A stretch of DNA of 64,000 bases from Agrobacterium vitis (lineage in GTDB: Bacteria; Pseudomonadota; Alphaproteobacteria; Rhizobiales; Rhizobiaceae). The stretch lies in the NCBI RefSeq assembly GCF_014926405.1, contig NZ_JACXXJ020000001.1:123328-187327 (forward strand), given 5' to 3'. The stretch's first letter is position 1, and each line of letters opens with the position of its first letter. The position numbers and the translations under genes were made by a program. This document shows, piece by piece, positions 1-64,000 of this stretch. The notes beneath the pieces are model-generated. The model made no database searches and had not been told where the DNA came from. It saw only the letters and a program-made list of their open reading frames with translations.

Positions 1-279
1 CGTAACCAATGTTCGTGGCCGAGCCTGCCGGCGGCCTGACGGCGGATCGACGTGAAGCGACCATATGAAAGCGCGCGCGTCTTCCAGCCAATGCCGCCAC
101 CGTTCATCGGTGAAGCAGCTGCCATCCGGCTGAGCGAAGGCCCAGTCAATGAGAAACTGATAGGATCGCAGGTCAGCACGCGCCTTGTCGAAATGCCATT
201 GAGGATCGCTCCAGAACGACCGCGACGATATGGGCCGAAGGACGTGTGAATGGGAAATCTGCTGGGCTTGTGCCGACAT
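1..279 (-). CDS. Third protein of a tyrosine-recombinase gene set (partial)
   Basis: A leftward frame starts with ATG at 279-277 and stays open to the window edge, so only about the first 92 residues are visible (MSAQAQQISHSHVL...). Its start lies two bases past the stop codon of the recombinase gene at 282, as expected in a tightly coupled recombinase operon. The visible part (FWSDPQWHFDKARADLRSY..., then ...WSLHVDPPSGRR) has no catalytic motif, but it resembles the N-terminal arm of large integrase-like proteins found third in such trios. In Tn554 the third protein is a small accessory protein, TnpC; in RIT elements it is a third recombinase. The truncation prevents a choice. The gene should act with the next two genes in moving the element. 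Confidence 0.55.
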   Translation of the reverse strand, partial: MSAQAQQISHSHVLRPISSRSFWSDPQWHFDKARADLRSYQFLIDWAFAQPDGSCFTDERWRHWLEDARAFIWSLHVDPPSGRRQARPRTLVT

Positions 280-281
280 GA

Positions 282-2114
282 TCACTCCAGTTCCGGCAGG
301 GCCGGCATATTGGCGGCGAGTTTGCGTGCGGCCTCGTGCATCTCCGATGGAAAGTCAGGAAGGATATCTTGAGTGAGGATCTTCCATGATGGCGCATAGA
401 GCAGGCTCCAGCGCCGTGGATCTAGCCGGATGCGGGCCTGCTCGAGGCGGTCTTTGGCTGCGAGAATACGTGCCAGATGCTCTGGGTCGATTGGAATGAC
501 CAGGCCCGGGCAGGCAAGGCATCCGCCGAAATGCGGGCACAGGCGCTCGCCGCCTTCCCGGCCGGAAACGACCGGGGCTAAACAATCGTGACCGAAGAGA
601 ACAGTGGCACGGGTCTCGCCGGAGGCTGGCGCCGGCTCGCCTCCGGCTGGCCCGCGCACCCAGGCGATCATCGTCTCTTGCAGGCGAGCGATCGTCTGGC
701 GCTGGAACCGTGTCGTCTCCTCGCCCTTGAGATAGCTCTCGGTTGTTGCAACGCTGGCGTGGTTCAGAAGAGATTGTGCGACGAGAACATCGCCGCCAGA
801 GGCACGGTAGTGCTCGGTGGCGACCGTTCCTCGAAACAGAGCCGGAGCAAAATTGGTGATCGCCTCGCGTGGTCTATCTGGATGTGCCGCATTCCATTCT
901 TCGATCCGGCAGTTCGCGCGTTTTGTGAATCTGAGGATAGCGCGCCTGAGGACGGAATGCTCGATGGTCCCTGTGCGGCTGCGAAGGGAGCCGCGAGCGT
1001 GCTCCCTGAATATGCTGCGCGTCAGGAAGAGTTTATCCTGCTCTGCCGACGGCGCCGTGGCGGTGATTGGTGCAGTCATGGCCAGCATCATCTCGATCAG
1101 ATTCGGCGCAGCGTAGCGCCGACGCCGGTCGAAGGTGCGCCGCTGCGCCTTCTGGAGTCGAGAGCCGGTACGGGCCTTGGTCCAGTCGATAATGACACGG
1201 TGCTCATCGAGGGGGTGAGGAACGAGGCAATCCCGGCGAATATGACGCAGTGCTTCCGGGTTGGCGGCGGTCTGAATGGCAATTGCCAGAAAGAACGGAA
1301 CGAGCGTGTCGGTGGTGATGTGGAAATATTGGGTCATGGTACGGGAGCCACCCCAATACTTCACCAATGTGCTGGACTTGATGCCGTGCTCCTCCAAAGC
1401 AGCGACATCCGGCATCATGCCGTCGTCAATCCTGGCAATGCGCCATATCCATCGGTCGAGCCCCTGACCGCGTAGCGTCTTCGGCGGGAGCTCTGGACGG
1501 CGGATGACATCCTGCCCATGCTGAAACCGCGTCCATGCTTCGTCGATCTCCTCATAACAAGCACGAAGGATCGCCTTGATATGGTCGGCAGAGAGCCTGC
1601 GTCGTGGTTGTTGACTGGTCCGGCGACCTGGAAACGCGTTCCATGGAATGTCGAGACTGACGGGAAGCACACCTGGTCGATTGCGCCGGCACCATAACAG
1701 CAAGGGACGCAGCAGATCGAAGGCAATGGCATGTGCGCCACGCGCCGCTCGCGAGGCACCCTCCTTGCGGAGCCAGAGCACGTACCGGCCGATCGCTGCG
1801 GTATTGACGTCGCCGGCTTGCCTGATCATGCCATCGTCGGCGACGAAGCGGGCGAAACGGCGGACTGCTCCCCAAGCCGTGCGACGCGTTGCCAGCCTCT
1901 GACCGGCACAATGCTCGCGAAATGCGTCGATGAGAAGGTCGCGCAGATCGACCGGCAGGCTGATGAGTTGATCGAGGTCGAAGCGTTGCTCGGGCTTGCC
2001 CCACGCATCCACGAAAATGATCGTGTTCGTCGATAGCCGGGAAATCGTGATCTCCGGTCGCGCGGCGGAAACCGCAAACCGGCGATCGATCGGGCTTCCT
2101 CTACGGACGGCCAT
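282..2114 (-). CDS. Tyrosine recombinase, TnpB-like (second of the set)
   Basis: Site-specific recombinase of the phage-integrase superfamily, 610 residues from the preferred ATG at 2114. This start overlaps the upstream recombinase by 14 bases; an ATG at 2237 would add 41 residues entirely inside that gene. Visible catalytic elements are the first arginine around R290 (PEALRHIR), the LLNHAS box with H452 and the nucleophile Y461 in TTESYL. The HxxR box is poor: the sequence there reads ALFRGTVA. The C-terminus after residue 505 has four cysteines (about C511, C526, C532, C535), a possible zinc-binding extension. Length and tail resemble TnpB of Tn554 (about 630 residues). It probably works with the neighbouring recombinases on strand exchange at the element ends. 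Confidence 0.82.
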   Translation of the reverse strand: MAVRRGSPIDRRFAVSAARPEITISRLSTNTIIFVDAWGKPEQRFDLDQLISLPVDLRDLLIDAFREHCAGQRLATRRTAWGAVRRFARFVADDGMIRQAGDVNTAAIGRYVLWLRKEGASRAARGAHAIAFDLLRPLLLWCRRNRPGVLPVSLDIPWNAFPGRRTSQQPRRRLSADHIKAILRACYEEIDEAWTRFQHGQDVIRRPELPPKTLRGQGLDRWIWRIARIDDGMMPDVAALEEHGIKSSTLVKYWGGSRTMTQYFHITTDTLVPFFLAIAIQTAANPEALRHIRRDCLVPHPLDEHRVIIDWTKARTGSRLQKAQRRTFDRRRRYAAPNLIEMMLAMTAPITATAPSAEQDKLFLTRSIFREHARGSLRSRTGTIEHSVLRRAILRFTKRANCRIEEWNAAHPDRPREAITNFAPALFRGTVATEHYRASGGDVLVAQSLLNHASVATTESYLKGEETTRFQRQTIARLQETMIAWVRGPAGGEPAPASGETRATVLFGHDCLAPVVSGREGGERLCPHFGGCLACPGLVIPIDPEHLARILAAKDRLEQARIRLDPRRWSLLYAPSWKILTQDILPDFPSEMHEAARKLAANMPALPELE

Positions 2115-3276
2115 CGGGCACCAACTCACCGTAGAGGTAGGCAAGGCTCTCAGCGAGTGCATCGGCGTTGAGTTCCACGCAGCGCAGGTAGATAGCTGTC
2201 GACTGGATCGACGCATGGCCGAGCAAGACTTGCACAATCTTCAGCGGATTGAGATCCGGCTTCGTCACCGCCTGCTTTTGCAGGCGCACCAGCATGGTCA
2301 TCGCAAAGGTATGGCGCAGCCAATGGCCAGATCCTGTCAGCCCCGCCGCCTCAAAGGCGGCCCCGAACGCGGCTGAAAACCTCGCTCTTGAAACCGGATC
2401 ACCGTTGCTGTTGAGGAAAAGCGCCGTTGGCGCACGGTACCCGGGTTCGGATCTCCGCCGCTTCACCAGCACCGCGCGTTGCTCCCCCGCATACCAGTGG
2501 GTCCGGTCGATCAATCGCAGCGGCAGATAGACGGTTCGCGGCCGATCACCCTTTGTGACAGCCAGCGGCACCCCGATGAGTGGGTTCTCATCTATATCGA
2601 GATGAGCGATGCTCGGCACCTGATGAAGCTGCAAGCCGCATAGCTCCTTGCGGCGCATGCCGGTTGCCAAAGCCCACTCGGCGATCAAATCATAAGGTGA
2701 GGCAAGATGCCGGAACAAGCATTGGAGCTGATCGATCCGGAGCGGTCGAGGCAGCCGCTCAACCTCCGAAATCGTCAAAATGTTTGCCATCACAGTTGGC
2801 GGCCGGTGATCCAGATGCGCCAGCATGCCCTGCCGGTGTCCCGACCGGAGCGACACCTCGACATAATCAAAAGGTATGGCATCGATCAGACCCCGCCGAT
2901 GCGCCCATGAATAAAAGCGACAAATCGTCCGGACACGATCATTCACCGTGGAGCGCACATAGGGTCGCCCGGTATGAGGGCTGGGTGCCGACAGCATCCG
3001 ATTGCGGTAGGCGGCGATGGTTCCTTCGTCCGCGAAGCGCCATTCCAGCCCGCTCTGCTCCAGGCTGTCGAACCAATCATGCAGGTGCTCGCTATACGTC
3101 CGCAGCGTCTCAAGCGCGTGAGAGCGGCCGGGGATAGTGGCGAGTTCGAGCAAATAACTGAAGGCCGGTTCCACAATCGACATCTGCGCGTCGAGCAAAA
3201 TCGGAAATCCGGCCGGAATCCCGTCAACACCAGGCACCGCCCGTACAATCGAAACCATCCCGCTCTCCGGAAGCAA
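2101..3276 (-). CDS. Tyrosine recombinase, TnpA-like (first of the set)
   Basis: Site-specific recombinase of 391 residues. All hallmark residues are visible: R208 in GMRRKE, H318 and R321 in HWLRHTFA, H354 in LLGHAS and nucleophile Y363 in AIYLRC. The N-terminal part (about 35-150) is a SAM-like core-binding domain. It is the first gene of the leftward recombinase operon and is followed by the second recombinase with a 14-base overlap. Its start lies about 300 bases from the presumed element end at 3580-3605, as in Tn554, where tnpA is next to one terminus. Length matches Tn554 TnpA (361 residues). No cargo gene is seen between this gene and the terminus. Tn554-like versus RIT-like classification is open. 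Confidence 0.85.
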   Translation of the reverse strand: MLPESGMVSIVRAVPGVDGIPAGFPILLDAQMSIVEPAFSYLLELATIPGRSHALETLRTYSEHLHDWFDSLEQSGLEWRFADEGTIAAYRNRMLSAPSPHTGRPYVRSTVNDRVRTICRFYSWAHRRGLIDAIPFDYVEVSLRSGHRQGMLAHLDHRPPTVMANILTISEVERLPRPLRIDQLQCLFRHLASPYDLIAEWALATGMRRKELCGLQLHQVPSIAHLDIDENPLIGVPLAVTKGDRPRTVYLPLRLIDRTHWYAGEQRAVLVKRRRSEPGYRAPTALFLNSNGDPVSRARFSAAFGAAFEAAGLTGSGHWLRHTFAMTMLVRLQKQAVTKPDLNPLKIVQVLLGHASIQSTAIYLRCVELNADALAESLAYLYGELVPDGRP

Positions 3277-3579
3277 GGCACCCGGAGGCGCAAAAGGACA
3301 TCGACATCGCCCACGACTCTATGCCTTCGACGAAACGGACAGATGACAACGCTGAAGAAAGAATAAGCGGAGCGCCTTCGGCGCGAGTCTTCCTTTGGAC
3401 GCGAGGGGTTCCCCTCGCGCTCTCCCGTTCGCCACGTGGCAGGGGTGCAGGACAATACCTGCACCCCATGGACAAGCTTGAGGTGTCGCCGCCGCCTCAA
3501 GCGTTGTCCTCGCTGCGCTGCGGGAACGCTTGACCCGGACGTCTGTGTGCCAAGACCCCAAACAATGGCGCTAAAGGAC
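3277..3579. repeat. Palindrome-rich terminal segment of the recombinase element
   Basis: This 303-base segment between tnpA-like and the presumed terminus has no convincing gene. It is packed with inverted repeats: GCGCC-TTC-GGCGC (3372-3384), GCGAGGGG-TT-CCCCTCGC (3401-3418), the palindrome GCCACGTGGC (3431-3440) and GGGGTGCAGG-ACAATA-CCTGCACCCC (3442-3467). These could be recombinase arm-binding sites, promoter-shielding hairpins, or protection against read-through. No T-run follows any of them, so ordinary terminators are unlikely. The leftward promoter of the recombinase operon must also lie here. Confidence 0.5.
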
Positions 3580-3605
3580 ACTTCTTAGGGCATGACCTAA
3601 GGAGT
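3580..3605. other. Candidate recombinase core (attachment) site at element junction
   Basis: Arms ACTTCTTAGG (3580-3589) and CCTAAGGAGT (3596-3605) form a 10-base inverted repeat with one mismatch around a 6-base spacer GCATGA. This is the standard architecture of a tyrosine-recombinase core site. The right arm lies inside the start of a DUF736 reading frame whose homology stops exactly here, so this is the probable element/target junction. The other junction is outside the window to the left. Confidence 0.55.
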
Positions 3606-3642
3606 TGTTGCCGTTGGTGGTGAATTCGCCGATGACTGCCAT
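3596..3642 (-). pseudogene. DUF736 gene, 5' fragment cut by insertion
   Basis: A leftward ATG at 3642 begins MAVIGEFTTNGNN, the characteristic first residues of DUF736 proteins (about 100 residues, common on alphaproteobacterial plasmids next to ArdC and ParB-like genes). After about 13 codons the family similarity ends at the dyad at 3580-3605, and the frame runs on for ten unrelated residues to a stop at 3571. The rest of the gene should lie beyond the other end of the recombinase element, outside this window. Start choice is supported by AAGGAA eight bases upstream. Confidence 0.65.
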
Positions 3643-4310
3643 TGTCGTGTTCCTTTTCCGGTTTGCTCGGGCCGCGCCCATCGCGTCCTCGATGACGGTG
3701 TTAAGACCGACGGCGATCGACGCCGCACCGCTGGCGGTCGGAACGAAGTGGAGGACGGCCGGGAGCGGCTTTCTTGGCCCGCGAGGAATGCGAACCTGTT
3801 CGCAGGGGAAGAAAGTTGCGTATGGCCGTTGCGGCCAAGGCGATCGAGACGAAGGCGTCCTTCGGTCACACCAGATCAATCGAGGTCTGCGTGGGTGTGG
3901 CCTGTCCGAACCGGATCGACCACGACATGCCGCGAGACCAATCGTTGAACTCACAACCAGCACGCCGCTGGCTCAATCGTTTTCGGCACCATGCTCACAC
4001 CACGTCACGGCTGCGGACCTGCAGTTCCCTTCGACGCCATCGCCGATGGGTGAGTCTGCATTACCGACCGTTCGACAGCAGAGCCATCTTCGACTGGATG
4101 GTGTCTCCTCCCAACCGGCAAGGGCCTCGGCTATGCTGCAATCCCCCTTGCCCTCAGCGCCCCACACCGCAACGGCTGGTCGGCATGGAACGTGTCCCCG
4201 CTTCAGGAACTGACTGGGCCGGCGTCTTTCACGGCAGAGTTCCACCATATGGTGGTGCCTCTTCCGCTCCAAATGGAGCGGATCCGTCACCGCAGCGCCA
4301 GAACTCTGCC
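3643..4310 (-). promoter_or_regulatory. Long noncoding leader of the interrupted DUF736 gene
   Basis: No gene is supported in these 668 bases. Close to the DUF736 start, the leader carries the 15-mer GCGATGGGCGCGGCC, which is identical in the ardC leader. It also has a block similar to the ardC leader over about 40 bases near 3722-3762 and a start-proximal stretch, CAAACCGGAAAAGGAA, shared with the leader at 7089. Near the left-gene stop there are two dyads, CACCATATGGTG (4243-4254) and CCGCTCC-AAAT-GGAGCGG (4264-4281). These lie just downstream of the PP-loop gene and may end its transcript, although no T-run follows. Confidence 0.4.
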
Positions 4311-5249
4311 CTAGACGCCACACATGCCTTCGCATTCGATTGGCCAGAGATCGAGTTGGCCATGATCGGCGGCCGTCGACAGGTCGGCTTCGTCAAGAGG
4401 AACACATGAGCGATGAAGATAAACTTCGCCACGGATGCGTCGAATGCCGGTCCGCAGTGCTCGATCGACTATCACCGCCTCTGCCCAGGCTTCCGGATCA
4501 TGATCACGCATGTGGCGCCAGCGTCCATTATCGTGAAACGGGCATCCGATGCAGGCCGATTTCGGGGGCGTCGGATAACCATGACGGCGCAACCAGGCCA
4601 GGCAATCGCGCCTGCTCATGCGCTGTTCGATCAACGGCCAGCGATTGATCTGCCAGTCCTCGAATGAGGGTTTGATCCGGCTGGCCTCGTCTGTCGAAAT
4701 ACCAATCCACTGCTCGGCGACCGCATGATCAGGTGATCGCTTGCGCGTGAGGCCCAACAATTCCCGGACCTTCCTCCGGATCGGCACGATCTTGTAATCC
4801 GCAGTGCAGGCCCTGCGCATCATGCCGATCGATACGGTCTCGCGCGATGTCGCGCGGGAACCGATCTGGACGAGTTCGCCGTCATCGTCCTCATCGAGAA
4901 CCGGTCGTGCGCTCCCGGCTGGCGCCACGGTTTTCGCAAAAGCCGGAATCGAAGCCCACCGTTTGCCGGCGGCGGCGTCCATGAGATTGTCGCGAATATT
5001 GCCGGCCGAGACGACATGGACCGGGAACGGAAGGACATTCGGCGACATCAACCATTCAAGATGATCGTAGACGGCTTTTGGCTCCCAACCAGTATCGGCG
5101 AAGATCGCGCAATCGGGCATCGGCCCGATCTCACCATGCGCTGCCATCAACGCCATGGTGGTGGACTGGACGCCGGCGCCGAGCGAAAGCGCCCGCAGCC
5201 GGATCGGGGAGGACGCGCCGTCCCCGGTAAAGTTCGGAACCAGTAGCAT
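4311..5249 (-). CDS. PP-loop / PAPS-reductase-family protein
   Basis: A 312-residue protein of the N-type ATP pyrophosphatase (PP-loop) superfamily, usually annotated as phosphoadenosine-phosphosulfate reductase-like. The PP-loop SLGAGVQS is at about residues 22-29. A cysteine-rich patch near the C-terminus (ACIGCPFHDNGRW) resembles the metal-binding part of DndC/IscS-partner-like members. The enzyme probably activates a substrate by adenylation; the substrate is unknown. Plasmid members often sit beside ArdC, as here. The start at 5249 is preferred because ATG overlaps the ardC stop as TGATG, which implies translational coupling. A longer frame to 5546 runs inside ardC and was not used. A nucleic-acid modification role in anti-restriction is possible but unproven. 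Confidence 0.7.
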   Translation of the reverse strand: MLLVPNFTGDGASSPIRLRALSLGAGVQSTTMALMAAHGEIGPMPDCAIFADTGWEPKAVYDHLEWLMSPNVLPFPVHVVSAGNIRDNLMDAAAGKRWASIPAFAKTVAPAGSARPVLDEDDDGELVQIGSRATSRETVSIGMMRRACTADYKIVPIRRKVRELLGLTRKRSPDHAVAEQWIGISTDEASRIKPSFEDWQINRWPLIEQRMSRRDCLAWLRRHGYPTPPKSACIGCPFHDNGRWRHMRDHDPEAWAEAVIVDRALRTGIRRIRGEVYLHRSCVPLDEADLSTAADHGQLDLWPIECEGMCGV

Positions 5250-6175
5250 CAGGCCGCCTCCTGTCCGGAAGCTGCCTGCGGCTGAAGGTCGTGCAGATAG
5301 GCGACAGCGCGCTGCGCATGCGCCGCCGCATTGAAGATCGCCCGCTTGTCGGATCCGAGGATTTCGGCCCAACTCTGGATATAGGCGGCATGATCCGGCC
5401 GAGGCTCCAGCTCCGGCACGATACCCAGATCGGCGCAGATCATCGCTGCCCCAAGCTCCACCAGCATCTCTTCGAACGCCCTTTCGCGGCGATCCTTGTG
5501 GTAGCGGCTCAGGTCCCTGTTTAGTCGGGCGGGACCGCCCGCCCAATGCAAGGTTTCGTGCGCTCTCGTCGCAACGAAAGAGGCCATGTCCCGGAATTGT
5601 TCGGGCCGCGGCAGCTGGATGTGGTCGGAGGCAGGAGAATAATAGGCCTTGTCGCCGCCGTAACGGACGACAGCGCCCGTGTTATCGAAGAAGCGATCGG
5701 CATGCTCGATACGCTCGAGCGGTTTCGCGATCGGTTCGGGGCGACTGTAATAATGATCTGCAAGGCCATCGATTTGATCACAATTGAAAACTGTATAGGC
5801 CTTCAGGAAGGGAATATCGCGCTCGACCTCTCCGCCGCGCGCATCGGGTTCGGTTTTGGTGAAGCGGCTGGCATAGACGACGGTCGCGCCGCTTTCGCCC
5901 TTGCGCACGTGAGCGCCGAGTTCGTTTGCCTGGCGCAGCGTCATCCATGTTGACGACATGAAACCACTGGCAACGCTCTCCGACCACAGAAGCAGAACAT
6001 TGAGGCCGGTGTAAGCTTGTCCGTTGTGACGAAGCGGCCGGCTCACCCGGCCCGATAGATTGGCCGCGCTCCACGGCTGCACCCATGGGCGTACGCCCTT
6101 TTCCAGATCGGCGACGATCCTGTCGGTGATGCGTGTATAGATATCGGTCCGCGTGTTTGCTGTTTTCCTGCTCAT
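5249..6175 (-). CDS. ardC: ArdC-like antirestriction protein (ssDNA-binding plus zincin)
   Basis: A protein of 308 residues with the N-terminal ArdC single-stranded-DNA-binding region (about residues 5-130, including YTRITDRIVADLEKG and PWVQPW) and a C-terminal zinc-metallopeptidase domain with HETLH at about 206-210. ArdC proteins protect incoming plasmid DNA from type I restriction during conjugation. ATG at 6175 is chosen over a TTG at 6181 because GGAGG (6187-6183 on this strand) sits eight bases upstream. That Shine-Dalgarno can pair with CCTCC at 6198-6194, inside a six-codon upstream reading frame (6208-6191), so translation may be controlled. The gene overlaps the downstream PP-loop gene. 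Confidence 0.88.
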   Translation of the reverse strand: MSRKTANTRTDIYTRITDRIVADLEKGVRPWVQPWSAANLSGRVSRPLRHNGQAYTGLNVLLLWSESVASGFMSSTWMTLRQANELGAHVRKGESGATVVYASRFTKTEPDARGGEVERDIPFLKAYTVFNCDQIDGLADHYYSRPEPIAKPLERIEHADRFFDNTGAVVRYGGDKAYYSPASDHIQLPRPEQFRDMASFVATRAHETLHWAGGPARLNRDLSRYHKDRRERAFEEMLVELGAAMICADLGIVPELEPRPDHAAYIQSWAEILGSDKRAIFNAAAHAQRAVAYLHDLQPQAASGQEAA

Positions 6176-6412
6176 TTCCAAACCTCCGTTTCAGGAGGCC
6201 GCGCCCATCGCGGCCCCGTCGCGGAGGGCCGAAAGCAGGAGCGATCGGGGCGAAGGCGCACCGGAACGGCCGGAACGCCAGTGAAGGACGGCGCAGCCGT
6301 TGCGGCTTGCCGCCGGATCCTGCAGGACCGACGAACGGGACGGGGCAGCGATGTCGCCCCGCGTCTCTTCCTCTTTCCTCTGTATTCCCATTGAGCTTTA
6401 CTCCAACGGCGA
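6176..6412 (-). promoter_or_regulatory. Structured leader of ardC
   Basis: A GC-rich leader on the leftward strand. Features seen: the purine-rich box AATGGGAATACAGAGGAAAG (about 6393-6374), shared in form with leaders at 11.9, 20.0 and 22.15 kb; GGGGC/GCCCC arms at 6342-6360; GGCCGCG-CCCAT-CGCGGCC at 6197-6215; and CCTCC-GTTTCA-GGAGG at 6183-6198, which would hide the ardC ribosome-binding site. A micro-ORF (ATG at 6208, stop at 6191, encoding M-G-A-A-S) starts in the loop of one hairpin and ends in the other. Transcription probably starts near 6390, because a terminator for the upstream gene lies just before it. Confidence 0.45.
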
Positions 6413-6445
6413 CACAAAAAATGGCCGCCTCGGAGTGAGGCGGCC
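6413..6445 (-). terminator. Rho-independent terminator
   Basis: On the leftward strand GGCCGCCT-CACTCCG-AGGCGGCC (6445-6423) is a perfect 8-bp stem with a 7-base loop, followed by ATTTTTT. It lies 43 bases after the stop of the gene at 6489 and ends that transcript before the ardC leader begins. Confidence 0.8.
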
Positions 6446-6488
6446 TCGTCCCGACGAAGGCGGAGCTGGATGCTCCGCCGGAGACGTC

Positions 6489-7088
6489 TCAGCCGAGAGC
6501 GTCCATCTGTGCTGCGGCGGCCTTGCGGTCGAGCGCCTGGCCGGGGTTGTCGACCGGCCGATCGAATGGCTTCCACGCTTCGCCGACAATCTGTTCGTAG
6601 GCTGCGACGGCGCCTTCAGCTGCCAGGCGGAGCGCGTGGGCCTGAATACCCATGTCGGCTGCGAACTCGCGCTTGCGCTGGGCGGCGCTGTCGTAACCGA
6701 CCGGGCCATCGAGATCCTCGTCGCGAGCGTCCGACGCACCCTTGGCGGTCGCATCGCGTGCTTCGGTGACGGCCTTGCTGTAGAACTGGCCAGCGCCATG
6801 GGCCGATCCGACATAGGCGCCGACGATGCGCTGGAGATGGATCTGCATCGCCCGTTCGCCGAGGCCATCGGAGAGGCCAGTCGCGGTTTCGACGATAAGG
6901 CGCTCGTGCATGTCGCGGATGCCGTCGCTGTCGAGGATGGCTGTTCCGAAGCTTTCGGCGATCCGGAGCGCCTGCGCTTCGTCGGGGCATGTCAGACGGA
7001 CCATTTCGAGGGTGGCGCCCTTGCGGAGCTGCACGATACGAGCGGCAGGGCGAGAAGCTTGACGGGAAGAGTTTGCGGGCTTTGCCAT
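6489..7088 (-). CDS. Conserved plasmid hypothetical protein
   Basis: A protein of 199 residues, not recognised as a named family. It is mainly helical and soluble, with no membrane segment. The N-terminus is basic (KPANSSRQASRPAARIVQLRKG) and the rest is rich in Ala, Asp and Glu. It is a single-gene transcript: its own leader lies upstream (7089 onwards) and a strong terminator lies 43 bases downstream. ATG at 7088 follows AAAGGAA by seven bases. It belongs to the same leftward backbone block as ardC and the ParB-like gene, which suggests a role in plasmid establishment or transfer, but nothing in the sequence defines it. Confidence 0.65.
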   Translation of the reverse strand: MAKPANSSRQASRPAARIVQLRKGATLEMVRLTCPDEAQALRIAESFGTAILDSDGIRDMHERLIVETATGLSDGLGERAMQIHLQRIVGAYVGSAHGAGQFYSKAVTEARDATAKGASDARDEDLDGPVGYDSAAQRKREFAADMGIQAHALRLAAEGAVAAYEQIVGEAWKPFDRPVDNPGQALDRKAAAAQMDALG

Positions 7089-7371
7089 CGTGGTTTCCTT
7101 TTCGGTTTGCCCGAAGCGTTCGGCCCCTTGGCCGTTCTGTCCTTCGGTGCGGTCGAAAAGAACCGGCGCAAGCCGGGCGGTTCAGGGTCCGGGCAGGCCT
7201 GATCGAGCGAAGCAGGTGGGCGGGCAAGCGGAACCCACGGTTCTGCGAAGCCCGCGTGCCTGTTTTGTCGAGAGCGGCATGACCGGCCGCCCTGCGGCGC
7301 GACAGCGGCCTTGAACCGGACGGGCGCTGGTTCAGACCGCCACGAAACCGAAGGACAGAACGGCAAAGGGG
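7089..7371. repeat. Inverted pair of leader copies
   Basis: The leader of the 6489 gene contains CCCCTTGGCCGTTCTGTCCTTCGGT-like sequence at 7124-7148. The reverse complement recurs at 7347-7371 with 24 of 25 bases matching. Similarity continues inward on both copies for about 30 more bases (GCGGTC, GAACC and GCGC segments, with gaps). One copy points left towards the 6489 gene. The other points right and leads, after GCCGAAAAGGA, to an ATG at 7403 that opens a frame of only 16 codons. The arrangement looks like a duplicated leader whose own gene was lost. Confidence 0.6.
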
Positions 7372-7606
7372 CTGATCCCGGATGCCGAAGCCGAAAAGGA
7401 CGTCATGCAAAATGCGCGCCAGGCCCGCACCTGCAAGCTGGTCCTTCCCTGCTGACGCCACGGCTAACTCCGCGTCGTCAGAATGGATCGCCGATATGCC
7501 CGATGTGCCTGTCAGAACACCCTGATTTGCTTGCGCCGCCTTTCCACGATAGACGCGCATCTGGCGTTACGACCGACCAACAGTATTCGCGAAAGGAACA
7601 CCGCAG
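7372..7606. other. Intergenic region upstream of the PhnA-domain gene
   Basis: No supported gene in these bases. The rightward leader remnant leads to a 16-codon frame at 7403-7453 that ends in a stop. The remainder should hold the rightward promoter of the gene at 7607, but no clear -35/-10 pair was identified. Confidence 0.4.
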
Positions 7607-7912
7607 ATGAGCGATCATAGCGGCGACGATTATGTCTATGACGAAGCAACCGGAGAATGGCGTCCGGCATCCGAGATTTCCGCCGAAAAAGCAAAAGCCG
7701 CAGAAGTGCGCGACGCCTCCGGCAACGTGCTGGCCGATGGCGACTCCGTCGTGCTGATCAAGGACCTGAAGGTCAAAGGCGCCGGCCAGACCTTGAAGCA
7801 GGGCACGGTCATCCACTCGATCCGGCTGACAGACGATCCGGAAGAAATTGACTGCCGGCATGACGCAATCAAAGGCCTGGTCCTGCGCACCGAGTTCGTG
7901 CGCAAGCGTTGA
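7607..7912 (+). CDS. PhnA-domain protein (YjdM-like, C-terminal domain only)
   Basis: A 101-residue protein with the PhnA/YjdM C-terminal domain from about residue 32 on (VRDASGNVLADGDSVVLIKDL ... LTDDPEEIDC ... GLVLRTEFVRK). The zinc-ribbon present at the N-terminus of longer family members is missing, and residues 1-30 are acidic and family-unlike. Despite the name, the family's biochemical role is not settled; it was linked to phosphonate use in E. coli through position only. AAAGGAACACC lies just upstream of the ATG. It is the only rightward gene between the recombinase element and 13 kb and faces the leftward operon ending at 7932, so it may be an insert in the backbone block. Confidence 0.8.
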   Translation: MSDHSGDDYVYDEATGEWRPASEISAEKAKAAEVRDASGNVLADGDSVVLIKDLKVKGAGQTLKQGTVIHSIRLTDDPEEIDCRHDAIKGLVLRTEFVRKR

Positions 7913-7931
7913 TCAGGGCTGTGCCGATTGC

Positions 7932-8141
7932 TCAAGGTTTCGGCAGCCGATAGCGGTCCAGCCAGGTCGGGCCGTGCGTGTTGCGCAGCTTGCGAAGGAT
8001 CTGGCCGTCATCGCAGCGGCCTTCGCCCATCCAGACGGTGTTGAGGATGCGCTTCCATGATCGGCCGTGCCTGACCGCGTAATGCTGAAGCGCCTTTACC
8101 TCCTGATCCGTGAGGGACGGAAGCGGTTCATGGCGCTTCAT
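7932..8141 (-). CDS. Small conserved plasmid protein
   Basis: A protein of 69 residues, basic, not assigned to a known family (begins MKRHEPLPSLTDQEVKAL; central WKRILNTVWMGEGR). The acidic, then helical N-terminal motif followed by Trp/Arg residues could bind nucleic acid. It is the last gene of a four-gene leftward operon; its ATG overlaps the stop of the preceding gene as ATGA, so it is translationally coupled. Confidence 0.6.
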   Translation of the reverse strand: MKRHEPLPSLTDQEVKALQHYAVRHGRSWKRILNTVWMGEGRCDDGQILRKLRNTHGPTWLDRYRLPKP

Positions 8142-8446
8142 GGTATCGTCTCCTGCAATGCCGCAATCGCGGACTGCTGACGCATAAGCTTCCGCGTCAG
8201 AGCATCGATCTCTGGCTGGCGCTGCGCGGTGATCGCCGCAAGATTGGAGCGGTAGCGGGTGAGGAAGGCTTCGGGTTCAGGAGGCCTGCCGCGGCGATAT
8301 CCGTATTTGCGCCGTCCAAGCGATGGGATCAGCGCGGTCATCCTGCGAATGATCTGGCGGTCGATCATGTCGAGCTGATGCCGCGTCTGCCGGCACGCTT
8401 CTTCCATGCGCCGCAATTCCGCCTGTCGATCGATGGACCGGTTCAT
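8138..8446 (-). CDS. Coiled-coil conserved hypothetical
   Basis: A protein of 102 residues, highly helical and charged, with heptad-like spacing in two stretches (about 5-40 and 65-100) and a basic linker around RRKYGYRRGRPPEPE. Likely a coiled-coil dimer. No catalytic motif. The start at 8446 is chosen because its ATG overlaps the stop of the DUF7007 gene as ATGA; a start at 8467 would add seven residues. It is the third gene of the 9800-7932 operon. Confidence 0.6.
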   Translation of the reverse strand: MNRSIDRQAELRRMEEACRQTRHQLDMIDRQIIRRMTALIPSLGRRKYGYRRGRPPEPEAFLTRYRSNLAAITAQRQPEIDALTRKLMRQQSAIAALQETIP

Positions 8447-9330
8447 GCCGCCGTCCTCCCCGTCCATGAGGCAAAGCTTGATGGACCGTCGTAGGCTGCG
8501 TGGCGCGCTTCATCGATGATGAAGCCGAAACGACCTGCTTCGTATTCGGGTGACGGCACGAGAAATCGCCGTTCCTCGCCGCCATGATCGCGCCTGCCTG
8601 CGCGCGTGGCGATCACCTCGGTCATGCCTGGATGATGATCCGATCGAAGTGCCGAGATCACGATCCAGTCGCTGGCGTGCTCGAGCTCGAACGCGCGGCG
8701 ATCCTTCACATGAGATTCGCCGTGAGCAAGCACAGTCGCGAAAATCGCCTCCCACGCATCGGGCTCCCAGTTCTTTAGCGTCTCGCTGGCGCAACGCTTC
8801 TCGAAGCCGGTGAACAGTTCAGGGAAGGTGTGCGCCACGGCAGCCCAGGCGCAATCCTCCTCGTAGAACCCGTCGTCCGCCCGGAGCAGCGGATCGACAA
8901 TGCGGTTTCGGTCGGCCGAGAGCTTAAAGCCGCCGTGGCTTGCAGTGGAGTGGAATTCGATCCCCTCGGCATAGGTTGTCGAGTGCTGGGCCGAACCCCA
9001 TGGCGTATGCACATGGGGGGCGATATTTCGACGTCCGAGCGCCTGTTTTTCGCGCTGATGTTCGGCCTGTTCGAGGACGTGTGCACTAAAAGCCGCCTCA
9101 TCGGCGAGTTCGCCGCAATGACCGTAGAAGTCTCCCCGTCGCCACTCGGGAAGCGGACGTCCAATCTTCCAGCCGGTGGCCAGATAATGCCGCCCGGCCT
9201 GACCTGGCAGCATGGCAAAGGCGTGATCGCCGACGCGGGCGACGGGGAACCCTTCGCAGGACAGACCAAAGAAAACCCCCGGAAATCCGGGGGTGCAGTC
9301 GGGCATGTTCGTGTTGGGAAGATCGATCAT
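8443..9330 (-). CDS. DUF7007-type plasmid protein
   Basis: A protein of 295 residues. The central part (about 110-220), with VHTPWG, the STASHGGFKLS segment and FYEEDCAWAAVAHTFPELF, matches my memory of the DUF7007 domain found on alphaproteobacterial plasmids; its function is unknown. The conserved His, Gly and acidic residues would fit an enzyme, but none is proven. The gene is coupled at both ends by ATGA overlaps to its neighbours at 9327 and 8446. Confidence 0.65.
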   Translation of the reverse strand: MIDLPNTNMPDCTPGFPGVFFGLSCEGFPVARVGDHAFAMLPGQAGRHYLATGWKIGRPLPEWRRGDFYGHCGELADEAAFSAHVLEQAEHQREKQALGRRNIAPHVHTPWGSAQHSTTYAEGIEFHSTASHGGFKLSADRNRIVDPLLRADDGFYEEDCAWAAVAHTFPELFTGFEKRCASETLKNWEPDAWEAIFATVLAHGESHVKDRRAFELEHASDWIVISALRSDHHPGMTEVIATRAGRRDHGGEERRFLVPSPEYEAGRFGFIIDEARHAAYDGPSSFASWTGRTAA

Positions 9331-9800
9331 GCGGCAGCCCTCCCTTCCACAACATCGGCGGCGATCTCATCCGCCGTGACGTCCTCGAGAACGGCGAACG
9401 GATAGCCATGGGTGGTCAGCCATTCCTCGGCAGCCTGCCGGCTCGCCGCGAGATGGACGAGCTCGGCGCTGTCGCCAGGGCGGTCGAAGACACGGTAACT
9501 GCCGACCGCCGGACGTTCGACGATGGTGAACATCAGGCTGGTTTCCAGCGAAAATGTGCGGTGGACGCGGATCGCAATAACACCGCCGCTGCCATAGTCG
9601 CCTTCGTGGAGCGTGAAGCTGGGCGGCAGGCTGATGTTGCCGGCGCCGCGCTCGTCCTGCTTGCGTATCAGCCGGCCTCTGCTGTTGTTGGTCTTCCACG
9701 CGGAGAGCTTTTTGCGATGGCGCTCCGGCGGGCGCGGCTGGCCGTTGGACCACGCCAGAACGGTGCCGATCGGCGCCAGGAATGCGAGATGTGCGGACAT
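9327..9800 (-). CDS. Conserved plasmid hypothetical protein
   Basis: A protein of 157 residues. The N-terminal half is basic (about residues 20-50, rich in Arg/Lys), followed by a beta-rich part (EGDYGSGGVIAIRVHRTFSLET) and a C-terminal helical segment with DVTADEIAADVVEG. No family recognised. It opens the operon 9800-7932 and lies 96 bases after the ParB-like gene, so it is probably co-transcribed with it. The stop overlaps the start of the DUF7007 gene. Confidence 0.55.
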   Translation of the reverse strand: MSAHLAFLAPIGTVLAWSNGQPRPPERHRKKLSAWKTNNSRGRLIRKQDERGAGNISLPPSFTLHEGDYGSGGVIAIRVHRTFSLETSLMFTIVERPAVGSYRVFDRPGDSAELVHLAASRQAAEEWLTTHGYPFAVLEDVTADEIAADVVEGRAAA

Positions 9801-9896
9801 GTTGATCTCCTTGATCTTTAGAGTTGGAAACGAAGCCGCCGCCAGTGGAAATCACCGGCGGCGCACAATCATTCGGAAGGAGAAGGAGGGTCGCGG
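9801..9896 (-). other. Short intergenic hairpin
   Basis: CGCCGCC and GGCGGCG arms with GTG/CAC inside (about 9836-9862) form a hairpin with one mismatch between the ParB-like stop and the next start. No T-run follows, so it could attenuate or stabilise the mRNA rather than terminate it. Confidence 0.35.
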
Positions 9897-11657
9897 CTAC
9901 TCCGCGGCGATCCCGTAAGCATCCTGCTCTTCGTCAGGATCGACGGCTTCGGGAGCATCGTCGGCGCTGTCTGGAAGGTCGGCCTCGTCTTCGGGGGTGG
10001 CGAGGCCCTCTTCTCTATCAAGGTCGGACTCATCGACGTCTGCTTCTTCCGCGCTGTCGTCGGCATCGAGAACCTCGCCACTCTTGATGAGATCCACGAT
10101 GTCCTGCGGATCGGGCGCGAAGAGTGCGGTCGTGTGAACGAAGCGCTCTTGCCTGAAATGATCAACGAGAGCCGCACGAGTCTCCCGCACCTTCTGGCGA
10201 GCAAGCACGTTCGCCTCCTTCGCCGCTGCTTCCATCGCCTGGCGAGACAGGCACAGCAGAAAGTCCTCCGAGCCCATGTTCGGCAGGAAGTTGTCGGCGC
10301 CGATCGCGTGACCTGCGATCCTGGAGATCACCCCGCTGTTGGACATACCCCGCCGGCACGACAGCACATCGATCAGCATCGAACGCGCGGCCACGCGCAG
10401 TGTCTCCACGTCGAAGGCGAGCCTGCCGTCTTCGCCGATCAGCCGGGCGGCGTGGCGCTTGAAGCGCTTCGACCCGAACACGGTATCGGTCGCGCCGGAA
10501 TCCACGCGGACGTTCAGGCCGGCGAATGCAAGCACGAGCAGGGCCATCAGCATGTCGTCCTCGATCGGGGCGCGTCCAAGCGCCTCATGCAGGGCGTCGG
10601 TGCGGAAGTCGCCGATCATGTCCTGCCCCTTCTGGGTCACATCCGGGCGCGGCTTTGGCGTGTCGACGATTGCATCATCGGCTTCGGCTAGACCGCCCGC
10701 GGTCGCCGCGCCGCCTTTGCCCTTCTTCTTGTCCTCGGGCATGCGGAAGGCGACCGACTGCACCTTGCCGTCACGGTCGAGATACATGGCGACGTGGTCG
10801 GATTTCGAAGGCTTGCCGTAGACGCGTTCCGCCTTTTTGGGCAGCTCCGGCTGGCCCCAGTTGTTGACCTCGACGATCGACCCCTGCTTCGGAAGCGTCG
10901 TCGTCATCCATTCCTGCTGGGCGCCGAGAAACGCTTCCACGTTAGTGGTGTATCGGCTGTCCTGGTCAGCTGGTGCAAACAGATCCTCGACCCATTCGAT
11001 TCCGTAGGCGCTGGCAAGATCGTCGCCGAAGCTCGCATCCTTGGCAAACATGCGCGTCTTTGAAAGAGACCGGGAGATGTTGTACCAGTCCGCCCGCTCG
11101 GTCTTCTTGGCCTTGTTCGCCTTCCACACCTCCCTCTGCTCGTCGAGCGAAGCGGCCGCGATGGTGCGCAGCTGCTGCTCGTTGGGGATATCGCCGAGCG
11201 CCATATGGTCGAGCATGGCCGGCAGCACGTTGGCCAGAAGCCGAAGCTTCCTGATTTGCCGGACCGGCAGGGCGAGTGCGATACCGATCGCTTCCTCGGT
11301 CCAGCCGAGAGCGACGAGACGTTCGATGCCACGCCATTGGTCGACGGCGCCAAGAGGCTCTCTCGCGATATTTTCGACCATTGAGCGCATGGCGCCATTG
11401 TCGTTGGCAGCCTCGCGGACGATCACCTCGATTTCCTCAAGGCCAGCGGCGATGGCCTGCCGGACACGGCGATGGCCTGCTTGGATGATATAGCCGTTGC
11501 CGCCATCGGTTTCGGGTGAGACCACTGGAGGTTGGATAATGCCGACAGCCTTCACCGTAGCCAGCAGCAGTGCATCGGCTTGTGGGGACGATTTCGAGCG
11601 GCGCGCATCGTCGGGATTGTCCTTCAGCCCGCGGGGGTCGAGTTTAAGGATTTGCAT
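9897..11657 (-). CDS. ParB/RepB/Spo0J-family protein
   Basis: A protein of 586 residues, much longer than partition ParB proteins (about 300). The N-terminal ParB/Srx-like nuclease-fold domain has the GHRR box at 61-64. A helix-turn-helix segment follows at about 119-142 (TEEAIGIALALPVRQIRKL). The C-terminal 250 residues are acidic at the end. In plasmid leading regions, proteins of this kind accompany ArdC and methyltransferases and are not true partition proteins; no parA or parS-like array is next to it here. The role in DNA binding or cleavage is inferred. It has a 260-base structured leader upstream and probably drives the four genes downstream as well. Confidence 0.8.
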   Translation of the reverse strand: MQILKLDPRGLKDNPDDARRSKSSPQADALLLATVKAVGIIQPPVVSPETDGGNGYIIQAGHRRVRQAIAAGLEEIEVIVREAANDNGAMRSMVENIAREPLGAVDQWRGIERLVALGWTEEAIGIALALPVRQIRKLRLLANVLPAMLDHMALGDIPNEQQLRTIAAASLDEQREVWKANKAKKTERADWYNISRSLSKTRMFAKDASFGDDLASAYGIEWVEDLFAPADQDSRYTTNVEAFLGAQQEWMTTTLPKQGSIVEVNNWGQPELPKKAERVYGKPSKSDHVAMYLDRDGKVQSVAFRMPEDKKKGKGGAATAGGLAEADDAIVDTPKPRPDVTQKGQDMIGDFRTDALHEALGRAPIEDDMLMALLVLAFAGLNVRVDSGATDTVFGSKRFKRHAARLIGEDGRLAFDVETLRVAARSMLIDVLSCRRGMSNSGVISRIAGHAIGADNFLPNMGSEDFLLCLSRQAMEAAAKEANVLARQKVRETRAALVDHFRQERFVHTTALFAPDPQDIVDLIKSGEVLDADDSAEEADVDESDLDREEGLATPEDEADLPDSADDAPEAVDPDEEQDAYGIAAE

Positions 11658-11925
11658 GAGATTGGCTCCTTCGGGGATTGCTGAGCCGGCGCCTTGCCAG
11701 CCCCTTTTTCGTCTTCAGTTCTTTCCGAAGACACTTCCCGGACCGCGGAGCGGACGGGCCGGTGCAACTGCGGCTGAGCATCCCTGCCCGGCTGGTCAAG
11801 CAGGGCTGACAGCCCTGCGCAGGGCGACGGGCCGGGATCGCGAGTGGCGCGGTTGAGCGCAAGCGTCAGCGGCCTGCCCGATCTGCGAGCAAGCTTCCCC
11901 CTTTCCCTATTTTCTCATTTCAGGA
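11658..11925 (-). promoter_or_regulatory. Structured leader of the ParB-like gene
   Basis: A GC-rich noncoding stretch of about 265 bases. A perfect hairpin GCAGGGCT-GAC-AGCCCTGC lies at 11800-11818, and further CCCTGC/GCAGGG copies nearby allow alternative pairings. At the far end is the purine-rich box AAATGAGAAAATAGGGAAAG (leftward strand, about 11920-11895), similar to boxes in the leaders of ardC, DUF1419 and the Toprim gene. GAAGGAG is the likely ribosome-binding site just before the ATG at 11657. Confidence 0.45.
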
Positions 11926-12037
11926 GAGCGATTATATAAATTCAAAATAATCGGTCGCGATTTGCGAAGACCGGATACAGAAAATCGACCTGAGATATGC
12001 GGTAGGCGCTTTGAGCCTTCTGCGGGCGCTGGTGTTT
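11926..12037. other. Intergenic stretch after the MDR oxidoreductase gene
   Basis: It is A/T-rich at 11930-11955 in contrast with its surroundings, which would fit a leftward promoter for the ParB-like leader. No terminator with a clear stem and T-run was found behind the oxidoreductase stop at 12038. Confidence 0.35.
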
Positions 12038-13021
12038 TTACGCGATGTTCACGACCAGTTTGCCGAAGTGTCCTGCATCACGAAGTGCATTATAGGCAGC
12101 TTCGGCTTCGGCGAACGGGAAGACCTGATCGACTTGCGGCTTGATGCCGGTTCTCACCAAGGCGGCGAGTGTCGCGACCGGACCGACATAGATCCCTTGC
12201 AGCGTGATCCTCTTTTCCAGAATCGCCCCTGTATCGATATGACCGTCAAAGCCGGTCAGCACGCCCATGAGTGAAATACGCCCATCGAACCGGGTGGCCT
12301 TGAGCGTTTGACTGAGCGTCGCGGGGCCTGCCACATCCACCGCCAGGTCAGCACCGACACCGTCCGTCAGACGCAGCACTTCGTCCTCCCAGGCCGTTGT
12401 GCGGCGATAGTTGATCATTTCATCCGCCCCGAGCGCGCGGGCACGCTCAAGCTTTTCGTCGGAACTGGAGGTGATGATGACACGGGCGCCCGCCAGTTTT
12501 GCGAGTTGAAGGGCGAAGATCGAAACGCCACCAGTTCCGAGCAGGAGGACCGTTTCACCTGGCTGCAAGGGCCGACGCTCGAACAGGGCCGAAAATGCGG
12601 TCACCCCGGCGCATGGTAAGGTCGCGGCCTCCTCGAACGTCATGGCATCGGGAATGCGCACGATACTGTTCGATGGAACAACGATACGTTCCGTCAGCAC
12701 GCCGTCCATCGTCTGGCCGCCGAGACTTGTGGCCTTCTTCGCGGGGGTGATCGGGCCTTCCACCCATCCGGGCATGAAGCCGATTACGACGCGATCGCCG
12801 ACCTTCCAGTCTTCCACGCCTTCGCCAACAGCTGCTACAACGCCCGCGCCGTCCGAGAGCGGAACAACGTCCTTGAAGTTCCTGGCAATAACCAGGTCCC
12901 GGTAGTTCAGCGAAGCAGATCGCACGTCTACGGCAACCTCGCCTTTTTCGGGCTGGCGCACGTCGCCTTGCGTGAGCTTGAGACGGCGGGTTTCGTTTCC
13001 GGTCAGAATGTATCGGTGCAT
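12038..13021 (-). CDS. Zinc-independent MDR-family NAD(P)H:quinone-type oxidoreductase
   Basis: Medium-chain dehydrogenase/reductase, 327 residues, usual for this family. The GroES-like N-terminal domain carries SLNYRDLVIARN. The Rossmann domain has the nucleotide motif GTGGVSIFALQLAK around residues 160-175. Structural and catalytic zinc ligands of alcohol dehydrogenases are absent, so a quinone- or enone-reductase role is more likely than alcohol oxidation. It is divergent from an HxlR-type regulator, 82 bases away, the classic arrangement for electrophile-responsive reductases. The pair interrupts the plasmid backbone block and looks like a self-contained insert. Confidence 0.85.
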   Translation of the reverse strand: MHRYILTGNETRRLKLTQGDVRQPEKGEVAVDVRSASLNYRDLVIARNFKDVVPLSDGAGVVAAVGEGVEDWKVGDRVVIGFMPGWVEGPITPAKKATSLGGQTMDGVLTERIVVPSNSIVRIPDAMTFEEAATLPCAGVTAFSALFERRPLQPGETVLLLGTGGVSIFALQLAKLAGARVIITSSSDEKLERARALGADEMINYRRTTAWEDEVLRLTDGVGADLAVDVAGPATLSQTLKATRFDGRISLMGVLTGFDGHIDTGAILEKRITLQGIYVGPVATLAALVRTGIKPQVDQVFPFAEAEAAYNALRDAGHFGKLVVNIA

Positions 13022-13103
13022 GTGAGATATCTCCTTTTGAGAGATCCACCATAGGGGTACAAGTCATATCTATGAAGTACACACAAATTACGCATGTAGT
13101 ATC
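13022..13103. promoter_or_regulatory. Divergent promoter region with a possible HxlR operator
   Basis: Two GTAC half-sites at 13057-13060 and 13077-13080 are 20 bases apart, about two helical turns, inside GGGTAC...GAAGTACAC. HxlR-type dimers often bind such spaced half-sites and repress both divergent genes. AAGGAG on the leftward strand (13034-13039) serves the oxidoreductase gene. Confidence 0.4.
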
Positions 13104-13463
13104 ATGAATGATAGTATCCCCATTAAGCGCACACGCCGCCGCGCCGACAAGACGGGGTGCGCGGTCGAGGCAACCCTGTCGGTCATCGGCGGCATCTGGA
13201 AGCCGGTTATCCTGTTTCACCTCCTGGAAGGAAAGCTGCGCTTCAATGCGCTTTGTCGCCTCGTACCGGCCGCTACCCCCCGCATGATGACCTTACAATT
13301 GCGCGAGCTGGAAGCGGATGGGGTCATCAACCGGATTGTTTACCCGGAGGTGCCGCCGAAGGTGGAATATGAACTCACCGCGTCGGGCATTTCCCTTGCT
13401 CCCGTCCTGATAGCGATGCGGGATTGGGGAGAGCGACTTCAAAGAAACGAGGAAAACGCATAG
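13104..13463 (+). CDS. HxlR-family transcriptional regulator
   Basis: A protein of 119 residues with the HxlR winged-helix domain: CAVEATLSVIGGIWKPVIL near residues 15-33, and FNALCRLVPAATPRMMTLQLRELEADG as the recognition region. HxlR regulators sense reactive carbonyls or quinones, often through the conserved N-terminal cysteine, here about C15. It is divergently transcribed from an MDR oxidoreductase, the likely target. Confidence 0.9.
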   Translation: MNDSIPIKRTRRRADKTGCAVEATLSVIGGIWKPVILFHLLEGKLRFNALCRLVPAATPRMMTLQLRELEADGVINRIVYPEVPPKVEYELTASGISLAPVLIAMRDWGERLQRNEENA

Positions 13464-13558
13464 GGCGATCAAGGTCGGACTGTCGCGAGACTTTCACTTG
13501 CGCGATAGAAACTCCCATGAAAATTCAACGCCGGCGATTTTGTCTCACTGTTAAAATT

Positions 13559-16500
13559 TTACGCCGCCATTGGCGGTGCCGCGCCCTCAACATCCGCGGC
13601 CAGTGAAGCCTCCACCTCCGCAAGCTGCAAGCGTTTCTCGGCCAGCTCGCCGGCGAAGGCAAAGTCGCCGCCATCGTCGCGCGTCTGGTATGACGCGAGC
13701 CTGCGGCGGGCGTCAGCAAGGCGCTGGCGATTGCGCTCGCGTTCACCCTCGAAATCATCAAGCGCGTGCTCGAGGCGGGAGACGGCACCGAGCGGCGTGA
13801 CCGTCACGGGCAGATCGATCTCGAAATCCGCGCCGGTGCGCATCAGCATGGTGGTGTAGCGATAATTGTCATGGCCGAAGCGTTCGCCGCGATATTCCAA
13901 ATCGAAGCCGCCGATCGACGCGATCACCGTCTCGTCGTCCTGCTGGAGTTGTACCTGGGTCAGGATCTCCTTCATCAAGGCACGACCGGCCTCCTTGCGC
14001 TCGGCATAGACCTTGCCCATGACCGTCATCGAGAAGGCGGCGCCAGCGGTCGAAAGCAGACGCTCGATATCCTGGCCAACCTCTGCGATCCGCCGCGTGG
14101 CATACTCGATATCGCGTTCGGCGTCGCGAAGCTGGCGGCGAACGGCGTGCTGGTCGTCAATGTGTGCCGCGCGCAGGCGTTCCAGCCGCGCGATGTCGGC
14201 CTCCAACCCCGCCTTCTGCATCAGGCGCTGGTCGCCCGAGGCGATCGCCTTGGCCATGGCGAACTGGTTCGCCTGCCCCTCGCCGAGATCTTCGAGACGC
14301 CGGATGGAGGTATCACCGGAAAGGGCCGCCGCGATGAACCGGGCCTTGCGCTCATTATTCTGCCACATCGTGGCATCGAGGCTGCCTTCGGTGGCGTAGG
14401 CGAAGATATCGACCTCGTCATGCTGGTTGCCCTGGCGCACGATGCGGCCCTCGCGCTGCTCGATCTGGGAAGGGAGCCAGGGCACGTCGAGATGATGGAG
14501 TGCCTTTAGCCGCAGTTGCGCATTGACGCCGGTCCCCATCGTCTCCGACGAGCCGATCAGGAACCGGACCCTGCCTGCCCGGACGTCGCCAAACAGCCGC
14601 TGCTTCGCCTCCGATTTCTTGAAGTCCTGCATGAAGGCGATCTCCGATGCCGGCACGCCTAAGCGGATCAGTTCGTCACGAATCCAGCGATAGGCGGAAA
14701 AGCCTCTGGTCTTCTCGACGCTGATGGTGCCCAGATCGGAAAAGATCATCTGCGCAGCACCTGGCAGTTCGAACGGCTTGCCATCATGGCGGAGATAGGT
14801 GCTGCCCTCGGTCGCCTTCCAGATATTGAAGGCATTCGAGATGAGACTGTTGAGCTTGTTGTCCGCCTCATTGTCATTGTCGGCATCCACGAGGCGCAGG
14901 TCGATCGCCGCATGCCGGCCATCGGTGATGACGGAAAGCAGGATGTCGTCGCCGGGTTCGGGCGGCCGGTCGCGCTCCTCGATCGCCTTGATGCGCTCGG
15001 CCAGCACCATCTGGTAGTGCTTGAACGCCTGTGTTGGCTTCGACGTGACGATCTGGCGCCTGCCGGTCGAGACCGCCGGCACCTTTACATACTCGCGCAA
15101 GTCCGCCGGCATCACGACATCCGCGAAGCTGCGGAACATCGCGATCAGTTCTGGCACGTTGACGAAGCTCGCGAAGCGGGAGACCGGCTTGTACTTGCCG
15201 GAAGGCTGAAGCTCCAGCTCGGTGGTGGTGTCGCCGAAGGTTGACGCCCAGGCGTCGAACTCGTGCAGGCCGCGCTCCATCAGCGCCGGGTGGCCCATCA
15301 ACCGCTGGACAGAGAACATTTCGCCGAGCGTATTTGTGATCGGCGTGCCCGAAGCGAGGACAAGCGCCCGGCCGGGATTGATCGTCTCGATGAAACGGGA
15401 TTTCACATAGAGATCCCAGGCCCGCTGCGAGCCGTTCGGATCGACGCCCTTCAACGTCGACATATTGGTTGCGAAGCTGAGCTTTCTGAACTCCTGCGCC
15501 TCGTCGACGATGATCTGGTCGACGCCGATCTCGGCGATGGTGAGGAGATCGTCCTTGCGGGTGGAAAGCGCTTCGAGCCGCTCCTGCAGCCCTTCCTTCA
15601 GGCGCTCGAGGCGCTTGCGAGAGACGCGGTCCTCATCCTCGACCTTTAGGAGTAGGGTTTCGTAGAGCTCCAGTTCGTCGTGGATCATCTGTTGTTCAAA
15701 CACCGCCGGCACACCGATGAACCTGAAGGCGGAATGCGTGATGATGATCGCATCCCAGGTTGCCGTCGCCGCGCGCGACAGGAACCGGGCGCGCTTGTCC
15801 TTCGAAAAATTTGTCTCGTCCGCAACGAGGATGCGAGCCGTGGGATAGAGCGCCAGGAACTCGCGCGCGGCCTGCGCAAGGCAATGCCCCGGCACGACCT
15901 GCATCGCCTTGGCGACCAGGCCGAGACGCCGCTGCTCCATGATGCTTGCTGCCATCGTCATGGTCTTGCCGGCGCCGACGGCATGGGCGAGATAGGTCGA
16001 GCCGGCCGAGATGATCCTCCAGATCCCGCGTTTCTGATGCCCGTAGAGAACAAAGGCGCCTGAGGCGCCTGGAAGTTTGAGATGATCGCCGTTGAACTTT
16101 CGCGGCGCGATGTTGTTGAAGCGGTCGTTATAGACGCGTGCCAGCCGGTCGGTGCGATCGGGATCGGACCATATCCAGCGCTGGAAGGCCTGCTTGATCT
16201 TGTGAAGCTTTTCCTTGGCCGCTTCGGTATCGACGACGTTGAGAACCCGCTTTTCGCTGTCGCCGTCCCTGATCGTATCGAAGATCTGCGGCACCCGGCT
16301 GTTCAGGGCATCGGACAGCAGTTCGCCGGCATGGCGGCGGTCCGTTCCCCATTCGGATGTTCCGGCGGCGAGGTAGGAAAGCTGGCGGGCCTCGACGGTC
16401 CATGACGCCAGTTCGGGCATGTGATGGATCCGGATATCGGTTCCCATCGTCTCCTTGACGAAGGCGACGACATCTCCAGCCGGTATCCACGGAGCGCCGA

Positions 16501-18649
16501 GGCGCGCGGTGATGTCCGACGGGCGCAGATCGACCGGCTGGACGGCAGTGAGCGCCGAGACGTTGCGCTCATAGGCGGGCTCGAGCGCGGCCGCAGCTTC
16601 CGCGACCTTGAGCTTCTCGCGGACATGACCGGACAGATAGGCGTCGGCCATCTGCCAGGACCCGTCGGCGGGGTCGCGGAAGATCGCGCTGCCAAGCTCA
16701 GTGACGACGTCTTCGGGATTACGGTGCAGAAGTTCCGCGATATGGTCGAGATCGACGTGCCCACTTTCGTTGAGCACCACGGCGAGCGCATCCGCCGCAC
16801 TGGTGATCACCGGCGGCGCGGGCGGCGAGATGACACGGTCGGTGAAGATCGGCCCGGGCCTTGCCGTATCGTTTTCGAGGTCATAGTCCTCGATCGAGGC
16901 GACCAGCCAGCAATCGGGATCGTCTGCGAACGGCTGGAGATTAGGCCGGCGATGGCTCTCGCGCGTCTCGCCTGTCTCCGGATCCTCGTTGATCGAGACC
17001 GTGGTGTGGTTGATCGGGCCGAAGTCGCGCACGAAGCTCGACCAGGCAATGCGCAGCTTGACCTGCAGATCCTTCCAGGGTTGATCCAGCTCCTGGGCCT
17101 TCAGCACCTGACGTACCGCGTCACGGACCGGGATCAGCTTCCTGATGATCCGGACGTGCTTCTCCGGGATACCGTCCGCGCTGCGGCCCTTTCGGACCGT
17201 AATAGTGACCGGCTGGCCATCGATCACCTGCATGAGGCCTCGGGCGTTGTCGAAGAAGAAGCTGCCTTCGCGGACATGCTGGCCGGACGGAAGATCGGCA
17301 GGAATATCTTCGGTCGCGCCCTCAAGATCGAGATCGATCGCGGTGGGCTCGCCGTCATAGCGGCCTTCCGGAAGAAGATGGACGGCGGCCGACAGCGCCG
17401 CGGCGAGATCCTCGCTGTCACGCGGAAGGCATGTATAGGTCTCGCCGAAAGGACCGGCGGTCAACGCGTGGGTACCGAGCACGAATTCCGGATGCTGGGC
17501 GAACCACCTGTTGACACGTATGGCGCCCTCATCCTCCGTGGCGGGCCGGATTTCGTCCGTGTCGAGCCAAGAAAGATCGCCCTCGGGCTCGGCGACCTTG
17601 CGTTTACGGAAGAAGAGGATGTCCACGACGACGTCGGTTCCCGCGTCGGCCCGGAAGCTGCCTTCCGGCAGGCGGATGGCGGCAATCAGGTCCGCCGTCT
17701 TGGCAATATGCTCGCGCGCCGAGGAATCCGCCTTGTCCATCGTGCCGGAGCTGGTAACAAAGGCTGCGAAAGCCCCGGGCTTCAACAGGTCGATCGACCG
17801 GGCAATGAAATAGTCGTGCAATCGCAGCCCGAGCGAGCGATAGGCGCGGTCGGAACGGACGGTCCGGTCCGAGAAAGGCGGATTGCCGATGGCAAGGTCA
17901 AAGCTCGCCGGCAACTCCGTGCGCGCAAAATCTCCGGTGAGGATCCGCGCTCGCGGCTGCAAAAGCCGTACGATGCGTGCCGTTACGGGATCGAGCTCGA
18001 CGCCGGTGACGTGCGACAGATCACGAAGCGCTTCCGGCATCAGCGCCGGAAACAGGCCCGTGCCGATCCCCGGCTCCAGCACCCGGCCGCCGCGCCATCC
18101 GAGACGCTGAAGGCCAGACCAGATCGCCCGGACGATGAACTCCGGGGTGAAATGGGCATACTGGGTGCAGCGGGCAAGCGAGGCATAGTCGGTCTCGCCG
18201 ACCGCATCCTCGAGATCGGAACCGATCTCGTCCCAGCCCTTGCGGAATTCGGGCTCGCCCGGACGGCGGAAGACGCCGTTGGCAAGATCGGACGCACCGA
18301 AGCCGGTGAAGCGGATCAGCGTCTCCTGTTCCTCGCGCGTCGCAGGACGTTCGCCCGCCTCGATCTCGGCCGCGAGCCGGATCGCGGCAATATTGTCGCG
18401 CGCACGGTCCTTCCAGCTGCGGGCGAGACCACGGTCATCGGCGAGATGGAAGTTCAGACCACGGGCACGGCCCGCCGGGGACGACGGCCGCACGACCGCG
18501 GCGATCGGCAAGGCCGGCGCTGGAGTGGTAGGATCGGGATCGTCGTCGGGCTCGAAGTCGCTGCCGAAGGCCGTCACGCCCAGGCCAAGGCTGGACGAAA
18601 GCGCGGTGTTGCCGAAAAGATCGATGGTGAAGGGATCGTCATGTGACAT
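13559..18649 (-). CDS. Giant plasmid methylase-helicase fusion protein
   Basis: A protein of 1,696 residues. An N-terminal N6-adenine methyltransferase domain has the SAM motif LEPGIGTG (191-198) and the catalytic NPPF (256-259). A superfamily 2 helicase core follows: Walker A HAVGAGKT near residue 888, a DEAQ box (VDEAQEF) near 1048 and the last motif with REGRIVRQG around 1410. The C-terminus is coiled-coil rich. This is the large protein found on many alphaproteobacterial conjugative plasmids near ArdC and DUF genes. It probably methylates and remodels plasmid DNA after entry, protecting it from restriction; this is inference. A DUF3085 gene precedes it by 127 bases and may share its transcript. 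Confidence 0.88.
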   Translation of the reverse strand: MSHDDPFTIDLFGNTALSSSLGLGVTAFGSDFEPDDDPDPTTPAPALPIAAVVRPSSPAGRARGLNFHLADDRGLARSWKDRARDNIAAIRLAAEIEAGERPATREEQETLIRFTGFGASDLANGVFRRPGEPEFRKGWDEIGSDLEDAVGETDYASLARCTQYAHFTPEFIVRAIWSGLQRLGWRGGRVLEPGIGTGLFPALMPEALRDLSHVTGVELDPVTARIVRLLQPRARILTGDFARTELPASFDLAIGNPPFSDRTVRSDRAYRSLGLRLHDYFIARSIDLLKPGAFAAFVTSSGTMDKADSSAREHIAKTADLIAAIRLPEGSFRADAGTDVVVDILFFRKRKVAEPEGDLSWLDTDEIRPATEDEGAIRVNRWFAQHPEFVLGTHALTAGPFGETYTCLPRDSEDLAAALSAAVHLLPEGRYDGEPTAIDLDLEGATEDIPADLPSGQHVREGSFFFDNARGLMQVIDGQPVTITVRKGRSADGIPEKHVRIIRKLIPVRDAVRQVLKAQELDQPWKDLQVKLRIAWSSFVRDFGPINHTTVSINEDPETGETRESHRRPNLQPFADDPDCWLVASIEDYDLENDTARPGPIFTDRVISPPAPPVITSAADALAVVLNESGHVDLDHIAELLHRNPEDVVTELGSAIFRDPADGSWQMADAYLSGHVREKLKVAEAAAALEPAYERNVSALTAVQPVDLRPSDITARLGAPWIPAGDVVAFVKETMGTDIRIHHMPELASWTVEARQLSYLAAGTSEWGTDRRHAGELLSDALNSRVPQIFDTIRDGDSEKRVLNVVDTEAAKEKLHKIKQAFQRWIWSDPDRTDRLARVYNDRFNNIAPRKFNGDHLKLPGASGAFVLYGHQKRGIWRIISAGSTYLAHAVGAGKTMTMAASIMEQRRLGLVAKAMQVVPGHCLAQAAREFLALYPTARILVADETNFSKDKRARFLSRAATATWDAIIITHSAFRFIGVPAVFEQQMIHDELELYETLLLKVEDEDRVSRKRLERLKEGLQERLEALSTRKDDLLTIAEIGVDQIIVDEAQEFRKLSFATNMSTLKGVDPNGSQRAWDLYVKSRFIETINPGRALVLASGTPITNTLGEMFSVQRLMGHPALMERGLHEFDAWASTFGDTTTELELQPSGKYKPVSRFASFVNVPELIAMFRSFADVVMPADLREYVKVPAVSTGRRQIVTSKPTQAFKHYQMVLAERIKAIEERDRPPEPGDDILLSVITDGRHAAIDLRLVDADNDNEADNKLNSLISNAFNIWKATEGSTYLRHDGKPFELPGAAQMIFSDLGTISVEKTRGFSAYRWIRDELIRLGVPASEIAFMQDFKKSEAKQRLFGDVRAGRVRFLIGSSETMGTGVNAQLRLKALHHLDVPWLPSQIEQREGRIVRQGNQHDEVDIFAYATEGSLDATMWQNNERKARFIAAALSGDTSIRRLEDLGEGQANQFAMAKAIASGDQRLMQKAGLEADIARLERLRAAHIDDQHAVRRQLRDAERDIEYATRRIAEVGQDIERLLSTAGAAFSMTVMGKVYAERKEAGRALMKEILTQVQLQQDDETVIASIGGFDLEYRGERFGHDNYRYTTMLMRTGADFEIDLPVTVTPLGAVSRLEHALDDFEGERERNRQRLADARRRLASYQTRDDGGDFAFAGELAEKRLQLAEVEASLAADVEGAAPPMAA

Positions 18650-18776
18650 GCTGGAATCTCCTGGGTGAAGGCGCGCGTCGCCACCGCCCTGAAAGGTTCC
18701 AGTCGGCTGACGACGTGCGGGATGAAGAGAACTGGGTGGGCTGGACGGCCGCGGGACGGCGAGCGTCTGCGGATCG
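18650..18776 (-). other. Short spacer upstream of the methylase-helicase gene
   Basis: A 127-base, GC-rich spacer with no purine-rich box like those of the other leaders. CCAGGAGATTCC gives a good ribosome-binding site just before the ATG at 18649. The gene is therefore probably expressed from the DUF1419 transcript. Confidence 0.35.
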
Positions 18777-19178
18777 CTAGTCTCGCGCGATCACGGTGAG
18801 TTGCATCGAATCCCCGTGGAAGGCGATCCTCAGATGCGTGCAGGCTGGGCTGGCAGCGATCAGCTTCACGAGCATGGCACCGTCGAGAAACTCGACCCCG
18901 TCATCGCCGCCGAAATGCTGGCGCTTGTAGTGCCAGTAGTCGGGGTTCGACTTCGGATCGCACTCTTCGGCATAGACGACAAACGGACGTTGCCCTTCGG
19001 CGAGCTTGCCGTTGGACATGAGGTACACGCTCTCGTCGCCGACCAGCCAAAGACCGGGCTTCTCATCGCGGCCCGGAAACATACCGTAGTGGGGATTGCG
19101 GAAGCCGCCGTTGAGGTGCGCGTCGAGGCGTCCGCGCATCATGACGACGTGGATGTCCGTCACGGAAAAGGTGAACAT
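18777..19178 (-). CDS. DUF3085 protein
   Basis: A protein of 133 residues. The segment GLWLVGDESVYLMSNGK, then VVYAEECDP and FGGDDGVEFL, is typical of DUF3085, a plasmid-borne family of unknown function. The starting ATG follows GGAGGCGG, and the stop of the DUF1419 gene lies 11 bases upstream, so the two are one operon. Small, acidic, soluble protein. Confidence 0.75.
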   Translation of the reverse strand: MFTFSVTDIHVVMMRGRLDAHLNGGFRNPHYGMFPGRDEKPGLWLVGDESVYLMSNGKLAEGQRPFVVYAEECDPKSNPDYWHYKRQHFGGDDGVEFLDGAMLVKLIAASPACTHLRIAFHGDSMQLTVIARD

Positions 19179-19189
19179 CGCCGCCTCCC

Positions 19190-19792
19190 TTACGCCGCTA
19201 TCGCGTCAGGGAGGTAGCGCAGATGCACCGGCAGCTTCGATGCGATCTGCGCATCCGTGAGGTCGTCGAGCAGCTTCAGGACGGTACCCTGGCGTCCGCC
19301 GTAAAACAGCACGGTCCGCTTGCCGCGGTTGTGTTCCGGCCAGCGCTCGCCGGCATAGCCCCGATAGTCATCATGGGTGCTCGACCAGATGTGGTCCAGG
19401 CGTTCCTCGCGCGTCATCGCCCGAACGGGCCGGGTTTCGCGCTCGATGATCGCATCGCGCATCCGTTCGGGCGAACCCTTGTCAGCGAGGTCGCAATAGG
19501 CATGGAAATACCGCATCCGGTCATCGATCTTCAGCGTGAAAAAGATGCTGGTGATGCTGTCGGTGAGGAACTCGCGCATGGCGAACATATCGCCCCGCAT
19601 GAACAGCGGCGGCGGGATCTCGAACATGTAATCGTGCTGCGCCTGGGCGACTTCGAACCATTCGCCTCGATAAAGTGCGTTATCGTCACCCTCCCAGCGG
19701 TTCAGGCGTTGCGCGTGGCGGTCGAACAAGCGGAACATCTGCCGGCGGTCGGCAATGCCTTCAAAGACTTTACGTATTGGAGAGACGGTCAT
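19190..19792 (-). CDS. DUF1419 protein
   Basis: A protein of 200 residues of the DUF1419 family (RRQMFRLFDRHAQRLNRWEGDD..., EWFEVAQAQHDYMFEIPPPLF, MTREERLDHIWSSTHDDYRGYAGERW). The function is unknown; the family occurs on conjugative plasmids of Rhizobiales and related orders. It is first in the likely operon DUF1419-DUF3085-methylase/helicase, and it has a strongly structured leader upstream. ATG at 19792 is preceded by AAAGGAG. Confidence 0.78.
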   Translation of the reverse strand: MTVSPIRKVFEGIADRRQMFRLFDRHAQRLNRWEGDDNALYRGEWFEVAQAQHDYMFEIPPPLFMRGDMFAMREFLTDSITSIFFTLKIDDRMRYFHAYCDLADKGSPERMRDAIIERETRPVRAMTREERLDHIWSSTHDDYRGYAGERWPEHNRGKRTVLFYGGRQGTVLKLLDDLTDAQIASKLPVHLRYLPDAIAA

Positions 19793-20010
19793 CGGCGGGC
19801 TCCTTTCAGCCTCGTCGGGAAGGACACGCGGCTCATCCTCGCGATGTCGCCATCCTCTTCAGCCCTTCCTGACCCCTCCCTTGGCGCCGCCTCTCCGCCC
19901 GGACGGGTCAAGGGCCGCGCAGCGGGCGGAGCTTTACCCTTGACGCGGCCGGCGGGCATGCGGCAACCGGTTTCCTCCTCTCCCTTTTTCCTATTCCATT
20001 TTCCATTCTG
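19793..20010 (-). promoter_or_regulatory. Structured leader of the DUF1419 operon with interleaved stems
   Basis: Four 8-base arms interlock: CTCCGCCC (19893-19900) pairs with GGGCGGAG (19924-19931), and GTCAAGGG (19907-19914) pairs with CCCTTGAC (19937-19944). The order A-B-A'-B' means a pseudoknot or two mutually exclusive hairpins. The purine-rich box AATGGAATAGGAAAAAGGG is at the far end (leftward strand, about 19999-19981). An upstream ATG frame also runs through part of the leader. No protein is supported here. Confidence 0.5.
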
Positions 20011-20171
20011 CTCAATCTGACCCAAGCCGTCAGCTTATAGACTGTTAAGATTGCATATTGGATCATGCCATAGGCTGATCTTTTTATATTGATTATCAGT
20101 TCACAAGCTTATAAAGACAGCGTCACAATCAGCCTGCTGCCTGATGGGTAGCGTCGGTGGAAAGTTGAACG
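20011..20171. promoter_or_regulatory. Divergent promoter region for DUF1419 and mobile mystery A
   Basis: A/T-rich from about 20036 to 20116, unlike the GC-rich flanks, with TTTTTATATTGATTATC and TTATAAAG in the rightward direction. It is the likely site of both divergent promoters. Exact -35/-10 boxes could not be fixed. Confidence 0.4.
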
Positions 20172-20633
20172 ATGAAGGACGATGCAAGGAAACGAGCGCG
20201 CAAAAGGCTTGACGAGCGTCTTCGCGGGCTGCAGCCGGCGGAGAGCTTCAGGGCGCCGCCGAAAGGATGGGTCCGGGCGTTGCGCGACGCGCTTGGCATG
20301 ACCGGGTCGCAGCTCGGCTCGCGGATGGGAATCCGGCCCCAGACCGTCGAAGCGATCGAGAAGTCGGAGGCATCCGGAACCATCCAGCTCAGCACCTTGC
20401 GGCGTGCGGCAGAGGCGCTCGACTGCACGCTGGTCTACGCATTGGTCCCGAATAAATCGCTCGAGGCCGCCGTGACCGAACGCGCGCGCAAGATCGCAAT
20501 GCGCGAACTCCAGCGGGTCGCGCATACGATGCGCCTGGAGGCGCAGGGAACGGGCGATGACGATCTCGAAGCCCGCGTCCAGGCCTACATCCGCGACCAG
20601 CTTTCCGAGCGCGATCTCTGGTCACAAAAATGA
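20172..20633 (+). CDS. Mobile mystery protein A (Xre-type antitoxin-like)
   Basis: A protein of 153 residues with a helix-turn-helix region (MTGSQLGSRMGIRPQTVEAIEK, about 44-65) and the family's basic N-terminus (KRARKRLDERL) and C-terminal helix. This matches the mobile mystery A family, always paired with a Fic protein, mobile mystery B. The paired gene overlaps by ATGA at 20630, so translation is coupled. The pair is a toxin-antitoxin-like unit seen on mobile elements; A probably represses the operon and neutralises B (inference). Confidence 0.85.
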   Translation: MKDDARKRARKRLDERLRGLQPAESFRAPPKGWVRALRDALGMTGSQLGSRMGIRPQTVEAIEKSEASGTIQLSTLRRAAEALDCTLVYALVPNKSLEAAVTERARKIAMRELQRVAHTMRLEAQGTGDDDLEARVQAYIRDQLSERDLWSQK

Positions 20634-21226
20634 CGGACCTTTTCCAGGAACCAGAGGACGCAACACCGCTTGAGCCGCAGGAGCGCGAGGGCCTGCTTCA
20701 AAGCTGGATCACCCACAGGCAGGATCTCAACGAGGCTGAACAGGAAAATATCGTCGAGGGCGCAGCCTGGGCTCGCGGACGACGGCGCATGCCGGTCGGC
20801 AGGATGCTGACCGAAGACTTTATGCGCACATTGCACCGACGCATGTTCGGCGAGGTCTGGCAATGGGCAGGCAGCTTCCGAACGACGGAGCGCAATATCG
20901 GCATCCAGGCCTACCGAATTCCGGTCGAACTCACGGCGCGGCTCGATGACGTGCGGTATTGGGTCGAGCATGAGACCTTCGAAGCCGACGAGATCGCAAT
21001 ACGTTTCCACCATCGCCTGGTCGCCATCCATCCGTTTCCGAACGGCAATGGACGTCACGCTCGGCTTGCCGCCGATCTGCTCGTGGAAAAACTGGGCGCC
21101 GAGTCCTTTAGCTGGGGTAGCGGAAGCCTGGGCGACGTGGGAGATCTGCGCACGCGATACGTCGCGGCACTGCAAGCCGCGGATAATCACGACATCGCGC
21201 CTCTCCTCGAATTCGCGCGCAGCTGA
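20630..21226 (+). CDS. Mobile mystery protein B (Fic-domain protein)
   Basis: A protein of 198 residues with the complete Fic motif HPFPNGNGRHAR at residues 134-145, so AMP-transferase (or related nucleotidyl-transfer) chemistry is expected. The N-terminal part includes WITHRQDLNEAEQENI, typical of the mobile mystery B family. An inhibitory S/TxxxE(G/N) helix is not evident within the protein, so control probably comes from the partner A. Its last 40 bases overlap, tail to tail, with the Toprim gene on the other strand (21187-21226), so the two transcripts converge. Confidence 0.88.
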   Translation: MTDLFQEPEDATPLEPQEREGLLQSWITHRQDLNEAEQENIVEGAAWARGRRRMPVGRMLTEDFMRTLHRRMFGEVWQWAGSFRTTERNIGIQAYRIPVELTARLDDVRYWVEHETFEADEIAIRFHHRLVAIHPFPNGNGRHARLAADLLVEKLGAESFSWGSGSLGDVGDLRTRYVAALQAADNHDIAPLLEFARS

Positions 21227-22110
21227 GCGCAAAGGTCCTCGTTCCAATCCTCGTGGTGGGGGCGATGGCGCTCAAACCCGCAGTGGGCGTCCCGGGCAAT
21301 TGCTTCCAATCGATCAGCGTAGACATTGCCTTGCGCGTTATTGTCCGTGGCGGCGACCACCGACATACCCTTCCGCGCCGCCAATAAACGGATCGCCGCA
21401 TCGGTGGCAGGGGCCCAGCCGCCGCCGGTACTGACATAGAGGCTATCGCGCCGATTACTCTCCAGCGCGGCAAGGCTCATGGCGTCGATGGCAGCCTCCG
21501 TCACGCAAAGGCGCGGCGCATGGATCGCGCCGAACCTGAACAAGACTTTCGCCCCGCCGGTCGAAAAGCCGCGCCATTCCGGCCCGCGCTCCTCCCAGCC
21601 GGTGACGGCGCCCTCGCTGTCACGGTGCGCGGCCCACATACTGCCGCGCGGACCTTCGCGCACGAGATCATACCGGATCGCTGCGCGGATGGTTGCTTCA
21701 GGAACGCAGCGTTCTTCGCAGAGATAGCGCCAGGTCATCGAGCCCGGCCACGGCTTGCGGCGCTTCGTCCATCGTTCCGAAACGCTGGGCGGCGGCTCGA
21801 TCTCGCGTGCAGCGTGGGTCCAGACCGGCTCCTTCGGGACGAAGCCGACCAGCGAGGCTACATGGTAGAGGGCTTCGACAAAGGGCACTTGGTCGAGATG
21901 CTCGACAAGACCGAACACGTCACCCTTGGCGTCGGACAGCGGATCGAACCAGCCTCTGCCCTCGTGAATCACGATGATTATGGCCCCGCCGCCGCGGTAT
22001 TTGACCGCCCTGCGGGTGCTCTCCTTCAGGTCGATGGCAAACCCAGCCTTCTCCAGCACGGCAGCGCATTGCACCCGATCCCGGAGGTCTTCCAGTTCCT
22101 TCTTTTCCAT
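21187..22110 (-). CDS. DUF3991/Toprim-domain protein (primase-like)
   Basis: A protein of 307 residues. The N-terminus (about 1-70) has AAVLEKAGFAIDLKES and a KYRGGGAIIIVIHEGRGWFDP stretch of the DUF3991 type, followed by DVFGLVEHL. A Toprim-like core begins near 195 with CVTEAAIDAMSL (E as catalytic acid) and continues with the STGGGW and ATDNNAQG segments. Such proteins are thought to make primers on transferred single-stranded plasmid DNA. ATG at 22110 is chosen because a longer frame to 22311 runs through the structured leader. The 3' end overlaps the converging Fic gene by 40 bases. Confidence 0.78.
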   Translation of the reverse strand: MEKKELEDLRDRVQCAAVLEKAGFAIDLKESTRRAVKYRGGGAIIIVIHEGRGWFDPLSDAKGDVFGLVEHLDQVPFVEALYHVASLVGFVPKEPVWTHAAREIEPPPSVSERWTKRRKPWPGSMTWRYLCEERCVPEATIRAAIRYDLVREGPRGSMWAAHRDSEGAVTGWEERGPEWRGFSTGGAKVLFRFGAIHAPRLCVTEAAIDAMSLAALESNRRDSLYVSTGGGWAPATDAAIRLLAARKGMSVVAATDNNAQGNVYADRLEAIARDAHCGFERHRPHHEDWNEDLCAQLRANSRRGAMS

Positions 22111-22322
22111 TTTTCTTCCCGACGCGCATTGCGTCCGTCCTTCTTTCTGTTTCCATTTCCCCGCACCCGGCGGAGCCCTCTCCGGACGCCGCGAAGAGCA
22201 AAGGAGGCAAGGGCGCGGCTGGCAAGATGACAATCTGCACCTTGGGCCACCGCCCGGGTGCCAGCAGCGGCGAAGCTTCCCTTGCCGCCTGCGGCTCGCA
22301 AGCGGCACCAAAAAGGCGAGAA
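22111..22322 (-). promoter_or_regulatory. Structured leader of the Toprim gene
   Basis: Nested perfect stems: GGCAAGGG (22206-22213) with CCCTTGCC (22279-22286), enclosing GCTGGCA (22218-22224) with TGCCAGC (22259-22265), enclosing GGGC/GCCC near 22245-22255. Nearer the gene are GACGC-GCATT-GCGTC (22121-22135) and a purine-rich box GGAAATGGAAACAGAAAGAAGG (part at about 22157-22138). It shares its architecture with the leaders of ardC, the ParB-like gene and DUF1419. Confidence 0.5.
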
Positions 22323-22339
22323 GGGTCTCAATGAGACCC
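22323..22339 (-). terminator. Possible terminator or attenuator after the 58-residue gene
   Basis: Leftward GGGTCTC-ATT-GAGACCC is a perfect 7-bp hairpin overlapping the stop codon of the 58-residue gene; a TTTTT run follows after about ten bases. Weak as a terminator, but well placed between that gene and the Toprim leader. Confidence 0.4.
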
Positions 22340-22504
22340 GCCCGGAACGTATTCGTGCACGATCTCCAGATCGTCTTCGTCGTCGAGTTCGTCGCTCGGC
22401 AGAACGCCGAACTCGTTACCGGACCTAAAGAGCGTGACCGGGACCATCAGGGTGCGGGCGAGCTGGAATGCGTGGTTCTGGGCGAGGGAAAGATCTTGCT
22501 TCAT
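22328..22504 (-). CDS. Small acidic conserved plasmid protein (58 residues)
   Basis: A protein of 58 residues, MKQDLSLAQNHAFQLART then LMVPVTLFRSGNEFGVLP and a strongly acidic tail with DELDDEDDLEIVHEY. It resembles small plasmid proteins I have seen next to the same backbone genes, function unknown. ATG at 22504 is preferred over starts further upstream because the extra 101 codons would be compositionally unlike a protein and would run through an inverted-repeat leader. GGAG precedes it. A DNA-mimic or ligand role for the acidic tail is speculation. Confidence 0.6.
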   Translation of the reverse strand: MKQDLSLAQNHAFQLARTLMVPVTLFRSGNEFGVLPSDELDDEDDLEIVHEYVPGGSH

Positions 22505-22937
22505 CTGAAGGCTCCATCTTCGGAGCGGGCCAATCCCGCTCGATGGCTCCGTCAGTGTCCAACCCTGGTCGCGATCACCGCGAAGGGCATCGCCCAAGCG
22601 GCCGCAGCTTGCTAGCGGACCCCTTGAGGGTTGATCGTGGAAGATCCAGGGATGGACCAGGAAGCCATCGCATGAGAGCGGGATTGGTCTGCTTCGGCGT
22701 TGGTGCGGTATCGTAACAGATGTCCATCCATTCGCTGCCGTGACCTGCGGCTCGCCTCGAGCACTTGGGAAGTTACCGCTTCGGCTCGCAGCGACACGTG
22801 ACCGCATGCCTTTGCGCCATTAGAACCAGGATGCCGATGTGAGACCGAAGCGTCTGTGAAACCTTTGGACCATGCAAATCTTGTGCTGCTAAAAACATAG
22901 TGTAGATTCTACCTCTATCGTCCGGAGGCCATTGAGA
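22505..22937. other. Intergenic region between backbone block and membrane-protein gene
   Basis: 433 bases without a supported gene. A perfect hairpin GAGCGGG-CCAAT-CCCGCTC (22523-22541) lies just upstream of the 58-residue gene's ribosome-binding site. The right part (22860-22915) becomes A/T-rich, with an AAAACATAGTGTAGATTCTACC stretch (22892-22913) that includes the dyad GTAGA-T-TCTAC and should hold the rightward promoter of the membrane-protein gene. GGAGG (22924-22928) is its ribosome-binding site. Confidence 0.4.
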
Positions 22938-23612
22938 ATGTCAGCAACAACAACGTTCCCAGAACCATCCGCGTCGCAGTTGCGTCGAGTGGAGCTTCTC
23001 ATCTTTCCGCTGCGGACTTTTGTCGTGATCGCAGCGCTTTGGCTGGTTCACTGGATGTGGGCAAATTTCTCGCTGAGCGACGTGACCGTCCTGTACCAGG
23101 TTGCGATCTGGCTCAGCATCATCCTTGCCACGCTGAGCGTCATCCGCACCGCCATAACGATGCGGGCCGAGCCTGGACACGTGCTGTTGCGCGACGCAAA
23201 GCGATCGCTGAATGCCTGGGCGACGCTGCGCAGCGGTCAATGGAGGGCACTTGTGAGGGACGAACAACGACCGGGCCTGCGGACTGCGGCGTTGACAAAC
23301 AGGCAGTCCGAACCGGCGCCCCTCTCAAAAGTCGCGATCCTGCGCCTGATCGAACTCCTCGTCTTCATGCCCATCAGGTTCGGATTGGTTCTTGCCGTAT
23401 ATTCCGGGTATCGTAAAGGGATGGAAATCCTCGATCCTCATGGCAGCCTGGTCCCTGTCGAGCATCAGCTCTGGCCCGCGGCGGTCTTGATCGCGGTCGT
23501 CCTGTTCTTCCTCGGTAATCGGATGATCTCGGTCCTGCTGGCGGATGAAAGCAGCCGCCATCTGCGATTGGCGCGTCGCGTGTACACGCTCATCGCACCA
23601 AGCCGGGATTGA
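22938..23612 (+). CDS. Inner-membrane protein of unknown function
   Basis: A protein of 224 residues with four predicted membrane helices, roughly residues 20-42 (FPLRTFVVIAALWLV...), 50-72 (VLYQVAIWLSIILATLSVI), 140-160 (IELLVFMPIRFGLVLAVY) and 180-202 (LWPAAVLIAVVLFFL). A basic loop lies between helices 2 and 3. No family recognised. ATG at 22938 is used, ten bases after GGAGG; a TTG at 22932 is too close to it. It is a single rightward gene; the next rightward terminator is at 23818. Confidence 0.65.
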   Translation: MSATTTFPEPSASQLRRVELLIFPLRTFVVIAALWLVHWMWANFSLSDVTVLYQVAIWLSIILATLSVIRTAITMRAEPGHVLLRDAKRSLNAWATLRSGQWRALVRDEQRPGLRTAALTNRQSEPAPLSKVAILRLIELLVFMPIRFGLVLAVYSGYRKGMEILDPHGSLVPVEHQLWPAAVLIAVVLFFLGNRMISVLLADESSRHLRLARRVYTLIAPSRD

Positions 23613-23688
23613 GTATCGACCGGCACGGAAGCCACAGCTTAAATCGGAAGTGAGACGCCATCCTCTCTGTTCTTGCATGGCTGCACTG

Positions 23689-23720
23689 CACAAAATTTGT
23701 TTGCACATCGCACAAAATTT
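23689..23720. repeat. Direct repeat GCACAAAATTT, 21-base period
   Basis: GCACAAAATTT occurs at 23689-23699 and again at 23710-23720, so the copies lie on the same face of the helix two turns apart. Each has the AAATTT palindrome. It could be a protein-binding operator or a short iteron. Only two copies are present. Confidence 0.45.
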
Positions 23721-23817
23721 ACTCATTAAGCCTACAGCTGATGCACACGATGGTCTCCTCCCAGTTTCCATCGCACCAGCTGTTCCCCTCTGGAGGTTTT
23801 GACCTTCACACCTTAAT

Positions 23818-23850
23818 GGGCCTCGGTTTTCCGATGGCCCTTTCTTTTTG
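23818..23850 (+). terminator. Rho-independent terminator
   Basis: GGGCCTCGG-TTTT-CCGATGGCCC followed by TTTCTTTTT on the rightward strand. It may end the membrane-protein transcript, whose stop is 206 bases earlier, or a short untranslated RNA starting after the A/T-rich repeat at 23689-23720. Confidence 0.7.
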
Positions 23851-23968
23851 CGACGCCGCTGTGGCGGCCCACTTGCCCTCGCGCAGCACGGCCACCCTAA
23901 GCGTTCTTCTGCCGGAAAAATCCATTCGCGGACAGGCTCGATCGTATAAGCGATCCGACATGTGTTCC

Positions 23969-24050
23969 TGTGGTCGAGGAACAGACAGCCGCCAGCCACA
24001 GTCTCGCGCGGGAAGCAGCGGCGCTGTTCGAATTGCTTGAACAGTTCACG
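23969..24050 (+). pseudogene. Methyl-accepting chemotaxis protein, C-terminal fragment
   Basis: In the rightward frame the residues VEEQTAASHSLAREAAAL and FELLEQF are the classic last 25 residues of rhizobial chemotaxis receptors. Nothing before about 23968 fits the receptor, so the rest of the gene was lost at a junction. The frame runs on into unrelated sequence. It is a marker of rearrangement. Confidence 0.6.
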
Positions 24051-24351
24051 TTCGATGATGTGAGCCGTACTCCTCTCCCTTCAAGCCGGGTTGTCAGGCA
24101 GCCCGTCCCCGCCACTCCGATGCGGGCCTGCTCGGGATCGGGGGCGTATGCCAACCCGCGGATCGGCCGCGCTTGCGACGAAAGAAGCCCATTGGGAAGA
24201 ATTCCAGTGGGTAGGTGGACCGAAACATCCCTTTTTGGGGGGCAAGGGGCAAGCTTAAGGAGCGAGATCCCGACATTGCCGTCCGGGCGCCCTCTTTTCG
24301 TTGGTTCGCTCCGGAGGATGCCTCGCCGCCAGCATTTCGGCTTGAGGGGTC

Positions 24352-27300
24352 TTAGTGAAAATTCCGCGCCTTCACCTTCAGCGTGTCAATATGAATGTCT
24401 CGGGTGAACATGTCCCGCGGGCGAGCGATCGGCTTCGGCTTGTCGCGCGGATCCGGCCCGCCACCATGGACAAACTCATCGCCTCTGCCCGCCGGTAGCT
24501 TGAACTCAGCATCACGGTCCGCCAGTGCGGATAGATCGCCCGACAAATCGAACAGCTGCTGCGCGACGAGATGCACCACCTCGCCTTCGCGCTGGATCCG
24601 ACCATTGATCGCCATCATGCTTGATCCAAGCACAACACGCCTGCGTTTCTCGAACAGCGATGGCCAGACGACGATATTGGCAGGGCCAGTCTCGTCCTCG
24701 ATAGTGATGAACATCACCCCTTTGGCAGATCCCGGTTTCTGGCGAACGAGAACGAGGCCGGCGGTAAAAACCGAACGGCCGTCGCGGCTGCTCATTGCCT
24801 CCTCACAGGTAATGATGTTGCGTGTCGCGAGATCTTTCCGCAGAAAGGCGATCGGATGCTGCCGTAGCGTCAATCCGGTATGGCTATAGTCCTCGATGAC
24901 GTTATGCCCGTCGGTCATATGGCGCAGCACGACCTCCGGCTCCTGCTGTTCGGCAATCGTCGCCATCTCGCGCTCGGCCGCGGCAGCAAACAAGGGCAGA
25001 GGTTCATCGCGCAGCGCCCTGATGGCCCAGAGCGCATCACGCCGTTCAAGCTTCAGGGACGGCCGGTAGGCATCGGCCTTGGCGAGCTGGACGAGCGCTT
25101 CGGTCGGAACACAGGACCGGCGCCACATGTCGTCGACAGATTGGAAATCGCTATTCATCCGGGCGGCAACGATCCGGGCCGCATCCGCGATGGCCAGCCC
25201 CTTCACTCGCCGGAAACCGAGGCGCACCGCGTGCCGATCGGTATTGCCGATGCGTTCAAGCGTGCAGTCCCACCGGGATCTATTGATGCAAACCGGCCGC
25301 ACCTCGACGCCGTGGGCTCTCGCGTCGCCGACAATCTGCGCCGGCGCGTAAAAACCCATCGGCTGCGAATTGATGAGCGCCGCGCAAAAGGCTTCCGGAT
25401 AATGGCATTTGATGTAGCTCGAGGCATAGGCGATCAGCGCGAACGAAGCCGCGTGGCTCTCCGGAAAACCATAGGAGCCAAAGCCTTCGAGCTGGGAGAA
25501 GGTCTTTTCGGCGAATTCCGGCGCGTAGCCGTTCCTCACCATGCCGGAGACGAGTTTGTCCTTGAACTGCGAGACGCCGCCGGTGAACTTGAAAGTCGCC
25601 ATCGACTTGCGCAGCTGGTCGGCTTCGCCACCGGTAAAGCCGGCGCAGACCATCGCGACCCGCATCGCCGACTCCTGAAACAGCGGCACGCCGAGCGTCT
25701 TGCCGAGCACCGCTTCCAGCTCCGGCGTCGGATATTCGACTGCCTCCTTGCCTTCTCGCCGGTGCAGATAGGGATGCACCATGTCCCCCTGGATCGGACC
25801 GGGCCGGACAATTGCGACTTGTACCACAAGGTCGTAGAAGGTCCGGGGTTTCAACCGCGGCAGCATCGCCATCTGCGCGCGGCTTTCTATCTGGAACGTG
25901 CCGAGCGTATCGGCCTTGCGGATCATCGCATAGGTCGCAGAATCCTCCTGCTCGATTTTCGAGAGATCAAGATCGCGGTCCTTGTGCTCGCGGATCAGAT
26001 CGAAGGCCTTGGCCATGCAGGTCAGCATTCCAAGCGCCAGGATGTCCACCTTCATGAATTTGAGGGCTTCGACGTCGTCCTTGTCCCACTCGATGATCTG
26101 GCGGTCCTTCATCGTCGCCGGTTCGATCGGCACGAGATCGTCGAGCCGATCATGAGTGAGGACAAAACCGCCGGGGTGTTGGCCGAGATGGCGCGGGGCG
26201 CCCATCAGTTGCTGTGCGAGCTTCAAAGTCAGCACAAGACGCCGGTCGTCTGGATTGAGATTGAGCTCGCGGACATTGCGATCGCAGACCTCTTCCGACC
26301 AGGACCACATGCCGGATGACAGCGCCTTGATCACGTCCTCCGGCAGGCCGAGCGCCTTGCCGACATCGCGGATCGCGCCGCGCGCCCGGTAGCGCGTCAC
26401 GGTGGCGCAGAGCGCTGCCTTTTCTCTGGTGTAGGTGCGGTAAATCCACTGGATCACCTCCTCGCGCCGCTCGTGCTCGAAATCGACATCGATGTCCGGC
26501 GGCTCGTCGCGCTCCTGGGATACAAAACGCTCGAACAGAAGGTCGTTGGTCGAGGGATCGATGCTGGTAATGCCGAGGATGTAGCAGACGGCACTGTTGG
26601 CGGCGGAGCCCCTCCCCTGGCAGAGAATGCCTTGAGACCGGGCATAACGCACGATCGAAAAGACGGTCAGAAAATACGGGGCGTATTTCATGGTACGGAT
26701 AAGATAGAGCTCGTGCCGCACGACCTTCAACACGTCGGGCGGTAGTCCCTCCGGATAGCGGTCGGGCACGCATTGCCAGACATAATGCTCCAGCGAGGCC
26801 TGAGCATCCTTGCCCGGCACGATCGCCTCCTCCGGATATTGGTAGGTGAGTTCCTCGAGCGAGAACGTGCAGCGACGGACGATCTCCATGGTTCGCGCGA
26901 GGGCTTGCCGGTATCGCGGAAACAACCGCTGCATTTCTTCGGGCGGCTTCAGGTAGCGATCGGCGTGGCGCTCGCGTTCGAAGCCGACTTCGTCGATCGT
27001 CGTGCGGGTTCGGATGCAGGTGACAATGTCCTGCAACTGCCGGCGGCCCGGCTCATGGAAGAGGACATCATTGGTGACGACCGACCGCACCTTGAACCGC
27101 GCCGCAAGATTGGAAATCTCATGCAGGCGCAATTGGTCGTTCTGCCGACGGCGCAGACAAAGCGACACATAGGCGCGATCACCAAACACCTCGGCCATCT
27201 TGCGCAGCTGGATCCCGCAGGTGTCATCCGGCAGGTCCGGCACCAGAATGCCGATCATGCCGTCATTGTATGCGACGACGTCGTCCCAGTGGAGGATACA

Positions 27301-27609
27301 GTTGTTCTTGCCGCCGCGCGACTTGCCGAGCGTGATGAGGCGGGTCAGCCGGGAATAGGCAGCCCGGTCGGTCGGGTAGACCAGCACCGACATGCCGTCG
27401 GCCAGATCAAGCCGGCAACCGACAACGAGGCGTAAGCCGGTGGCGCGCGATGCTTCAAGCGCCCGGACGATTCCGGCAAGCGAATTGCGATCGACAACGC
27501 CGAGGGCTTCGATGCCGAGAGCCTTCGCGGTCTCGAACAGTTCCTGCGCCGAGCTTGCACCGCGCAAGAACGAAAAATGGGTCGTGACCTGCAGCTCGGC
27601 ATAGCTCAT
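24352..27609 (-). CDS. dnaE2: Error-prone DNA polymerase III alpha subunit DnaE2
   Basis: A protein of 1,085 residues, normal for DnaE2/ImuC. The N-terminal PHP domain (about 1-210; starts [18 protein letters not shown]) is followed by the polymerase core, with acidic catalytic residues in [12 protein letters not shown], and then helix-hairpin-helix and OB domains. It carries out mutagenic translesion synthesis together with ImuA and ImuB. ATG at 27609 overlaps the imuB stop as ATGA, so translation is coupled. It is the last gene of the imuA-imuB-dnaE2 operon and is under a LexA-type box at 29852. Confidence 0.95.
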
Positions 27610-29117
27610 GCGAAGATCCCGTGCACGAACCAGCGGTGACTTCCGGTTTCAGGATCGATGCCATCACCGGAGCGAAACACCCAGAGACGCTCGCCGGCCT
27701 CGTCTTCGATGACGAAATAGTCCCGCACCGCCTCCATCTCCGCGTCGCGCTGCCACCACTCGCCAAAGATCCGCTCGGGCCCATCGGCCCGCTTGACCTT
27801 CCGCCGCTTGCCGCGCCAGGTGATCGAAACCGGCGGGCGGTCCGGTAGCAAGGCGATTGCCTCGATCAGCTCCGGACGGGCCAGCAGCCGGACCGGCCGG
27901 CGCCAATGGCTGACCCAGGTAACCTCGACCGGATCGGCAGCAGGACTGATGCGCTGGACGGAGCGCTCTGGAACGTCGGAGGCAACCGGTGCCACCCGAT
28001 AGACGCGCTGCCCGCGGTTGCCGTAGATATCGATCAGCGGCGTCACGTCCTTCACTTCCTCCTCGACCAGCGAGGAAGATTTCTGGCGCTCCTCCAGGGG
28101 CTCAGCCATCACCGCGACCAGAGTGAGCTTTTCGATCCCGAAGCCCGGCTCGATCTTCTCCGTCCGGTCGCGAAACAGCTTCGTCAGCCAGGCGACGTCG
28201 CGCACCGGCTTCACGGTGCCAGCGCGGATCGCCTGCCGTGTGCCATCGACCTTGTCGACGATCAGGTCGGCGCGCCGGACACCAAGGCCGCGCCTTTGCA
28301 GCTCCTCGATCAGTTGCACGACCAGCCGGCCGACATATTTGTTGATGGTTTCGGCAGCACCGATCGGTTCGGCGAAGGCGCGGCTCACCTCGATGAGCTC
28401 GGCGGTGCGGATCGGATCGATCGGTTCGCAGGCGCGGCCAAACATCTGGTCCAGCCGCCGGCCAATCTCCGGGCCGAAACGAAGGGTCAGCGGCGCGCGC
28501 GGCGTGTTGGCCAATTCGCCGACGGTCTGGAAGCCAAGCGTGCGCAGATCACTGACGACTTTCCCGGGAAGGCGCAGCAACGATATCGGCAGCTTCTCGA
28601 CGGCGCGGACGGTCTCACCTGAAGGCACTATGACCGTTTCGCGGCTGATGGCACGGGCGCAGGCGTGTGCTGCACCCCAGGTGTCGGCGATCGCGACCCG
28701 GGGAGTGAGTTTCCTTGCCAGGAACTGATTGGCGATCTTCGTCACCATCGGCAGCTCTCCGCCCTGCAAGTGATCGGCACCCTCTGTGTCCATGACGATG
28801 CCGTCGATCCCATCGACCGCGACGATCGGGGAATAAAGCGTCAGCGCCCAGAGGGTGATGCGTTCGAGTGCTGCGGCATCCATAGCAGGATCCGCATCGA
28901 CCAGCATCAGGCCGCGAAACAGCGCCTGTGCTTTCGCAGCCGGCATGCCGACATGAACGCCGGCTTGTCTGGCGGCTGCGTCGGCCGCCGATACCCAGCG
29001 TTTCGAGCCGCTCCTGGCGATCACCGCGATCGCCTGTTCAGGCGGAATGGATGGATCGGCGCGACGAATGCGATCCGTCGGCAGATCCGGAAGATAGATC
29101 GAGACAACCCTTGTCAT
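27606..29117 (-). CDS. imuB: ImuB, Y-family polymerase-like scaffold of the mutasome
   Basis: A protein of 503 residues of the DinB/UmuC-like ImuB group, beginning [17 protein letters not shown]. The region equivalent to the polymerase active site ([14 protein letters not shown]) lacks the usual SxDE pair, as expected for ImuB, which is catalytically inactive but bridges DnaE2, ImuA and the beta clamp. C-terminal part contains [24 protein letters not shown]. The start overlaps imuA by about 80 bases, and the stop overlaps dnaE2. Confidence 0.93.
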
Positions 29118-29790
29118 CGCACGCCCTCACGAGAAACTCAGCACATTCACCCGCTTTCACGCGCATCAATTCCAGCAACCATTGGGCTCTCCCCACACCC
29201 GGCACTGGCAAATCCTCCGATGGCATCACGCTCACCCGCCACCGCGTGGTCGACGCCGTCGGCTGCCCGAAATCATTGGCCTCTGTCTGCCGCCTCCAAC
29301 GACGCACAGCCAATGCCAGTGTCCCCGTGCGCTCGGCCGCCAGCTGCAGGCGGCGCGAGCTGACCATCGGCAGGCGAACGAGTTCACCGACGACGGCGCC
29401 GAGCCCACCAAAGGACAGCCCCTCCTCCATATTGGCGAGCACGTCTTCCTCCGTGTCGGACTCGACGAAGATTATCCGGTCGTGATGCAGTCCGACCTGC
29501 GCAAGCGCGGGGAAAAACAGATCTGGTCGCGTCAGACACCACACGATCGGCCCCTTCGTCCGTGCCGCTATGCCGGCTGCAAAAAGAGCAGCGGCCGCAC
29601 CATCGACGGTGCCCGATCCACCACCGGCAAATTCGTGAAGCGCGCCATGAGCAAGGCCGCCGCCAGGCAGAACCGCATCCATCTCCGGCACGCCAAATGG
29701 CAACCAACCGGCTTTTTTCGCCGTGCTGGTTTCGAGCGATGCAATACGCTCCCGCAGATCGCAGATTACCCTTTCGCGGGCAGCAGTCAT
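29038..29790 (-). CDS. imuA: ImuA, RecA/SulA-like mutasome protein
   Basis: A protein of 250 residues with the RecA-like core in reduced form: GALHEFAGGGSGTVDGAAAAL as a degenerate Walker A region, then IVWCLTRPDLFFPALAQVGL, and RIIFVESDTEEDVLANMEEGL. ImuA recruits ImuB and DnaE2 in damage-induced mutagenesis. It is the first gene of the operon; the LexA-type box lies 62 bases upstream of the start. Confidence 0.92.
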   Translation of the reverse strand: MTAARERVICDLRERIASLETSTAKKAGWLPFGVPEMDAVLPGGGLAHGALHEFAGGGSGTVDGAAAALFAAGIAARTKGPIVWCLTRPDLFFPALAQVGLHHDRIIFVESDTEEDVLANMEEGLSFGGLGAVVGELVRLPMVSSRRLQLAAERTGTLALAVRRWRRQTEANDFGQPTASTTRWRVSVMPSEDLPVPGVGRAQWLLELMRVKAGECAEFLVRACDDKGCLDLSSGSADGSHSSRRSIHSA

Positions 29791-29851
29791 TGTTCACGGC
29801 TCCCTTCAAGGTCGTGTTGGCAGGGCGACTTCATGTCGTGCAAATGTCAAT

Positions 29852-29866
29852 GTTCTGTTTTTGTTC
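29852..29866. promoter_or_regulatory. LexA (SOS) box of alphaproteobacterial type
   Basis: GTTC-TGTTTTT-GTTC exactly matches the alphaproteobacterial LexA operator GTTC-N7-GTTC. It lies 62 bases upstream of imuA. A second, imperfect site, GAAC-N7-GTTC at 29916-29930, and the palindrome TGTTCCGAACA at 29910-29920 lie between imuA and the divergent ligase gene. SOS induction of the imuABC operon is the normal rule in these bacteria; control of the ligase is inference. Confidence 0.85.
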
Positions 29867-30073
29867 CCATATGAGAAAGGAGTCAAGGCGGCAAAAAACG
29901 TACGAGTATTGTTCCGAACATTAGAAGTTCGAGATTCTTCATGAGAATCAGGTGAATAGCTGCGACCAAGAAATTTCGCTGGCTTCTACAGTCTTATGTC
30001 CTGATCGGTGAATAGCGGGGACAATATAGGGATAGTCACAGTATTATTAAGGTTTTTCTGATGAACTGGCCGG

Positions 30074-31135
30074 ATGACGAGGCCTCCGAGATCAAAACCC
30101 CTCCTGCGCGACACCGAGCCGCCAATCCGCTCAAAGCCGCGCAGGAAGCGTAATCCAGCTCAACCACAGCTCCTCTTCGATCCCATACCTGATCGCGTCG
30201 AGCCGGCGCTGGCCCTATTGAAGGCTAAGCCTCCCACCGGAAACGAATGGAGTTGGGAGCTGAAATGGGATGGCTATCGCCTTGCGGTCCATATCGAGCC
30301 CCAGCGGATCCGGATCCTTACCCGCGGCGGCCACGACTGGACACATCGGTTTCCGGCCATAGAGCAGGCCGCCCGAGCGCTGGGGCCGGCGACGATGATC
30401 ATCGATGGGGAAGCCGTCGTGCTCGACGATGAGGGGCGGCCGGATTTCGGGCTGCTGCAGCAATCGCTGGGTGCATCCGGCAAACAAGCTGGCAAGCGCG
30501 CCTCCCACGCCGTCCTATACGCTTTCGATCTTGTTTATCTGGATGGGCACGATCTGCGCGGTGTTGAATACCGTTCGCGCCGACACCTTCTCGAGGACAC
30601 GATAAACGGCCCAACGAATGAAGCCAGCGCCATTCGGATATCAGAAACACTCGATGCCGAGCCAGCTGTCCTGCTTGAGCATGTCTGCCGCCTCGGCCTG
30701 GAAGGCATCGTCGGCAAGCGCCTCGATCAGCCCTATCGTTCGGGCAGGACCGGGGATTGGGTGAAAGTCAAATGCGTACAGAGCGAAGCGTTCTTCATCG
30801 TCGGCTATGAGAGGTCGACGGCATCCCCTGCCGGCTTCGGCTCGTTAGCGCTTGCCGCCTACCGCGATGGCGATCTCGTCCACGTCGGAAGCGTCGGCAC
30901 GGGCTTCAAGGGAGCCGAGATCATCCGGTTGCGGAAGATGCTGGACACGCTGCGATGGAAGCGAAAGCAGCCGCCCCTGCCCCATTCCGGAACTGCCGAC
31001 ATTGTCTGGGTCCAGCCTACCCTGATCGCCGAGATCGAGTTTCGCGCCTGGACATCGGACGGGAAACTCCGTCATCCGTCGTACAAGGGCCTGCGGGAAC
31101 GGCAAGACAATGCCGACGTTTACCAGCTCGACTAG
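30074..31135 (+). CDS. ATP-dependent DNA ligase (LigD ligase-domain type)
   Basis: A protein of 353 residues: a nucleotidyl-transferase domain with the adenylation motif ELKWDGYR (lysine about 64), IDGEAVVLDDEG, LEGIVGKRLDQPYRSGRTGDWVKVK (motifs IV-V), and an OB-fold domain (RHPSYKGLRERQD at the end). Fits the stand-alone ligase domain of bacterial NHEJ LigD; no polymerase, phosphoesterase or Ku gene is in the window. Divergent from the imuA operon and probably SOS-linked. Confidence 0.9.
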   Translation: MTRPPRSKPLLRDTEPPIRSKPRRKRNPAQPQLLFDPIPDRVEPALALLKAKPPTGNEWSWELKWDGYRLAVHIEPQRIRILTRGGHDWTHRFPAIEQAARALGPATMIIDGEAVVLDDEGRPDFGLLQQSLGASGKQAGKRASHAVLYAFDLVYLDGHDLRGVEYRSRRHLLEDTINGPTNEASAIRISETLDAEPAVLLEHVCRLGLEGIVGKRLDQPYRSGRTGDWVKVKCVQSEAFFIVGYERSTASPAGFGSLALAAYRDGDLVHVGSVGTGFKGAEIIRLRKMLDTLRWKRKQPPLPHSGTADIVWVQPTLIAEIEFRAWTSDGKLRHPSYKGLRERQDNADVYQLD

Positions 31136-31191
31136 CGAAACAAGCGACATGCGCTAGAGTAGCCGTATTTGGTCGAAGCGGAGGGGGTCGC

Positions 31192-31953
31192 ATGTGTAAT
31201 CTCTATCGGATGGAGGACAAGGACTGGGTTTCAAAATGGGCTCAGGACGCCGAGAGCCTCATCAACCTCATGCCAGCCTATCAAATGAACCCCGATCAGA
31301 TGGGACCGATTGTCCGCAACTCCGCTGATGGAAGGAGACAATTGGCACATGCGCGTTGGGGTCTTCCCTCGCCGCGGTTCACCTTGGAAAAGGCCGCCAA
31401 AGCCAAGGCCGAAAAACTGAAAGCCAAAGGGAAGCCCGCCGATCTTGAAGAGCTCATCCGCATGGAGGCGGACCGCGGCACGACCAACGTCCGCAAGCTC
31501 ACCTTCCCACACTGGAAACGATGGTTTGGTGTCGAGCACCGATGCCTCGTCCCGGTCACCAGCTTCGCCGAACCCGATCCCGCCAGCCAGCAACCCGGCG
31601 GGAACGTGCCGAACGCCTGGTTTGCGCGCGACGAGGAAAAGTCGCTGATGTTCTTCGCCGGCATCCATGTCCCGCAATGGCAGAGCGTCCGGAAGGTGAA
31701 GGATGGGCCGACGACCGACGACCTCTATGGGTTTTTGACCACTGATCCCAACAATCTCGTGAAGCCGATCCATGAGAAGGCGATGCCTGTTCTTCTCCTG
31801 ACCGAAGAGGAGACCGAGGTGTGGATGCAGGCGCCATGGGACGAAGCCAAAGAACTGGCACGACCTTTGCCAGATGATGCGTTGATCATTTCGTCGCGCG
31901 AACCGTACGGATCCACGATCGTGTCCAAATCCGGAGAGCCCATTGGGAAATGA
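31192..31953 (+). CDS. SRAP-domain protein (YedK/HMCES-like)
   Basis: A protein of 253 residues. Catalytic Cys2 in MCNLYRM, then ARWGLPSPRF, LVPVTSFAEPD (Glu at the active site) and the final HEKAMPVLL histidine region. SRAP proteins bind abasic sites in single-stranded DNA through a Cys2 DNA-protein crosslink. ATG at 31192 exposes Cys2 and is preferred over longer frames that run through the ligase gene. Together with the ligase and the imuABC operon it forms a DNA-damage block. Confidence 0.9.
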   Translation: MCNLYRMEDKDWVSKWAQDAESLINLMPAYQMNPDQMGPIVRNSADGRRQLAHARWGLPSPRFTLEKAAKAKAEKLKAKGKPADLEELIRMEADRGTTNVRKLTFPHWKRWFGVEHRCLVPVTSFAEPDPASQQPGGNVPNAWFARDEEKSLMFFAGIHVPQWQSVRKVKDGPTTDDLYGFLTTDPNNLVKPIHEKAMPVLLLTEEETEVWMQAPWDEAKELARPLPDDALIISSREPYGSTIVSKSGEPIGK

Positions 31954-31964
31954 TCGCGCCAGGA

Positions 31965-32306
31965 TCATGCTCCGTGGTGGAACAGTACGGAGATCGTCTT
32001 ATCACGACGCATATCAACGACAATTTTGGCGCAACCGATGATCATCTTCTGCCCTTCGATGGGCGGATCGACTGGGAAGCCGTTACACGCGCAATCGCGG
32101 CAACAAAATACGAAGCACCGCTCAATCTGGAAACCCACATAGACCGATATGGCATGGCCGAGGGGCATTTTATCAGCGAGCGCACAAAGTTGCCGTTCGA
32201 CTTGAAGAACAGATTTCGGCCTATCGAGGCATGCCTCGCAATGATCGACAAGCTGGGCAAGTCCGCGGTGTCTTGTGACGCTGTCCTCCGGCGAACGGCA
32301 TCGTGA
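31965..32306 (+). pseudogene. Sugar-phosphate isomerase/epimerase (TIM barrel), C-terminal fragment
   Basis: Residues YGDRLITTHINDNFG, LLPFDGRIDWEAV and RPIEACLAMIDKLG are typical of the last third of xylose-isomerase-like TIM-barrel proteins (about 280 residues). Only about 110 residues remain, and the frame opens inside the end of the SRAP gene. It probably belonged to a sugar or polyol operon together with the RpiR-type gene that follows. The junction near 31955-31970 marks the border between the repair block and the transport block. Confidence 0.6.
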
Positions 32307-32395
32307 GGGGATGCGAAACATTCCTGCTGCTGGAATTCGTTCCCTGTTCGGGCTAGTTATGGCGCTCAGCCCTTCGAGGAACCCAGGAACGGATA

Positions 32396-33250
32396 GTGGA
32401 ATATCATATGCTTGAAGTGCAGCAGAGACAAAATCTCAGCGCCGCGGCTACTCGACTCCTGGACTATATCGAGCGACATCCCAATGCCGTGCTCGTCAGT
32501 TCTGCTCTCGAGCTAGCTGCGAAGATTGACGCATCCGACGCCACCGTTATCCGATCAATCCAGACGCTTGGCTTCGATGGGCTACCTCACCTCAAGACCG
32601 TGATCGCAGAGAAACTCGACGAGGGTGCCCGTACACCGGTAGAAAAGGTGGGCGTGACCGTGAGTGAGTTGACACAGGATGGAAGCCGGCCTCCGCTCCA
32701 AATGGTGGTCGAGGCCTATGCCAGGACACTGGAGAGACTGTCGCGACCGGCATTGCCAGAGCAGTTTCAGTCTGCGGCGCACCTCCTGAACGATGCCAGC
32801 CGGATCGGCCTCCATGGCGGCGGGCCGCTTTCCCGTCTGGCGCAGCAGACCGCAACGCATCTTGGCCGAATAGGCCGTGCGAATTTCGTGATGGAGGGTA
32901 CCGGCCACGCCTTCGCCGACGCACTGCTCGGCCTGCAGCCGGGCGATGCTGTAATCCTCCTTGCCTACGGCAAAGTTCACAAGGAAAGCCTTCTCATCAA
33001 GGAGGAGCTTCAACGTATCGGTGGAATGCTCGTCGTCATTACCGACAACCCGACTGGTCGCCTCGCGGTCGGTGCTCAGTCCGTTCTGGAAGTACCACGA
33101 ACCGAGGTCGGCAATATGACGTTCTATGGAACGATCCTGCTCGCCCTTGAGACCCTTGTCCTGTCTCTTACCCAGCTTGGCCCGGACCAGGCCATGGAGA
33201 CGGCGCGCCGACTTCGCGATTTCCGCAGTGAACTGGATCGCAGAACCTGA
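32396..33250 (+). CDS. MurR/RpiR-family transcriptional regulator
   Basis: A protein of 284 residues with an N-terminal RpiR-type helix-turn-helix (about 10-80: LSAAATRLLDYIERHP..., LELAAKIDASDATVIRSI) and a C-terminal SIS domain (about 125-260: RIGLHGGGPLSRLAQQ, VILLAYGKVHKESLLIKEE). SIS domains bind phosphosugars. It lies before an ABC importer operon, its likely target; dyads upstream of the importer and of the exporter gene could be its sites. The start may be GTG at 32396 or ATG at 32408; AGGAAC supports the former. Confidence 0.87.
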   Translation: MEYHMLEVQQRQNLSAAATRLLDYIERHPNAVLVSSALELAAKIDASDATVIRSIQTLGFDGLPHLKTVIAEKLDEGARTPVEKVGVTVSELTQDGSRPPLQMVVEAYARTLERLSRPALPEQFQSAAHLLNDASRIGLHGGGPLSRLAQQTATHLGRIGRANFVMEGTGHAFADALLGLQPGDAVILLAYGKVHKESLLIKEELQRIGGMLVVITDNPTGRLAVGAQSVLEVPRTEVGNMTFYGTILLALETLVLSLTQLGPDQAMETARRLRDFRSELDRRT

Positions 33251-33390
33251 AAGCCAGACGCTGCGTCGTCAACACTACGCCAATGATGATCAGGGAAGAC
33301 CAACAATGACGCCAACGGCCGAAAAGCCGACTGGCCCAAGGAGATCAGCCGATATTTAAACTTGATCGTTATTATCATGAATGGTAACAG

Positions 33391-33409
33391 CTACTACGCT
33401 GTGTAGTGG
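33391..33409. promoter_or_regulatory. Operator-like dyad upstream of the importer operon
   Basis: CTACTAC-GCTGT-GTAGTGG, six of seven bases paired, lies 108 bases before the binding-protein start in an A/T-rich stretch. A related set of GTAG/CTAC half-sites lies before the exporter gene at 38364-38398. RpiR control is plausible. Confidence 0.4.
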
Positions 33410-33516
33410 CTGGGTTCCGGAACACGACGCCATTCCACGGGCAGCGACGCGCCGGACAGGCTGGGGCTTCGTCCGGGCATGGTCGTCATGTCGAGTTTAA
33501 CCCGAGGAGCCTATTC

Positions 33517-35074
33517 ATGATTTCCCGAAGAGCGGTGCTTGCCGCGTCCGTGGCGCTCGGCGCCGTAACGACCGTGCTCGGCCGCGCCGCTTTGGCAAAA
33601 GAGGAACGGATCCTTCAGATCACCTCGCCTCGCGAGAATCACCAGCCTCGAGTTGGCTGACACCAGCTACCATTTCCGTAGGCTTCGGGTCGCCGAAACC
33701 CTGGTGACGATCGATCCGGACGGCAAGCTCGCGCCGGAACTTGCCAAAAGCTGGTCGGTCAGCGACGACGGTCTGAACTGGTCTTTCGTCATTCGCGAAG
33801 GCGTGCGCTTCCATGATGGTAGTGCGTTGACCCCGGAACTGGTTCGCGACGCGATCGAAGTCATGCGCAAGTCGCGCAACAATACCGAAATGGTGCCGCA
33901 ACTGCCGATTTCGTCCGTGAGCGTTGCGGTCAGTCAGTGGTTGTCTCTCTGACGAAACCGTTCAGCCTCGTGGCGGACTTCTTCACCGATGGCCCCGCCG
34001 TTATTCTGGCAAAATCCTCCTTTGCTCCTGACGGACCGTCAAACACATCATCGGCACGGGCCTTACAAGATCACCAAAATCGAGGGCAAAACCTCGGTGG
34101 ATCTGGAAGCCTTCTCCGATTATTGGGGAACGCCAGCGCATATCGCCAAGGTACATTTCACCGGCGCGACGTCGCCCGACACGATTGCCAACATGGCAGA
34201 AGCGGGTCAGGTCGATCTGGTTCTCGGTCTGCCGCAGGCCTTGCGCGACCGGGTCGAAGGCAGCGGAAAGGTCAAGGTCAAGCAGGTCCAGACTGCGCGG
34301 ATCAACGGCGTCTTCGTTAATGCGGGAGACGTGCGCTTCGATGACCCTGTTGAGCGTCGGGCAATCTCGCTGGCCGTCGACAGGCAGGGGATTGCCAAGG
34401 CACTGTTCGGCAATCCAAAGGCCGCCGCCAACCAGCTCTTCTCTGCTGCCTTTCCCGACTGGTACGATTCCGATCTGCCGCAGATCGAACGCGACGTCAA
34501 AGAGGCCGAGCGGCTCTTGGCTGGGGCTGGCTGGACCAAGGGGTCGGACGGCGTCCTCACCCGCGATGGAACGCGCTTCTCGTTTGCGATGATTGTTGGC
34601 AAGCAGCCGGAAGTCAAATCTTTGGCGGAAGCGATCCAGGCGCAGCTCGCCGACGTCGGCATCGAGGTCAAGCTCGAAAACGGCAACCAGGGACAAGTTC
34701 TGGAGGCCGTCGCCAAGGGCAGCTTCCTCTTCGGCCTCACGCGACGAAACTATGGTGCCGTGCCTGATCCCGTCGCCACCCTGGTGCTCGATTATGCCGA
34801 AAGCAATGCGGCGAACGCTGTATGGAGCGGTGTGAACTACCGCAATCCGGACATGGAACAAGCCCTCAGCGAGTATCTTGCCGCTCGCAGCGAGGACCAG
34901 CGCGCAGCGGCTCGAAAGAAGATCCGTGCGCTCGTCAATGCCGATCTGCCGGTCATTCCGGTGGTCTGGTACGACTACAATGTCTCGATTTCCGACCGGA
35001 TCGCTTTCGACAGCGTGCCAATCGATGCCCTCGAGGTCGGCTTCTGGATCGACCGCGTCAAATGGGTTAGCTGA
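33517..35074 (+). pseudogene. Family 5 ABC solute-binding protein, frameshifted
   Basis: A peptide/nickel-type periplasmic binding protein of about 515 residues if restored. The Tat/Sec-like signal is MISRRAVLAASVALGAVTTV with RR. The coding frame changes near 33637 (one extra base: EERILQITSPRE continues as ITSLELADTSYH), near 33935 and near 34035; each shift restores a well-conserved protein segment (ending with GPYKITKIEGKTS... and VIPVVWYDYNVS). Three frameshifts in a gene that is otherwise colinear with its family point to a recent pseudogene or to assembly error in this copy; the neighbouring permeases are intact. Confidence 0.75.
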
Positions 35075-35076
35075 GC

Positions 35077-36039
35077 ATGTCGGCCATGCGCGGCATTGCC
35101 GGAGCGGTTATCGGTCATCTGTTGGCTGCGGCGGGCGTTGCGTTTGCAGTTGCCAGCCTCGCTTTTGTCGCAGTGCAGATGGCCCCGGGCGATATTGCGT
35201 TTCGGGTTGCGGAAGCTCGTTACGGCGAGCGGATTTCCCTGCAGACCGTGGATCAGGCGCGCCAGATGACGGGGCTGGATCAGCCTGTCATTCTGCAATA
35301 TGGCCGGTGGGTCGGGTCCGTATTCACCGGCCAGCTAGGACGCTCCATGATCAGTGGCCGCGAGGTCACGCCGGAAGTGTGGCAGAGTTTTCGCACGACG
35401 ATGAGCATTGCGATCATCGGGGTCGGTTTCGCTCTCGCCCTAAGCCTGGCAACAGGTTTTGCAGCCGGGATGCGGCGAGACAGCATTGTCGATCGGGGGT
35501 TTCTCGCCGTTTCCGCGGTGCTGTCATCAGTGCCGTCGTTCTTGCTCGGCATCATTCTGATAACGATATTTGCGATCGGCCTGCGCTGGCTGCCGGCGGC
35601 CGGCAATAACCTGCCCGGTTACGTGATCCTTCCCTCCTGCACGCTTGCGCTTGCGCTCCTTCCAGAGCTTTCGCGCGTGGTGCGTAACGCCGTGGTCGCA
35701 ACGATGCAGGACTTCTATCCGACCTACGGGCGGATCAAGGGCCAGAGCTGGTTGCGGATCATCTTTACCCATGCACTGCGGCCGACCCTCGTACCGGTCA
35801 TTGCCTATTTTGGGCCGCTGGTTGCTCATACGATCGGTGGTCTGGTCGTCATCGACGTGTTGTTCAACCTCGACGGTCTCGGAACTCGGCTGATCGATAG
35901 CGTTCTGGCGGCCGACATACCGATGGCGATGGGTGCAGGGTTGCTGATTGGCGTCTCCGTGGTCGCGATCAACGGCCTCAGCGACATCACGGTCAGGCTG
36001 CTCGACCCGCGGCTGTTTGTGGCGGGCCAACAGCCATGA
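35077..36039 (+). CDS. ABC transporter permease, DppB/NikB type
   Basis: A protein of 320 residues with six membrane helices, and the family's conserved cytoplasmic loop in LPELSRVVRNAVVATMQDFYPTYGRIKGQS. N-terminal LIVEDL-equivalent region is VASLAFVAVQMAPGDIAF. It starts two bases after the binding-protein stop and overlaps the next permease by four bases. It forms the importer with the DppC-like permease and the fused ATPase. Confidence 0.9.
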   Translation: MSAMRGIAGAVIGHLLAAAGVAFAVASLAFVAVQMAPGDIAFRVAEARYGERISLQTVDQARQMTGLDQPVILQYGRWVGSVFTGQLGRSMISGREVTPEVWQSFRTTMSIAIIGVGFALALSLATGFAAGMRRDSIVDRGFLAVSAVLSSVPSFLLGIILITIFAIGLRWLPAAGNNLPGYVILPSCTLALALLPELSRVVRNAVVATMQDFYPTYGRIKGQSWLRIIFTHALRPTLVPVIAYFGPLVAHTIGGLVVIDVLFNLDGLGTRLIDSVLAADIPMAMGAGLLIGVSVVAINGLSDITVRLLDPRLFVAGQQP

Positions 36040-36893
36040 CGTTTTCATCGCTCGATCGGGTTGCCATCAAGCCCCGGCGCATGCCGCCACTGTCGATCGT
36101 GCTTTTTGGATTCATGCCTTTGGCTGCAATGCTGCTGGTGGGGTTGTTCGGGCCTCTCCTGTTGACCGTCGATCCCAATCGACAGGATCTCGGTGCCGCT
36201 TATGCTTCTCCGTCCACCGACTATCTTCTGGGCGCCGACAATCTTGGACGATCCATCGCAGCCCGGCTGGTTGCAGGAACACGCATATCGCTCGGAATTG
36301 CCTTTGCCGGAGTGGTCGCTTCACTGGCCACCGGTCTGGTGCTCGGATTTCTGGCCGCGTTTCGGACGGGCTGGATGAGGCAGGTCATCATGCGCCTGTC
36401 CGACGTGATCATCGCCTGCCCCAGCCTATTGTTCGTCATTCTGGTTTCCGGCCTGTTGGGCGGCGGGATCGGTCCGATTCTCTTTGGCCTCTGGATGTCG
36501 CAATGGCCAGGCTTCGCCCGCCTCACCGCAGCCATTACCGCGCGTGAACTGGCCACCGATCATGTCGAGGCCTCCCGTCTGCTCGGGTTCGGTTCGGTCT
36601 ACATATTCCGCACACACGTCCTGCCGGCAATTGTCCCCTATCTTTCCTCCCTCGGCGTTTTGACTGTTGGCGCCAACGTCCTGACGATTTCGTCGGTCGG
36701 CTTCCTCGGTCTTGGCCTTCGTCCCCCGGATGCCGAATGGGGCGGTATGATCGCCGGAACCATGACCTTCTTCCGCACCTATCCTCACATGGTGCTGGCT
36801 CCGGCCGGTGCCATTCTGATCTGCACACTCTCGGCAACGCTGATCGGCGAATATTACAGCGCCCGTCGCCAGGGGATCGAGGAGGTTGTCTAG
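36036..36893 (+). CDS. ABC transporter permease, DppC/NikC type
   Basis: A protein of 285 residues, six membrane helices. The N-terminal DppC signature is GADNLGRSIAARLVAGTRISLGI; the EAA-type loop is ELATDHVEASRLLGFGSVYIFRTHVLP. It overlaps the upstream permease (ATGA) and is followed immediately by the GTG start of the ATPase gene. Second half of the channel. Confidence 0.9.
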   Translation: MTFSSLDRVAIKPRRMPPLSIVLFGFMPLAAMLLVGLFGPLLLTVDPNRQDLGAAYASPSTDYLLGADNLGRSIAARLVAGTRISLGIAFAGVVASLATGLVLGFLAAFRTGWMRQVIMRLSDVIIACPSLLFVILVSGLLGGGIGPILFGLWMSQWPGFARLTAAITARELATDHVEASRLLGFGSVYIFRTHVLPAIVPYLSSLGVLTVGANVLTISSVGFLGLGLRPPDAEWGGMIAGTMTFFRTYPHMVLAPAGAILICTLSATLIGEYYSARRQGIEEVV

Positions 36894-38342
36894 GTGAGCA
36901 CCCTTGCTGTCGAACGGCTGACGATCGCAACGCCTGATCGTGTCATCGTGGAAAACATTTCGCTCAGCGTGGCTGCCGGCGAAATCCTGGCCGTCCTCGG
37001 CGAAACAGGCAGCGGCAAAAGCCTGATCGGCAGCGCCATCATGGGTCTCATTCCGGGCGGCGTTTCGGTCTCTGGCCGCATCATCGTCAACGGGCGCATC
37101 TATGACGCCGCCGACCGCACAGCACTTAGGTCTCTATGGGCGAAAGACCTCTTCCTGCTTCCCCAGGAGCCGCTCAACGCGCTTGCGCCCCTGCTGAGCG
37201 CAAAGTCTCAGGTCGGCGAGCAAATTCAGTCGCCACGACGATCACATGAAGCCGGCGCAGCACTCTCGGCCATGCAACTGGATGCTGAACACCATGACAA
37301 GCGTCCATTCGAACTGTCCGGAGGCATGGCGCAGCGTGTGATGGCAGCGATCGCTTCCGTGACCAGTGCCGGCATCGTCCTCGTAGACGAACCGACCAAG
37401 GGTCTCGATGCGGACCGGCGCGATGTTGTGGCCCAGGTATTCAGCGCGTTGCGAAAGAGCGGTCGCGCGATCCTCCTCATCACTCACGATATCGCGCTTG
37501 TCCGGTCACTGGCCGATCAGATCGCCTTTCTCGACGAACGCTCGATCATAGAGTCCGGACTTGCGAAAGAAATCCTGAGGGATCCCCGCACGGATTATGC
37601 GCGTCGGTACATCGCAAGCGATCCCGCAACGTGGGAACCCCGCCCCTATGCGCGGTCAACGACTGCGAAAGTCATCGAGGCCGATCACCTGCGCATCGGT
37701 ATCGGCAGCAGAATTCTGGCGGACGATCTAAATTTTCATTGCCATGCCGGGCATATTTCGGCCCTCCTGGGCAAGAGTGGTATCGGAAAGACGACCCTGG
37801 GCAGAACGCTGCTCGGACAGGCCTCCCCCCTTGGGGGGATCATCCGGCGGCCGACAGCGGCACGTGGCGGCTCCCTTCAAAAGCTCCATCAGGATCCGAC
37901 GCGGGTGTTCTCGCCGTGGCAGTCGCTCGGGCGTAGCCTCGAAGATTTGCGTCGCCTGCCAGACGGCGACCGCGGCTTCGGCGAAGTCCCCGGATTGATG
38001 CAGCGCTTTGGCCTGCGTCACGACTTGCTTCATCGCCGCCCGCATCAAATCAGCGGTGGTGAAGCGCAACGCCTGGCACTTGTCCGCATTCTAGCGATGA
38101 GGCCGACGATGCTGATTGCCGACGAGCCGACGTCGCGCCTCGATCCTCCGGTGCAGGAGCAGGTTATTCGTCATCTGCGCAAAGTCGCCGACGAGGACGA
38201 GTTGGCGATCCTGCTCATCACCCATGATCGGGACCTGAGCACAGCGATAGCGGACCGCCGCATGCTGATGGTGGCGGATGATAAGGCCCCCGCGTCGTTG
38301 ATCGACGTCACGAGATCGAAACCGAGCAGTCTTCCTACTTGA
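36894..38342 (+). CDS. Fused double ATPase of the importer (DppD-DppF fusion)
   Basis: A protein of 482 residues with two ABC domains in one chain. Domain 1: Walker A GETGSGKS (about 38-45), signature LSGGMAQR, Walker B IVLVDEPT. Domain 2: Walker A GKSGIGKTT (about 300), signature ISGGEAQR, Walker B MLIADEPT. The family usually has two separate genes (DppD and DppF), each over 300 residues; here the second domain is compact and its C-terminal zinc/oligopeptide-binding tail is missing. GTG start directly after the previous stop. It energises the two permeases. Confidence 0.88.
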   Translation: MSTLAVERLTIATPDRVIVENISLSVAAGEILAVLGETGSGKSLIGSAIMGLIPGGVSVSGRIIVNGRIYDAADRTALRSLWAKDLFLLPQEPLNALAPLLSAKSQVGEQIQSPRRSHEAGAALSAMQLDAEHHDKRPFELSGGMAQRVMAAIASVTSAGIVLVDEPTKGLDADRRDVVAQVFSALRKSGRAILLITHDIALVRSLADQIAFLDERSIIESGLAKEILRDPRTDYARRYIASDPATWEPRPYARSTTAKVIEADHLRIGIGSRILADDLNFHCHAGHISALLGKSGIGKTTLGRTLLGQASPLGGIIRRPTAARGGSLQKLHQDPTRVFSPWQSLGRSLEDLRRLPDGDRGFGEVPGLMQRFGLRHDLLHRRPHQISGGEAQRLALVRILAMRPTMLIADEPTSRLDPPVQEQVIRHLRKVADEDELAILLITHDRDLSTAIADRRMLMVADDKAPASLIDVTRSKPSSLPT

Positions 38343-38363
38343 CGTAATGGACATTACCTTCCC

Positions 38364-38398
38364 CGTAGTGTAATTTAAATAACGTAGTCAACGCTACG
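38364..38398. promoter_or_regulatory. Operator-like repeats before the fused ABC exporter
   Basis: CGTAGT occurs at 38364-38369 and 38383-38388, 19 bases apart. The second copy also forms the dyad CGTAG-TCAACG-CTACG (38383-38398). Half-sites resemble those of the dyad at 33391-33409. It suggests the exporter gene has its own regulated promoter. Confidence 0.35.
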
Positions 38399-38427
38399 CT
38401 TCGTGAACGCCTCGGTAGGACATAAAC

Positions 38428-41400
38428 ATGCATTTTGACGCCCAACTCTGGGCGGCGACGAAGGGCTTCCGGGCCCGAATCGCCGCAGCCATCGCCCTCG
38501 GATTTGTTTCGCTGGCACTCGGCATCGCAAGGTTCATTATCCTCGGCTGGCTGATCGCGCGTCTGTTCGAAGGCGCGCCCTTGGCCGATCAGTTGGTTGC
38601 CATTGCCATACTCGTGGCGGTCATCCTGTCACGCATGGGTCTTGAATACTGGCGCGCGATGGTGGCGCATCGCACGGCAGCACTCATTCAGGACCGGGTC
38701 CGGCTCAGCCTCTTCGATCAGATCGTGCGGCTGGGACCGGCATGGCTCGCCGAGCGCCGGACGGGCAGTATAGCCCTTTCGACAATTGATGGTGTCGAAC
38801 AACTCCAGGCGTTTTTCGGCCAGTTTATCCCACAGGTCGCCATCGCCTTTCTGGCGCCCGTGCTGCTGTTTGCGGTCCTGTCGTTCTGGGACGTCCCCGT
38901 CGCAGCCGTGATCTCGGTGGCCGCCATTCTCGCCTTGATCTTTCCGGTGGTCCTCAAGCGTATTGGCGAACAGTCGACGCTACGCCGCGTGCGCTCCTTC
39001 AAAGCCTTCGGTGCGGATTTTCTCGATGCCGTGCAAGGCTTGCCAACCCTCAAGGCGTTCGGCCAAAGCGCCGCGTTCGGCGAGCGGCTTGCCCTGAAAG
39101 CAAACCAGTTGGCCGACAGCACGATGTTTGTCCTGCAAGCTGCCCTTATGAGCCGGGCATTCACGGACCTCGCCATCGCCGGCGGTGCGGCTGCCGCCAT
39201 TGCGCTTGGCGCGTGGCGCGTCAGCCACGGGGACATGAGTATCGAAGCCTTGCTTATCGTGTTGATGGCTGGGACAGAGGTGTTCCGGCCCTTACGCGAT
39301 CTGCGCTCCCTACTCCATCGGGGCATGATGGCCAACGCAGCCGCCGTGGGGATCAAGGCGTTGCTGCAGGCGACACCACCGCGCCCACCACGCGAAACCT
39401 CTGCCACTCCGGATATCGAGCCGTCAATATCCTTTGATAATGTCCAGTTCAGCTATTCGGTCGAACGCGGCGCAGCCCTGAAGGGCGTCTCTTTCGACGT
39501 CAGGGCAGGCGAGCGCATCGGCATTGTCGGCTACAGCGGTTCGGGAAAATCGACCATCGTCAAGCTTCTGCTGCGTTTCTACGACGCTGACACCGGTACG
39601 ATCCGCATTGGTGGGCACGATGTCACAACGCTGGCTGCCGATCACATCCGCGATCAGATCGCCGTGGTCCAACAGGATACCTATCTTTTTTACGGATCGG
39701 TCGAAGACAACATCCGTATCGCCCGTCCCGACGCGACACCGCAACAGGTGGAGGCCGCTGCGCATGCAGCCAACGCCCATCAGTTTATTGCTTCGCTTCC
39801 GCAGGGCTATCGCACAATCATCGGGGAACGTGGCTTGCGACTGTCGGGCGGTCAACGACAGCGTATAGCGATTGCCCGCGCAGTCTTGAGAGATGCTCCC
39901 ATTCTCATCCTCGACGAAGCACTCTCGTCGGTCGACGCTGAAAACGAAAGCATTATCCAGACCGCACTTGATGATCTCTCCAGGGAGCGGACGACTGTCG
40001 TGCTCGCGCATCGCCTGTCGAGCGTGATCGATGCTGACCGTATCCTCGTGGTTTCCGATGGCCTGATCGCCGATAGCGGCACCCATGCCGAACTGATCGC
40101 CCGCGACGGCCCGTACCGGAAACTCATGGCCGAACAGATCGAACTCAATGAAAGTGACGCCTTGCTGGACTTCGGCACGGCCGTCGCACCCGAGAAAGAA
40201 CGCCCGGCCACTATCGCGACGACATCCTCGGCAAAACCTCAACTGACCGAAGGGGAGAGGATAGCAGCGGGCCTGACCTCATTCCAGACCTTGGGAACGC
40301 TGTTCAAACTGATCGGGCCCTGGCGCAAGCAATTGATCCTCACCGTCACCTCCGGCGTGGGACGTGTCTATGCCTTGATCGGCGTCAGCACGCTCAGCGC
40401 TTTGACAGTGGCGGCAATCAAGACGGGCACCCCATTCGGCTCGTATGTCGCCTGGATGGTGGCGCTGGTGCCTCTGGCAGCGTTCCTGCAATGGAATGAA
40501 TCGTGGCGCTCCCACGACATGGCCTACAGACTGCTCGCCCAGATGCGTGTCGATCTCTACTACGCCCTGGAAAAGCTCGCGCCGGCCTATCTTCTGAAGC
40601 GGCGGTCAGGCGACCTAGTCTCCCTCGGAACGCAAGACGTCGAGACGGTCGAGTATTTCTTCGCTCACGTCGTGGCGCCGGCGATGGTGGCGCTCCTGAT
40701 ACCACTGACAGTTCTGATCGCTCTCACCTTCATCGCCTGGCCAACGGCGGTCGTGTTGTTGCCATTCCTGGTTTATGCCGCCCTCGCGCCAGTGTTTGAG
40801 CGACGCAAGGTTGATGCCCTCGGCGGCCAGGCTCGCGCCGAACTGGGTGGCCTCAATGCCTTTGTCGTGGACACAGTGCAAGGCATGGGCGAACTCATCG
40901 CCTTTCGCGCGGTTGCTGCGCGCCGGAAGGTCTTTCACGATCAGACGGCGGAGTATCAGCGCACGAGAGTGGCGCTCAATGCGGACCTGTCGTTCCAGAC
41001 GGCCAGGCAGGAGGTGGTATCCGCCCTCGGATCTGCGGCAGTGCTGGTCACTGCGGCCTTCATGATCCATAGCCATGCGTTCGAGCCGACGCTTCTCCCG
41101 CTGGTCGCCTTGCTATCGTCCGCAGCCTTCCTGCCCGTGTCGGAACTGGCGCAGGCGGCACGACAGCTGGCAGACTCGATCGCGTCCACGCGGCGCGTTC
41201 ATGCCGTCCATGTCGAGCCCATTCCGGTTGTCGACGGTCCAATGCTCCTGCCCGAAACAGCCGGTGGATCTGAGCTGGAATTTTCGAACGTCACCTTTTC
41301 CTACGACAAAGCCGGATCTACCGTGCTTGAGGAGATCGATTTCAAGGTGCCGGCCGGGGCGCGGATCGCTCTCGTCGGCTCGTCTGGAGCCGGGAAGACG

Positions 41401-42033
41401 ACAATCGCAAACCTGGTGCTCCGCTTCTGGGATCCTGAGCAGGGAAGCATCACGATCGACGGCCATGATCTGCGCGAAATCACGCTCGACAGTCTCCGCG
41501 AACATATCGCGCTCGTCGCCCAGGATACGTACCTCTTCAATGCGACGTTAGCTGAAAACATTCGGCTCGCTCGTCCAGATGCCACTCAGGACGACCTGGA
41601 CCTCGCCATCCAGCGGGCTGCTCTCACGGATTTTCTTGCGTCATTGCCCGCTGGTCTCGAAACTCCTGTCGGAGAGCGGGGCGTTCAGCTATCCGGTGGA
41701 CAGAGACAGCGGATATCCATCGCCCGGGCATTCCTCAAGAACGCGCCTGTTCTGATCCTGGATGAGGCGACCTCGCACCTTGACGCAGCAAGCGAAGCAC
41801 ATGTGCGGGCCGCGCTCGATGAGCTCATGGTCAACCGGACCACCATTATCATTGCCCACCGCCTTTCGACCATCCGGGCAGCCGACCAGATCCTGGTGAT
41901 GCGGGATGGGCGGATCGTCGAGCGGGGAAAACACCGTGATCTGATGAGCCTGGGTGGATTTTACGCCGAACTGATCGGCCATCAGTCCGTTGGATCGGCT
42001 CAGGTCGAATACGCAGCGCTTGCGGGTCAGTGA
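38428..42033 (+). CDS. Tandem-fused exporter-type ABC transporter (membrane-ATPase-membrane-ATPase)
   Basis: A protein of 1,201 residues that joins two complete half-transporters: membrane domain 1 (about 15-310), ATPase 1 with GYSGSGKST (about 368-376) and LSGGQRQR, membrane domain 2 (about 620-900), ATPase 2 with GSSGAGKTT (about 982) and LSGGQRQR. The first membrane part resembles CydD-like proteins (FGQFIPQVAIAFLAPVLLF). Bacterial relatives are usually two genes. Substrate unknown. Because YbtPQ/IrtAB-like proteins of this fold import metal chelates, the direction of transport is not certain. ATG with AGGA upstream. Confidence 0.85.
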   Translation: MHFDAQLWAATKGFRARIAAAIALGFVSLALGIARFIILGWLIARLFEGAPLADQLVAIAILVAVILSRMGLEYWRAMVAHRTAALIQDRVRLSLFDQIVRLGPAWLAERRTGSIALSTIDGVEQLQAFFGQFIPQVAIAFLAPVLLFAVLSFWDVPVAAVISVAAILALIFPVVLKRIGEQSTLRRVRSFKAFGADFLDAVQGLPTLKAFGQSAAFGERLALKANQLADSTMFVLQAALMSRAFTDLAIAGGAAAAIALGAWRVSHGDMSIEALLIVLMAGTEVFRPLRDLRSLLHRGMMANAAAVGIKALLQATPPRPPRETSATPDIEPSISFDNVQFSYSVERGAALKGVSFDVRAGERIGIVGYSGSGKSTIVKLLLRFYDADTGTIRIGGHDVTTLAADHIRDQIAVVQQDTYLFYGSVEDNIRIARPDATPQQVEAAAHAANAHQFIASLPQGYRTIIGERGLRLSGGQRQRIAIARAVLRDAPILILDEALSSVDAENESIIQTALDDLSRERTTVVLAHRLSSVIDADRILVVSDGLIADSGTHAELIARDGPYRKLMAEQIELNESDALLDFGTAVAPEKERPATIATTSSAKPQLTEGERIAAGLTSFQTLGTLFKLIGPWRKQLILTVTSGVGRVYALIGVSTLSALTVAAIKTGTPFGSYVAWMVALVPLAAFLQWNESWRSHDMAYRLLAQMRVDLYYALEKLAPAYLLKRRSGDLVSLGTQDVETVEYFFAHVVAPAMVALLIPLTVLIALTFIAWPTAVVLLPFLVYAALAPVFERRKVDALGGQARAELGGLNAFVVDTVQGMGELIAFRAVAARRKVFHDQTAEYQRTRVALNADLSFQTARQEVVSALGSAAVLVTAAFMIHSHAFEPTLLPLVALLSSAAFLPVSELAQAARQLADSIASTRRVHAVHVEPIPVVDGPMLLPETAGGSELEFSNVTFSYDKAGSTVLEEIDFKVPAGARIALVGSSGAGKTTIANLVLRFWDPEQGSITIDGHDLREITLDSLREHIALVAQDTYLFNATLAENIRLARPDATQDDLDLAIQRAALTDFLASLPAGLETPVGERGVQLSGGQRQRISIARAFLKNAPVLILDEATSHLDAASEAHVRAALDELMVNRTTIIIAHRLSTIRAADQILVMRDGRIVERGKHRDLMSLGGFYAELIGHQSVGSAQVEYAALAGQ

Positions 42034-42224
42034 ATGGGCGCCTTGGAATATGAATCTAAATAGAAGCCGACAACCGACGACACTGACGTTTCCCCTCGGG
42101 TTTGTAGTGCGAATGTGGGGATGAGCAATGGCGTCGATGGCGGGGATCCAGAATGCGCCGAGCCAAGGCACATTAGCTCGATTGAATGTCAGAGACAATG
42201 ACACGTTCAGCGTTCGAACCGCTC
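42034..42224. other. Intergenic region downstream of the fused ABC gene
   Basis: No gene or strong terminator identified in these 190 bases. The DNA near 42180-42220 (AATGTCAGAGACAATGACACG) resembles the end of an insertion sequence but has no visible partner repeat. Confidence 0.3.
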
Positions 42225-42402
42225 CGGCATCCTCTTGTGCATTTTGCAGCTGAAGATTGCGCGCCAGCTGCTCCCCCAGCAGTCTGATCTCCTCATCAAG
42301 GCGGATTGCATCGTCAGAAACGGCGGGAACGCCTGGAGAAGGTGGCGGAACGGCTTCAATCGGTTCCGCTTTCTTGCCGCGTGCTGCGCTTTCGCGCTGC
42401 AC
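42225..42402 (-). pseudogene. SyrB-like regulator fragment
   Basis: Leftward residues DEEIRLLGEQLARNLQLQNAQ resemble the C-terminal coil of rhizobial SyrB-type proteins, which continue into a short tail. Here similarity stops at about 42225, and the N-terminal Ala/Lys/Arg-rich part (from about 42550) is in another frame. It is probably a broken copy. It lies beside ietS and marks an unstable region. Confidence 0.35.
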
Positions 42403-42659
42403 CTTCGCCAGTCTGGGAGGGTTTCAATGCGTCGCGTGCGACCGTACCGGCCCCATCGAATAAGGCCGGATCAGCCGCCTCCACTGGCCCGGCGCCGTCG
42501 GTATCTGCCGAGCACGCGTGTGCCCTGATCAGTCGGGGAAAGGCACACATCTCTCCTTCACGGCGGTGGCGCCGGAACCCTATGAGCTATCCGAGTCGGG
42601 TGACTGACTGGAAGGCGACATGTCTGGGATGTTCACCGATATCTCCCATGCGGGAGGGT
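42403..42659. other. Intergenic region downstream of ietS
   Basis: The shifted N-terminal part of the SyrB-like remnant reaches to about 42550. Nothing else is supported before the ietS stop codon at 42660. Confidence 0.3.
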
Positions 42660-45170
42660 CTAAGTCTCAATCAGAATTTCGGGCACCACCTCTGGAAGGA
42701 TGGGGGTGCTGATCGGTGTGTAGAGATCGACATCAGCCGCAGTTCGCAACGTTGCGACAAGTGCATAACGAACCGCTCTATCACCCCTTCTCTGACCTGT
42801 ATTCTCGCGCCACCATCCGCCAGTCGGATAGATGGCGATAGCGTCACGCTGGGAGAGCTCGACGGCGTTTCCCTCCCAGATATCCCCATGCAGCGATCCC
42901 CGATTGCGAAGAACGGGACCAAGCGTCCAGCCTGCGTCTCCCGCCGCCCTTGCCGGCGGCCTGGCCCCGGCCGCGGCATTGATGCGACGCAAGAAGACAT
43001 CGGGGCGCTCGTCGCCCGGTTTCAACGCAAACCGCAATCCATGCGAAGCGTAGCTGTGACGGCGTGTTTGGCCACGCTCCCCGGGATTGGGCTCAATGAA
43101 ATAGCTGAGCGTGATCCGCAACTGGACCTGGGTTTCACCAAGAGCCTCGAGCTCCGCCGTCGGCCAGGGAAGCGCGTGCAGGACCATGTCCTTGGTCTCG
43201 ATCTTGCTGCCGACGGTCTTGAATGGTTGCATCTCGTTCTCGATGACCATGGTGACATCGTTATCGAGACTTCCAAGGGCGCGCACCAGTGATGGAACCC
43301 CGAAACCGTAACGCCGCATCAAGGCATTCTTGTTGATCCCGCCGAGATGGGCCTTCATCGTCGGCGTCCATTCGGCCGAATGGACGATCAGCGCTCTGAC
43401 CGTCTCGGACCACAGATCAGGACGCTGAGCCAGAACCTGCGCACCCATCCTTGCCGCAAGCGCGGTCGCCGCACTGGTCTCGCCCGTCGTGGTGAACGCC
43501 CGGTTCTCGGGCGTCCGATAGGTCGTCAGCAGCGCGAGATCGTCGAGGTGATCGCCGATTAGCGTCGCCGGATCTACGCCCAGATTGCCGCCCTCGAAGA
43601 CGACATCGGGTTTGAGAGGCCAATCGTAGTTCCAAGTGACGGAGGTACGGCTACGTGGCATGAGATCGCCAACCTGGGCCATGACACCCCATCCGTTGAA
43701 GACAGGGTCGGTGATCGCCGTCTTCTCGGTAAATGCCCCGACCGTGAGCACATTCCACGCCTGGGCAGGACTTTCGATCGGCGTGATGTCGTTGCGGACG
43801 AGATAATCGTTCTGATGGATATCCTCACGAATGTTGCCGGCGGAGACCGCAATCAGGCGTGGCGCATTATCGGCGCCATAGGCGAGTGCGTCGAGAGCCG
43901 CAGACCACGACGACGGACGGCCGCGCCAGTGATCGCCATCGCTGGTCAGGGCAAGGCAGATGGCGCGAGGCCGGTTCGGTGCAACGATCTCGGCACGCGC
44001 TATCGATTGGGCGGTGATGGCGCCGAAGAGATCGGGGTCATTTGCACCGTGGTCGGGCAGAATCTTTACCGACTCCAGTCGGTGCGTCAGGATGATCTGC
44101 CCGGCTCCGGCGAGAACATCGGTCAGGTCACCATAAATGGCAACGCCGGAAAGCTGGGTCCCATGGCCGCCGTGCCCCTGATTGCTCGTGTCTTCGACGT
44201 TCCAGCCGGGATCGAATGCCTGCTGATCCACTGCTGCGAGCGCCGGGAGGATCAAAGGGTGACGGCGGGTAGAGCCTGAATCGAGCAGGCAGACGGCGGG
44301 ACGGTCACCATCGGGGGGCACAATGCGGCCCGCCGTCTCCGCGGCCCAGGCGCGTTGCTCGGCGCCGTCCATCTCCATAAAGAAAGCCGGTGTATCGCGT
44401 GCGGTTCTTAGCTCTGCGATCGTGTCGGTGTGCGCAATGATCCGCCCGAGGGTTTCGGCGCTCGCGTGGACGATCAACACCTCCCGCTCCGGAAACTGAA
44501 GGGCGTGTTCACGCACTGGAAGCTCCAGTCGCTCTGCCGCAGCCGCAAAGGTGTCTCTGGTCCCGAGACGCAGCCAGACCTCCCACCAGATGGCCGTACC
44601 GGGCAGCGGAAAGAACGCCTCGTCATCCGTATAGAGGGATCTGGCCACCGCAAGACGCGCGGTCTCAAGCGAGGCCACGAGCACTTCATTCTTGGGTCCG
44701 TTGTTTCTTTCGACGATCTCACCGTCGACCTCGATCCGTTGGATCCGGTCCTGGTCGCGATATTCGGCCACCTTCTTGAGGTAATAGTCGCGCTGGCGTT
44801 CGGGGACGAAGACGGTGGCGGCAATCGCGTTCCCTCCCTCCCCTATCGGGCGAACGCTAACAAGTTCGATCGGAAACTTGCCCTGGCGGTTTTCGAGCTT
44901 ATCGACGATCTCGCTCTGGGATGAAGGGAGCTCGAACTCAAGATAGAAACCTGGCGTTCCACCCGCAAGGTCGGGCTCGCGAGCTCTTAATTGTGCTTCC
45001 GCGTCTGCCACTGCCCGGGTAAGGGCTTCTGTCAGCTTTACAGCATGCTGAGCCCTATCGCGCACCGGCACGGTTGCGCCGCCACCTCCGCCTCTGGCGG
45101 TGTAGTCCTGGATGTTCCCGTGACCGGGCAAATAAACGTGTGGGAGTGGACGCGGTGGTTCTTCTGCCAT
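42660..45170 (-). CDS. ietS: IetS-like subtilisin-family serine protease (toxin / defence effector)
   Basis: A protein of 836 residues. The S8 catalytic triad is visible: D297 in CLLDSGS, H336 in GHGTQLSG and S566 in GETSAATALAA. The N-terminal 280 residues and the C-terminal 200 residues are non-peptidase domains. No signal peptide, so it is cytoplasmic. In Ti plasmid pTiC58 the pair IetA (AAA ATPase) and IetS (subtilase) acts as a toxin-antitoxin and incompatibility module, with IetS as toxin. Related pairs were later found to protect against phage. It starts three bases after the ietA stop. Confidence 0.87.
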   Translation of the reverse strand: MAEEPPRPLPHVYLPGHGNIQDYTARGGGGGATVPVRDRAQHAVKLTEALTRAVADAEAQLRAREPDLAGGTPGFYLEFELPSSQSEIVDKLENRQGKFPIELVSVRPIGEGGNAIAATVFVPERQRDYYLKKVAEYRDQDRIQRIEVDGEIVERNNGPKNEVLVASLETARLAVARSLYTDDEAFFPLPGTAIWWEVWLRLGTRDTFAAAAERLELPVREHALQFPEREVLIVHASAETLGRIIAHTDTIAELRTARDTPAFFMEMDGAEQRAWAAETAGRIVPPDGDRPAVCLLDSGSTRRHPLILPALAAVDQQAFDPGWNVEDTSNQGHGGHGTQLSGVAIYGDLTDVLAGAGQIILTHRLESVKILPDHGANDPDLFGAITAQSIARAEIVAPNRPRAICLALTSDGDHWRGRPSSWSAALDALAYGADNAPRLIAVSAGNIREDIHQNDYLVRNDITPIESPAQAWNVLTVGAFTEKTAITDPVFNGWGVMAQVGDLMPRSRTSVTWNYDWPLKPDVVFEGGNLGVDPATLIGDHLDDLALLTTYRTPENRAFTTTGETSAATALAARMGAQVLAQRPDLWSETVRALIVHSAEWTPTMKAHLGGINKNALMRRYGFGVPSLVRALGSLDNDVTMVIENEMQPFKTVGSKIETKDMVLHALPWPTAELEALGETQVQLRITLSYFIEPNPGERGQTRRHSYASHGLRFALKPGDERPDVFLRRINAAAGARPPARAAGDAGWTLGPVLRNRGSLHGDIWEGNAVELSQRDAIAIYPTGGWWRENTGQRRGDRAVRYALVATLRTAADVDLYTPISTPILPEVVPEILIET

Positions 45171-45173
45171 CGA

Positions 45174-46160
45174 TTATTGCGACGCCGCTCCTTTGCGTTC
45201 GGCTATCGCGAGGGACAGATCGTTCTGGGTGATGCGGTCCCGGTCGGACAGGACGACGAGTTTCGCGGCGTCGGCCGCAGCGCGAGCAATCTCGGCCTGG
45301 CTCAAACCGGCAGCATCTGTAACCGCTTTTGTCCAGTTGATATCCCGGGTGTCGAAGCTGGAAAGGCGCGCCTGCAAAATCCCGGTCGCGACCTCAACGC
45401 TCGGCAATGCATACTCGATGACGTCATCGAAACGCCGAAAGAGCGCTGGATCGAGCAATTCCGGGTGATTGGTCGCCGCCACCACCAGACCGTCACTCTC
45501 ATCCTCTTCCAGGAACTGAAGGAACGAATTGAGGACACGCCGGATCTCGCCCACGTCATTGCGTTCTGCGCGCTTCGCGCCGATGGCATCGAACTCGTCG
45601 AAGAAGTAGACGCCTTTGGTTTCAGCCATGGCGGAGAACACAAGCCGCAACTTCGAGGCGGTCTCCCCCATGAACTTCGTCATCAAACCATCGAGCTGAA
45701 CGGTGAACAACGGTGTATGGAGTTCACCGGCGAGCGCAGCGGCCGTCATGGTTTTTCCGGATCCGGGGGGACCGATGAGCAACAGTTTGCGCCGTGGGGC
45801 CAGCCCATGGCTGCGAAGCTTATGTTGTTGTCGCTGCTCGAGAATAACGCGCTTCAAACGAGCTTCGAGCTCTGCTGGAAGGATCATGCTCGACAACCGA
45901 ACGTCAGTGTAGCGGACCGCAACCAGATTCGCGAGATCACCGCGTGGCTGCGCAATAGGAACAGGGGCTTTCTTGCGCCCGGAGGTACGGTCCTTGTTGG
46001 CGCGCGCTGCATCGACAAGCTCGCGCAGTTGCACAGCCACCTTTCCATGGCCTCTGCGAGCCTCACTCGCTGCAGCCTGCAATGCAATCGTCAGGAACTG
46101 CTCGTCGTCGCCTTCGACGTGGCTCTTCAGCAGCGAGATCAACTGCTGCGCCGTGGTCAT
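45174..46160 (-). CDS. ietA: IetA-like AAA+ ATPase (antitoxin / regulator of IetS)
   Basis: A protein of 328 residues. Walker A GPPGSGKT at 130-137, Walker B VYFFDEFD at 184-191, sensor-1 Asn about 231 and arginine-finger region FRRFD at 241-245. The N-terminal 90 residues are helical (AQQLISLLKSHVEGDD). In pTiC58 the homologue is the antitoxin of IetS. ATG at 46160 is chosen because TTAQQLISLL is the likely N-terminus; a start at 46211 would add 17 residues that overlap another frame. Confidence 0.87.
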   Translation of the reverse strand: MTTAQQLISLLKSHVEGDDEQFLTIALQAAASEARRGHGKVAVQLRELVDAARANKDRTSGRKKAPVPIAQPRGDLANLVAVRYTDVRLSSMILPAELEARLKRVILEQRQQHKLRSHGLAPRRKLLLIGPPGSGKTMTAAALAGELHTPLFTVQLDGLMTKFMGETASKLRLVFSAMAETKGVYFFDEFDAIGAKRAERNDVGEIRRVLNSFLQFLEEDESDGLVVAATNHPELLDPALFRRFDDVIEYALPSVEVATGILQARLSSFDTRDINWTKAVTDAAGLSQAEIARAAADAAKLVVLSDRDRITQNDLSLAIAERKGAASQ

Positions 46161-46441
46161 GACGACTGAGCTCGGTTCATCGGTCGAGCTCCTTCTGATT
46201 GAACGGTCCACATTTGCGTCATCGTGTTCCTCTCGCGGTGACTTTTGGGCACTTTCGAGAGATAGACGCCTCTCCCCAAGAACTGGTTAAAATCCAGTTT
46301 ATTGATCGCCATAGAGAAAAGCAATTTGAACGAAGCAACAGTTCCCAACATTCGAGACTGCAACGAGTCAGGCGCCGGCGCCCACGCTAGCTGTTCCAGT
46401 TCGTGGAGAATATCGACAGGAGGCCCGACCGTGACGTTCAT
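46157..46441 (-). CDS. Short unknown protein upstream of ietA
   Basis: A protein of 94 residues with MNVTVGPPVDILHELEQLAW then a moderately hydrophobic middle (VASFKLLFSMAINKL). No family recognised. The ATG overlaps the stop of the PIN remnant as ATGA, which is the arrangement of a real operon, but the C-terminal part overlaps the start of ietA. It could be a partner of the old PIN gene or a chance frame. Confidence 0.3.
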   Translation of the reverse strand: MNVTVGPPVDILHELEQLAWAPAPDSLQSRMLGTVASFKLLFSMAINKLDFNQFLGRGVYLSKVPKSHRERNTMTQMWTVQSEGARPMNRAQSS

Positions 46442-46770
46442 GATGTCTGCGCTCCCGGCGGTGCTCGATAGAGGATGATCCGTCCGGTCGGCAGAATCTG
46501 GGTGAGGAAATCAAAAACGCGGACGTTGCCGGTCAGCACGCTCGCCCCCAATTGACGCGCCTGCAGGAACACGAGGGCGTCATTCAGGAAGCAGCGCTCG
46601 TTCCCTGCCCCTTGGGCAGATTGCTCAGCCGGAAGAGCAAGCCGGCCAACACACCGGCCTGTACCCAGATCTCTGCATCCGGGGAATGTAGGCGGTGGTT
46701 CGGAATATCCTCTACCGTGGCTTCAATTGTCTCGAGGACAGCTTTTGTGGAGGCGTGCTTTGGGTCGAGC
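46438..46770 (-). pseudogene. PIN-domain (VapC-like) toxin remnant
   Basis: Leftward residues GRLDPKHAST, VLETIEATVEDIPNHRL, DAEIWVQAGVLAGLLFRLS and, after a one-base deletion near 46595, FLNDALVFLQARQLGASVLTGN, VRVFDFLTQILPTGRI follow the C-terminal three quarters of PIN-domain toxins closely. The N-terminus with the first catalytic Asp is missing (a stop lies just before GRLDPK). Both defects show an inactive remnant of a toxin-antitoxin gene. Confidence 0.6.
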
Positions 46771-46960
46771 CGACCGGGTCAGCCTGCAAGACATTGTAAA
46801 ATGACGACATCGTTCCCGGAGCAGCGGCGATGAGAACGTTTTTCTCTCCGCGCGATCGAATTTGGATTCATCTAGTTCGTCTATAGATTTTATAAACTGT
46901 ATCAATGAAGAACTGACTACTGTTTATTCAGTCGGCCCCTCAATATCGACGGAGAATGGC
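46771..46960. promoter_or_regulatory. Promoter region of the rightward catabolic operon
   Basis: A/T-rich from 46840 to 46940, unlike the flanks. It contains the dyad described at 46879-46899. GGAG at 46951-46954 is the ribosome-binding site for the ATG at 46961. Confidence 0.45.
46879..46899. promoter_or_regulatory. Operator-like motif shared with the leftward operon
   Basis: GTCTATA-GATTT-TATAAAC forms a 7-5-7 dyad (six of seven pairs). The 17-mer ATAGATTTTATAAACTG at 46883-46899 matches the reverse complement of 58418-58434 at 16 of 17 positions. It lies 62 bases before the first gene of the rightward operon. Confidence 0.65.
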
Positions 46961-47530
46961 ATGACAACGATCGACGGGCTGGCTCGGAGCCAGCGGATTT
47001 CCCGTTTGCGCATTCCGGACGAATCCGAACTGCCTGAAGATATTCAGGCTTTAGTTGATCGTCACCACCATGAGAACTGGGTTCGGGCGCTTTCGCTCAA
47101 TCCTGACACAGCTCGCCGCTTCACCGGTCATTTCGAGCATCTGTTCGCGGCGACGGGCAGGCGGTTGCCGCTACAGGATCGCGAGTTAATCGCCGTGGTT
47201 GTCTCAGCGACGAACGGATGTGGCGTTTGCGAGATTCATCACACGCGCGCCTTTGGCGACCTGCTCAATGATCCGGGTTTTGCTCGTCGGGTCGCGCTCG
47301 ACTACCACCTCGCCGACTTATCAAAGCGACAGCGGGCTTTGGCTGATTTGGCGGTCAAGGTGACTCTAAGCCCCAAAACTATCTCGCAAGCCGACTTCGA
47401 GAAGCTCAGGGATCTTGAGCTTTCCGATGAAGAATTATTGGAAGCTGTTGAAACAGCTTCCTGGTTCAATCACACCAACAGGGTCACTATATCTTTGGGG
47501 ATCCTTCCGGATGATAAATTCTTCTCATAA
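46961..47530 (+). CDS. AhpD-like peroxidase-related protein (CMD family), copy 1
   Basis: A protein of 189 residues of the carboxymuconolactone-decarboxylase/AhpD superfamily, the peroxidase-related subgroup. The redox motif CGVCEIHH gives C87, C90 and H94, a CxxC-x3-H active site. Members accept electrons and reduce peroxides or form part of oxidative pathways. A second copy at 48928 shares the fold and order. The pair flanks an acyl-CoA-dehydrogenase-like gene; such trios occur in organosulfur and sulfonate operons. ATG with GGAG at good spacing. Confidence 0.85.
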   Translation: MTTIDGLARSQRISRLRIPDESELPEDIQALVDRHHHENWVRALSLNPDTARRFTGHFEHLFAATGRRLPLQDRELIAVVVSATNGCGVCEIHHTRAFGDLLNDPGFARRVALDYHLADLSKRQRALADLAVKVTLSPKTISQADFEKLRDLELSDEELLEAVETASWFNHTNRVTISLGILPDDKFFS

Positions 47531-47583
47531 TAACCGATTTTCCAATAGTCCGTTTAAGACTTAAGGAGGACTAAAGGATCAGT

Positions 47584-48789
47584 ATGGGCACTTATTCCCT
47601 TGATGCAAAATTGGAGGCAGGCCAACATCTCCTTGATGAAGTCTTGCTTCACACTTTTCAAAGTCGCGCTGCGGATTATGACCGGGAAAACCGCTTCTTT
47701 TTTGAGGATCTCGCCGATCTCAAAGCAGTCGGGTACCTACAGGCAGCACTGCCGGTGGAATTCGGGGGCCGGGGGCTGACCCTGTCACAGGTACTGGCCG
47801 AACAGGCGCGGCTTTCTTATCATGCACCCGCCACGGCACTGGCAATCAACATGCACCTCTATTGGATCGGTACTGCTGCTTATCTCTGGCGGCGTGGCGA
47901 TCACTCAACCGACTGGATCCTCGAAGAGGCGGCAGCGGGTCGGATCTTTGCAGCCGGCCATGGCGAGCCAGGCAACGATCTTGGCCTCGCAGGCTCCAAC
48001 GTTGTGGCCGAACCACTCGCCGACGGTGGCTACCGCTTTCACGGACGGAAGATTTTTACCTCTCTTTCACCCGTCTGGGACTGGCTCGGAATCCATGCAC
48101 TCGATGCAAGCGATCCAGCCACACCAAAAATTGTCCACGCTTTTATTCGCCGGCAGGATCCCGGGCACCACACACGAGAAACCTGGGATTCGCATGGCGT
48201 GCGCGCGACGCGGAGTGATGATACAATCCTGGAGGGAGTGATCGCGGCAAAACCTTATGTAACGCGCGTGCTTCCAGCCGGCCCGCCGAACGATCCTTTT
48301 ATTGACGGCATCATTGCTTCGGCTGTTCTTCCGATCGGTGCTGTGTACTACGGCATTGCCAATCGCGCGTTCGACATCGCGGTGGAAACGGCTAAATCCC
48401 GCGTTTCTCCGGCACTCTCCGGTCGGACCTATGCCCATCATCCGCAAACACAGGTCGAAATCGCCAAGGCTTCTATAGAACTCGATAGTATTTGGGCTTT
48501 TCTCAGCCGCGTAGCGGCGGAATGGACCGAGGGCGTGGATCACGGGCTACTCTGGCCAACCAAGTTGCTTGGCGCCAAACAGCACGCTGTCGATGGGGCA
48601 CTCCGGATCGTTGATCGCGCCAGCAAGGTTGCCGGCGCAAGCTCGTTGCTCCGTCGAAACGAACTGGAGCGGCTGACGCGCGACGTCCGTTCCGGCCCCT
48701 TCCATCCGCCGAACAGCGACGCGACCCACGACCTCATTGGCCAGATCCATCTCGGCGTCTTTCCTCCGGCAGCGCTAGCCGCCGAATGA
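47584..48789 (+). CDS. Acyl-CoA-dehydrogenase-family flavoprotein (SfnB/DszC-like)
   Basis: A protein of 401 residues with the full acyl-CoA dehydrogenase fold: N-terminal helices with PVEFGGRGLTLSQVLAEQARLSYHAPATALAINMH, a middle beta domain with GYRFHGRKIFTSLSP, and a C-terminal helical domain. Catalytic Glu of true acyl-CoA dehydrogenases cannot be placed with certainty. In sulfur-source operons these proteins are often flavin monooxygenases (DszC-, SfnB-like) and not fatty-acid enzymes. Neighbouring AhpD-like genes and the SsuABC-type operon support the latter. GGAGGAC precedes the ATG. Confidence 0.82.
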   Translation: MGTYSLDAKLEAGQHLLDEVLLHTFQSRAADYDRENRFFFEDLADLKAVGYLQAALPVEFGGRGLTLSQVLAEQARLSYHAPATALAINMHLYWIGTAAYLWRRGDHSTDWILEEAAAGRIFAAGHGEPGNDLGLAGSNVVAEPLADGGYRFHGRKIFTSLSPVWDWLGIHALDASDPATPKIVHAFIRRQDPGHHTRETWDSHGVRATRSDDTILEGVIAAKPYVTRVLPAGPPNDPFIDGIIASAVLPIGAVYYGIANRAFDIAVETAKSRVSPALSGRTYAHHPQTQVEIAKASIELDSIWAFLSRVAAEWTEGVDHGLLWPTKLLGAKQHAVDGALRIVDRASKVAGASSLLRRNELERLTRDVRSGPFHPPNSDATHDLIGQIHLGVFPPAALAAE

Positions 48790-48927
48790 CATGGCGATCT
48801 TTGCAAGATTCGTTGGCGTGGCGGACTCATTGGTACTCGACGCATCGTGGCGATCGGGACGTAGTCGCCGCAAAGGGATTTTAACAGCGATCTCGACTTC
48901 AACCCCACAATCGGGAGACTCTCCATT
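48790..48927 (+). other. Spacer within the rightward operon
   Basis: 138 bases between two operon genes, moderately GC-rich, no terminator or repeat evident. GGGAG (48914-48918) serves the next ATG. Confidence 0.3.
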
Positions 48928-49551
48928 ATGAGCCAGGCAACAGCGCCCCATTCCGTCACGTCATCTCCCGTATCGACCGGGCAGTTGGAAGAGCCCGTTT
49001 CGCGTCTTCGCGTTCCGACAGAGGACGAACTGCCCCAGAAATTGCGCGACATCCATGTGAGGATTCGAAAGAAGTTCGGTTTTGTCCCGAATTTCCTGAC
49101 GGCGCTGTCTGCCAATCCGGGTACCGCTCTGCGTATTATGGCCTTCTATGAGCACCTGTTCGACCAGAGCAACAGCCATCTCAGCGCATCCGAGCGTGAG
49201 TTGATCGCAGTCGTGACGTCTGTAGCGACAGGCTGCAGCTATTGCGTGTTCAACCACCGCCCGGCGTTGGCAGCCGCCCTTGGAGATCGTGTGTTGGCGG
49301 ACCGGATTGCTCGAAACCACAATGATGTGACGTTGGCACCACGCGAGCGAGCGCTGGCCGATTTGGCGCAGAAGCTGGCCACTACGCCCCATAGTGTGGG
49401 CAGTGACGACTTCGCCCGGCTCCGAGCAATTGGGTTCAGCGAACCCGCGATTCTGGAGGTGCTGGAAGTCTCTGCTTTCTTCTCCTACGGCAATCGTTTA
49501 ACCATCGCATTGAACGTGCTTCCCGACCCTCAGTTTTTCGTTTCGGCTTGA
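48928..49551 (+). CDS. AhpD-like peroxidase-related protein (CMD family), copy 2
   Basis: A protein of 207 residues related to copy 1 but clearly diverged. Active site CSYCVFNH gives C103, C106 and H110. Both copies share the C-terminal pattern ASWFNHTNRVTISLGILPDD versus SAFFSYGNRLTIALNVLPDP. Duplicate AhpD-like genes around a flavoprotein suggest two steps, or a heterodimer. Its stop lies 14 bases before the start of the dehalogenase-like gene. Confidence 0.85.
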   Translation: MSQATAPHSVTSSPVSTGQLEEPVSRLRVPTEDELPQKLRDIHVRIRKKFGFVPNFLTALSANPGTALRIMAFYEHLFDQSNSHLSASERELIAVVTSVATGCSYCVFNHRPALAAALGDRVLADRIARNHNDVTLAPRERALADLAQKLATTPHSVGSDDFARLRAIGFSEPAILEVLEVSAFFSYGNRLTIALNVLPDPQFFVSA

Positions 49552-49565
49552 AGGAACACCGTCAC

Positions 49566-50462
49566 ATGACTGAGAAATCACCACATCCCGCCTTTGGTGA
49601 CGGCGCGAAAGCGTATGATGTGCCGGCATTCGGCCTGCAAATCCACACGGTTGAACATGGTTCAGGTGCTCCAATCGTCTTTCTCCACGGCAATCCCACG
49701 AGTTCCTATCTGTGGCGCCACATATTCCGCCGTCTCCATGGACACGGTCGGCTATTGGCCGTCGATCTGATCGGGTACGGCCAATCTAGCAAGCCTGATA
49801 TCGAATACACATTGGAGAATCAGCAGCGTTACGTTGACGCTTGGTTCGACGCCCTCGACCTAAGGAATGTGACGCTGGTTCTGCAGGATTATGGCGCAGC
49901 GTTTGGACTAAACTGGGCCAGCCGGAATCCAGACCGCGTCCGAGCCGTGGCCTTTTTCGAGCCAGTGTTACGGAACATTGATTCGGTGGATCTGTCACCG
50001 GAATTCGTCACCCGCCGAGCGAAGCTCCGCCAACCGGGCGAAGGTGAAATCTTCGTTCAGCAGGAAAACCGCTTCCTGACTGAGCTTTTCCCCTGGTTTT
50101 TCCTTACCCCTTTGGCGGCGGAGGACCTAAGGCAATACCAAACGCCGTTTCCGACGCCGCACTCGCGCAAGGTGATACTCGCAGGACCACGCAATCTTCC
50201 AGTGGATGGCGAGCCAGCAAGCACTGTGGCATTCCTGGAACAGGCGGTAAACTGGCTCAATACGAGCGATACTCCCAAGCTACTGCTGACATTCAAACCT
50301 GGTTTTCTACTCACCGATGCCATATTGAAGTGGAGTCAAGTTACCATCCGTAATTTGGAAATAGAAGCAGCGGGCGCGGGGATCCATTTCGTACAAGAAG
50401 AGCAACCCGAGACGATCGCACGCCTCCTGGACGCATGGCTAACACGCATTGCAGGAAATTAG
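49566..50462 (+). CDS. Haloalkane-dehalogenase-like alpha/beta hydrolase
   Basis: A protein of 298 residues, normal for haloalkane dehalogenases. The oxyanion motif HGNPTSSYLWR at 41-51 and the nucleophile loop VLQDYG with D108 are typical of the dehalogenase/DatA/LinB clade; Tyr replaces the usual Trp after the nucleophile, so one halide-stabilising residue is changed. The catalytic His is in AGIHFVQEEQPE near 276. ATG at 49566 is preferred (AAGGA 11 bases upstream). Its place in the cluster suggests that the substrate carries a halogen or a labile ester. Confidence 0.82.
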   Translation: MTEKSPHPAFGDGAKAYDVPAFGLQIHTVEHGSGAPIVFLHGNPTSSYLWRHIFRRLHGHGRLLAVDLIGYGQSSKPDIEYTLENQQRYVDAWFDALDLRNVTLVLQDYGAAFGLNWASRNPDRVRAVAFFEPVLRNIDSVDLSPEFVTRRAKLRQPGEGEIFVQQENRFLTELFPWFFLTPLAAEDLRQYQTPFPTPHSRKVILAGPRNLPVDGEPASTVAFLEQAVNWLNTSDTPKLLLTFKPGFLLTDAILKWSQVTIRNLEIEAAGAGIHFVQEEQPETIARLLDAWLTRIAGN

Positions 50463-50563
50463 GCAGAACGTTACCAATCATCCCTGAATCTCGGATCAAA
50501 ATATTCTCCTTCTGAATTTGGGCGGCACCCACAGACGCTGAACCTGTCAATGTCGAACGACTA
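50463..50563. other. Convergent gap between the two catabolic operons
   Basis: 101 bases where the two operons meet tail to tail. The A/T-rich part with CAGACGCTG and GAACCTG has no perfect terminator hairpin. Confidence 0.3.
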
Positions 50564-52189
50564 TCACGACAAACTATCCTCCAGGATCATTGCCGCCCCC
50601 TTCTCGCCAATCATGACGGTGGGTCCGTGCGTGTTGGAGGATGGCATTGTCGGCATGACGGACGCATCAACGACTCTCAGTCCGTCAACACCGATCACTC
50701 TCAGTCTCGGATCGACGACGCTTGCGGAATCCGTACCCATCTTGCACGTTCCGATGGGATGGTAGGACGTCAGACCGGTTGTTTTTGCCCATTCCAGGAT
50801 GTCCTGATCGCTCTGCAGACCCGCGAGGTCGTTGTCCCGTGAGACGATAAGATCATCAAAGACCGAATCCGAGGCAATTCTGTTGATGAATCGAAAGGCA
50901 CCGAGCATCGAGCGGAGATCCTCCTCGTGTGAAAGGTAGTTCGCAACGATCGCCGGCGGCTCCGCGGCGGCGCCCGACCGGATGTGGCTGGAACCCGTCG
51001 AATTCGGCCTCAGGACGAACGTCGAGATGCTGAAGCCGGGAAACTCATCCAGACGTCCGCTGATATTTCCGGTATTGTGGGGTGCACTGAAATGCAGCAT
51101 CTGGATTTTCACGTCCGCCCGTTCGAGGTCCGACCGGGTTCTCACAAATGCATGGGCTGTCGCCCCTATGGTAGATAGGGGACCGCCGCCTCGCGCAAGC
51201 CAGCAAAGCATGGCGCGTACCTTCCAGACGTAGCTGTGTTGGACATCATTCAGGGTGCCGCGGAAACGGGTACGAAAACCGACGCGCACATTAAGGTGAT
51301 CGCGCAGATTTTCTCCGACGCCCGGGAGGTGCACCAGTGGCACGATACCTGCCCGGCCAAGCACCTCACCGTCCCCTATACCCGAAAGCTCAAGCAGCTT
51401 CGGGGATTGAACGGTGCCGCAGGATAGAACGACCTCTCGCCGTGCGATGGCACATCTCAGGCCATCCGCCGCGCGATACTCCACCCCGATCGCTCTCTTC
51501 CCTTCGAAGAGGATGCGGTTTGCAACAGCGCCTTCGCGAATGGTCAGGTTAGCACACCTGCTGGCGGGCGAGAGATAGGCACGGTCTGTGCCATGACGCA
51601 ATCCCCGGCGCTGGTTGAACTGGAGATAGCCTGCGCCTTCCGAAATACCCGCATTGTAATCATCCTGCTGTGATACCTGCATGTTACCGCAAGCCTTCAG
51701 GAACGCATCAGAGAGAGGATCTGCTGGACGGTGCCTGGTAACCGTCACAGCCCCGCGCTGCCCTCTGCTCGCCGGATCACCGGGAATGTATGTTTCGCTG
51801 CGCTTGAAGAAATCCAGCAGATCGCCATAAGACCAGCCGGTACAGCCTGAGGCAGCCCAGAGGTCATACTCCACCGGGTCTCCCCGTACCCAGAGCATGC
51901 CATTGATGAGAGAGGAACCCCCAAGTCCCCTGCCGCGCGGCCAGACAAGTTCCCTGCCATTGAGGCCGGGTTCAGGCAATGTCGTGAAGTTCCAGACTGC
52001 ATCCTCTTTCGCGAGCGCGAACGGAGTCAATATCGGCAGCCGGAACCGGATGCCGGACTGCTGTCGACCAGCTTCCAGGAGCAGAACCCGCAATTCCGGA
52101 CGCTCAGCCAATCTTGCAGCGACGGCAGCGCCAGCGGATCCTCCTCCGACGACGATGAAATCGAATTCATCAGCTTCTACTTGCTTCAA
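50564..52189 (-). CDS. GMC-family FAD-dependent oxidoreductase
   Basis: A protein of 541 residues. N-terminal FAD motif VVGGGSAGAAVAARL with LLLEAG, GMC signature 1 (WPRGRGLGGSSLINGMLWVRG), signature 2 (SCGTVQSPKLLELSGIG) and the active-site region TSYHPIGTCKMG with the catalytic His. It oxidises an alcohol to an aldehyde or ketone. Last gene of the leftward operon; an alcohol released by a dehalogenase or monooxygenase would be a natural substrate. ATG at 52189; no clear GGAGG upstream. Confidence 0.9.
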   Translation of the reverse strand: MKQVEADEFDFIVVGGGSAGAAVAARLAERPELRVLLLEAGRQQSGIRFRLPILTPFALAKEDAVWNFTTLPEPGLNGRELVWPRGRGLGGSSLINGMLWVRGDPVEYDLWAASGCTGWSYGDLLDFFKRSETYIPGDPASRGQRGAVTVTRHRPADPLSDAFLKACGNMQVSQQDDYNAGISEGAGYLQFNQRRGLRHGTDRAYLSPASRCANLTIREGAVANRILFEGKRAIGVEYRAADGLRCAIARREVVLSCGTVQSPKLLELSGIGDGEVLGRAGIVPLVHLPGVGENLRDHLNVRVGFRTRFRGTLNDVQHSYVWKVRAMLCWLARGGGPLSTIGATAHAFVRTRSDLERADVKIQMLHFSAPHNTGNISGRLDEFPGFSISTFVLRPNSTGSSHIRSGAAAEPPAIVANYLSHEEDLRSMLGAFRFINRIASDSVFDDLIVSRDNDLAGLQSDQDILEWAKTTGLTSYHPIGTCKMGTDSASVVDPRLRVIGVDGLRVVDASVMPTMPSSNTHGPTVMIGEKGAAMILEDSLS

Positions 52190-52348
52190 GATTTTCTTCC
52201 CACGTGTTGAGAATGAAACTTTACCGGCGTTCCTGTTGAACTGTTTCGCCTCGAACGAGCCAGCGCTGCGTGGATTGAAACCACTTCATCAGTTCCTGTT
52301 TTCCTTTGGTCCGGTCTCTGCTTTTCCAGAAAAACGTGTTTCGCTCGA
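52190..52348. other. Spacer between SDR and GMC genes
   Basis: 159 bases, nothing supported. Possible internal promoter, no motif identified. Confidence 0.3.
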
Positions 52349-53119
52349 TTAACCGGCAAGGAACCCCCCGTCGCAGGGGATGATTGCACCAGTGACATAA
52401 TCGGAGGCGTCGCTGGCCAGGAAGATCGCCAGGCCCGCCACATCGGCGGGCGATCCCCATCTTCTGGCAGGGATGCGCTCGATGAAGCGGGTGACCACTT
52501 CAGGATCGTGGCGCAGCTTTTCAGTCAGGGCGGTGACCATAGCGCCGGGCGCTATGGCATTGACCCTTAGTCCTGAAGGTGCCCATTCATTCGACAAGGT
52601 CTGAGTGAGCAAGGCGATCCCTCCCTTGCTGGCTGCATAGGCAGCCGCATTGTGGCCTCCCCTCAGACTGCGGATGGAGCCAATGTTTATTATTCGTCCG
52701 CGGCCTCGGGGAAGCATCAGCCTGGCTGCATGCCTGCTCAGCGCGAAGGCCGCAGTCAGATTGACCTCGATGATCCTGTCCCACATCTCGAGCTCCATAT
52801 CGAGCGACGGCGTGTCGTCCCAGATGCCTGCGTTGTTGACAAGGACATCGATCTGGCCCCCCAGTCGCTCCACAGCTTCATCGAATCCGCGCTTCAGGTC
52901 GCTACGGTCGCTAAGATCGGCCGTGACAATCTGCCGGTTATCGGCCGGGAGGTCAGAGCTTTCCCATCCACGGTCGATGCAGACGACATCAGCTCCCACT
53001 TCTAAGAAGCCGTCAGCGATAGCGCGCCCGATCCCCCGAGCGCCGCCCGTGATGACGGCCCTCCGACCGGAAAGGTCAAACAGCGTCGAGATGTTGGGGA
53101 TTTGCGAAGGATATGTCAT
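52349..53119 (-). CDS. Short-chain dehydrogenase/reductase
   Basis: A protein of 256 residues: cofactor motif TGGARGIG at about 19-26, NNAG, catalytic Ser region, YxxxK as YAASK and the C-terminal PG motif. Preference for NAD or NADP was not determined. It sits between the monooxygenases and the GMC oxidoreductase and probably works on an alcohol or carbonyl intermediate. Confidence 0.9.
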   Translation of the reverse strand: MTYPSQIPNISTLFDLSGRRAVITGGARGIGRAIADGFLEVGADVVCIDRGWESSDLPADNRQIVTADLSDRSDLKRGFDEAVERLGGQIDVLVNNAGIWDDTPSLDMELEMWDRIIEVNLTAAFALSRHAARLMLPRGRGRIINIGSIRSLRGGHNAAAYAASKGGIALLTQTLSNEWAPSGLRVNAIAPGAMVTALTEKLRHDPEVVTRFIERIPARRWGSPADVAGLAIFLASDASDYVTGAIIPCDGGFLAG

Positions 53120-53276
53120 GACAGGCCCACCATCATGGGATGCGAACGCGAGCCCTGCACGCCGCTTGCAAGTCCGTAATCGACTGACAGGTCTTTAAAG
53201 ACGTGCGTATCCCGAACATGCTCGGAATTGCGACAGCTATCTTGCCGCCGCTGTCCGGTGGAACCCTGTTCGATAT
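53120..53276. other. Spacer between LLM and SDR genes
   Basis: 157 bases with no supported feature. Confidence 0.3.
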
Positions 53277-54524
53277 TCATGTCTGGAATGCCCATGACGG
53301 CGCGGGCGGGCTGATGGGCAGCCCAAGGTTCTCGCGAAGCGTATGTCCACGATAATCGCGATCCACGAGGCCTCGACGACGCAGGATCGGGATGACCTCG
53401 TCCACAAACAACTCGAATTCCGCAGGCAATTCATGGGGCATCACCATAAATCCGTCCGCCGCCCCTCCCACAAACCAGGTTTCTGCCGCATCAGCGATTT
53501 GTTCCGGCGTGCCGATAACAAGATGATGGCCGCGGCTTCCGGCCAAGGCGCTGGCCAGTTGCCGGATGGTTAGTGGCGATGTGCTGTCAACCAGGGATGA
53601 AATGACCGAAAAGCGGCTCTTGATGCCCTCATACAGATCGATGTTCCCGAGTGTCCGCGGCAGGGGCTCGTCGAAATCGAACGCGGTCAGGTCGATACCG
53701 AAACTCTGTAACCAGCCATGTGAGGCGTGGGGCAGGATCAAGTCGTCAAGCGCCTTCTTCTTGCTGCGGGCCTCTGCCTCGGTGGAGCCGATGACAAAGC
53801 TGAGGCCCAGGATAAGACGCACATCATCGGGGTTTCGGCCATGCGTCACGGCGCGGCGCCTAAGGTCATTTCTGAAATCCCTGCCAGCTTCGAAATTCCA
53901 TTGGGCGCTAAACACCAGTTCGGCGAAACGGGCCGCGAAATCTCGCCCCGTGGCGGAAGACCCGGCCTGCACCAGAACCGGGCGGCCCTGGACCGGACGG
54001 GCAATCGGTGCAACATCGTCGGGGACCGGTGCGCCGTCCCAGTATGCGAGCACCTGTTCTGTGTTGCGCGCGCCCAATTCATAGCGCTCGGCATGGGGGA
54101 TCGGCTTATCGAGGCCGTAGTTGGCACCGGCCGCCGGCTCGCCCGAGGTCACGATGTTCCAGGCAGCGCGGCCTCCCGTGGCATGGTCGAAGGTCGAAAA
54201 GACCCGGGCGACCTCAACCGGATCGGAGAAGATCGCCGAGCCCGTGGCGATGAAACCGAGATTCTCGGTTGCTTGAGCGACCGCAGACAAGAGCGTGACG
54301 GGTTCGACTTCCCAACGCGGGCTGTACATGACCGCAGGATTGAAGATGAAAAAGTCGGCCATGAACACGGCGTCGAATCGTCCACGTTCGGCAGTCCGGG
54401 CGAGTTGCTGGAAGTAATCGAGACTGTGAATCCGCTCGGGCTGTGCGCGTTCCGTCCGCCAGGCTGCCTCGTGGTGGCCGCACAGCAGGGGATTGACCAG
54501 AAGAGCGAGAGGACGGCTGGTCAT
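53277..54524 (-). CDS. LLM-class flavin monooxygenase (NtaA/SnaA/DszA type)
   Basis: A protein of 415 residues. Characteristic N-terminus HHEAAWRTERAQPERIHSLDYFQQLARTAERGRFDAVFMADFF, then the TGSAIFSDPVEVARVFSTFDHATGGRAAWNIVTSG segment of the SnaA/NtaA/DszA family. These FMNH2-dependent enzymes oxygenate sulfur or nitrogen compounds and need an external flavin reductase, which is not in this window. Start overlaps the other LLM gene by four bases. Confidence 0.9.
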   Translation of the reverse strand: MTSRPLALLVNPLLCGHHEAAWRTERAQPERIHSLDYFQQLARTAERGRFDAVFMADFFIFNPAVMYSPRWEVEPVTLLSAVAQATENLGFIATGSAIFSDPVEVARVFSTFDHATGGRAAWNIVTSGEPAAGANYGLDKPIPHAERYELGARNTEQVLAYWDGAPVPDDVAPIARPVQGRPVLVQAGSSATGRDFAARFAELVFSAQWNFEAGRDFRNDLRRRAVTHGRNPDDVRLILGLSFVIGSTEAEARSKKKALDDLILPHASHGWLQSFGIDLTAFDFDEPLPRTLGNIDLYEGIKSRFSVISSLVDSTSPLTIRQLASALAGSRGHHLVIGTPEQIADAAETWFVGGAADGFMVMPHELPAEFELFVDEVIPILRRRGLVDRDYRGHTLRENLGLPISPPAPSWAFQT

Positions 54525-55402
54525 GCGGAAACTCCATTTCTTCTAAGGGCAAACAGGCTTTCCGGACGGGATAACCCAAGCGTGTCACGCAAATTGCTTC
54601 CGCGCGGCTTTGACCATAACCCAATATCTCTCGCCGCCCGCGCGACGGCATCGATCCGTGGCGCTACACGGACAGTCGCTCCATCAACGTCCCCATCGTT
54701 GAGCAGTGCATGCATCGACGCGAGATCGCCAGTGTCTGCAACGATACTTAGGAGGGTGGTATTTCCCTCGGCACGAGGTGCGAGGGGCTTGTTCGTGCTC
54801 TGACCGGGGACCGGAACGATTTCAATGATGTCCGCCGTGGGCCATGCGCCTTCGGCAAGATCGGCAGCGAGGACCTCTCGAACCAGGACCGGTCGACCTT
54901 GAGGGGCGCGCGGTATATCGAGCGGGCCAGCTACCCTATAATATTCCCCGATGTGATCGAGCCGATGAACCTTGCTGATGTCGACATAAATTCCACTCTC
55001 CTTGTCGTAAAGGGCGGCATCGTCATCCCAGCTGTCCAGGAGGTGGCTGACGGCATGCACGAACTCCGCGATCCGGGCTTCTTCAGGCTCATCGGCAGTC
55101 GAATATGGCTTCCAGCCTGCCCGTCCACTCGAGAGGTGATCAAGAGACGCCAGACGGCGTGCAAAATCGTAAGGCAGAGCCGTATCGACGTTCACCGCCG
55201 CAACCAGCCCGATCTGCTCGGTCCTGGCCGCCAGCGCGGCCAGGATTGTTGTAGGATCCAGGATGGTTTCCCTGCCCCCGATAGTCAGTGTCGTGAACCC
55301 AGCCTTTTCAGCCGTTCGGGCGACCGTAACAAGATCTGCCGTAGTGATTGGGTCTGATATCGTCAGCCCAAGACCGAATACTTGGCGAACGCCCATCAAC
55401 AT
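54521..55402 (-). CDS. LLM-class flavin-dependent oxidoreductase
   Basis: A protein of 293 residues of the bacterial luciferase superfamily (GFTTLTIGGRETILDPTTILAALAARTEQIGLVAAVNVDTALPYDFARRLASLDHLSSGRAGW). It lacks the long insertions of the larger NtaA type. The start may be 55402 or the ATG six bases later. It forms one operon with the 415-residue enzyme. The pair may be two monooxygenase steps of the same pathway. Confidence 0.87.
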   Translation of the reverse strand: MLMGVRQVFGLGLTISDPITTADLVTVARTAEKAGFTTLTIGGRETILDPTTILAALAARTEQIGLVAAVNVDTALPYDFARRLASLDHLSSGRAGWKPYSTADEPEEARIAEFVHAVSHLLDSWDDDAALYDKESGIYVDISKVHRLDHIGEYYRVAGPLDIPRAPQGRPVLVREVLAADLAEGAWPTADIIEIVPVPGQSTNKPLAPRAEGNTTLLSIVADTGDLASMHALLNDGDVDGATVRVAPRIDAVARAARDIGLWSKPRGSNLRDTLGLSRPESLFALRRNGVSA

Positions 55403-55606
55403 ACCCTTCTCATTTCGCTGAACGCGTGTTCGTGTTGCTGAGCCAGACCCAAGTTGCGTGAACGTGCGTTTTTGGTCGAAAAATCAAGATCGCAATAGTT
55501 CCGGGTCTGATCCTCCGGATGCCGCCAAAGCCTCGGAACGAGGTGACCGGTGGTATTCATAAAAAACGCATTTGACCTGATTTTCTCGGGCATCCTCTGC
55601 CTCGCG
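55403..55606. other. Gap between binding-protein and LLM genes
   Basis: 204 bases without a supported gene. It could hold a processing site or internal promoter between the importer genes and the oxidoreductase genes. No hairpin with T-run seen. Confidence 0.3.
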
Positions 55607-56566
55607 TTAGAAATTGAAAAAGGCCTGATCCGCGAAGCTGGAGACTTCGAAGGTTTGCCTGATGAAGTGGTTGTCCAGGAGGAACTTCACGGAATCCGCC
55701 AGCTCTGCCTGGTCCGCCTCGGTTACGGTCGGTTTCCACTCGAAACGGGAGAAGGCGAGCTCAGTCTGCTTTGGCGTCAGGCCTACTACCGGCGCGAGGA
55801 CCTGGGCTGAACCGGCCGGATCAGAGCGCAATGCCTCGGCCCCGCGCTTTACCGCCTGCAAATAGGCCTTCAGCACATCCGGATGCTTGGCGGCGAAGCT
55901 GCCTAAGGCGACTATCGGGTTGAGGTTACTCTTCAGGCCGGCGCCGTCTCGCAGGGTACGCGAGACACCCTCGCTGTCCAATTTGGTAAGTAGCGGTTCC
56001 CACACCAGGACGGCATCGACGTCGCCTTTGGTGAGGGCGATGCCCATGTCCTGCAGGCCAAGATTGAGAAACTCCACGTCGGAAATCTTCAGGCCGGCCT
56101 CGGCCAGCACCAACACCAGCAGCTCATGTACATTGCCGCCGCGCAGGGTGGCGACCTTCTTGCCCTTCAAGTCTTTCACTGTCTTCACCGAACTGTCCTT
56201 GAGCACTACCAGCGCTTCAGCCTTGGCCCCCTTGCAGGCGAGGCCTACAAAGCGAGTATCGATGCCATTGGCGAAGGCGATGAGGGAGGGCGTGTCGCCC
56301 AGCGCGGCAATGTCGAGAGCGCCCGAGGCGAAGGCCTCGTTCACCGGCGGACCGCCCGCGAACTGGTGCCACTTTACCTCCACGTCCTTCAAGCCGGCCT
56401 TGGTAAACTCCTCATCTACCCAACCTTTTTGTTTGGCCAGCAGGATGGCGGAATAAGGCACGAACGGCATGAATCCAATGTTTACGGTCTCCGCTGCAGC
56501 GGAACCGGACCAGAGAAGTGCGGCGGCGACCAAGGCAGTGGCAGTTTTGGCAATGTTTTTTAGCAT
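55607..56566 (-). CDS. Periplasmic binding protein, SsuA/TauA (nitrate/sulfonate) type
   Basis: A protein of 319 residues with a signal peptide (MLKNIAKTATALVAAALLW, cleavage near AAA-ET). The ABC substrate-binding family for sulfonates, nitrate and taurine: NIGFMPFVPYSAILLAKQKGW, then ALGDTPSLIAFANG, GKKVATLRGGN. Follows the ATPase gene by 26 bases. It captures the operon's substrate; which compound it binds cannot be read from the sequence. Confidence 0.88.
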   Translation of the reverse strand: MLKNIAKTATALVAAALLWSGSAAAETVNIGFMPFVPYSAILLAKQKGWVDEEFTKAGLKDVEVKWHQFAGGPPVNEAFASGALDIAALGDTPSLIAFANGIDTRFVGLACKGAKAEALVVLKDSSVKTVKDLKGKKVATLRGGNVHELLVLVLAEAGLKISDVEFLNLGLQDMGIALTKGDVDAVLVWEPLLTKLDSEGVSRTLRDGAGLKSNLNPIVALGSFAAKHPDVLKAYLQAVKRGAEALRSDPAGSAQVLAPVVGLTPKQTELAFSRFEWKPTVTEADQAELADSVKFLLDNHFIRQTFEVSSFADQAFFNF

Positions 56567-56592
56567 CTTGGACGACTTTCTTTCAAAATGAG

Positions 56593-57396
56593 CTAATTGC
56601 GGTGGTGGAAAAACTGGGCATGCAACTCATGGCGCAGACGGGCGAAGGCGGGATCGCCGCGGTCGCGCGGATGGGGCAGCTCCACGGTAAACCGCGCCCG
56701 TACACGGCCGGGACGATCAGAGAACACCACGATCTCGTCTGCGAGATAGATGGCCTCCTCGATGTCATGAGTGATGAGCACGGTGGTCAGATTGTCAGTA
56801 TGGCGGATGCGCAGCACCTCGTCCTGCATCTGGAGGCGGGTCAGCGCATCGAGCGCACCGAAGGGCTCGTCCAGCAGCAGCAACTCCGGCTGGTGCGCAA
56901 GCGCGCGCGCGATGGCGACGCGCTGCGCCATACCACCGGACAGTTGGTGCGGATAGGACCGCCCAAATCCTTCAAGGCCCACCAGCTTCAACTTCTCAGT
57001 CACGACTCGCCGCTGCTCCGCCTTGGGCAAACGGTGGAGACTGAAGGCGATGTTCGCCTCCACCGTCATCCAGGGAACGAGGCGGTGGTCCTGGAACACG
57101 ATGCCTCGGTCGAGGCCCGGTCCCTTCAGCGGCCGACCGCCCAGCAGCACCGTCCCGCCGAACTGTGGTTCCAAGCCAGCGACGATGCGCAACAGGGTAC
57201 TCTTGCCGCAGCCGCTTGCACCGATGATGCAGGTGACGCTGCCGTCCCGTACAACGAGATCCACATGGTCCATAGCACGCACTTCCGACCCGTCAGGCCG
57301 ACTGAAGCTTTTGGAGACGCCCTGGACCAGCAGCGTGTGATCGGTAGCGGCGGGGGGTGTTGCAGGGAATGCGGCAGCGGTCATATCACCCCTCAT
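56593..57396 (-). CDS. ABC ATPase, SsuB/TauB type
   Basis: A protein of 267 residues. Walker A GASGCGKST (about 59-67), signature LSGGMAQR, Walker B LLLLDEPFGALD. Belongs to the nitrate/sulfonate/taurine importer ATPases. The start overlaps the permease stop by four bases. Confidence 0.92.
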   Translation of the reverse strand: MRGDMTAAAFPATPPAATDHTLLVQGVSKSFSRPDGSEVRAMDHVDLVVRDGSVTCIIGASGCGKSTLLRIVAGLEPQFGGTVLLGGRPLKGPGLDRGIVFQDHRLVPWMTVEANIAFSLHRLPKAEQRRVVTEKLKLVGLEGFGRSYPHQLSGGMAQRVAIARALAHQPELLLLDEPFGALDALTRLQMQDEVLRIRHTDNLTTVLITHDIEEAIYLADEIVVFSDRPGRVRARFTVELPHPRDRGDPAFARLRHELHAQFFHHRN

Positions 57397-58217
57397 AACC
57401 CGCTGAAGCCGGCGCGCCAGCGCACCAGACGTCGCTCAGCGAAGCGTAAGGCATCGTCGGTCAGCTTGCCAAGGACGCCGAGGGTAATCATTCCCGCAAG
57501 CACAACGCTGGCATTCGACATTACGCGGCCGTCCATGATGAGGAATCCGATGCCACTCGATGCTGCGATCAGCTCGGCTGCCACAACACACATCCAAGAC
57601 ATGGTGATGCCGAGCCTGAGCCCCGACATGATCTGCGGCAGGGCGCCGGGGATCATCACCTGACGGATGAAGTTGAGCCGTGGCACCTCCAGCACCCGAG
57701 CTAGTTCCACATAGCGGACATCAGTCTGATGGACAGCGTCAAGAGTGCTTACTAAAATGGGAAAAAAGGCGCCGAGGACGATGATGAAAATTTTGGCCTC
57801 CTCCCCAATACCGAACCACAGGATGGACAGCGGGATCCAGGCAATAGGCGGGATGGGTTTTAACACCTGCACCATTAGATCAGCCAGCCGGTTCAACGGC
57901 CCGATGAGCCCCATAACGATGCCAAGCGCGAGGGCGAGCACAGCGGCGATGCCGAATCCTTGGAGCACACGGGCGCTGCTTACCGCCACATGCTCGGCAA
58001 GCTCCCCACTCAATGTCATGTTCCATATGGTGCGAACGATGGTTGATGGGGCCGGCAGCAACACGGGTCGCACGGCTCCAAAATCACATGCCACCTGCCA
58101 AACGGTGACGAGCACCACAAGCGGCCCCACTCGAACGGCGAACGCGGAGAGGAGCGCGAACGGGCGATACGACGGAACTGAATGACCAATGGTGGTAGAG
58201 ACAGCTTGCTTACTCAC
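57393..58217 (-). CDS. ABC permease, SsuC/TauC type
   Basis: A protein of 274 residues with five to six membrane segments and the EAA loop ELARVLEVPRLNFIRQVMIPGALPQIM. First gene of the leftward operon; the shared operator-like motif lies about 200 bases upstream. With the ATPase and binding protein it makes a complete importer. Confidence 0.9.
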   Translation of the reverse strand: MSKQAVSTTIGHSVPSYRPFALLSAFAVRVGPLVVLVTVWQVACDFGAVRPVLLPAPSTIVRTIWNMTLSGELAEHVAVSSARVLQGFGIAAVLALALGIVMGLIGPLNRLADLMVQVLKPIPPIAWIPLSILWFGIGEEAKIFIIVLGAFFPILVSTLDAVHQTDVRYVELARVLEVPRLNFIRQVMIPGALPQIMSGLRLGITMSWMCVVAAELIAASSGIGFLIMDGRVMSNASVVLAGMITLGVLGKLTDDALRFAERRLVRWRAGFSGL

Positions 58218-58771
58218 GATCCCTCCGCCCTCCCGGCTGCCACGACGTTGCGTTTGGCGTCCAGGAAATGAGAGCCGAGGAGAAGTGCGTCTCTCGAATT
58301 GAACGCACCAGAATGGACAGACCGTTGGCTGTCATCCAACCTCCTCGTCGCAATTGTAGGGTGAACCTCGTTTTCCGCGTGCCTTACGGTATGGACTTAA
58401 AACGAGCCTGAGCTTGCCAGTCTATAAAATCTATGTATAAAGTCATGAAATGTTGTTCTCTTTTATGGGCACGAGGAAGCAAAGTGAGTTTTCTAAGTTG
58501 TTCAAATGCAGATTTTTTGCTGCGGGCCATCACGTACTGGCTTTGGGGAGCGGCAGGGCAAAAGTCTCGCGTCGGCGCCGCCGGTACAGTCGTTATGGAA
58601 AATGCCGCGATCCTAAAGAATTGGCATCACGTGTTCGAGGAAGAGAGCGCGGTTGGCTCGCATAAAGGGCGGCAGCACGATAAAGTCGTCGCCCCAGAAC
58701 CAAGAGACGTCGCAGCGCCGGCTTGCTGAAGTTTGAAGGATCGGTACGGGCGCTAGGACCGGGTGCAAGCA
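58218..58771. promoter_or_regulatory. Promoter region of the leftward catabolic operon
   Basis: 554 bases with no convincing gene. The stretch 58390-58520 is A/T-rich and holds the 17-base motif at 58418-58434. The portion up to 58771 is GC-rich and belongs to the PhzF side; nothing else identified. No regulator gene for the cluster was found next to it. Confidence 0.4.
58418..58434. promoter_or_regulatory. Operator-like motif shared with the rightward operon
   Basis: CAGTCTATAAAATCTAT; its reverse complement ATAGATTTTATAGACTG matches 46883-46899 at 16 of 17 positions. It points in the transcription direction of each operon in both cases, with the same orientation towards the first gene. Confidence 0.65.
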
Positions 58772-59644
58772 TTAAAGCCGGATCACGCCTCTCAACACGA
58801 CAATGCCTGTCCCGGAGAGTTCCGGTTCGGGCTTCAGCCGGATATGCAGAATGCTGCGGCGCCCCATCTTGGTACCTTGTTCGATCACCAATTCGTTGTT
58901 CCTGAGGTTTCCCGTGGCTGCAAGATACGCGGCCAAGGGCCCAGCGGCGGTTCCGGTCGCAGAATCTTCCCACAGGCCAACGGTTGGATTGAAGAACCGG
59001 GCGTAGGCAGTGTTCGGTGCTTCGGCATCGAACGCATAGACATAGCAGCCTTCCGCCGCCGTCTTTCTCAGAACGGCGAGCAGCTTGCCGGCATCGGGTC
59101 GCGCCTCGTCAACCGTGCCGGCATTGCGAACGCGCACCATCAGATGAGCCGCGCCGGTGTCGGCGGGACGTGGCGGCGGTTCTGACAGAATGTCGCCCAG
59201 ACCGAGGCCAAGGGCGTCGGCGAGAGGCGCGACATCACTGAGCGGGTCCGACAAGCGCAGCGGCGCCTGGCGCATGCGGCCGTGGACGCGACCGCCGATC
59301 AATTCGAGCTCGATCGGCAGAACATCCTGACCGATCTCCTGCTGAAAGGTCCGGGCGGTCGTCAGCGAACCGAGATTCCCATGTTCTCCTAGCCAGAGCC
59401 ACGCACCAAGTGCGTTGTGGCCCGCACCGAACACTTCCGCACCGCTTGCGGTGAACGACCGCAGTTTCCAATCGGCACGTGCGCTCCGAAGTATGAAGGT
59501 GGTCTCGGCCTGATTGAATTCACCGGCGATCCGCCGCATCACATCATCGGTAAGGTCGTCGGCGTCCTGCACCACCGCGAGCGGATTGCCGGTCAATGGC
59601 GCGTCTGCGAAGACATCAATGAGACCTGCGACCAGTTCGACCAT
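58772..59644 (-). CDS. PhzF-family isomerase-like protein
   Basis: A protein of 290 residues from ATG 59644. The N-terminal motif DVFADAPLTGNPLAVV and the catalytic Glu in FNQAETTFIL (about residue 45) identify the PhzF fold. PhzF enzymes isomerise small substrates; this one is of unknown substrate. The longer frame to 59716 adds 24 residues over the intergenic operator and is less likely. Divergent from a LysR regulator, the common arrangement for PhzF homologues. Confidence 0.85.
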   Translation of the reverse strand: MVELVAGLIDVFADAPLTGNPLAVVQDADDLTDDVMRRIAGEFNQAETTFILRSARADWKLRSFTASGAEVFGAGHNALGAWLWLGEHGNLGSLTTARTFQQEIGQDVLPIELELIGGRVHGRMRQAPLRLSDPLSDVAPLADALGLGLGDILSEPPPRPADTGAAHLMVRVRNAGTVDEARPDAGKLLAVLRKTAAEGCYVYAFDAEAPNTAYARFFNPTVGLWEDSATGTAAGPLAAYLAATGNLRNNELVIEQGTKMGRRSILHIRLKPEPELSGTGIVVLRGVIRL

Positions 59645-59697
59645 TTTCCCTGCTGCCTTGAATGAGTTTATTTTGATAGGGTTTGACGTATCAGCAC

Positions 59698-59715
59698 TGT
59701 ACAGCCGCTTATACA
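59698..59715. promoter_or_regulatory. LysR-type binding-site candidate
   Basis: TGTA-N10-TACA (T-N11-A containing dyad) lies between the divergent PhzF and LysR genes. LysR regulators usually bind such sites in divergent intergenic regions. Confidence 0.45.
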
Positions 59716-59762
59716 AATAGAAAAAGTCAAATTACTCAGCTTCAAGGTGAACTGGATTCAGC

Positions 59763-60659
59763 ATGAGTCGCTCTCGCTTGCCGCCATTGTCCTCCCTTCG
59801 CGCTTTCGAAGCCGCTGCACGGCGGGCGAGTTTCAAGGCCGCGGCTGAAGAACTCTCCGTGACGCCGACGGCCATCAGCCATCAGATCAAGCAACTCGAA
59901 GCCCATATGGGCCTGCGTGTCCTGGACCGGTCGCCGAGAGCGGTGACGTTAACGCCGCAGGGCAAGACGCTGTACGAGGCGACGGCCTCTGGTTTCGGCG
60001 AAATCGAAAGGGCAGTCACGCGGCTGCTGGCAGATACGACCCCGACGACAGTCACCCTCTCGTCCACGACTGCGTTTCTCAGCCACTGGCTGGTGCCGCG
60101 GATGGATACGCTCCGCCTGGCTGTTCCGATGATCGATCTCCGGCTGCATACTTCGAATTCCGTCGAGGACTTGCGGGCGGGTGGTGTCGAGACTGCAATA
60201 CGTTACGGGCGTGGTCCCTTCCCTGGCGTGATCAGCACCCGCCTTTGCGATGACGTGATGACACCCGTTTGCAGCTCGCGGCTCGGTCTGTCCCACCTTG
60301 ATGATCTGCGGCACGCAATACTGATTCATATCGATGGACGAAACCGGCCCACGCCGGAACCAGACTGGTTGCGCTGGTGCGCGCAGGCCGGTGTGGCCGA
60401 CGTCGACACCAGTGTCGGACCCCGCTTTCCCGATAGCATGCTAGCCGTCCAGGCGGCTATCGCCGGACAAGGCGTGGTCATCGCCAGCCGGGTTCTGGTA
60501 GCGGATGCGCTTGCTGCCGGCTTGCTGATAGCGCCTTTTTCCGGGGAGCTTGCCGGAGATGCCTATCACTTTGCCTGCGCTATTGGGTTAGAAACAAGAG
60601 CTGACATCGTCGCACTTAGGGAGTGGTTTCAGGCATCGCTCGGGCCAATGTGTCATTAA
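59763..60659 (+). CDS. LysR-family transcriptional regulator (GcvA-like)
   Basis: A protein of 298 residues. The N-terminal helix-turn-helix (about 8-66: SSLRAFEAAARRASFKAAAEELSVTPTAISHQIKQLE) fits the GcvA subgroup, followed by the two-lobed effector domain (ETAIRYGRGPFPGVIS...). It is divergent from the PhzF-like gene, its presumed target. No sign that it controls the sulfur operons, whose motif differs from the dyad at 59698. Confidence 0.92.
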   Translation: MSRSRLPPLSSLRAFEAAARRASFKAAAEELSVTPTAISHQIKQLEAHMGLRVLDRSPRAVTLTPQGKTLYEATASGFGEIERAVTRLLADTTPTTVTLSSTTAFLSHWLVPRMDTLRLAVPMIDLRLHTSNSVEDLRAGGVETAIRYGRGPFPGVISTRLCDDVMTPVCSSRLGLSHLDDLRHAILIHIDGRNRPTPEPDWLRWCAQAGVADVDTSVGPRFPDSMLAVQAAIAGQGVVIASRVLVADALAAGLLIAPFSGELAGDAYHFACAIGLETRADIVALREWFQASLGPMCH

Positions 60660-60678
60660 CGGACCTCTTTCGGCAGGC

Positions 60679-60978
60679 GTGTCCATGGTCGATATGATGA
60701 TCGAACTTGGTCCGGATTCTTTTGCGCCAACGCAACGCAATCTGAACGCCGGCAGTGGCGGCAATCTCAATCCGCGGCGCGCCATCATGAGAAAACCGCA
60801 TATGGCGCTCACGTCACAGGCAGATAAATGGATATTCGATCGGCTCGAGAAGCCTCTGATGCGGTCTGGCGCGCTCGATCTCACTGATCCGCGTTTCGAC
60901 CTACCGGCGGTGCAAGACAGCTCCCCGGGTGTGTTTGCAACCGTCCCACACGTGCCAACGCAGTCTCCAGAGGAGTAG
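60679..60978 (+). CDS. Small hypothetical protein
   Basis: A protein of up to 99 residues (start GTG 60679 or ATG 60685). Not recognised. Mixed composition, Pro-rich C-terminus (PTQSPEE). It lies three bases before the next gene, and codon use looks ordinary, so it is probably co-transcribed with it. Confidence is limited by size. Confidence 0.4.
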   Translation: MSMVDMMIELGPDSFAPTQRNLNAGSGGNLNPRRAIMRKPHMALTSQADKWIFDRLEKPLMRSGALDLTDPRFDLPAVQDSSPGVFATVPHVPTQSPEE

Positions 60979-60981
60979 AAA

Positions 60982-61374
60982 ATGGATATACCGCACGTCT
61001 CTCGTCAGCCACCTGAGATCGGCAGCCGGGTGAAAATCTACTTTGATCGCAAGTCAGGTGATCTCATCCTTGAAACTCCTGAGGGCCAGCGCAGCAGGGA
61101 TTTCATGGGCGTTTGCATCAGCGACGCCGTCTTCGACACCGAGGCCACTGTAAGGGGCAGCACCCGTTGCATCGTGACGGGAACTTTTCTTGCTGTCCCG
61201 GGTTCACGTGAGAGCCGCGATATCGAGTCGGAAATCCGCGCGCAGGGCAGATCGCATCTGGAGTTTTACTGGTGGCGAGATAAGACGTGGCCACTCCGCA
61301 AAGCGCGCCTGGCGTTCATTACGAAGCCTCATGGTGGCTTCACGACTTCGATGGTCGTCGACGGAGAAGTCTGA
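60982..61374 (+). CDS. Small hypothetical protein
   Basis: A protein of 130 residues, MDIPHVSRQPPEIGSRVKIYF..., beta-rich in the first half (GDLILETPEGQRSRDF) and ending with a basic segment (WWRDKTWPLRKARLAFITK). No family recognised. GTAGAAA precedes the ATG. It converges on the leftward operon ending at 61403. Confidence 0.5.
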   Translation: MDIPHVSRQPPEIGSRVKIYFDRKSGDLILETPEGQRSRDFMGVCISDAVFDTEATVRGSTRCIVTGTFLAVPGSRESRDIESEIRAQGRSHLEFYWWRDKTWPLRKARLAFITKPHGGFTTSMVVDGEV

Positions 61375-61402
61375 CAGGGGGCGCTTCGGCGCCGTCTGTA
61401 GT

Positions 61403-61807
61403 CTACAGATCAAAGATTTCGAGGCCTGGAATTATCATTTGCGCCGTTCCCAGCAATGGTCTGGGAAGTCTCGCTGCAAAGGCCTGCCTACCGCTATCGA
61501 CAATTGCCATTATGCGATGTCGGCCGTCCATGACTGAGATCCATCCCTCCTCTTTTGAGGTCGATGTCAGCACCGGAAAACCTATTGGTTGGTTGGAACC
61601 GATCCGGCGCACCCAATAGTCATATTTCCCTTGCTTGAAATCCACGCCGCCGCCGCCTCTCCTATCGATCGACCAAAACCATGGTGCATGATTTCCGAGG
61701 TGCTGATCAAACCCAGCACTCGGCACGTGGACGGTTACATAGTCGTCCAGGTCCGCGAGCGGCACTTTTTCATTTGAGATATATGTGAGGCCGAGAAGGG
61801 TCGTCAT
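61403..61807 (-). CDS. ParB-fold-like small protein in the RES operon
   Basis: A protein of 134 residues from the ATG at 61807 (or 166 from an ATG at 61903 directly after the previous stop). The segment ISVMDGRHRIMAIVDSGRQAF resembles the ParB/sulfiredoxin nuclease-fold DGRHR box. The preceding part (KVPLADLDDYVTVHVPS) fits a short N-terminal strand. Last gene of the leftward operon starting with the Xre-type antitoxin. Function unknown. Confidence 0.5.
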   Translation of the reverse strand: MTTLLGLTYISNEKVPLADLDDYVTVHVPSAGFDQHLGNHAPWFWSIDRRGGGGVDFKQGKYDYWVRRIGSNQPIGFPVLTSTSKEEGWISVMDGRHRIMAIVDSGRQAFAARLPRPLLGTAQMIIPGLEIFDL

Positions 61808-61903
61808 GGAGCGAGCATCTCTGATGGAATTATGGGATTGTAGTAAATCACATGATTTGCTGGTCAGAAGGTGAAACCAACACACCGACATAAAGTCGGC
61901 CAT

Positions 61904-62896
61904 TTAACCCTGCGTCCGGAAGCGTCGAAGGGCGCGCGGCGAACGGCGGTCAAGAAGCAGGACCCCGTCAAGGCCGGACGAAACACTTCTATCCTGCCGA
62001 CCCGCATAGTTCTGCGACCGATCTTCAAGAGCAGAGAAGACCTGGGCGACACGCCTGCGACGCGTTGCTTCAGTCGGGGGCCGCTCTCGTACCAAGGCAA
62101 GGATTTCCTTGTCGATACCCAAGAACACACCATCATCGATCTCGCGTCCGACATAACCCGCACCAACCTGATCGGATAGATCAAGTACCGGCTGATCGAG
62201 GATAATGGAGTAGGCTCGTGTAATCGCTTCGAAGAGATCAAACGTCACGGTGATGTCGTCACCCTTTGCCGGCGGATCCAGCACTCTGCCCTCTGCACCA
62301 CCGGCCTTGAACATGAAGAAGTTTGCACAGCGTATGGTCGGCGCCCGTCCGTTGACCGTGTGAAGCGCCGAAACCTGCCCCAGTGCCTTCGCAACGGTGC
62401 TTGCGGCTGGCGCTCGGATGCGACCCTTGCTCTCGAACACATGGCGTTCCCTTCGCTTGATGCCGATAAAATCGGGACGCGATTTTGGAGGAGGAGGCGC
62501 TGCGCCAGCTTTCGGCGCGACCGGAGCCGTTGGGGATCCCCATCGACAGGAGGCAAGGCCGGCGACATGCACGAGATACTGCACGCTCATCTGACTCTGA
62601 GCATACCAGTGCGTGAACGCCTCGCCGAAAAGGAACGAAACCCCCACCTTCTCCGACTGCTCCAAACTCCGAAAATAGGCCGTCGTGTTCAAGGAGGCAT
62701 CCAGATAGCCCGTCGCCATCGCGACCAGCATTTTCTCCCGCCAGGGGCCAACGGTGCGGACAGCGGCTCGACGGCTGGGATAGCCGACGGTCAGCAACGA
62801 GCGGATGATGTCGGCATGTGTCGCTGGCAACGTTTTCGTGCCATTCAACGCCGTAAATCGCCCAGAGAAGTTTGCGGAAGTGACTGTAACGGACAT
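61904..62896 (-). CDS. Uncharacterised protein with PD-(D/E)XK-like motif
   Basis: A protein of 330 residues from ATG 62896. The residues RPDFIGI and, after a short gap, HVFESKGR (about 150-170) match the P-D...E-x-K layout of PD-(D/E)XK nucleases, preceded by a Pro/Ala-rich linker (PVAPKAGAAPPPPKS). The remainder is not recognised. It begins two bases after the RES gene stop, so it belongs to the same operon. The motif is short; the nuclease assignment is inference. It could be a third component of a toxin-antitoxin-like defence system. Confidence 0.5.
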   Translation of the reverse strand: MSVTVTSANFSGRFTALNGTKTLPATHADIIRSLLTVGYPSRRAAVRTVGPWREKMLVAMATGYLDASLNTTAYFRSLEQSEKVGVSFLFGEAFTHWYAQSQMSVQYLVHVAGLASCRWGSPTAPVAPKAGAAPPPPKSRPDFIGIKRRERHVFESKGRIRAPAASTVAKALGQVSALHTVNGRAPTIRCANFFMFKAGGAEGRVLDPPAKGDDITVTFDLFEAITRAYSIILDQPVLDLSDQVGAGYVGREIDDGVFLGIDKEILALVRERPPTEATRRRRVAQVFSALEDRSQNYAGRQDRSVSSGLDGVLLLDRRSPRALRRFRTQG

Positions 62897-62898
62897 GC

Positions 62899-63483
62899 TT
62901 ATCGCCCGGCCCGGATCGACACCCCGATAGACCGCAGGGCGGCTATCAAGTCGGCTTGACGAACCAGCTCGACCGCCGGAGAGGCGACAAGTTTCGCAGC
63001 GACAGCCCGATCGTAGACCGCCACGCAATCTGCCGCCGTGAGGCGTGAGGAATAGAGCAATCCATCGACAGCATAGGATCGAAAGATCGACTCGCTCAGT
63101 CTCTGCCCTTCCTGATGTTCCTTGCCCCGGGCTGCGTCCGTGCTGACGCCCAACCTCAGGAGGCCGGTCGTGCGCAGGTCGAGAAGAATGAGAGCATCCG
63201 TGGCCGTCACCTCAGTGACCGACCAGTCCTCGATTTCGCTCTCATCCAGCACTCGCTCCTGGGTCCCCTCGAAGCGGTCGCGCACAATCGTCTCCGCAAT
63301 CGCGGTCGCGAGATCATATGCGGCATAAAGCAGTCGGAACATCTGGTTGGGGCTCGAGAATCGCGATTGGCCGAAACCCATGCCAAGCGGGGTCGACATG
63401 TGGGCTACAGGTATAATGCGGACATAAGATTGCGGGAGAAAGGCAAGCGCGAGCTCCCGAACCGTTTGGGGATCAAGTTTCAC
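62899..63483 (-). CDS. RES-domain toxin
   Basis: A protein of 194 residues of the RES family: VRIIPVAHM..., FGQSRFSSPNQMFRLLYAAYDLATAIAETIVRDRFEG (Arg and Glu of the motif) and the Ser in LLYSSRLT. RES toxins degrade NAD+ and are paired with Xre/MbcA/ParS-type antitoxins, the gene just upstream here. The order antitoxin then toxin, with an eight-base gap, is typical. Confidence 0.85.
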   Translation of the reverse strand: MKLDPQTVRELALAFLPQSYVRIIPVAHMSTPLGMGFGQSRFSSPNQMFRLLYAAYDLATAIAETIVRDRFEGTQERVLDESEIEDWSVTEVTATDALILLDLRTTGLLRLGVSTDAARGKEHQEGQRLSESIFRSYAVDGLLYSSRLTAADCVAVYDRAVAAKLVASPAVELVRQADLIAALRSIGVSIRAGR

Positions 63484-63491
63484 GATTCAGC

Positions 63492-64000
63492 TCAACCAAA
63501 ATCGCGCTCGGCCGCATCCAGAACTTCGTCTAGATTGCCCATTTTGAGATTGTCGAGCGGCGTTCCGCCAATGCTCGGCTTCGGCTGGATCAACCATTGC
63601 CACGCCACACGCGGATTGCGGATGATTTTGGTGACCTGAGGCATGCCCTCGACCGGCCGGCCATCGACAAACTGAGCCAGGGGAAAGACATGCTTTCGCT
63701 CGCCCTTGAGCAGACCGACGACAGCTCCGCGCTTGTGCCAGTCGTGCAAGGTCGATCGCTTCGTGCCGAACTTCTTCTCGATATCGCCCGGACCAGCGAC
63801 CGGACCGGCCCAGTCTTCGATGCGGGTTGGCGTCGCAAATTCGTCGAGCCTGCGGCGCCCTTCCTCCATGTCTACCGATTGCCCCAGACCAGCACCTCGG
63901 CTGACCTCCACAGGCTTTTCGACCGATACCTCCGCGAGTACATGACCTGGCTTCGCAGCCAGTTCGGCGACGGCGGCTTCCACAATATGGGCGAGTTCCG
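63492..64000 (-). CDS. Xre/MbcA/ParS-type antitoxin of the RES toxin (5' end outside window)
   Basis: At least 163 residues; the frame continues past the window end, so the true start is not seen. C-terminal toxin-binding domain is RNPRVAWQWLIQPKPSIGG followed by PLDNLKMGNLDEVLDAAERDFG, the DUF2384/MbcA signature. A helix-turn-helix-like segment precedes it (GTKRSTLHDWHKRGAVVGLLKG). The N-terminal part is longer than most members. It should bind the RES toxin and repress the operon. Confidence 0.82.
   Translation of the reverse strand, partial: ELAHIVEAAVAELAAKPGHVLAEVSVEKPVEVSRGAGLGQSVDMEEGRRRLDEFATPTRIEDWAGPVAGPGDIEKKFGTKRSTLHDWHKRGAVVGLLKGERKHVFPLAQFVDGRPVEGMPQVTKIIRNPRVAWQWLIQPKPSIGGTPLDNLKMGNLDEVLDAAERDFG

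Follow-up and report, generated by a model that had tools for sequence, protein, structure and literature searches.

Single-strand promoters are, to our knowledge, established mainly on enterobacterial plasmids. On IncN plasmids such as pKM101 and R46, related sequences known as CUP elements are repeated upstream of several leading-region operons. Frpo1 and Frpo2 of the F plasmid, which have homologues in ColIb-P9, form large stem-loops on the T-strand, which also serves as template, and are situated in the leading region among antirestriction, psiB, ssb and ParB-like genes. The promoter function of Frpo has been demonstrated in F (PMC9849209). Samuel et al. (2024; PMC11541004) described islands in which anti-restriction genes are clustered on the leading side and transcribed from the T-strand; Frpo sites were sought there through similarity to known ones and, in four islands, by a search for −35, −10 and UP elements. 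The main text of that paper mentions neither MOBQ, rhizobia, Agrobacterium nor ArdC, and we found no report of the leaders described below in rhizobia or agrobacteria in the titles and abstract openings of the open-licence PMC literature.

The window analyzed here (the whole 64,000-nt stretch of Agrobacterium vitis DNA) contains a block of Ti/Ri-type plasmid backbone in which, as the original prediction had it, the Toprim/DUF3991, DUF1419, DUF3085, methylase-helicase, ParB-like and ArdC genes share a leftward direction (Table 1). The YjdM/PhnA and mobile mystery A/B genes are rightward exceptions, and the alcohol dehydrogenase gene looks like cargo. A DUF736 gene had been listed with the others; its leader looks complete, but the gene itself is merely a remnant. 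The anti-defense content ascribed to the block holds for ArdC and the DarB-like protein, the two known anti-restriction genes, both recognized by family match, whereas the remaining genes are without known function. A family search with the 199-aa protein (hyp199) returned no matches. The ParB-like protein is 27% identical over 175 aa to a ParB-like protein encoded in the leading region of F (E 7e-7). Intrinsic-terminator-like sites number 17, as compared with 14.8 in shuffles, and so show no clear excess.

Table 1. Genes, leaders and other features of the leftward block (positions in the window)
Feature	Positions	Strand	Basis
Truncated DUF736 gene, ~24 codons, ATG at 3642	3571..3642	-	Compared with full-length pTiC58 DUF736
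DUF736-type leader, giant stem-loop	3643..3904	- (T-strand = + strand)	nhmmer E 1.7e-60
ArdC antirestriction protein (ArdcN + MPTase-PolyVal), start codon 6175	5249..6175	-	Pfam
ArdC leader, core module 6268-6291, purine-rich stretch 6373-6392	6176..6448	-	nhmmer E 3.5e-55
Intrinsic-terminator-like hairpin between hyp199 gene and ArdC leader	6423..6445	-	
hyp199, conserved 199-aa protein	6489..7088	-	
hyp199 leader	7089..7400	-	
YjdM/PhnA	7607..7912	+	
DUF7007 protein	8443..9330	-	
Conserved protein, 3' of ParB-like gene	9327..9800	-	
ParB-like protein (NF010406/PRK13832)	9897..11657	-	
ParB-type leader, purine-rich tract at upstream edge	11658..11920	-	nhmmer E 3.9e-66
Alcohol dehydrogenase	12038..13021	-	
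DarB-like antirestriction methylase-helicase, 1696 aa	13559..18649	-	PHROG 10089, 1634 bits; Pfam
DUF3085 protein	18777..19178	-	
DUF1419 protein	19190..19792	-	
DUF1419 leader, long stem GTCAAGGG..CCCTTGAC, purine tract ~19967-20014	19793..20014	-	nhmmer E 4.2e-52
Mobile mystery A/B	20172..21226	+	
Toprim/DUF3991 protein, start at 22110	21187..22110	-	
Toprim leader	22111..22327	-	nhmmer E 4.1e-56; match 22110-22383 extends into 58-aa gene
sm, conserved 58-aa protein	22328..22504	-	Homologue: pTiC58 ATU_RS26610
Leader of 58-aa (sm) gene	~22505-22760 (approximate)	-	

At least five GC-rich leaders packed with inverted repeats had been foreseen, and we find seven. They are 200-300 nt long with a GC content of 0.62-0.67, and there is one per main transcription unit, ending near the start codon. 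The proposed relatedness among them is borne out by nhmmer for the ArdC-DUF736, Toprim-DUF1419, Toprim-ArdC and ParB-hyp199 pairs. The DUF736-type and ArdC leaders have a core module in common (in the ArdC leader, site G000:C1:129595-129618 of a genome census), and the DUF736 model also matches the ArdC leader with an E-value of 6.9e-7. Six of the seven leaders were aligned, with 35-80 copies each, mostly from Rhizobiales, and all six are conserved and have large predicted stem-loop folds with compensatory changes. Covariation is strong, as the idea of structured leaders would have it. In the T-strand alignment of the DUF736 leader (25 of 35 rows), 96.6% of cells are paired, two-sided changes occur in 20 of 63 pairs, and none of 500 shuffles reaches the observed value in four of five measures. 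The most stable hairpin among the seven is that of the hyp199 leader, whose 29-nt arms are 93% complementary and enclose 198 nt.

Each of the six families has far more structure than its column-shuffled alignments, with Alifold z-scores (up to 40 rows per family and 30 shuffles) between −6.1 and −15.0 for the T-strand and between −7.4 and −10.8 for the mRNA strand; the T-strand is also more stable than dinucleotide shuffles in all eight regions tested. The strong structure of the mRNA strand is what one would see if the leaders were structured 5' untranslated RNA (a riboregulator, attenuator or protein-binding element) made from upstream double-stranded promoters. We give this reading a slim chance; an Rfam search found no matches within the leaders, and the strand comparisons below also bear on it.

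The polarity of oriT was taken from the nick sequence TATAATTGCG|CCCTTGG, which is present in pTiC58 and in the present genome. The block sits on the side of the nick that holds the T-strand 5' end, with traG-D-C intervening in pTiC58. Its sequence identifies the block as the leading region of a conjugative plasmid of the Ti/Ri type (TraA relaxase, MOBQ), in agreement with the location that the original prediction had assigned to it, and the T-strand is the template for every gene with a leader. The same arrangement recurs at all 37 leader places (best nhmmer match at each, E < 1e-8): each is on the leading side, the T-strand serves as template, and the distance to the nick is 3.4-27 kb. These places come from eight of nine nick-bearing loci, L021 having none; weaker matches at one place were merged into the best, some of them being reverse-strand echoes of a near-palindromic hairpin. 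A block that enters first with the T-strand as template has the geometry that a single-stranded DNA promoter requires. In a co-oriented array, however, any intergenic region will precede one gene or another, and its position by itself is no proof of a promoter.

The whole-genome census contains 53 distinct core-module sites, and for 12 of them the contig also carries an exact match to the nick. At all 12 the module is antiparallel to the nearest T-strand; 11 are found on the leading side at a depth of 4.9-17.4 kb, and for the 12th this requires a circular contig. One 20-kb contig (G006:C3) that has no nick match carries modules in both orientations. This fixed orientation at the informative sites, together with the strand-asymmetric wobbles of some leaders, argues against the view that the inverted repeats act as double-stranded DNA, as cruciforms or sites for plasmid regulators independent of transfer. 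Such a role would accommodate the IncW plasmid R388, where a hairpin of ~83 nt (25438-25520), presumably on the leading side of the R388 nick, has the ArdC/DUF736 core module (E 2.2e-9). R388 differs from the rhizobial plasmids in that the module stands alone and, with respect to the T-strand of R388, points the other way. Both R388 and contig G006:C3 weigh against the single-strand promoter reading given below. We regard the double-stranded role as very unlikely.

To compare the two strands, the leaders were folded as DNA. The T-strand is the more stable in the DUF736-type (−69.5 versus −60.7 kcal/mol), hyp199 (−109.6 versus −90.3 kcal/mol) and sm (−66.4 versus −62.4 kcal/mol) leaders of the window. 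Across relatives it is more stable in 71/76 ParB, 55/56 hyp199, 33/35 DUF736, 45/53 ArdC and 60/66 sm sequences, as compared with 39/82 for a coding control, and these five families count against the untranslated-RNA reading. Raw DNA energies show no strand preference in the DUF1419 (43/80) and Toprim (32/76) leaders. After correction for composition, the stability bias is kept in four of eight regions (DUF1419, ParB, hyp199 and sm), and in the relatives of the sm leader it exceeds composition with t = −5.1.

Wobble pairs point in the same direction in part. In the DUF736 leader, G.T predominates on the T-strand at three pairs, and these would read as A.C on the mRNA. Raw wobble counts, which lack the composition correction, exaggerate the strand bias of the ParB and DUF736 families; with the correction the bias is clear in two of seven (hyp199 and sm). 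A sign test over pairs gives 118 versus 174 (p 0.0012), a value that is indicative only, as related sequences and pairs are taken as independent. If the leaders worked as RNA on the mRNA strand, G-U should be tolerated better than A-C there. The shared pairs of the ArdC family lean slightly that way (114 versus 91), but no family shows such a preference by a clear margin after correction (z ≤ +0.3), and the ar15 sRNA control has a wobble z of +1.7, opposite in direction to the leaders (12 of 30 sequences, those orientable by a motif). The Frpo control, with a more stable T-strand in 9/9 sequences and a wobble z of −1.8, leans to the T-strand as the leaders do, whereas the sRNA control does not; each control is less than 2 z from zero. 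The leader fold fits the T-strand no worse than the mRNA strand, and the margin is clear in some leaders only.

Conserved, structured antisense RNAs made from the opposite strand would have the T-strand sequence and an identical wobble pattern. The Ti plasmid is reported to have 47 candidate non-coding RNAs, and the two C58 plasmids together have 90, of which 78 are antisense (PMC3738593); this fits such an origin. It would need to apply at seven separate leaders, however, and the text passages of that report examined here place no candidate RNA at any of them; we consider it the least probable of the readings weighed here. Start-site data for pTiC58 have been published (PMC10469942).

No −35/−10 elements were identified in the leaders, but the consensus scan misses the F-plasmid Frpo too and thus decides nothing about promoters. 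Sigma70-like sites are without excess in the leaders or upstream of them, the hyp199 leaders excepted (7/56). To the extent that a scan lacking a set of ordinary promoters as positive control can bear on it, the absence of an upstream excess speaks against untranslated leaders made from double-stranded promoters. In F (1-68 kb), the two best matches of the ArdC model fall on the two putative Frpo sites and are correctly oriented, but their E-values of 0.79 and 3.4 are not significant. The top-ranked F places of the DUF736 and ParB models lie elsewhere. Homology to Frpo is therefore a lead only. R46 has no significant match to any leader model, and it is in the repetition of related sequences ahead of multiple leading-region operons that the CUP elements are like the rhizobial leaders. 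The leaders differ from Frpo in being GC-rich and without identified −35/−10 elements and in belonging to plasmids with a MOBQ relaxase and another host lineage, and their promoter role is a predicted one.

On balance we lean towards the reading that the leaders are Frpo-like single-stranded DNA promoters of a new sequence family. What can be read from the letters themselves is consistent with it: the leaders lie on the leading side, their genes have the T-strand as template, the sequences are conserved and covary, and the fold fits the T-strand at least equally well. As the T-strand enters the recipient, the stem-loops would most likely act as single-strand promoters, each folded leader offering the RNA polymerase of the host a duplex on which to land, and the DUF736, ArdC, ParB-like, DUF1419 and Toprim genes, along with the genes that follow them, would be transcribed before a complementary strand has been made. 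The hairpins thus probably serve to switch on protective genes before second-strand synthesis; we infer the polymerase start at the leaders, the early expression and the anti-restriction purpose. More tentatively, and at slightly less than even confidence, we suggest a separate and widespread promoter family, bearing no recognizable relation to Frpo, that has up to seven leading-region operons under its control on the Ti, Ri and symbiotic plasmids of Rhizobiales by means of GC-rich T-strand stem-loops, some of them following a purine tract, in a timed anti-restriction program for establishment.

The main rival, which we hold to be unlikely, is that the hairpins are single-strand initiation sites that load primase or prime the complementary strand, while the genes use ordinary promoters; a possible partner is the Toprim gene in the block. 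Priming sites would have the same position, the same T-strand preference and multiple spaced copies, and Frpo itself is reportedly both a promoter and a source of primer RNA (Masai and Arai, 1997). One leader per main unit near a start codon exceeds the needs of priming, but this argument is weak because the genes are co-oriented.

If the leaders work like Frpo, the single-strand promoter principle arose, or diverged beyond recognition, in crown-gall and nitrogen-fixation plasmids, and searches by similarity to known Frpo sites can overlook whole families. It would then be possible to test directly how such plasmids survive restriction in new hosts, and the DUF736, DUF1419, DUF3085, 199-aa and 58-aa proteins would become candidate establishment factors. 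The strand-asymmetry test (T-strand G.T versus mRNA G.U) is applicable to any leading region.

The original prediction also proposed a purine box shared by the leaders. The motif AATGGRAAN{2,8}GRAAAG occurs without mismatch just once in the window, in the ArdC leader, which rules out an exact common box. What recurs instead, in three of the six aligned families, is a tract rich in purines that lies 11-40 nt upstream of the hairpin, with purine fractions of 0.86-0.92 for DUF1419 (75/80 rows anchored), 0.72-0.93 for ParB (58/76) and 0.59-0.75 for ArdC (13/53); it was not seen upstream of the Toprim (34/76 anchored), DUF736 (22/35) and hyp199 (35/56) hairpins. A density of 31 purines in 35 nt is reached in the window only at the tract of the DUF1419 leader, and 20 Markov-1 copies of the window contain a mean of 0.05 such tracts.

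The proposal that the block is a leading-region unit turned above all on the position of oriT, and that position bears it out: the block lies on the leading side, and its leftward genes have the strand transferred in conjugation (T-strand) as template. The nick of MobA/TraA-type relaxases has a hairpin on its 5' side, and the strand that leaves begins, at its 5' end, with CCCT. In pTiC58, the nick lies between traC and traA, in CGTCGC-loop-GCGACG-TATAATTGCG followed directly by CCCTTGG, on the strand running toward traC and the block. The A. vitis genome (6.4 Mb, seven contigs) carries the same nick sequence ∼9.5 kb left of the window on C1, a 187-kb contig, adjoining a relaxase domain. Because this sequence is on the + strand, the T-strand is the + strand and the block enters 13–32 kb after the nick, with the T-strand serving as template for the leftward genes.

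Features and their coordinates
Feature	Sequence	Position	Strand
Window	C1	123328-187327	
Nick sequence	C1	113828-113848	+
Relaxase domain	C1	113009-113689	-
Tyrosine recombinase gene	window	2101-3276	
DUF736 gene remnant with its leader	window	3571-3904	
Alcohol dehydrogenase gene	window	12038-13021	-
Mobile mystery proteins A/B	window	20172-21226	+
ar15 sRNA gene	window	23736-23846	+
Toprim, DUF1419, ParB homologues	G000:C4	20000-36000	
Core-module site	G000:C4	13240	
Putative Frpo sites of F	L103	8296-8364; 13685-13730	
R388 hairpin	L144	25438-25520	

At nine nick-mapped loci, 37/37 leader places, all within eight of the loci, fall on the leading side, and in each case the T-strand is the template; these loci sample chiefly that side, a limit from which a whole-genome census is free. 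Among 121 family-level genomes, 21 contain the core module common to ArdC and DUF736 leaders, at 33 sites in all, against 0 for the reversed control pattern. Relaxing the pattern slightly gave 28 sites, 20 of them new, in 14 of 297 order-level genomes, against one control hit. Orientation was judged on the 12 of 53 distinct sites whose contig also carries an exact nick match, leaving 41 aside. The module is antiparallel to the T-strand of the nearest nick in 12/12, although common ancestry means that these are not independent trials. Eleven lie 4.9–17.4 kb on the leading side of that nick; for the twelfth, on a 164-kb contig, the distance is 155 kb, falling to 8.9 kb should the contig be circular. 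In R388 (IncW), the module (E 2.2e-9) sits in a ∼83-nt hairpin on the leading side of the nick motif, and is on the T-strand itself, opposite to the rhizobial orientation. At some of the 30 core-module loci inspected, none of the genes behind the module was recognised as a block gene. On a 19,988-bp contig of another genome (G006:C3), which yielded no nick match, modules occur in both orientations.

The region at 3.4–23.7 kb of the window is matched by 567 plasmid records (84 covering 80% or more of it), of which 349 are from Agrobacterium or Rhizobium and 406 are typed as conjugative; for pTiC58 the match is 93.9% across 86%. Its genes encode a DUF736 remnant, ArdC, a 199-aa protein, DUF7007, a ParB-like protein, a methylase-helicase (DarB-like antirestriction by family match; PHROG 10089, 1634 bits), DUF3085, DUF1419 and Toprim/DUF3991. 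Allowing for absent or extra genes, pTiC58 and four other Rhizobiales plasmids share the order Toprim, DUF1419, helicase, ParB-like, ArdC, DUF736, then traG-D-C, oriT and traA; a fifth has the block and no tra genes within range.

Leaders were pooled from loci of methylase-helicase relatives (the best 80 of 511, giving 80 loci with flanks up to 10 kb), plasmid loci and own-genome loci, nearly all from Rhizobiales with a few other Alphaproteobacteria. Long runs of alignment columns are conserved in >85% of rows. In nhmmer searches, ArdC and DUF736 leaders matched each other's models (35 DUF736 leaders with the ArdC model, 31 ArdC leaders with the DUF736 model); the Toprim model found 18 DUF1419 leaders and four ArdC leaders, and the ParB model four hyp199 leaders (upstream of the 199-aa protein gene). 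From these sequence matches, we read the leaders as one extended family, though links are absent for some pairs.

Leader families and controls. Rows folded, for leader families after removal of rows with >30% gaps; alifold z, against 30 column shuffles with at most 40 rows per family; t, T-strand bias relative to dinucleotide-shuffled sequences, at most 36 rows per region; wobble, observed/expected G-U (mRNA) and A-C (G.T on the T-strand), counted over pairs present in the structures of both strands, and z for their difference
Family	Non-redundant/pooled	Rows folded	Alifold z mRNA/T-strand	T-strand more stable (DNA parameters)	t	G-U/A-C	z
DUF1419	80/84	80	-7.4/-6.1	43/80	-6.3	0.77/0.80	-0.5
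Toprim	76/81	76	-8.7/-12.0	32/76	-1.3	0.71/0.72	0.3
ParB	76/83	74	-9.6/-13.0	71/76	-7.2	0.60/0.76	-0.1
ArdC	53/57	52	-10.8/-9.2	45/53	-1.2	0.66/0.65	-1.7
DUF736	35/42	35	-9.7/-15.0	33/35	-1.0	0.34/0.55	-0.5
hyp199	56/62	56	-10.1/-12.9	55/56	-6.3	0.44/0.73	-3.3
sm (58-aa protein)	66/69	65		60/66	-5.1	0.52/0.62	-3.6
Helicase upstream region				78/84	-0.6		
Helicase coding control				39/82			
F Frpo and eight homologues						0.78/0.91	-1.8
ar15 sRNA		12				0.48/0.10	+1.7

The leaders are predicted to fold, and in six families 12 to 26 pairs per family are doubly compensated in at least two rows. A second DUF736 alignment (25/35 rows), derived on the T-strand and therefore leaning toward it, has 63 pairs, 20 with two-sided changes, and 96.6% of cells paired. 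Its observed value was matched in 0/500 shuffles for four of five measures (95/500 for the fifth), slid partners pair at 37–47%, and at three pairs G.T predominates on the T-strand (22, 15 and 17 of 25), corresponding to A.C on the mRNA strand.

For all seven window leaders the T-strand fold is the more stable, with a margin of 1.4–19.3 kcal/mol. Across relatives, this preference is marked in five families and upstream of the helicase gene; DUF1419 and Toprim have no clear preference. The bias exceeds composition for DUF1419, ParB, hyp199 and sm, and does not clearly do so for Toprim, ArdC, DUF736 or the helicase upstream region. The direction of wobble is that of Frpo, the single-strand promoter of F, and not that of RNA, and is clear individually in hyp199 and sm only.

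Most likely, the leader stem-loops form on the incoming T-strand and serve there as single-strand promoters of the genes that follow, by analogy with F, where such action of T-strand stem-loops was demonstrated experimentally according to PMC9849209. The sequence itself shows their place, polarity, conservation and fold; it is initiation at the leaders, and its timing, that we infer. The chief rival is that the hairpins are priming sites for second-strand synthesis. On the promoter reading, the rhizobial leaders would work like Frpo and would not belong to its sequence family. The two best matches of the ArdC model in positions 1–68 kb of F are both putative Frpo sites, in the same orientation, with E not significant. 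A scan for sigma70-like sites came up empty on the - strand of window 3.5–23 kb, and across relatives such sites show no excess in leaders or the 160 nt upstream, save in hyp199 leaders (7/56); the scan scores Frpo no better than shuffles. The purine-rich box originally proposed as a shared module occurs once in its exact form; what survives is a purine tract 5' of the DUF1419 and ParB hairpins and, less markedly, of the ArdC hairpins. Among titles and abstract openings of open-licence papers, we found no report of such leaders in rhizobial or agrobacterial plasmids, and MOBQ, rhizobia and Agrobacterium are absent from the main text of the leading-region survey PMC11541004.

Several local features accompany the block. 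Of the DUF736 gene, ∼24 codons remain after a leader that looks complete, with a tyrosine recombinase gene nearby; relatives have intact copies. The alcohol dehydrogenase gene, which separates the ParB leader from the methylase-helicase gene, looks like cargo; none is annotated at the corresponding place in pTiC58, and some best-matching plasmids name one. The mobile mystery genes (antitoxin-like HTH and Fic-like protein) lie inside the block in opposite orientation, with no match of any leader model upstream. On G000:C4, a 621-kb replicon of the A. vitis genome where searches for a relaxase and for the nick sequence were both negative, the Toprim, DUF1419 and ParB homologues have leader-type upstream regions, and a core-module site is also present. 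Adjoining the block is an ar15 (AbcR-clan) sRNA gene (106.8 bits), one of five ar15 matches in the genome; one, on C3, is ∼9 kb from a nick site.
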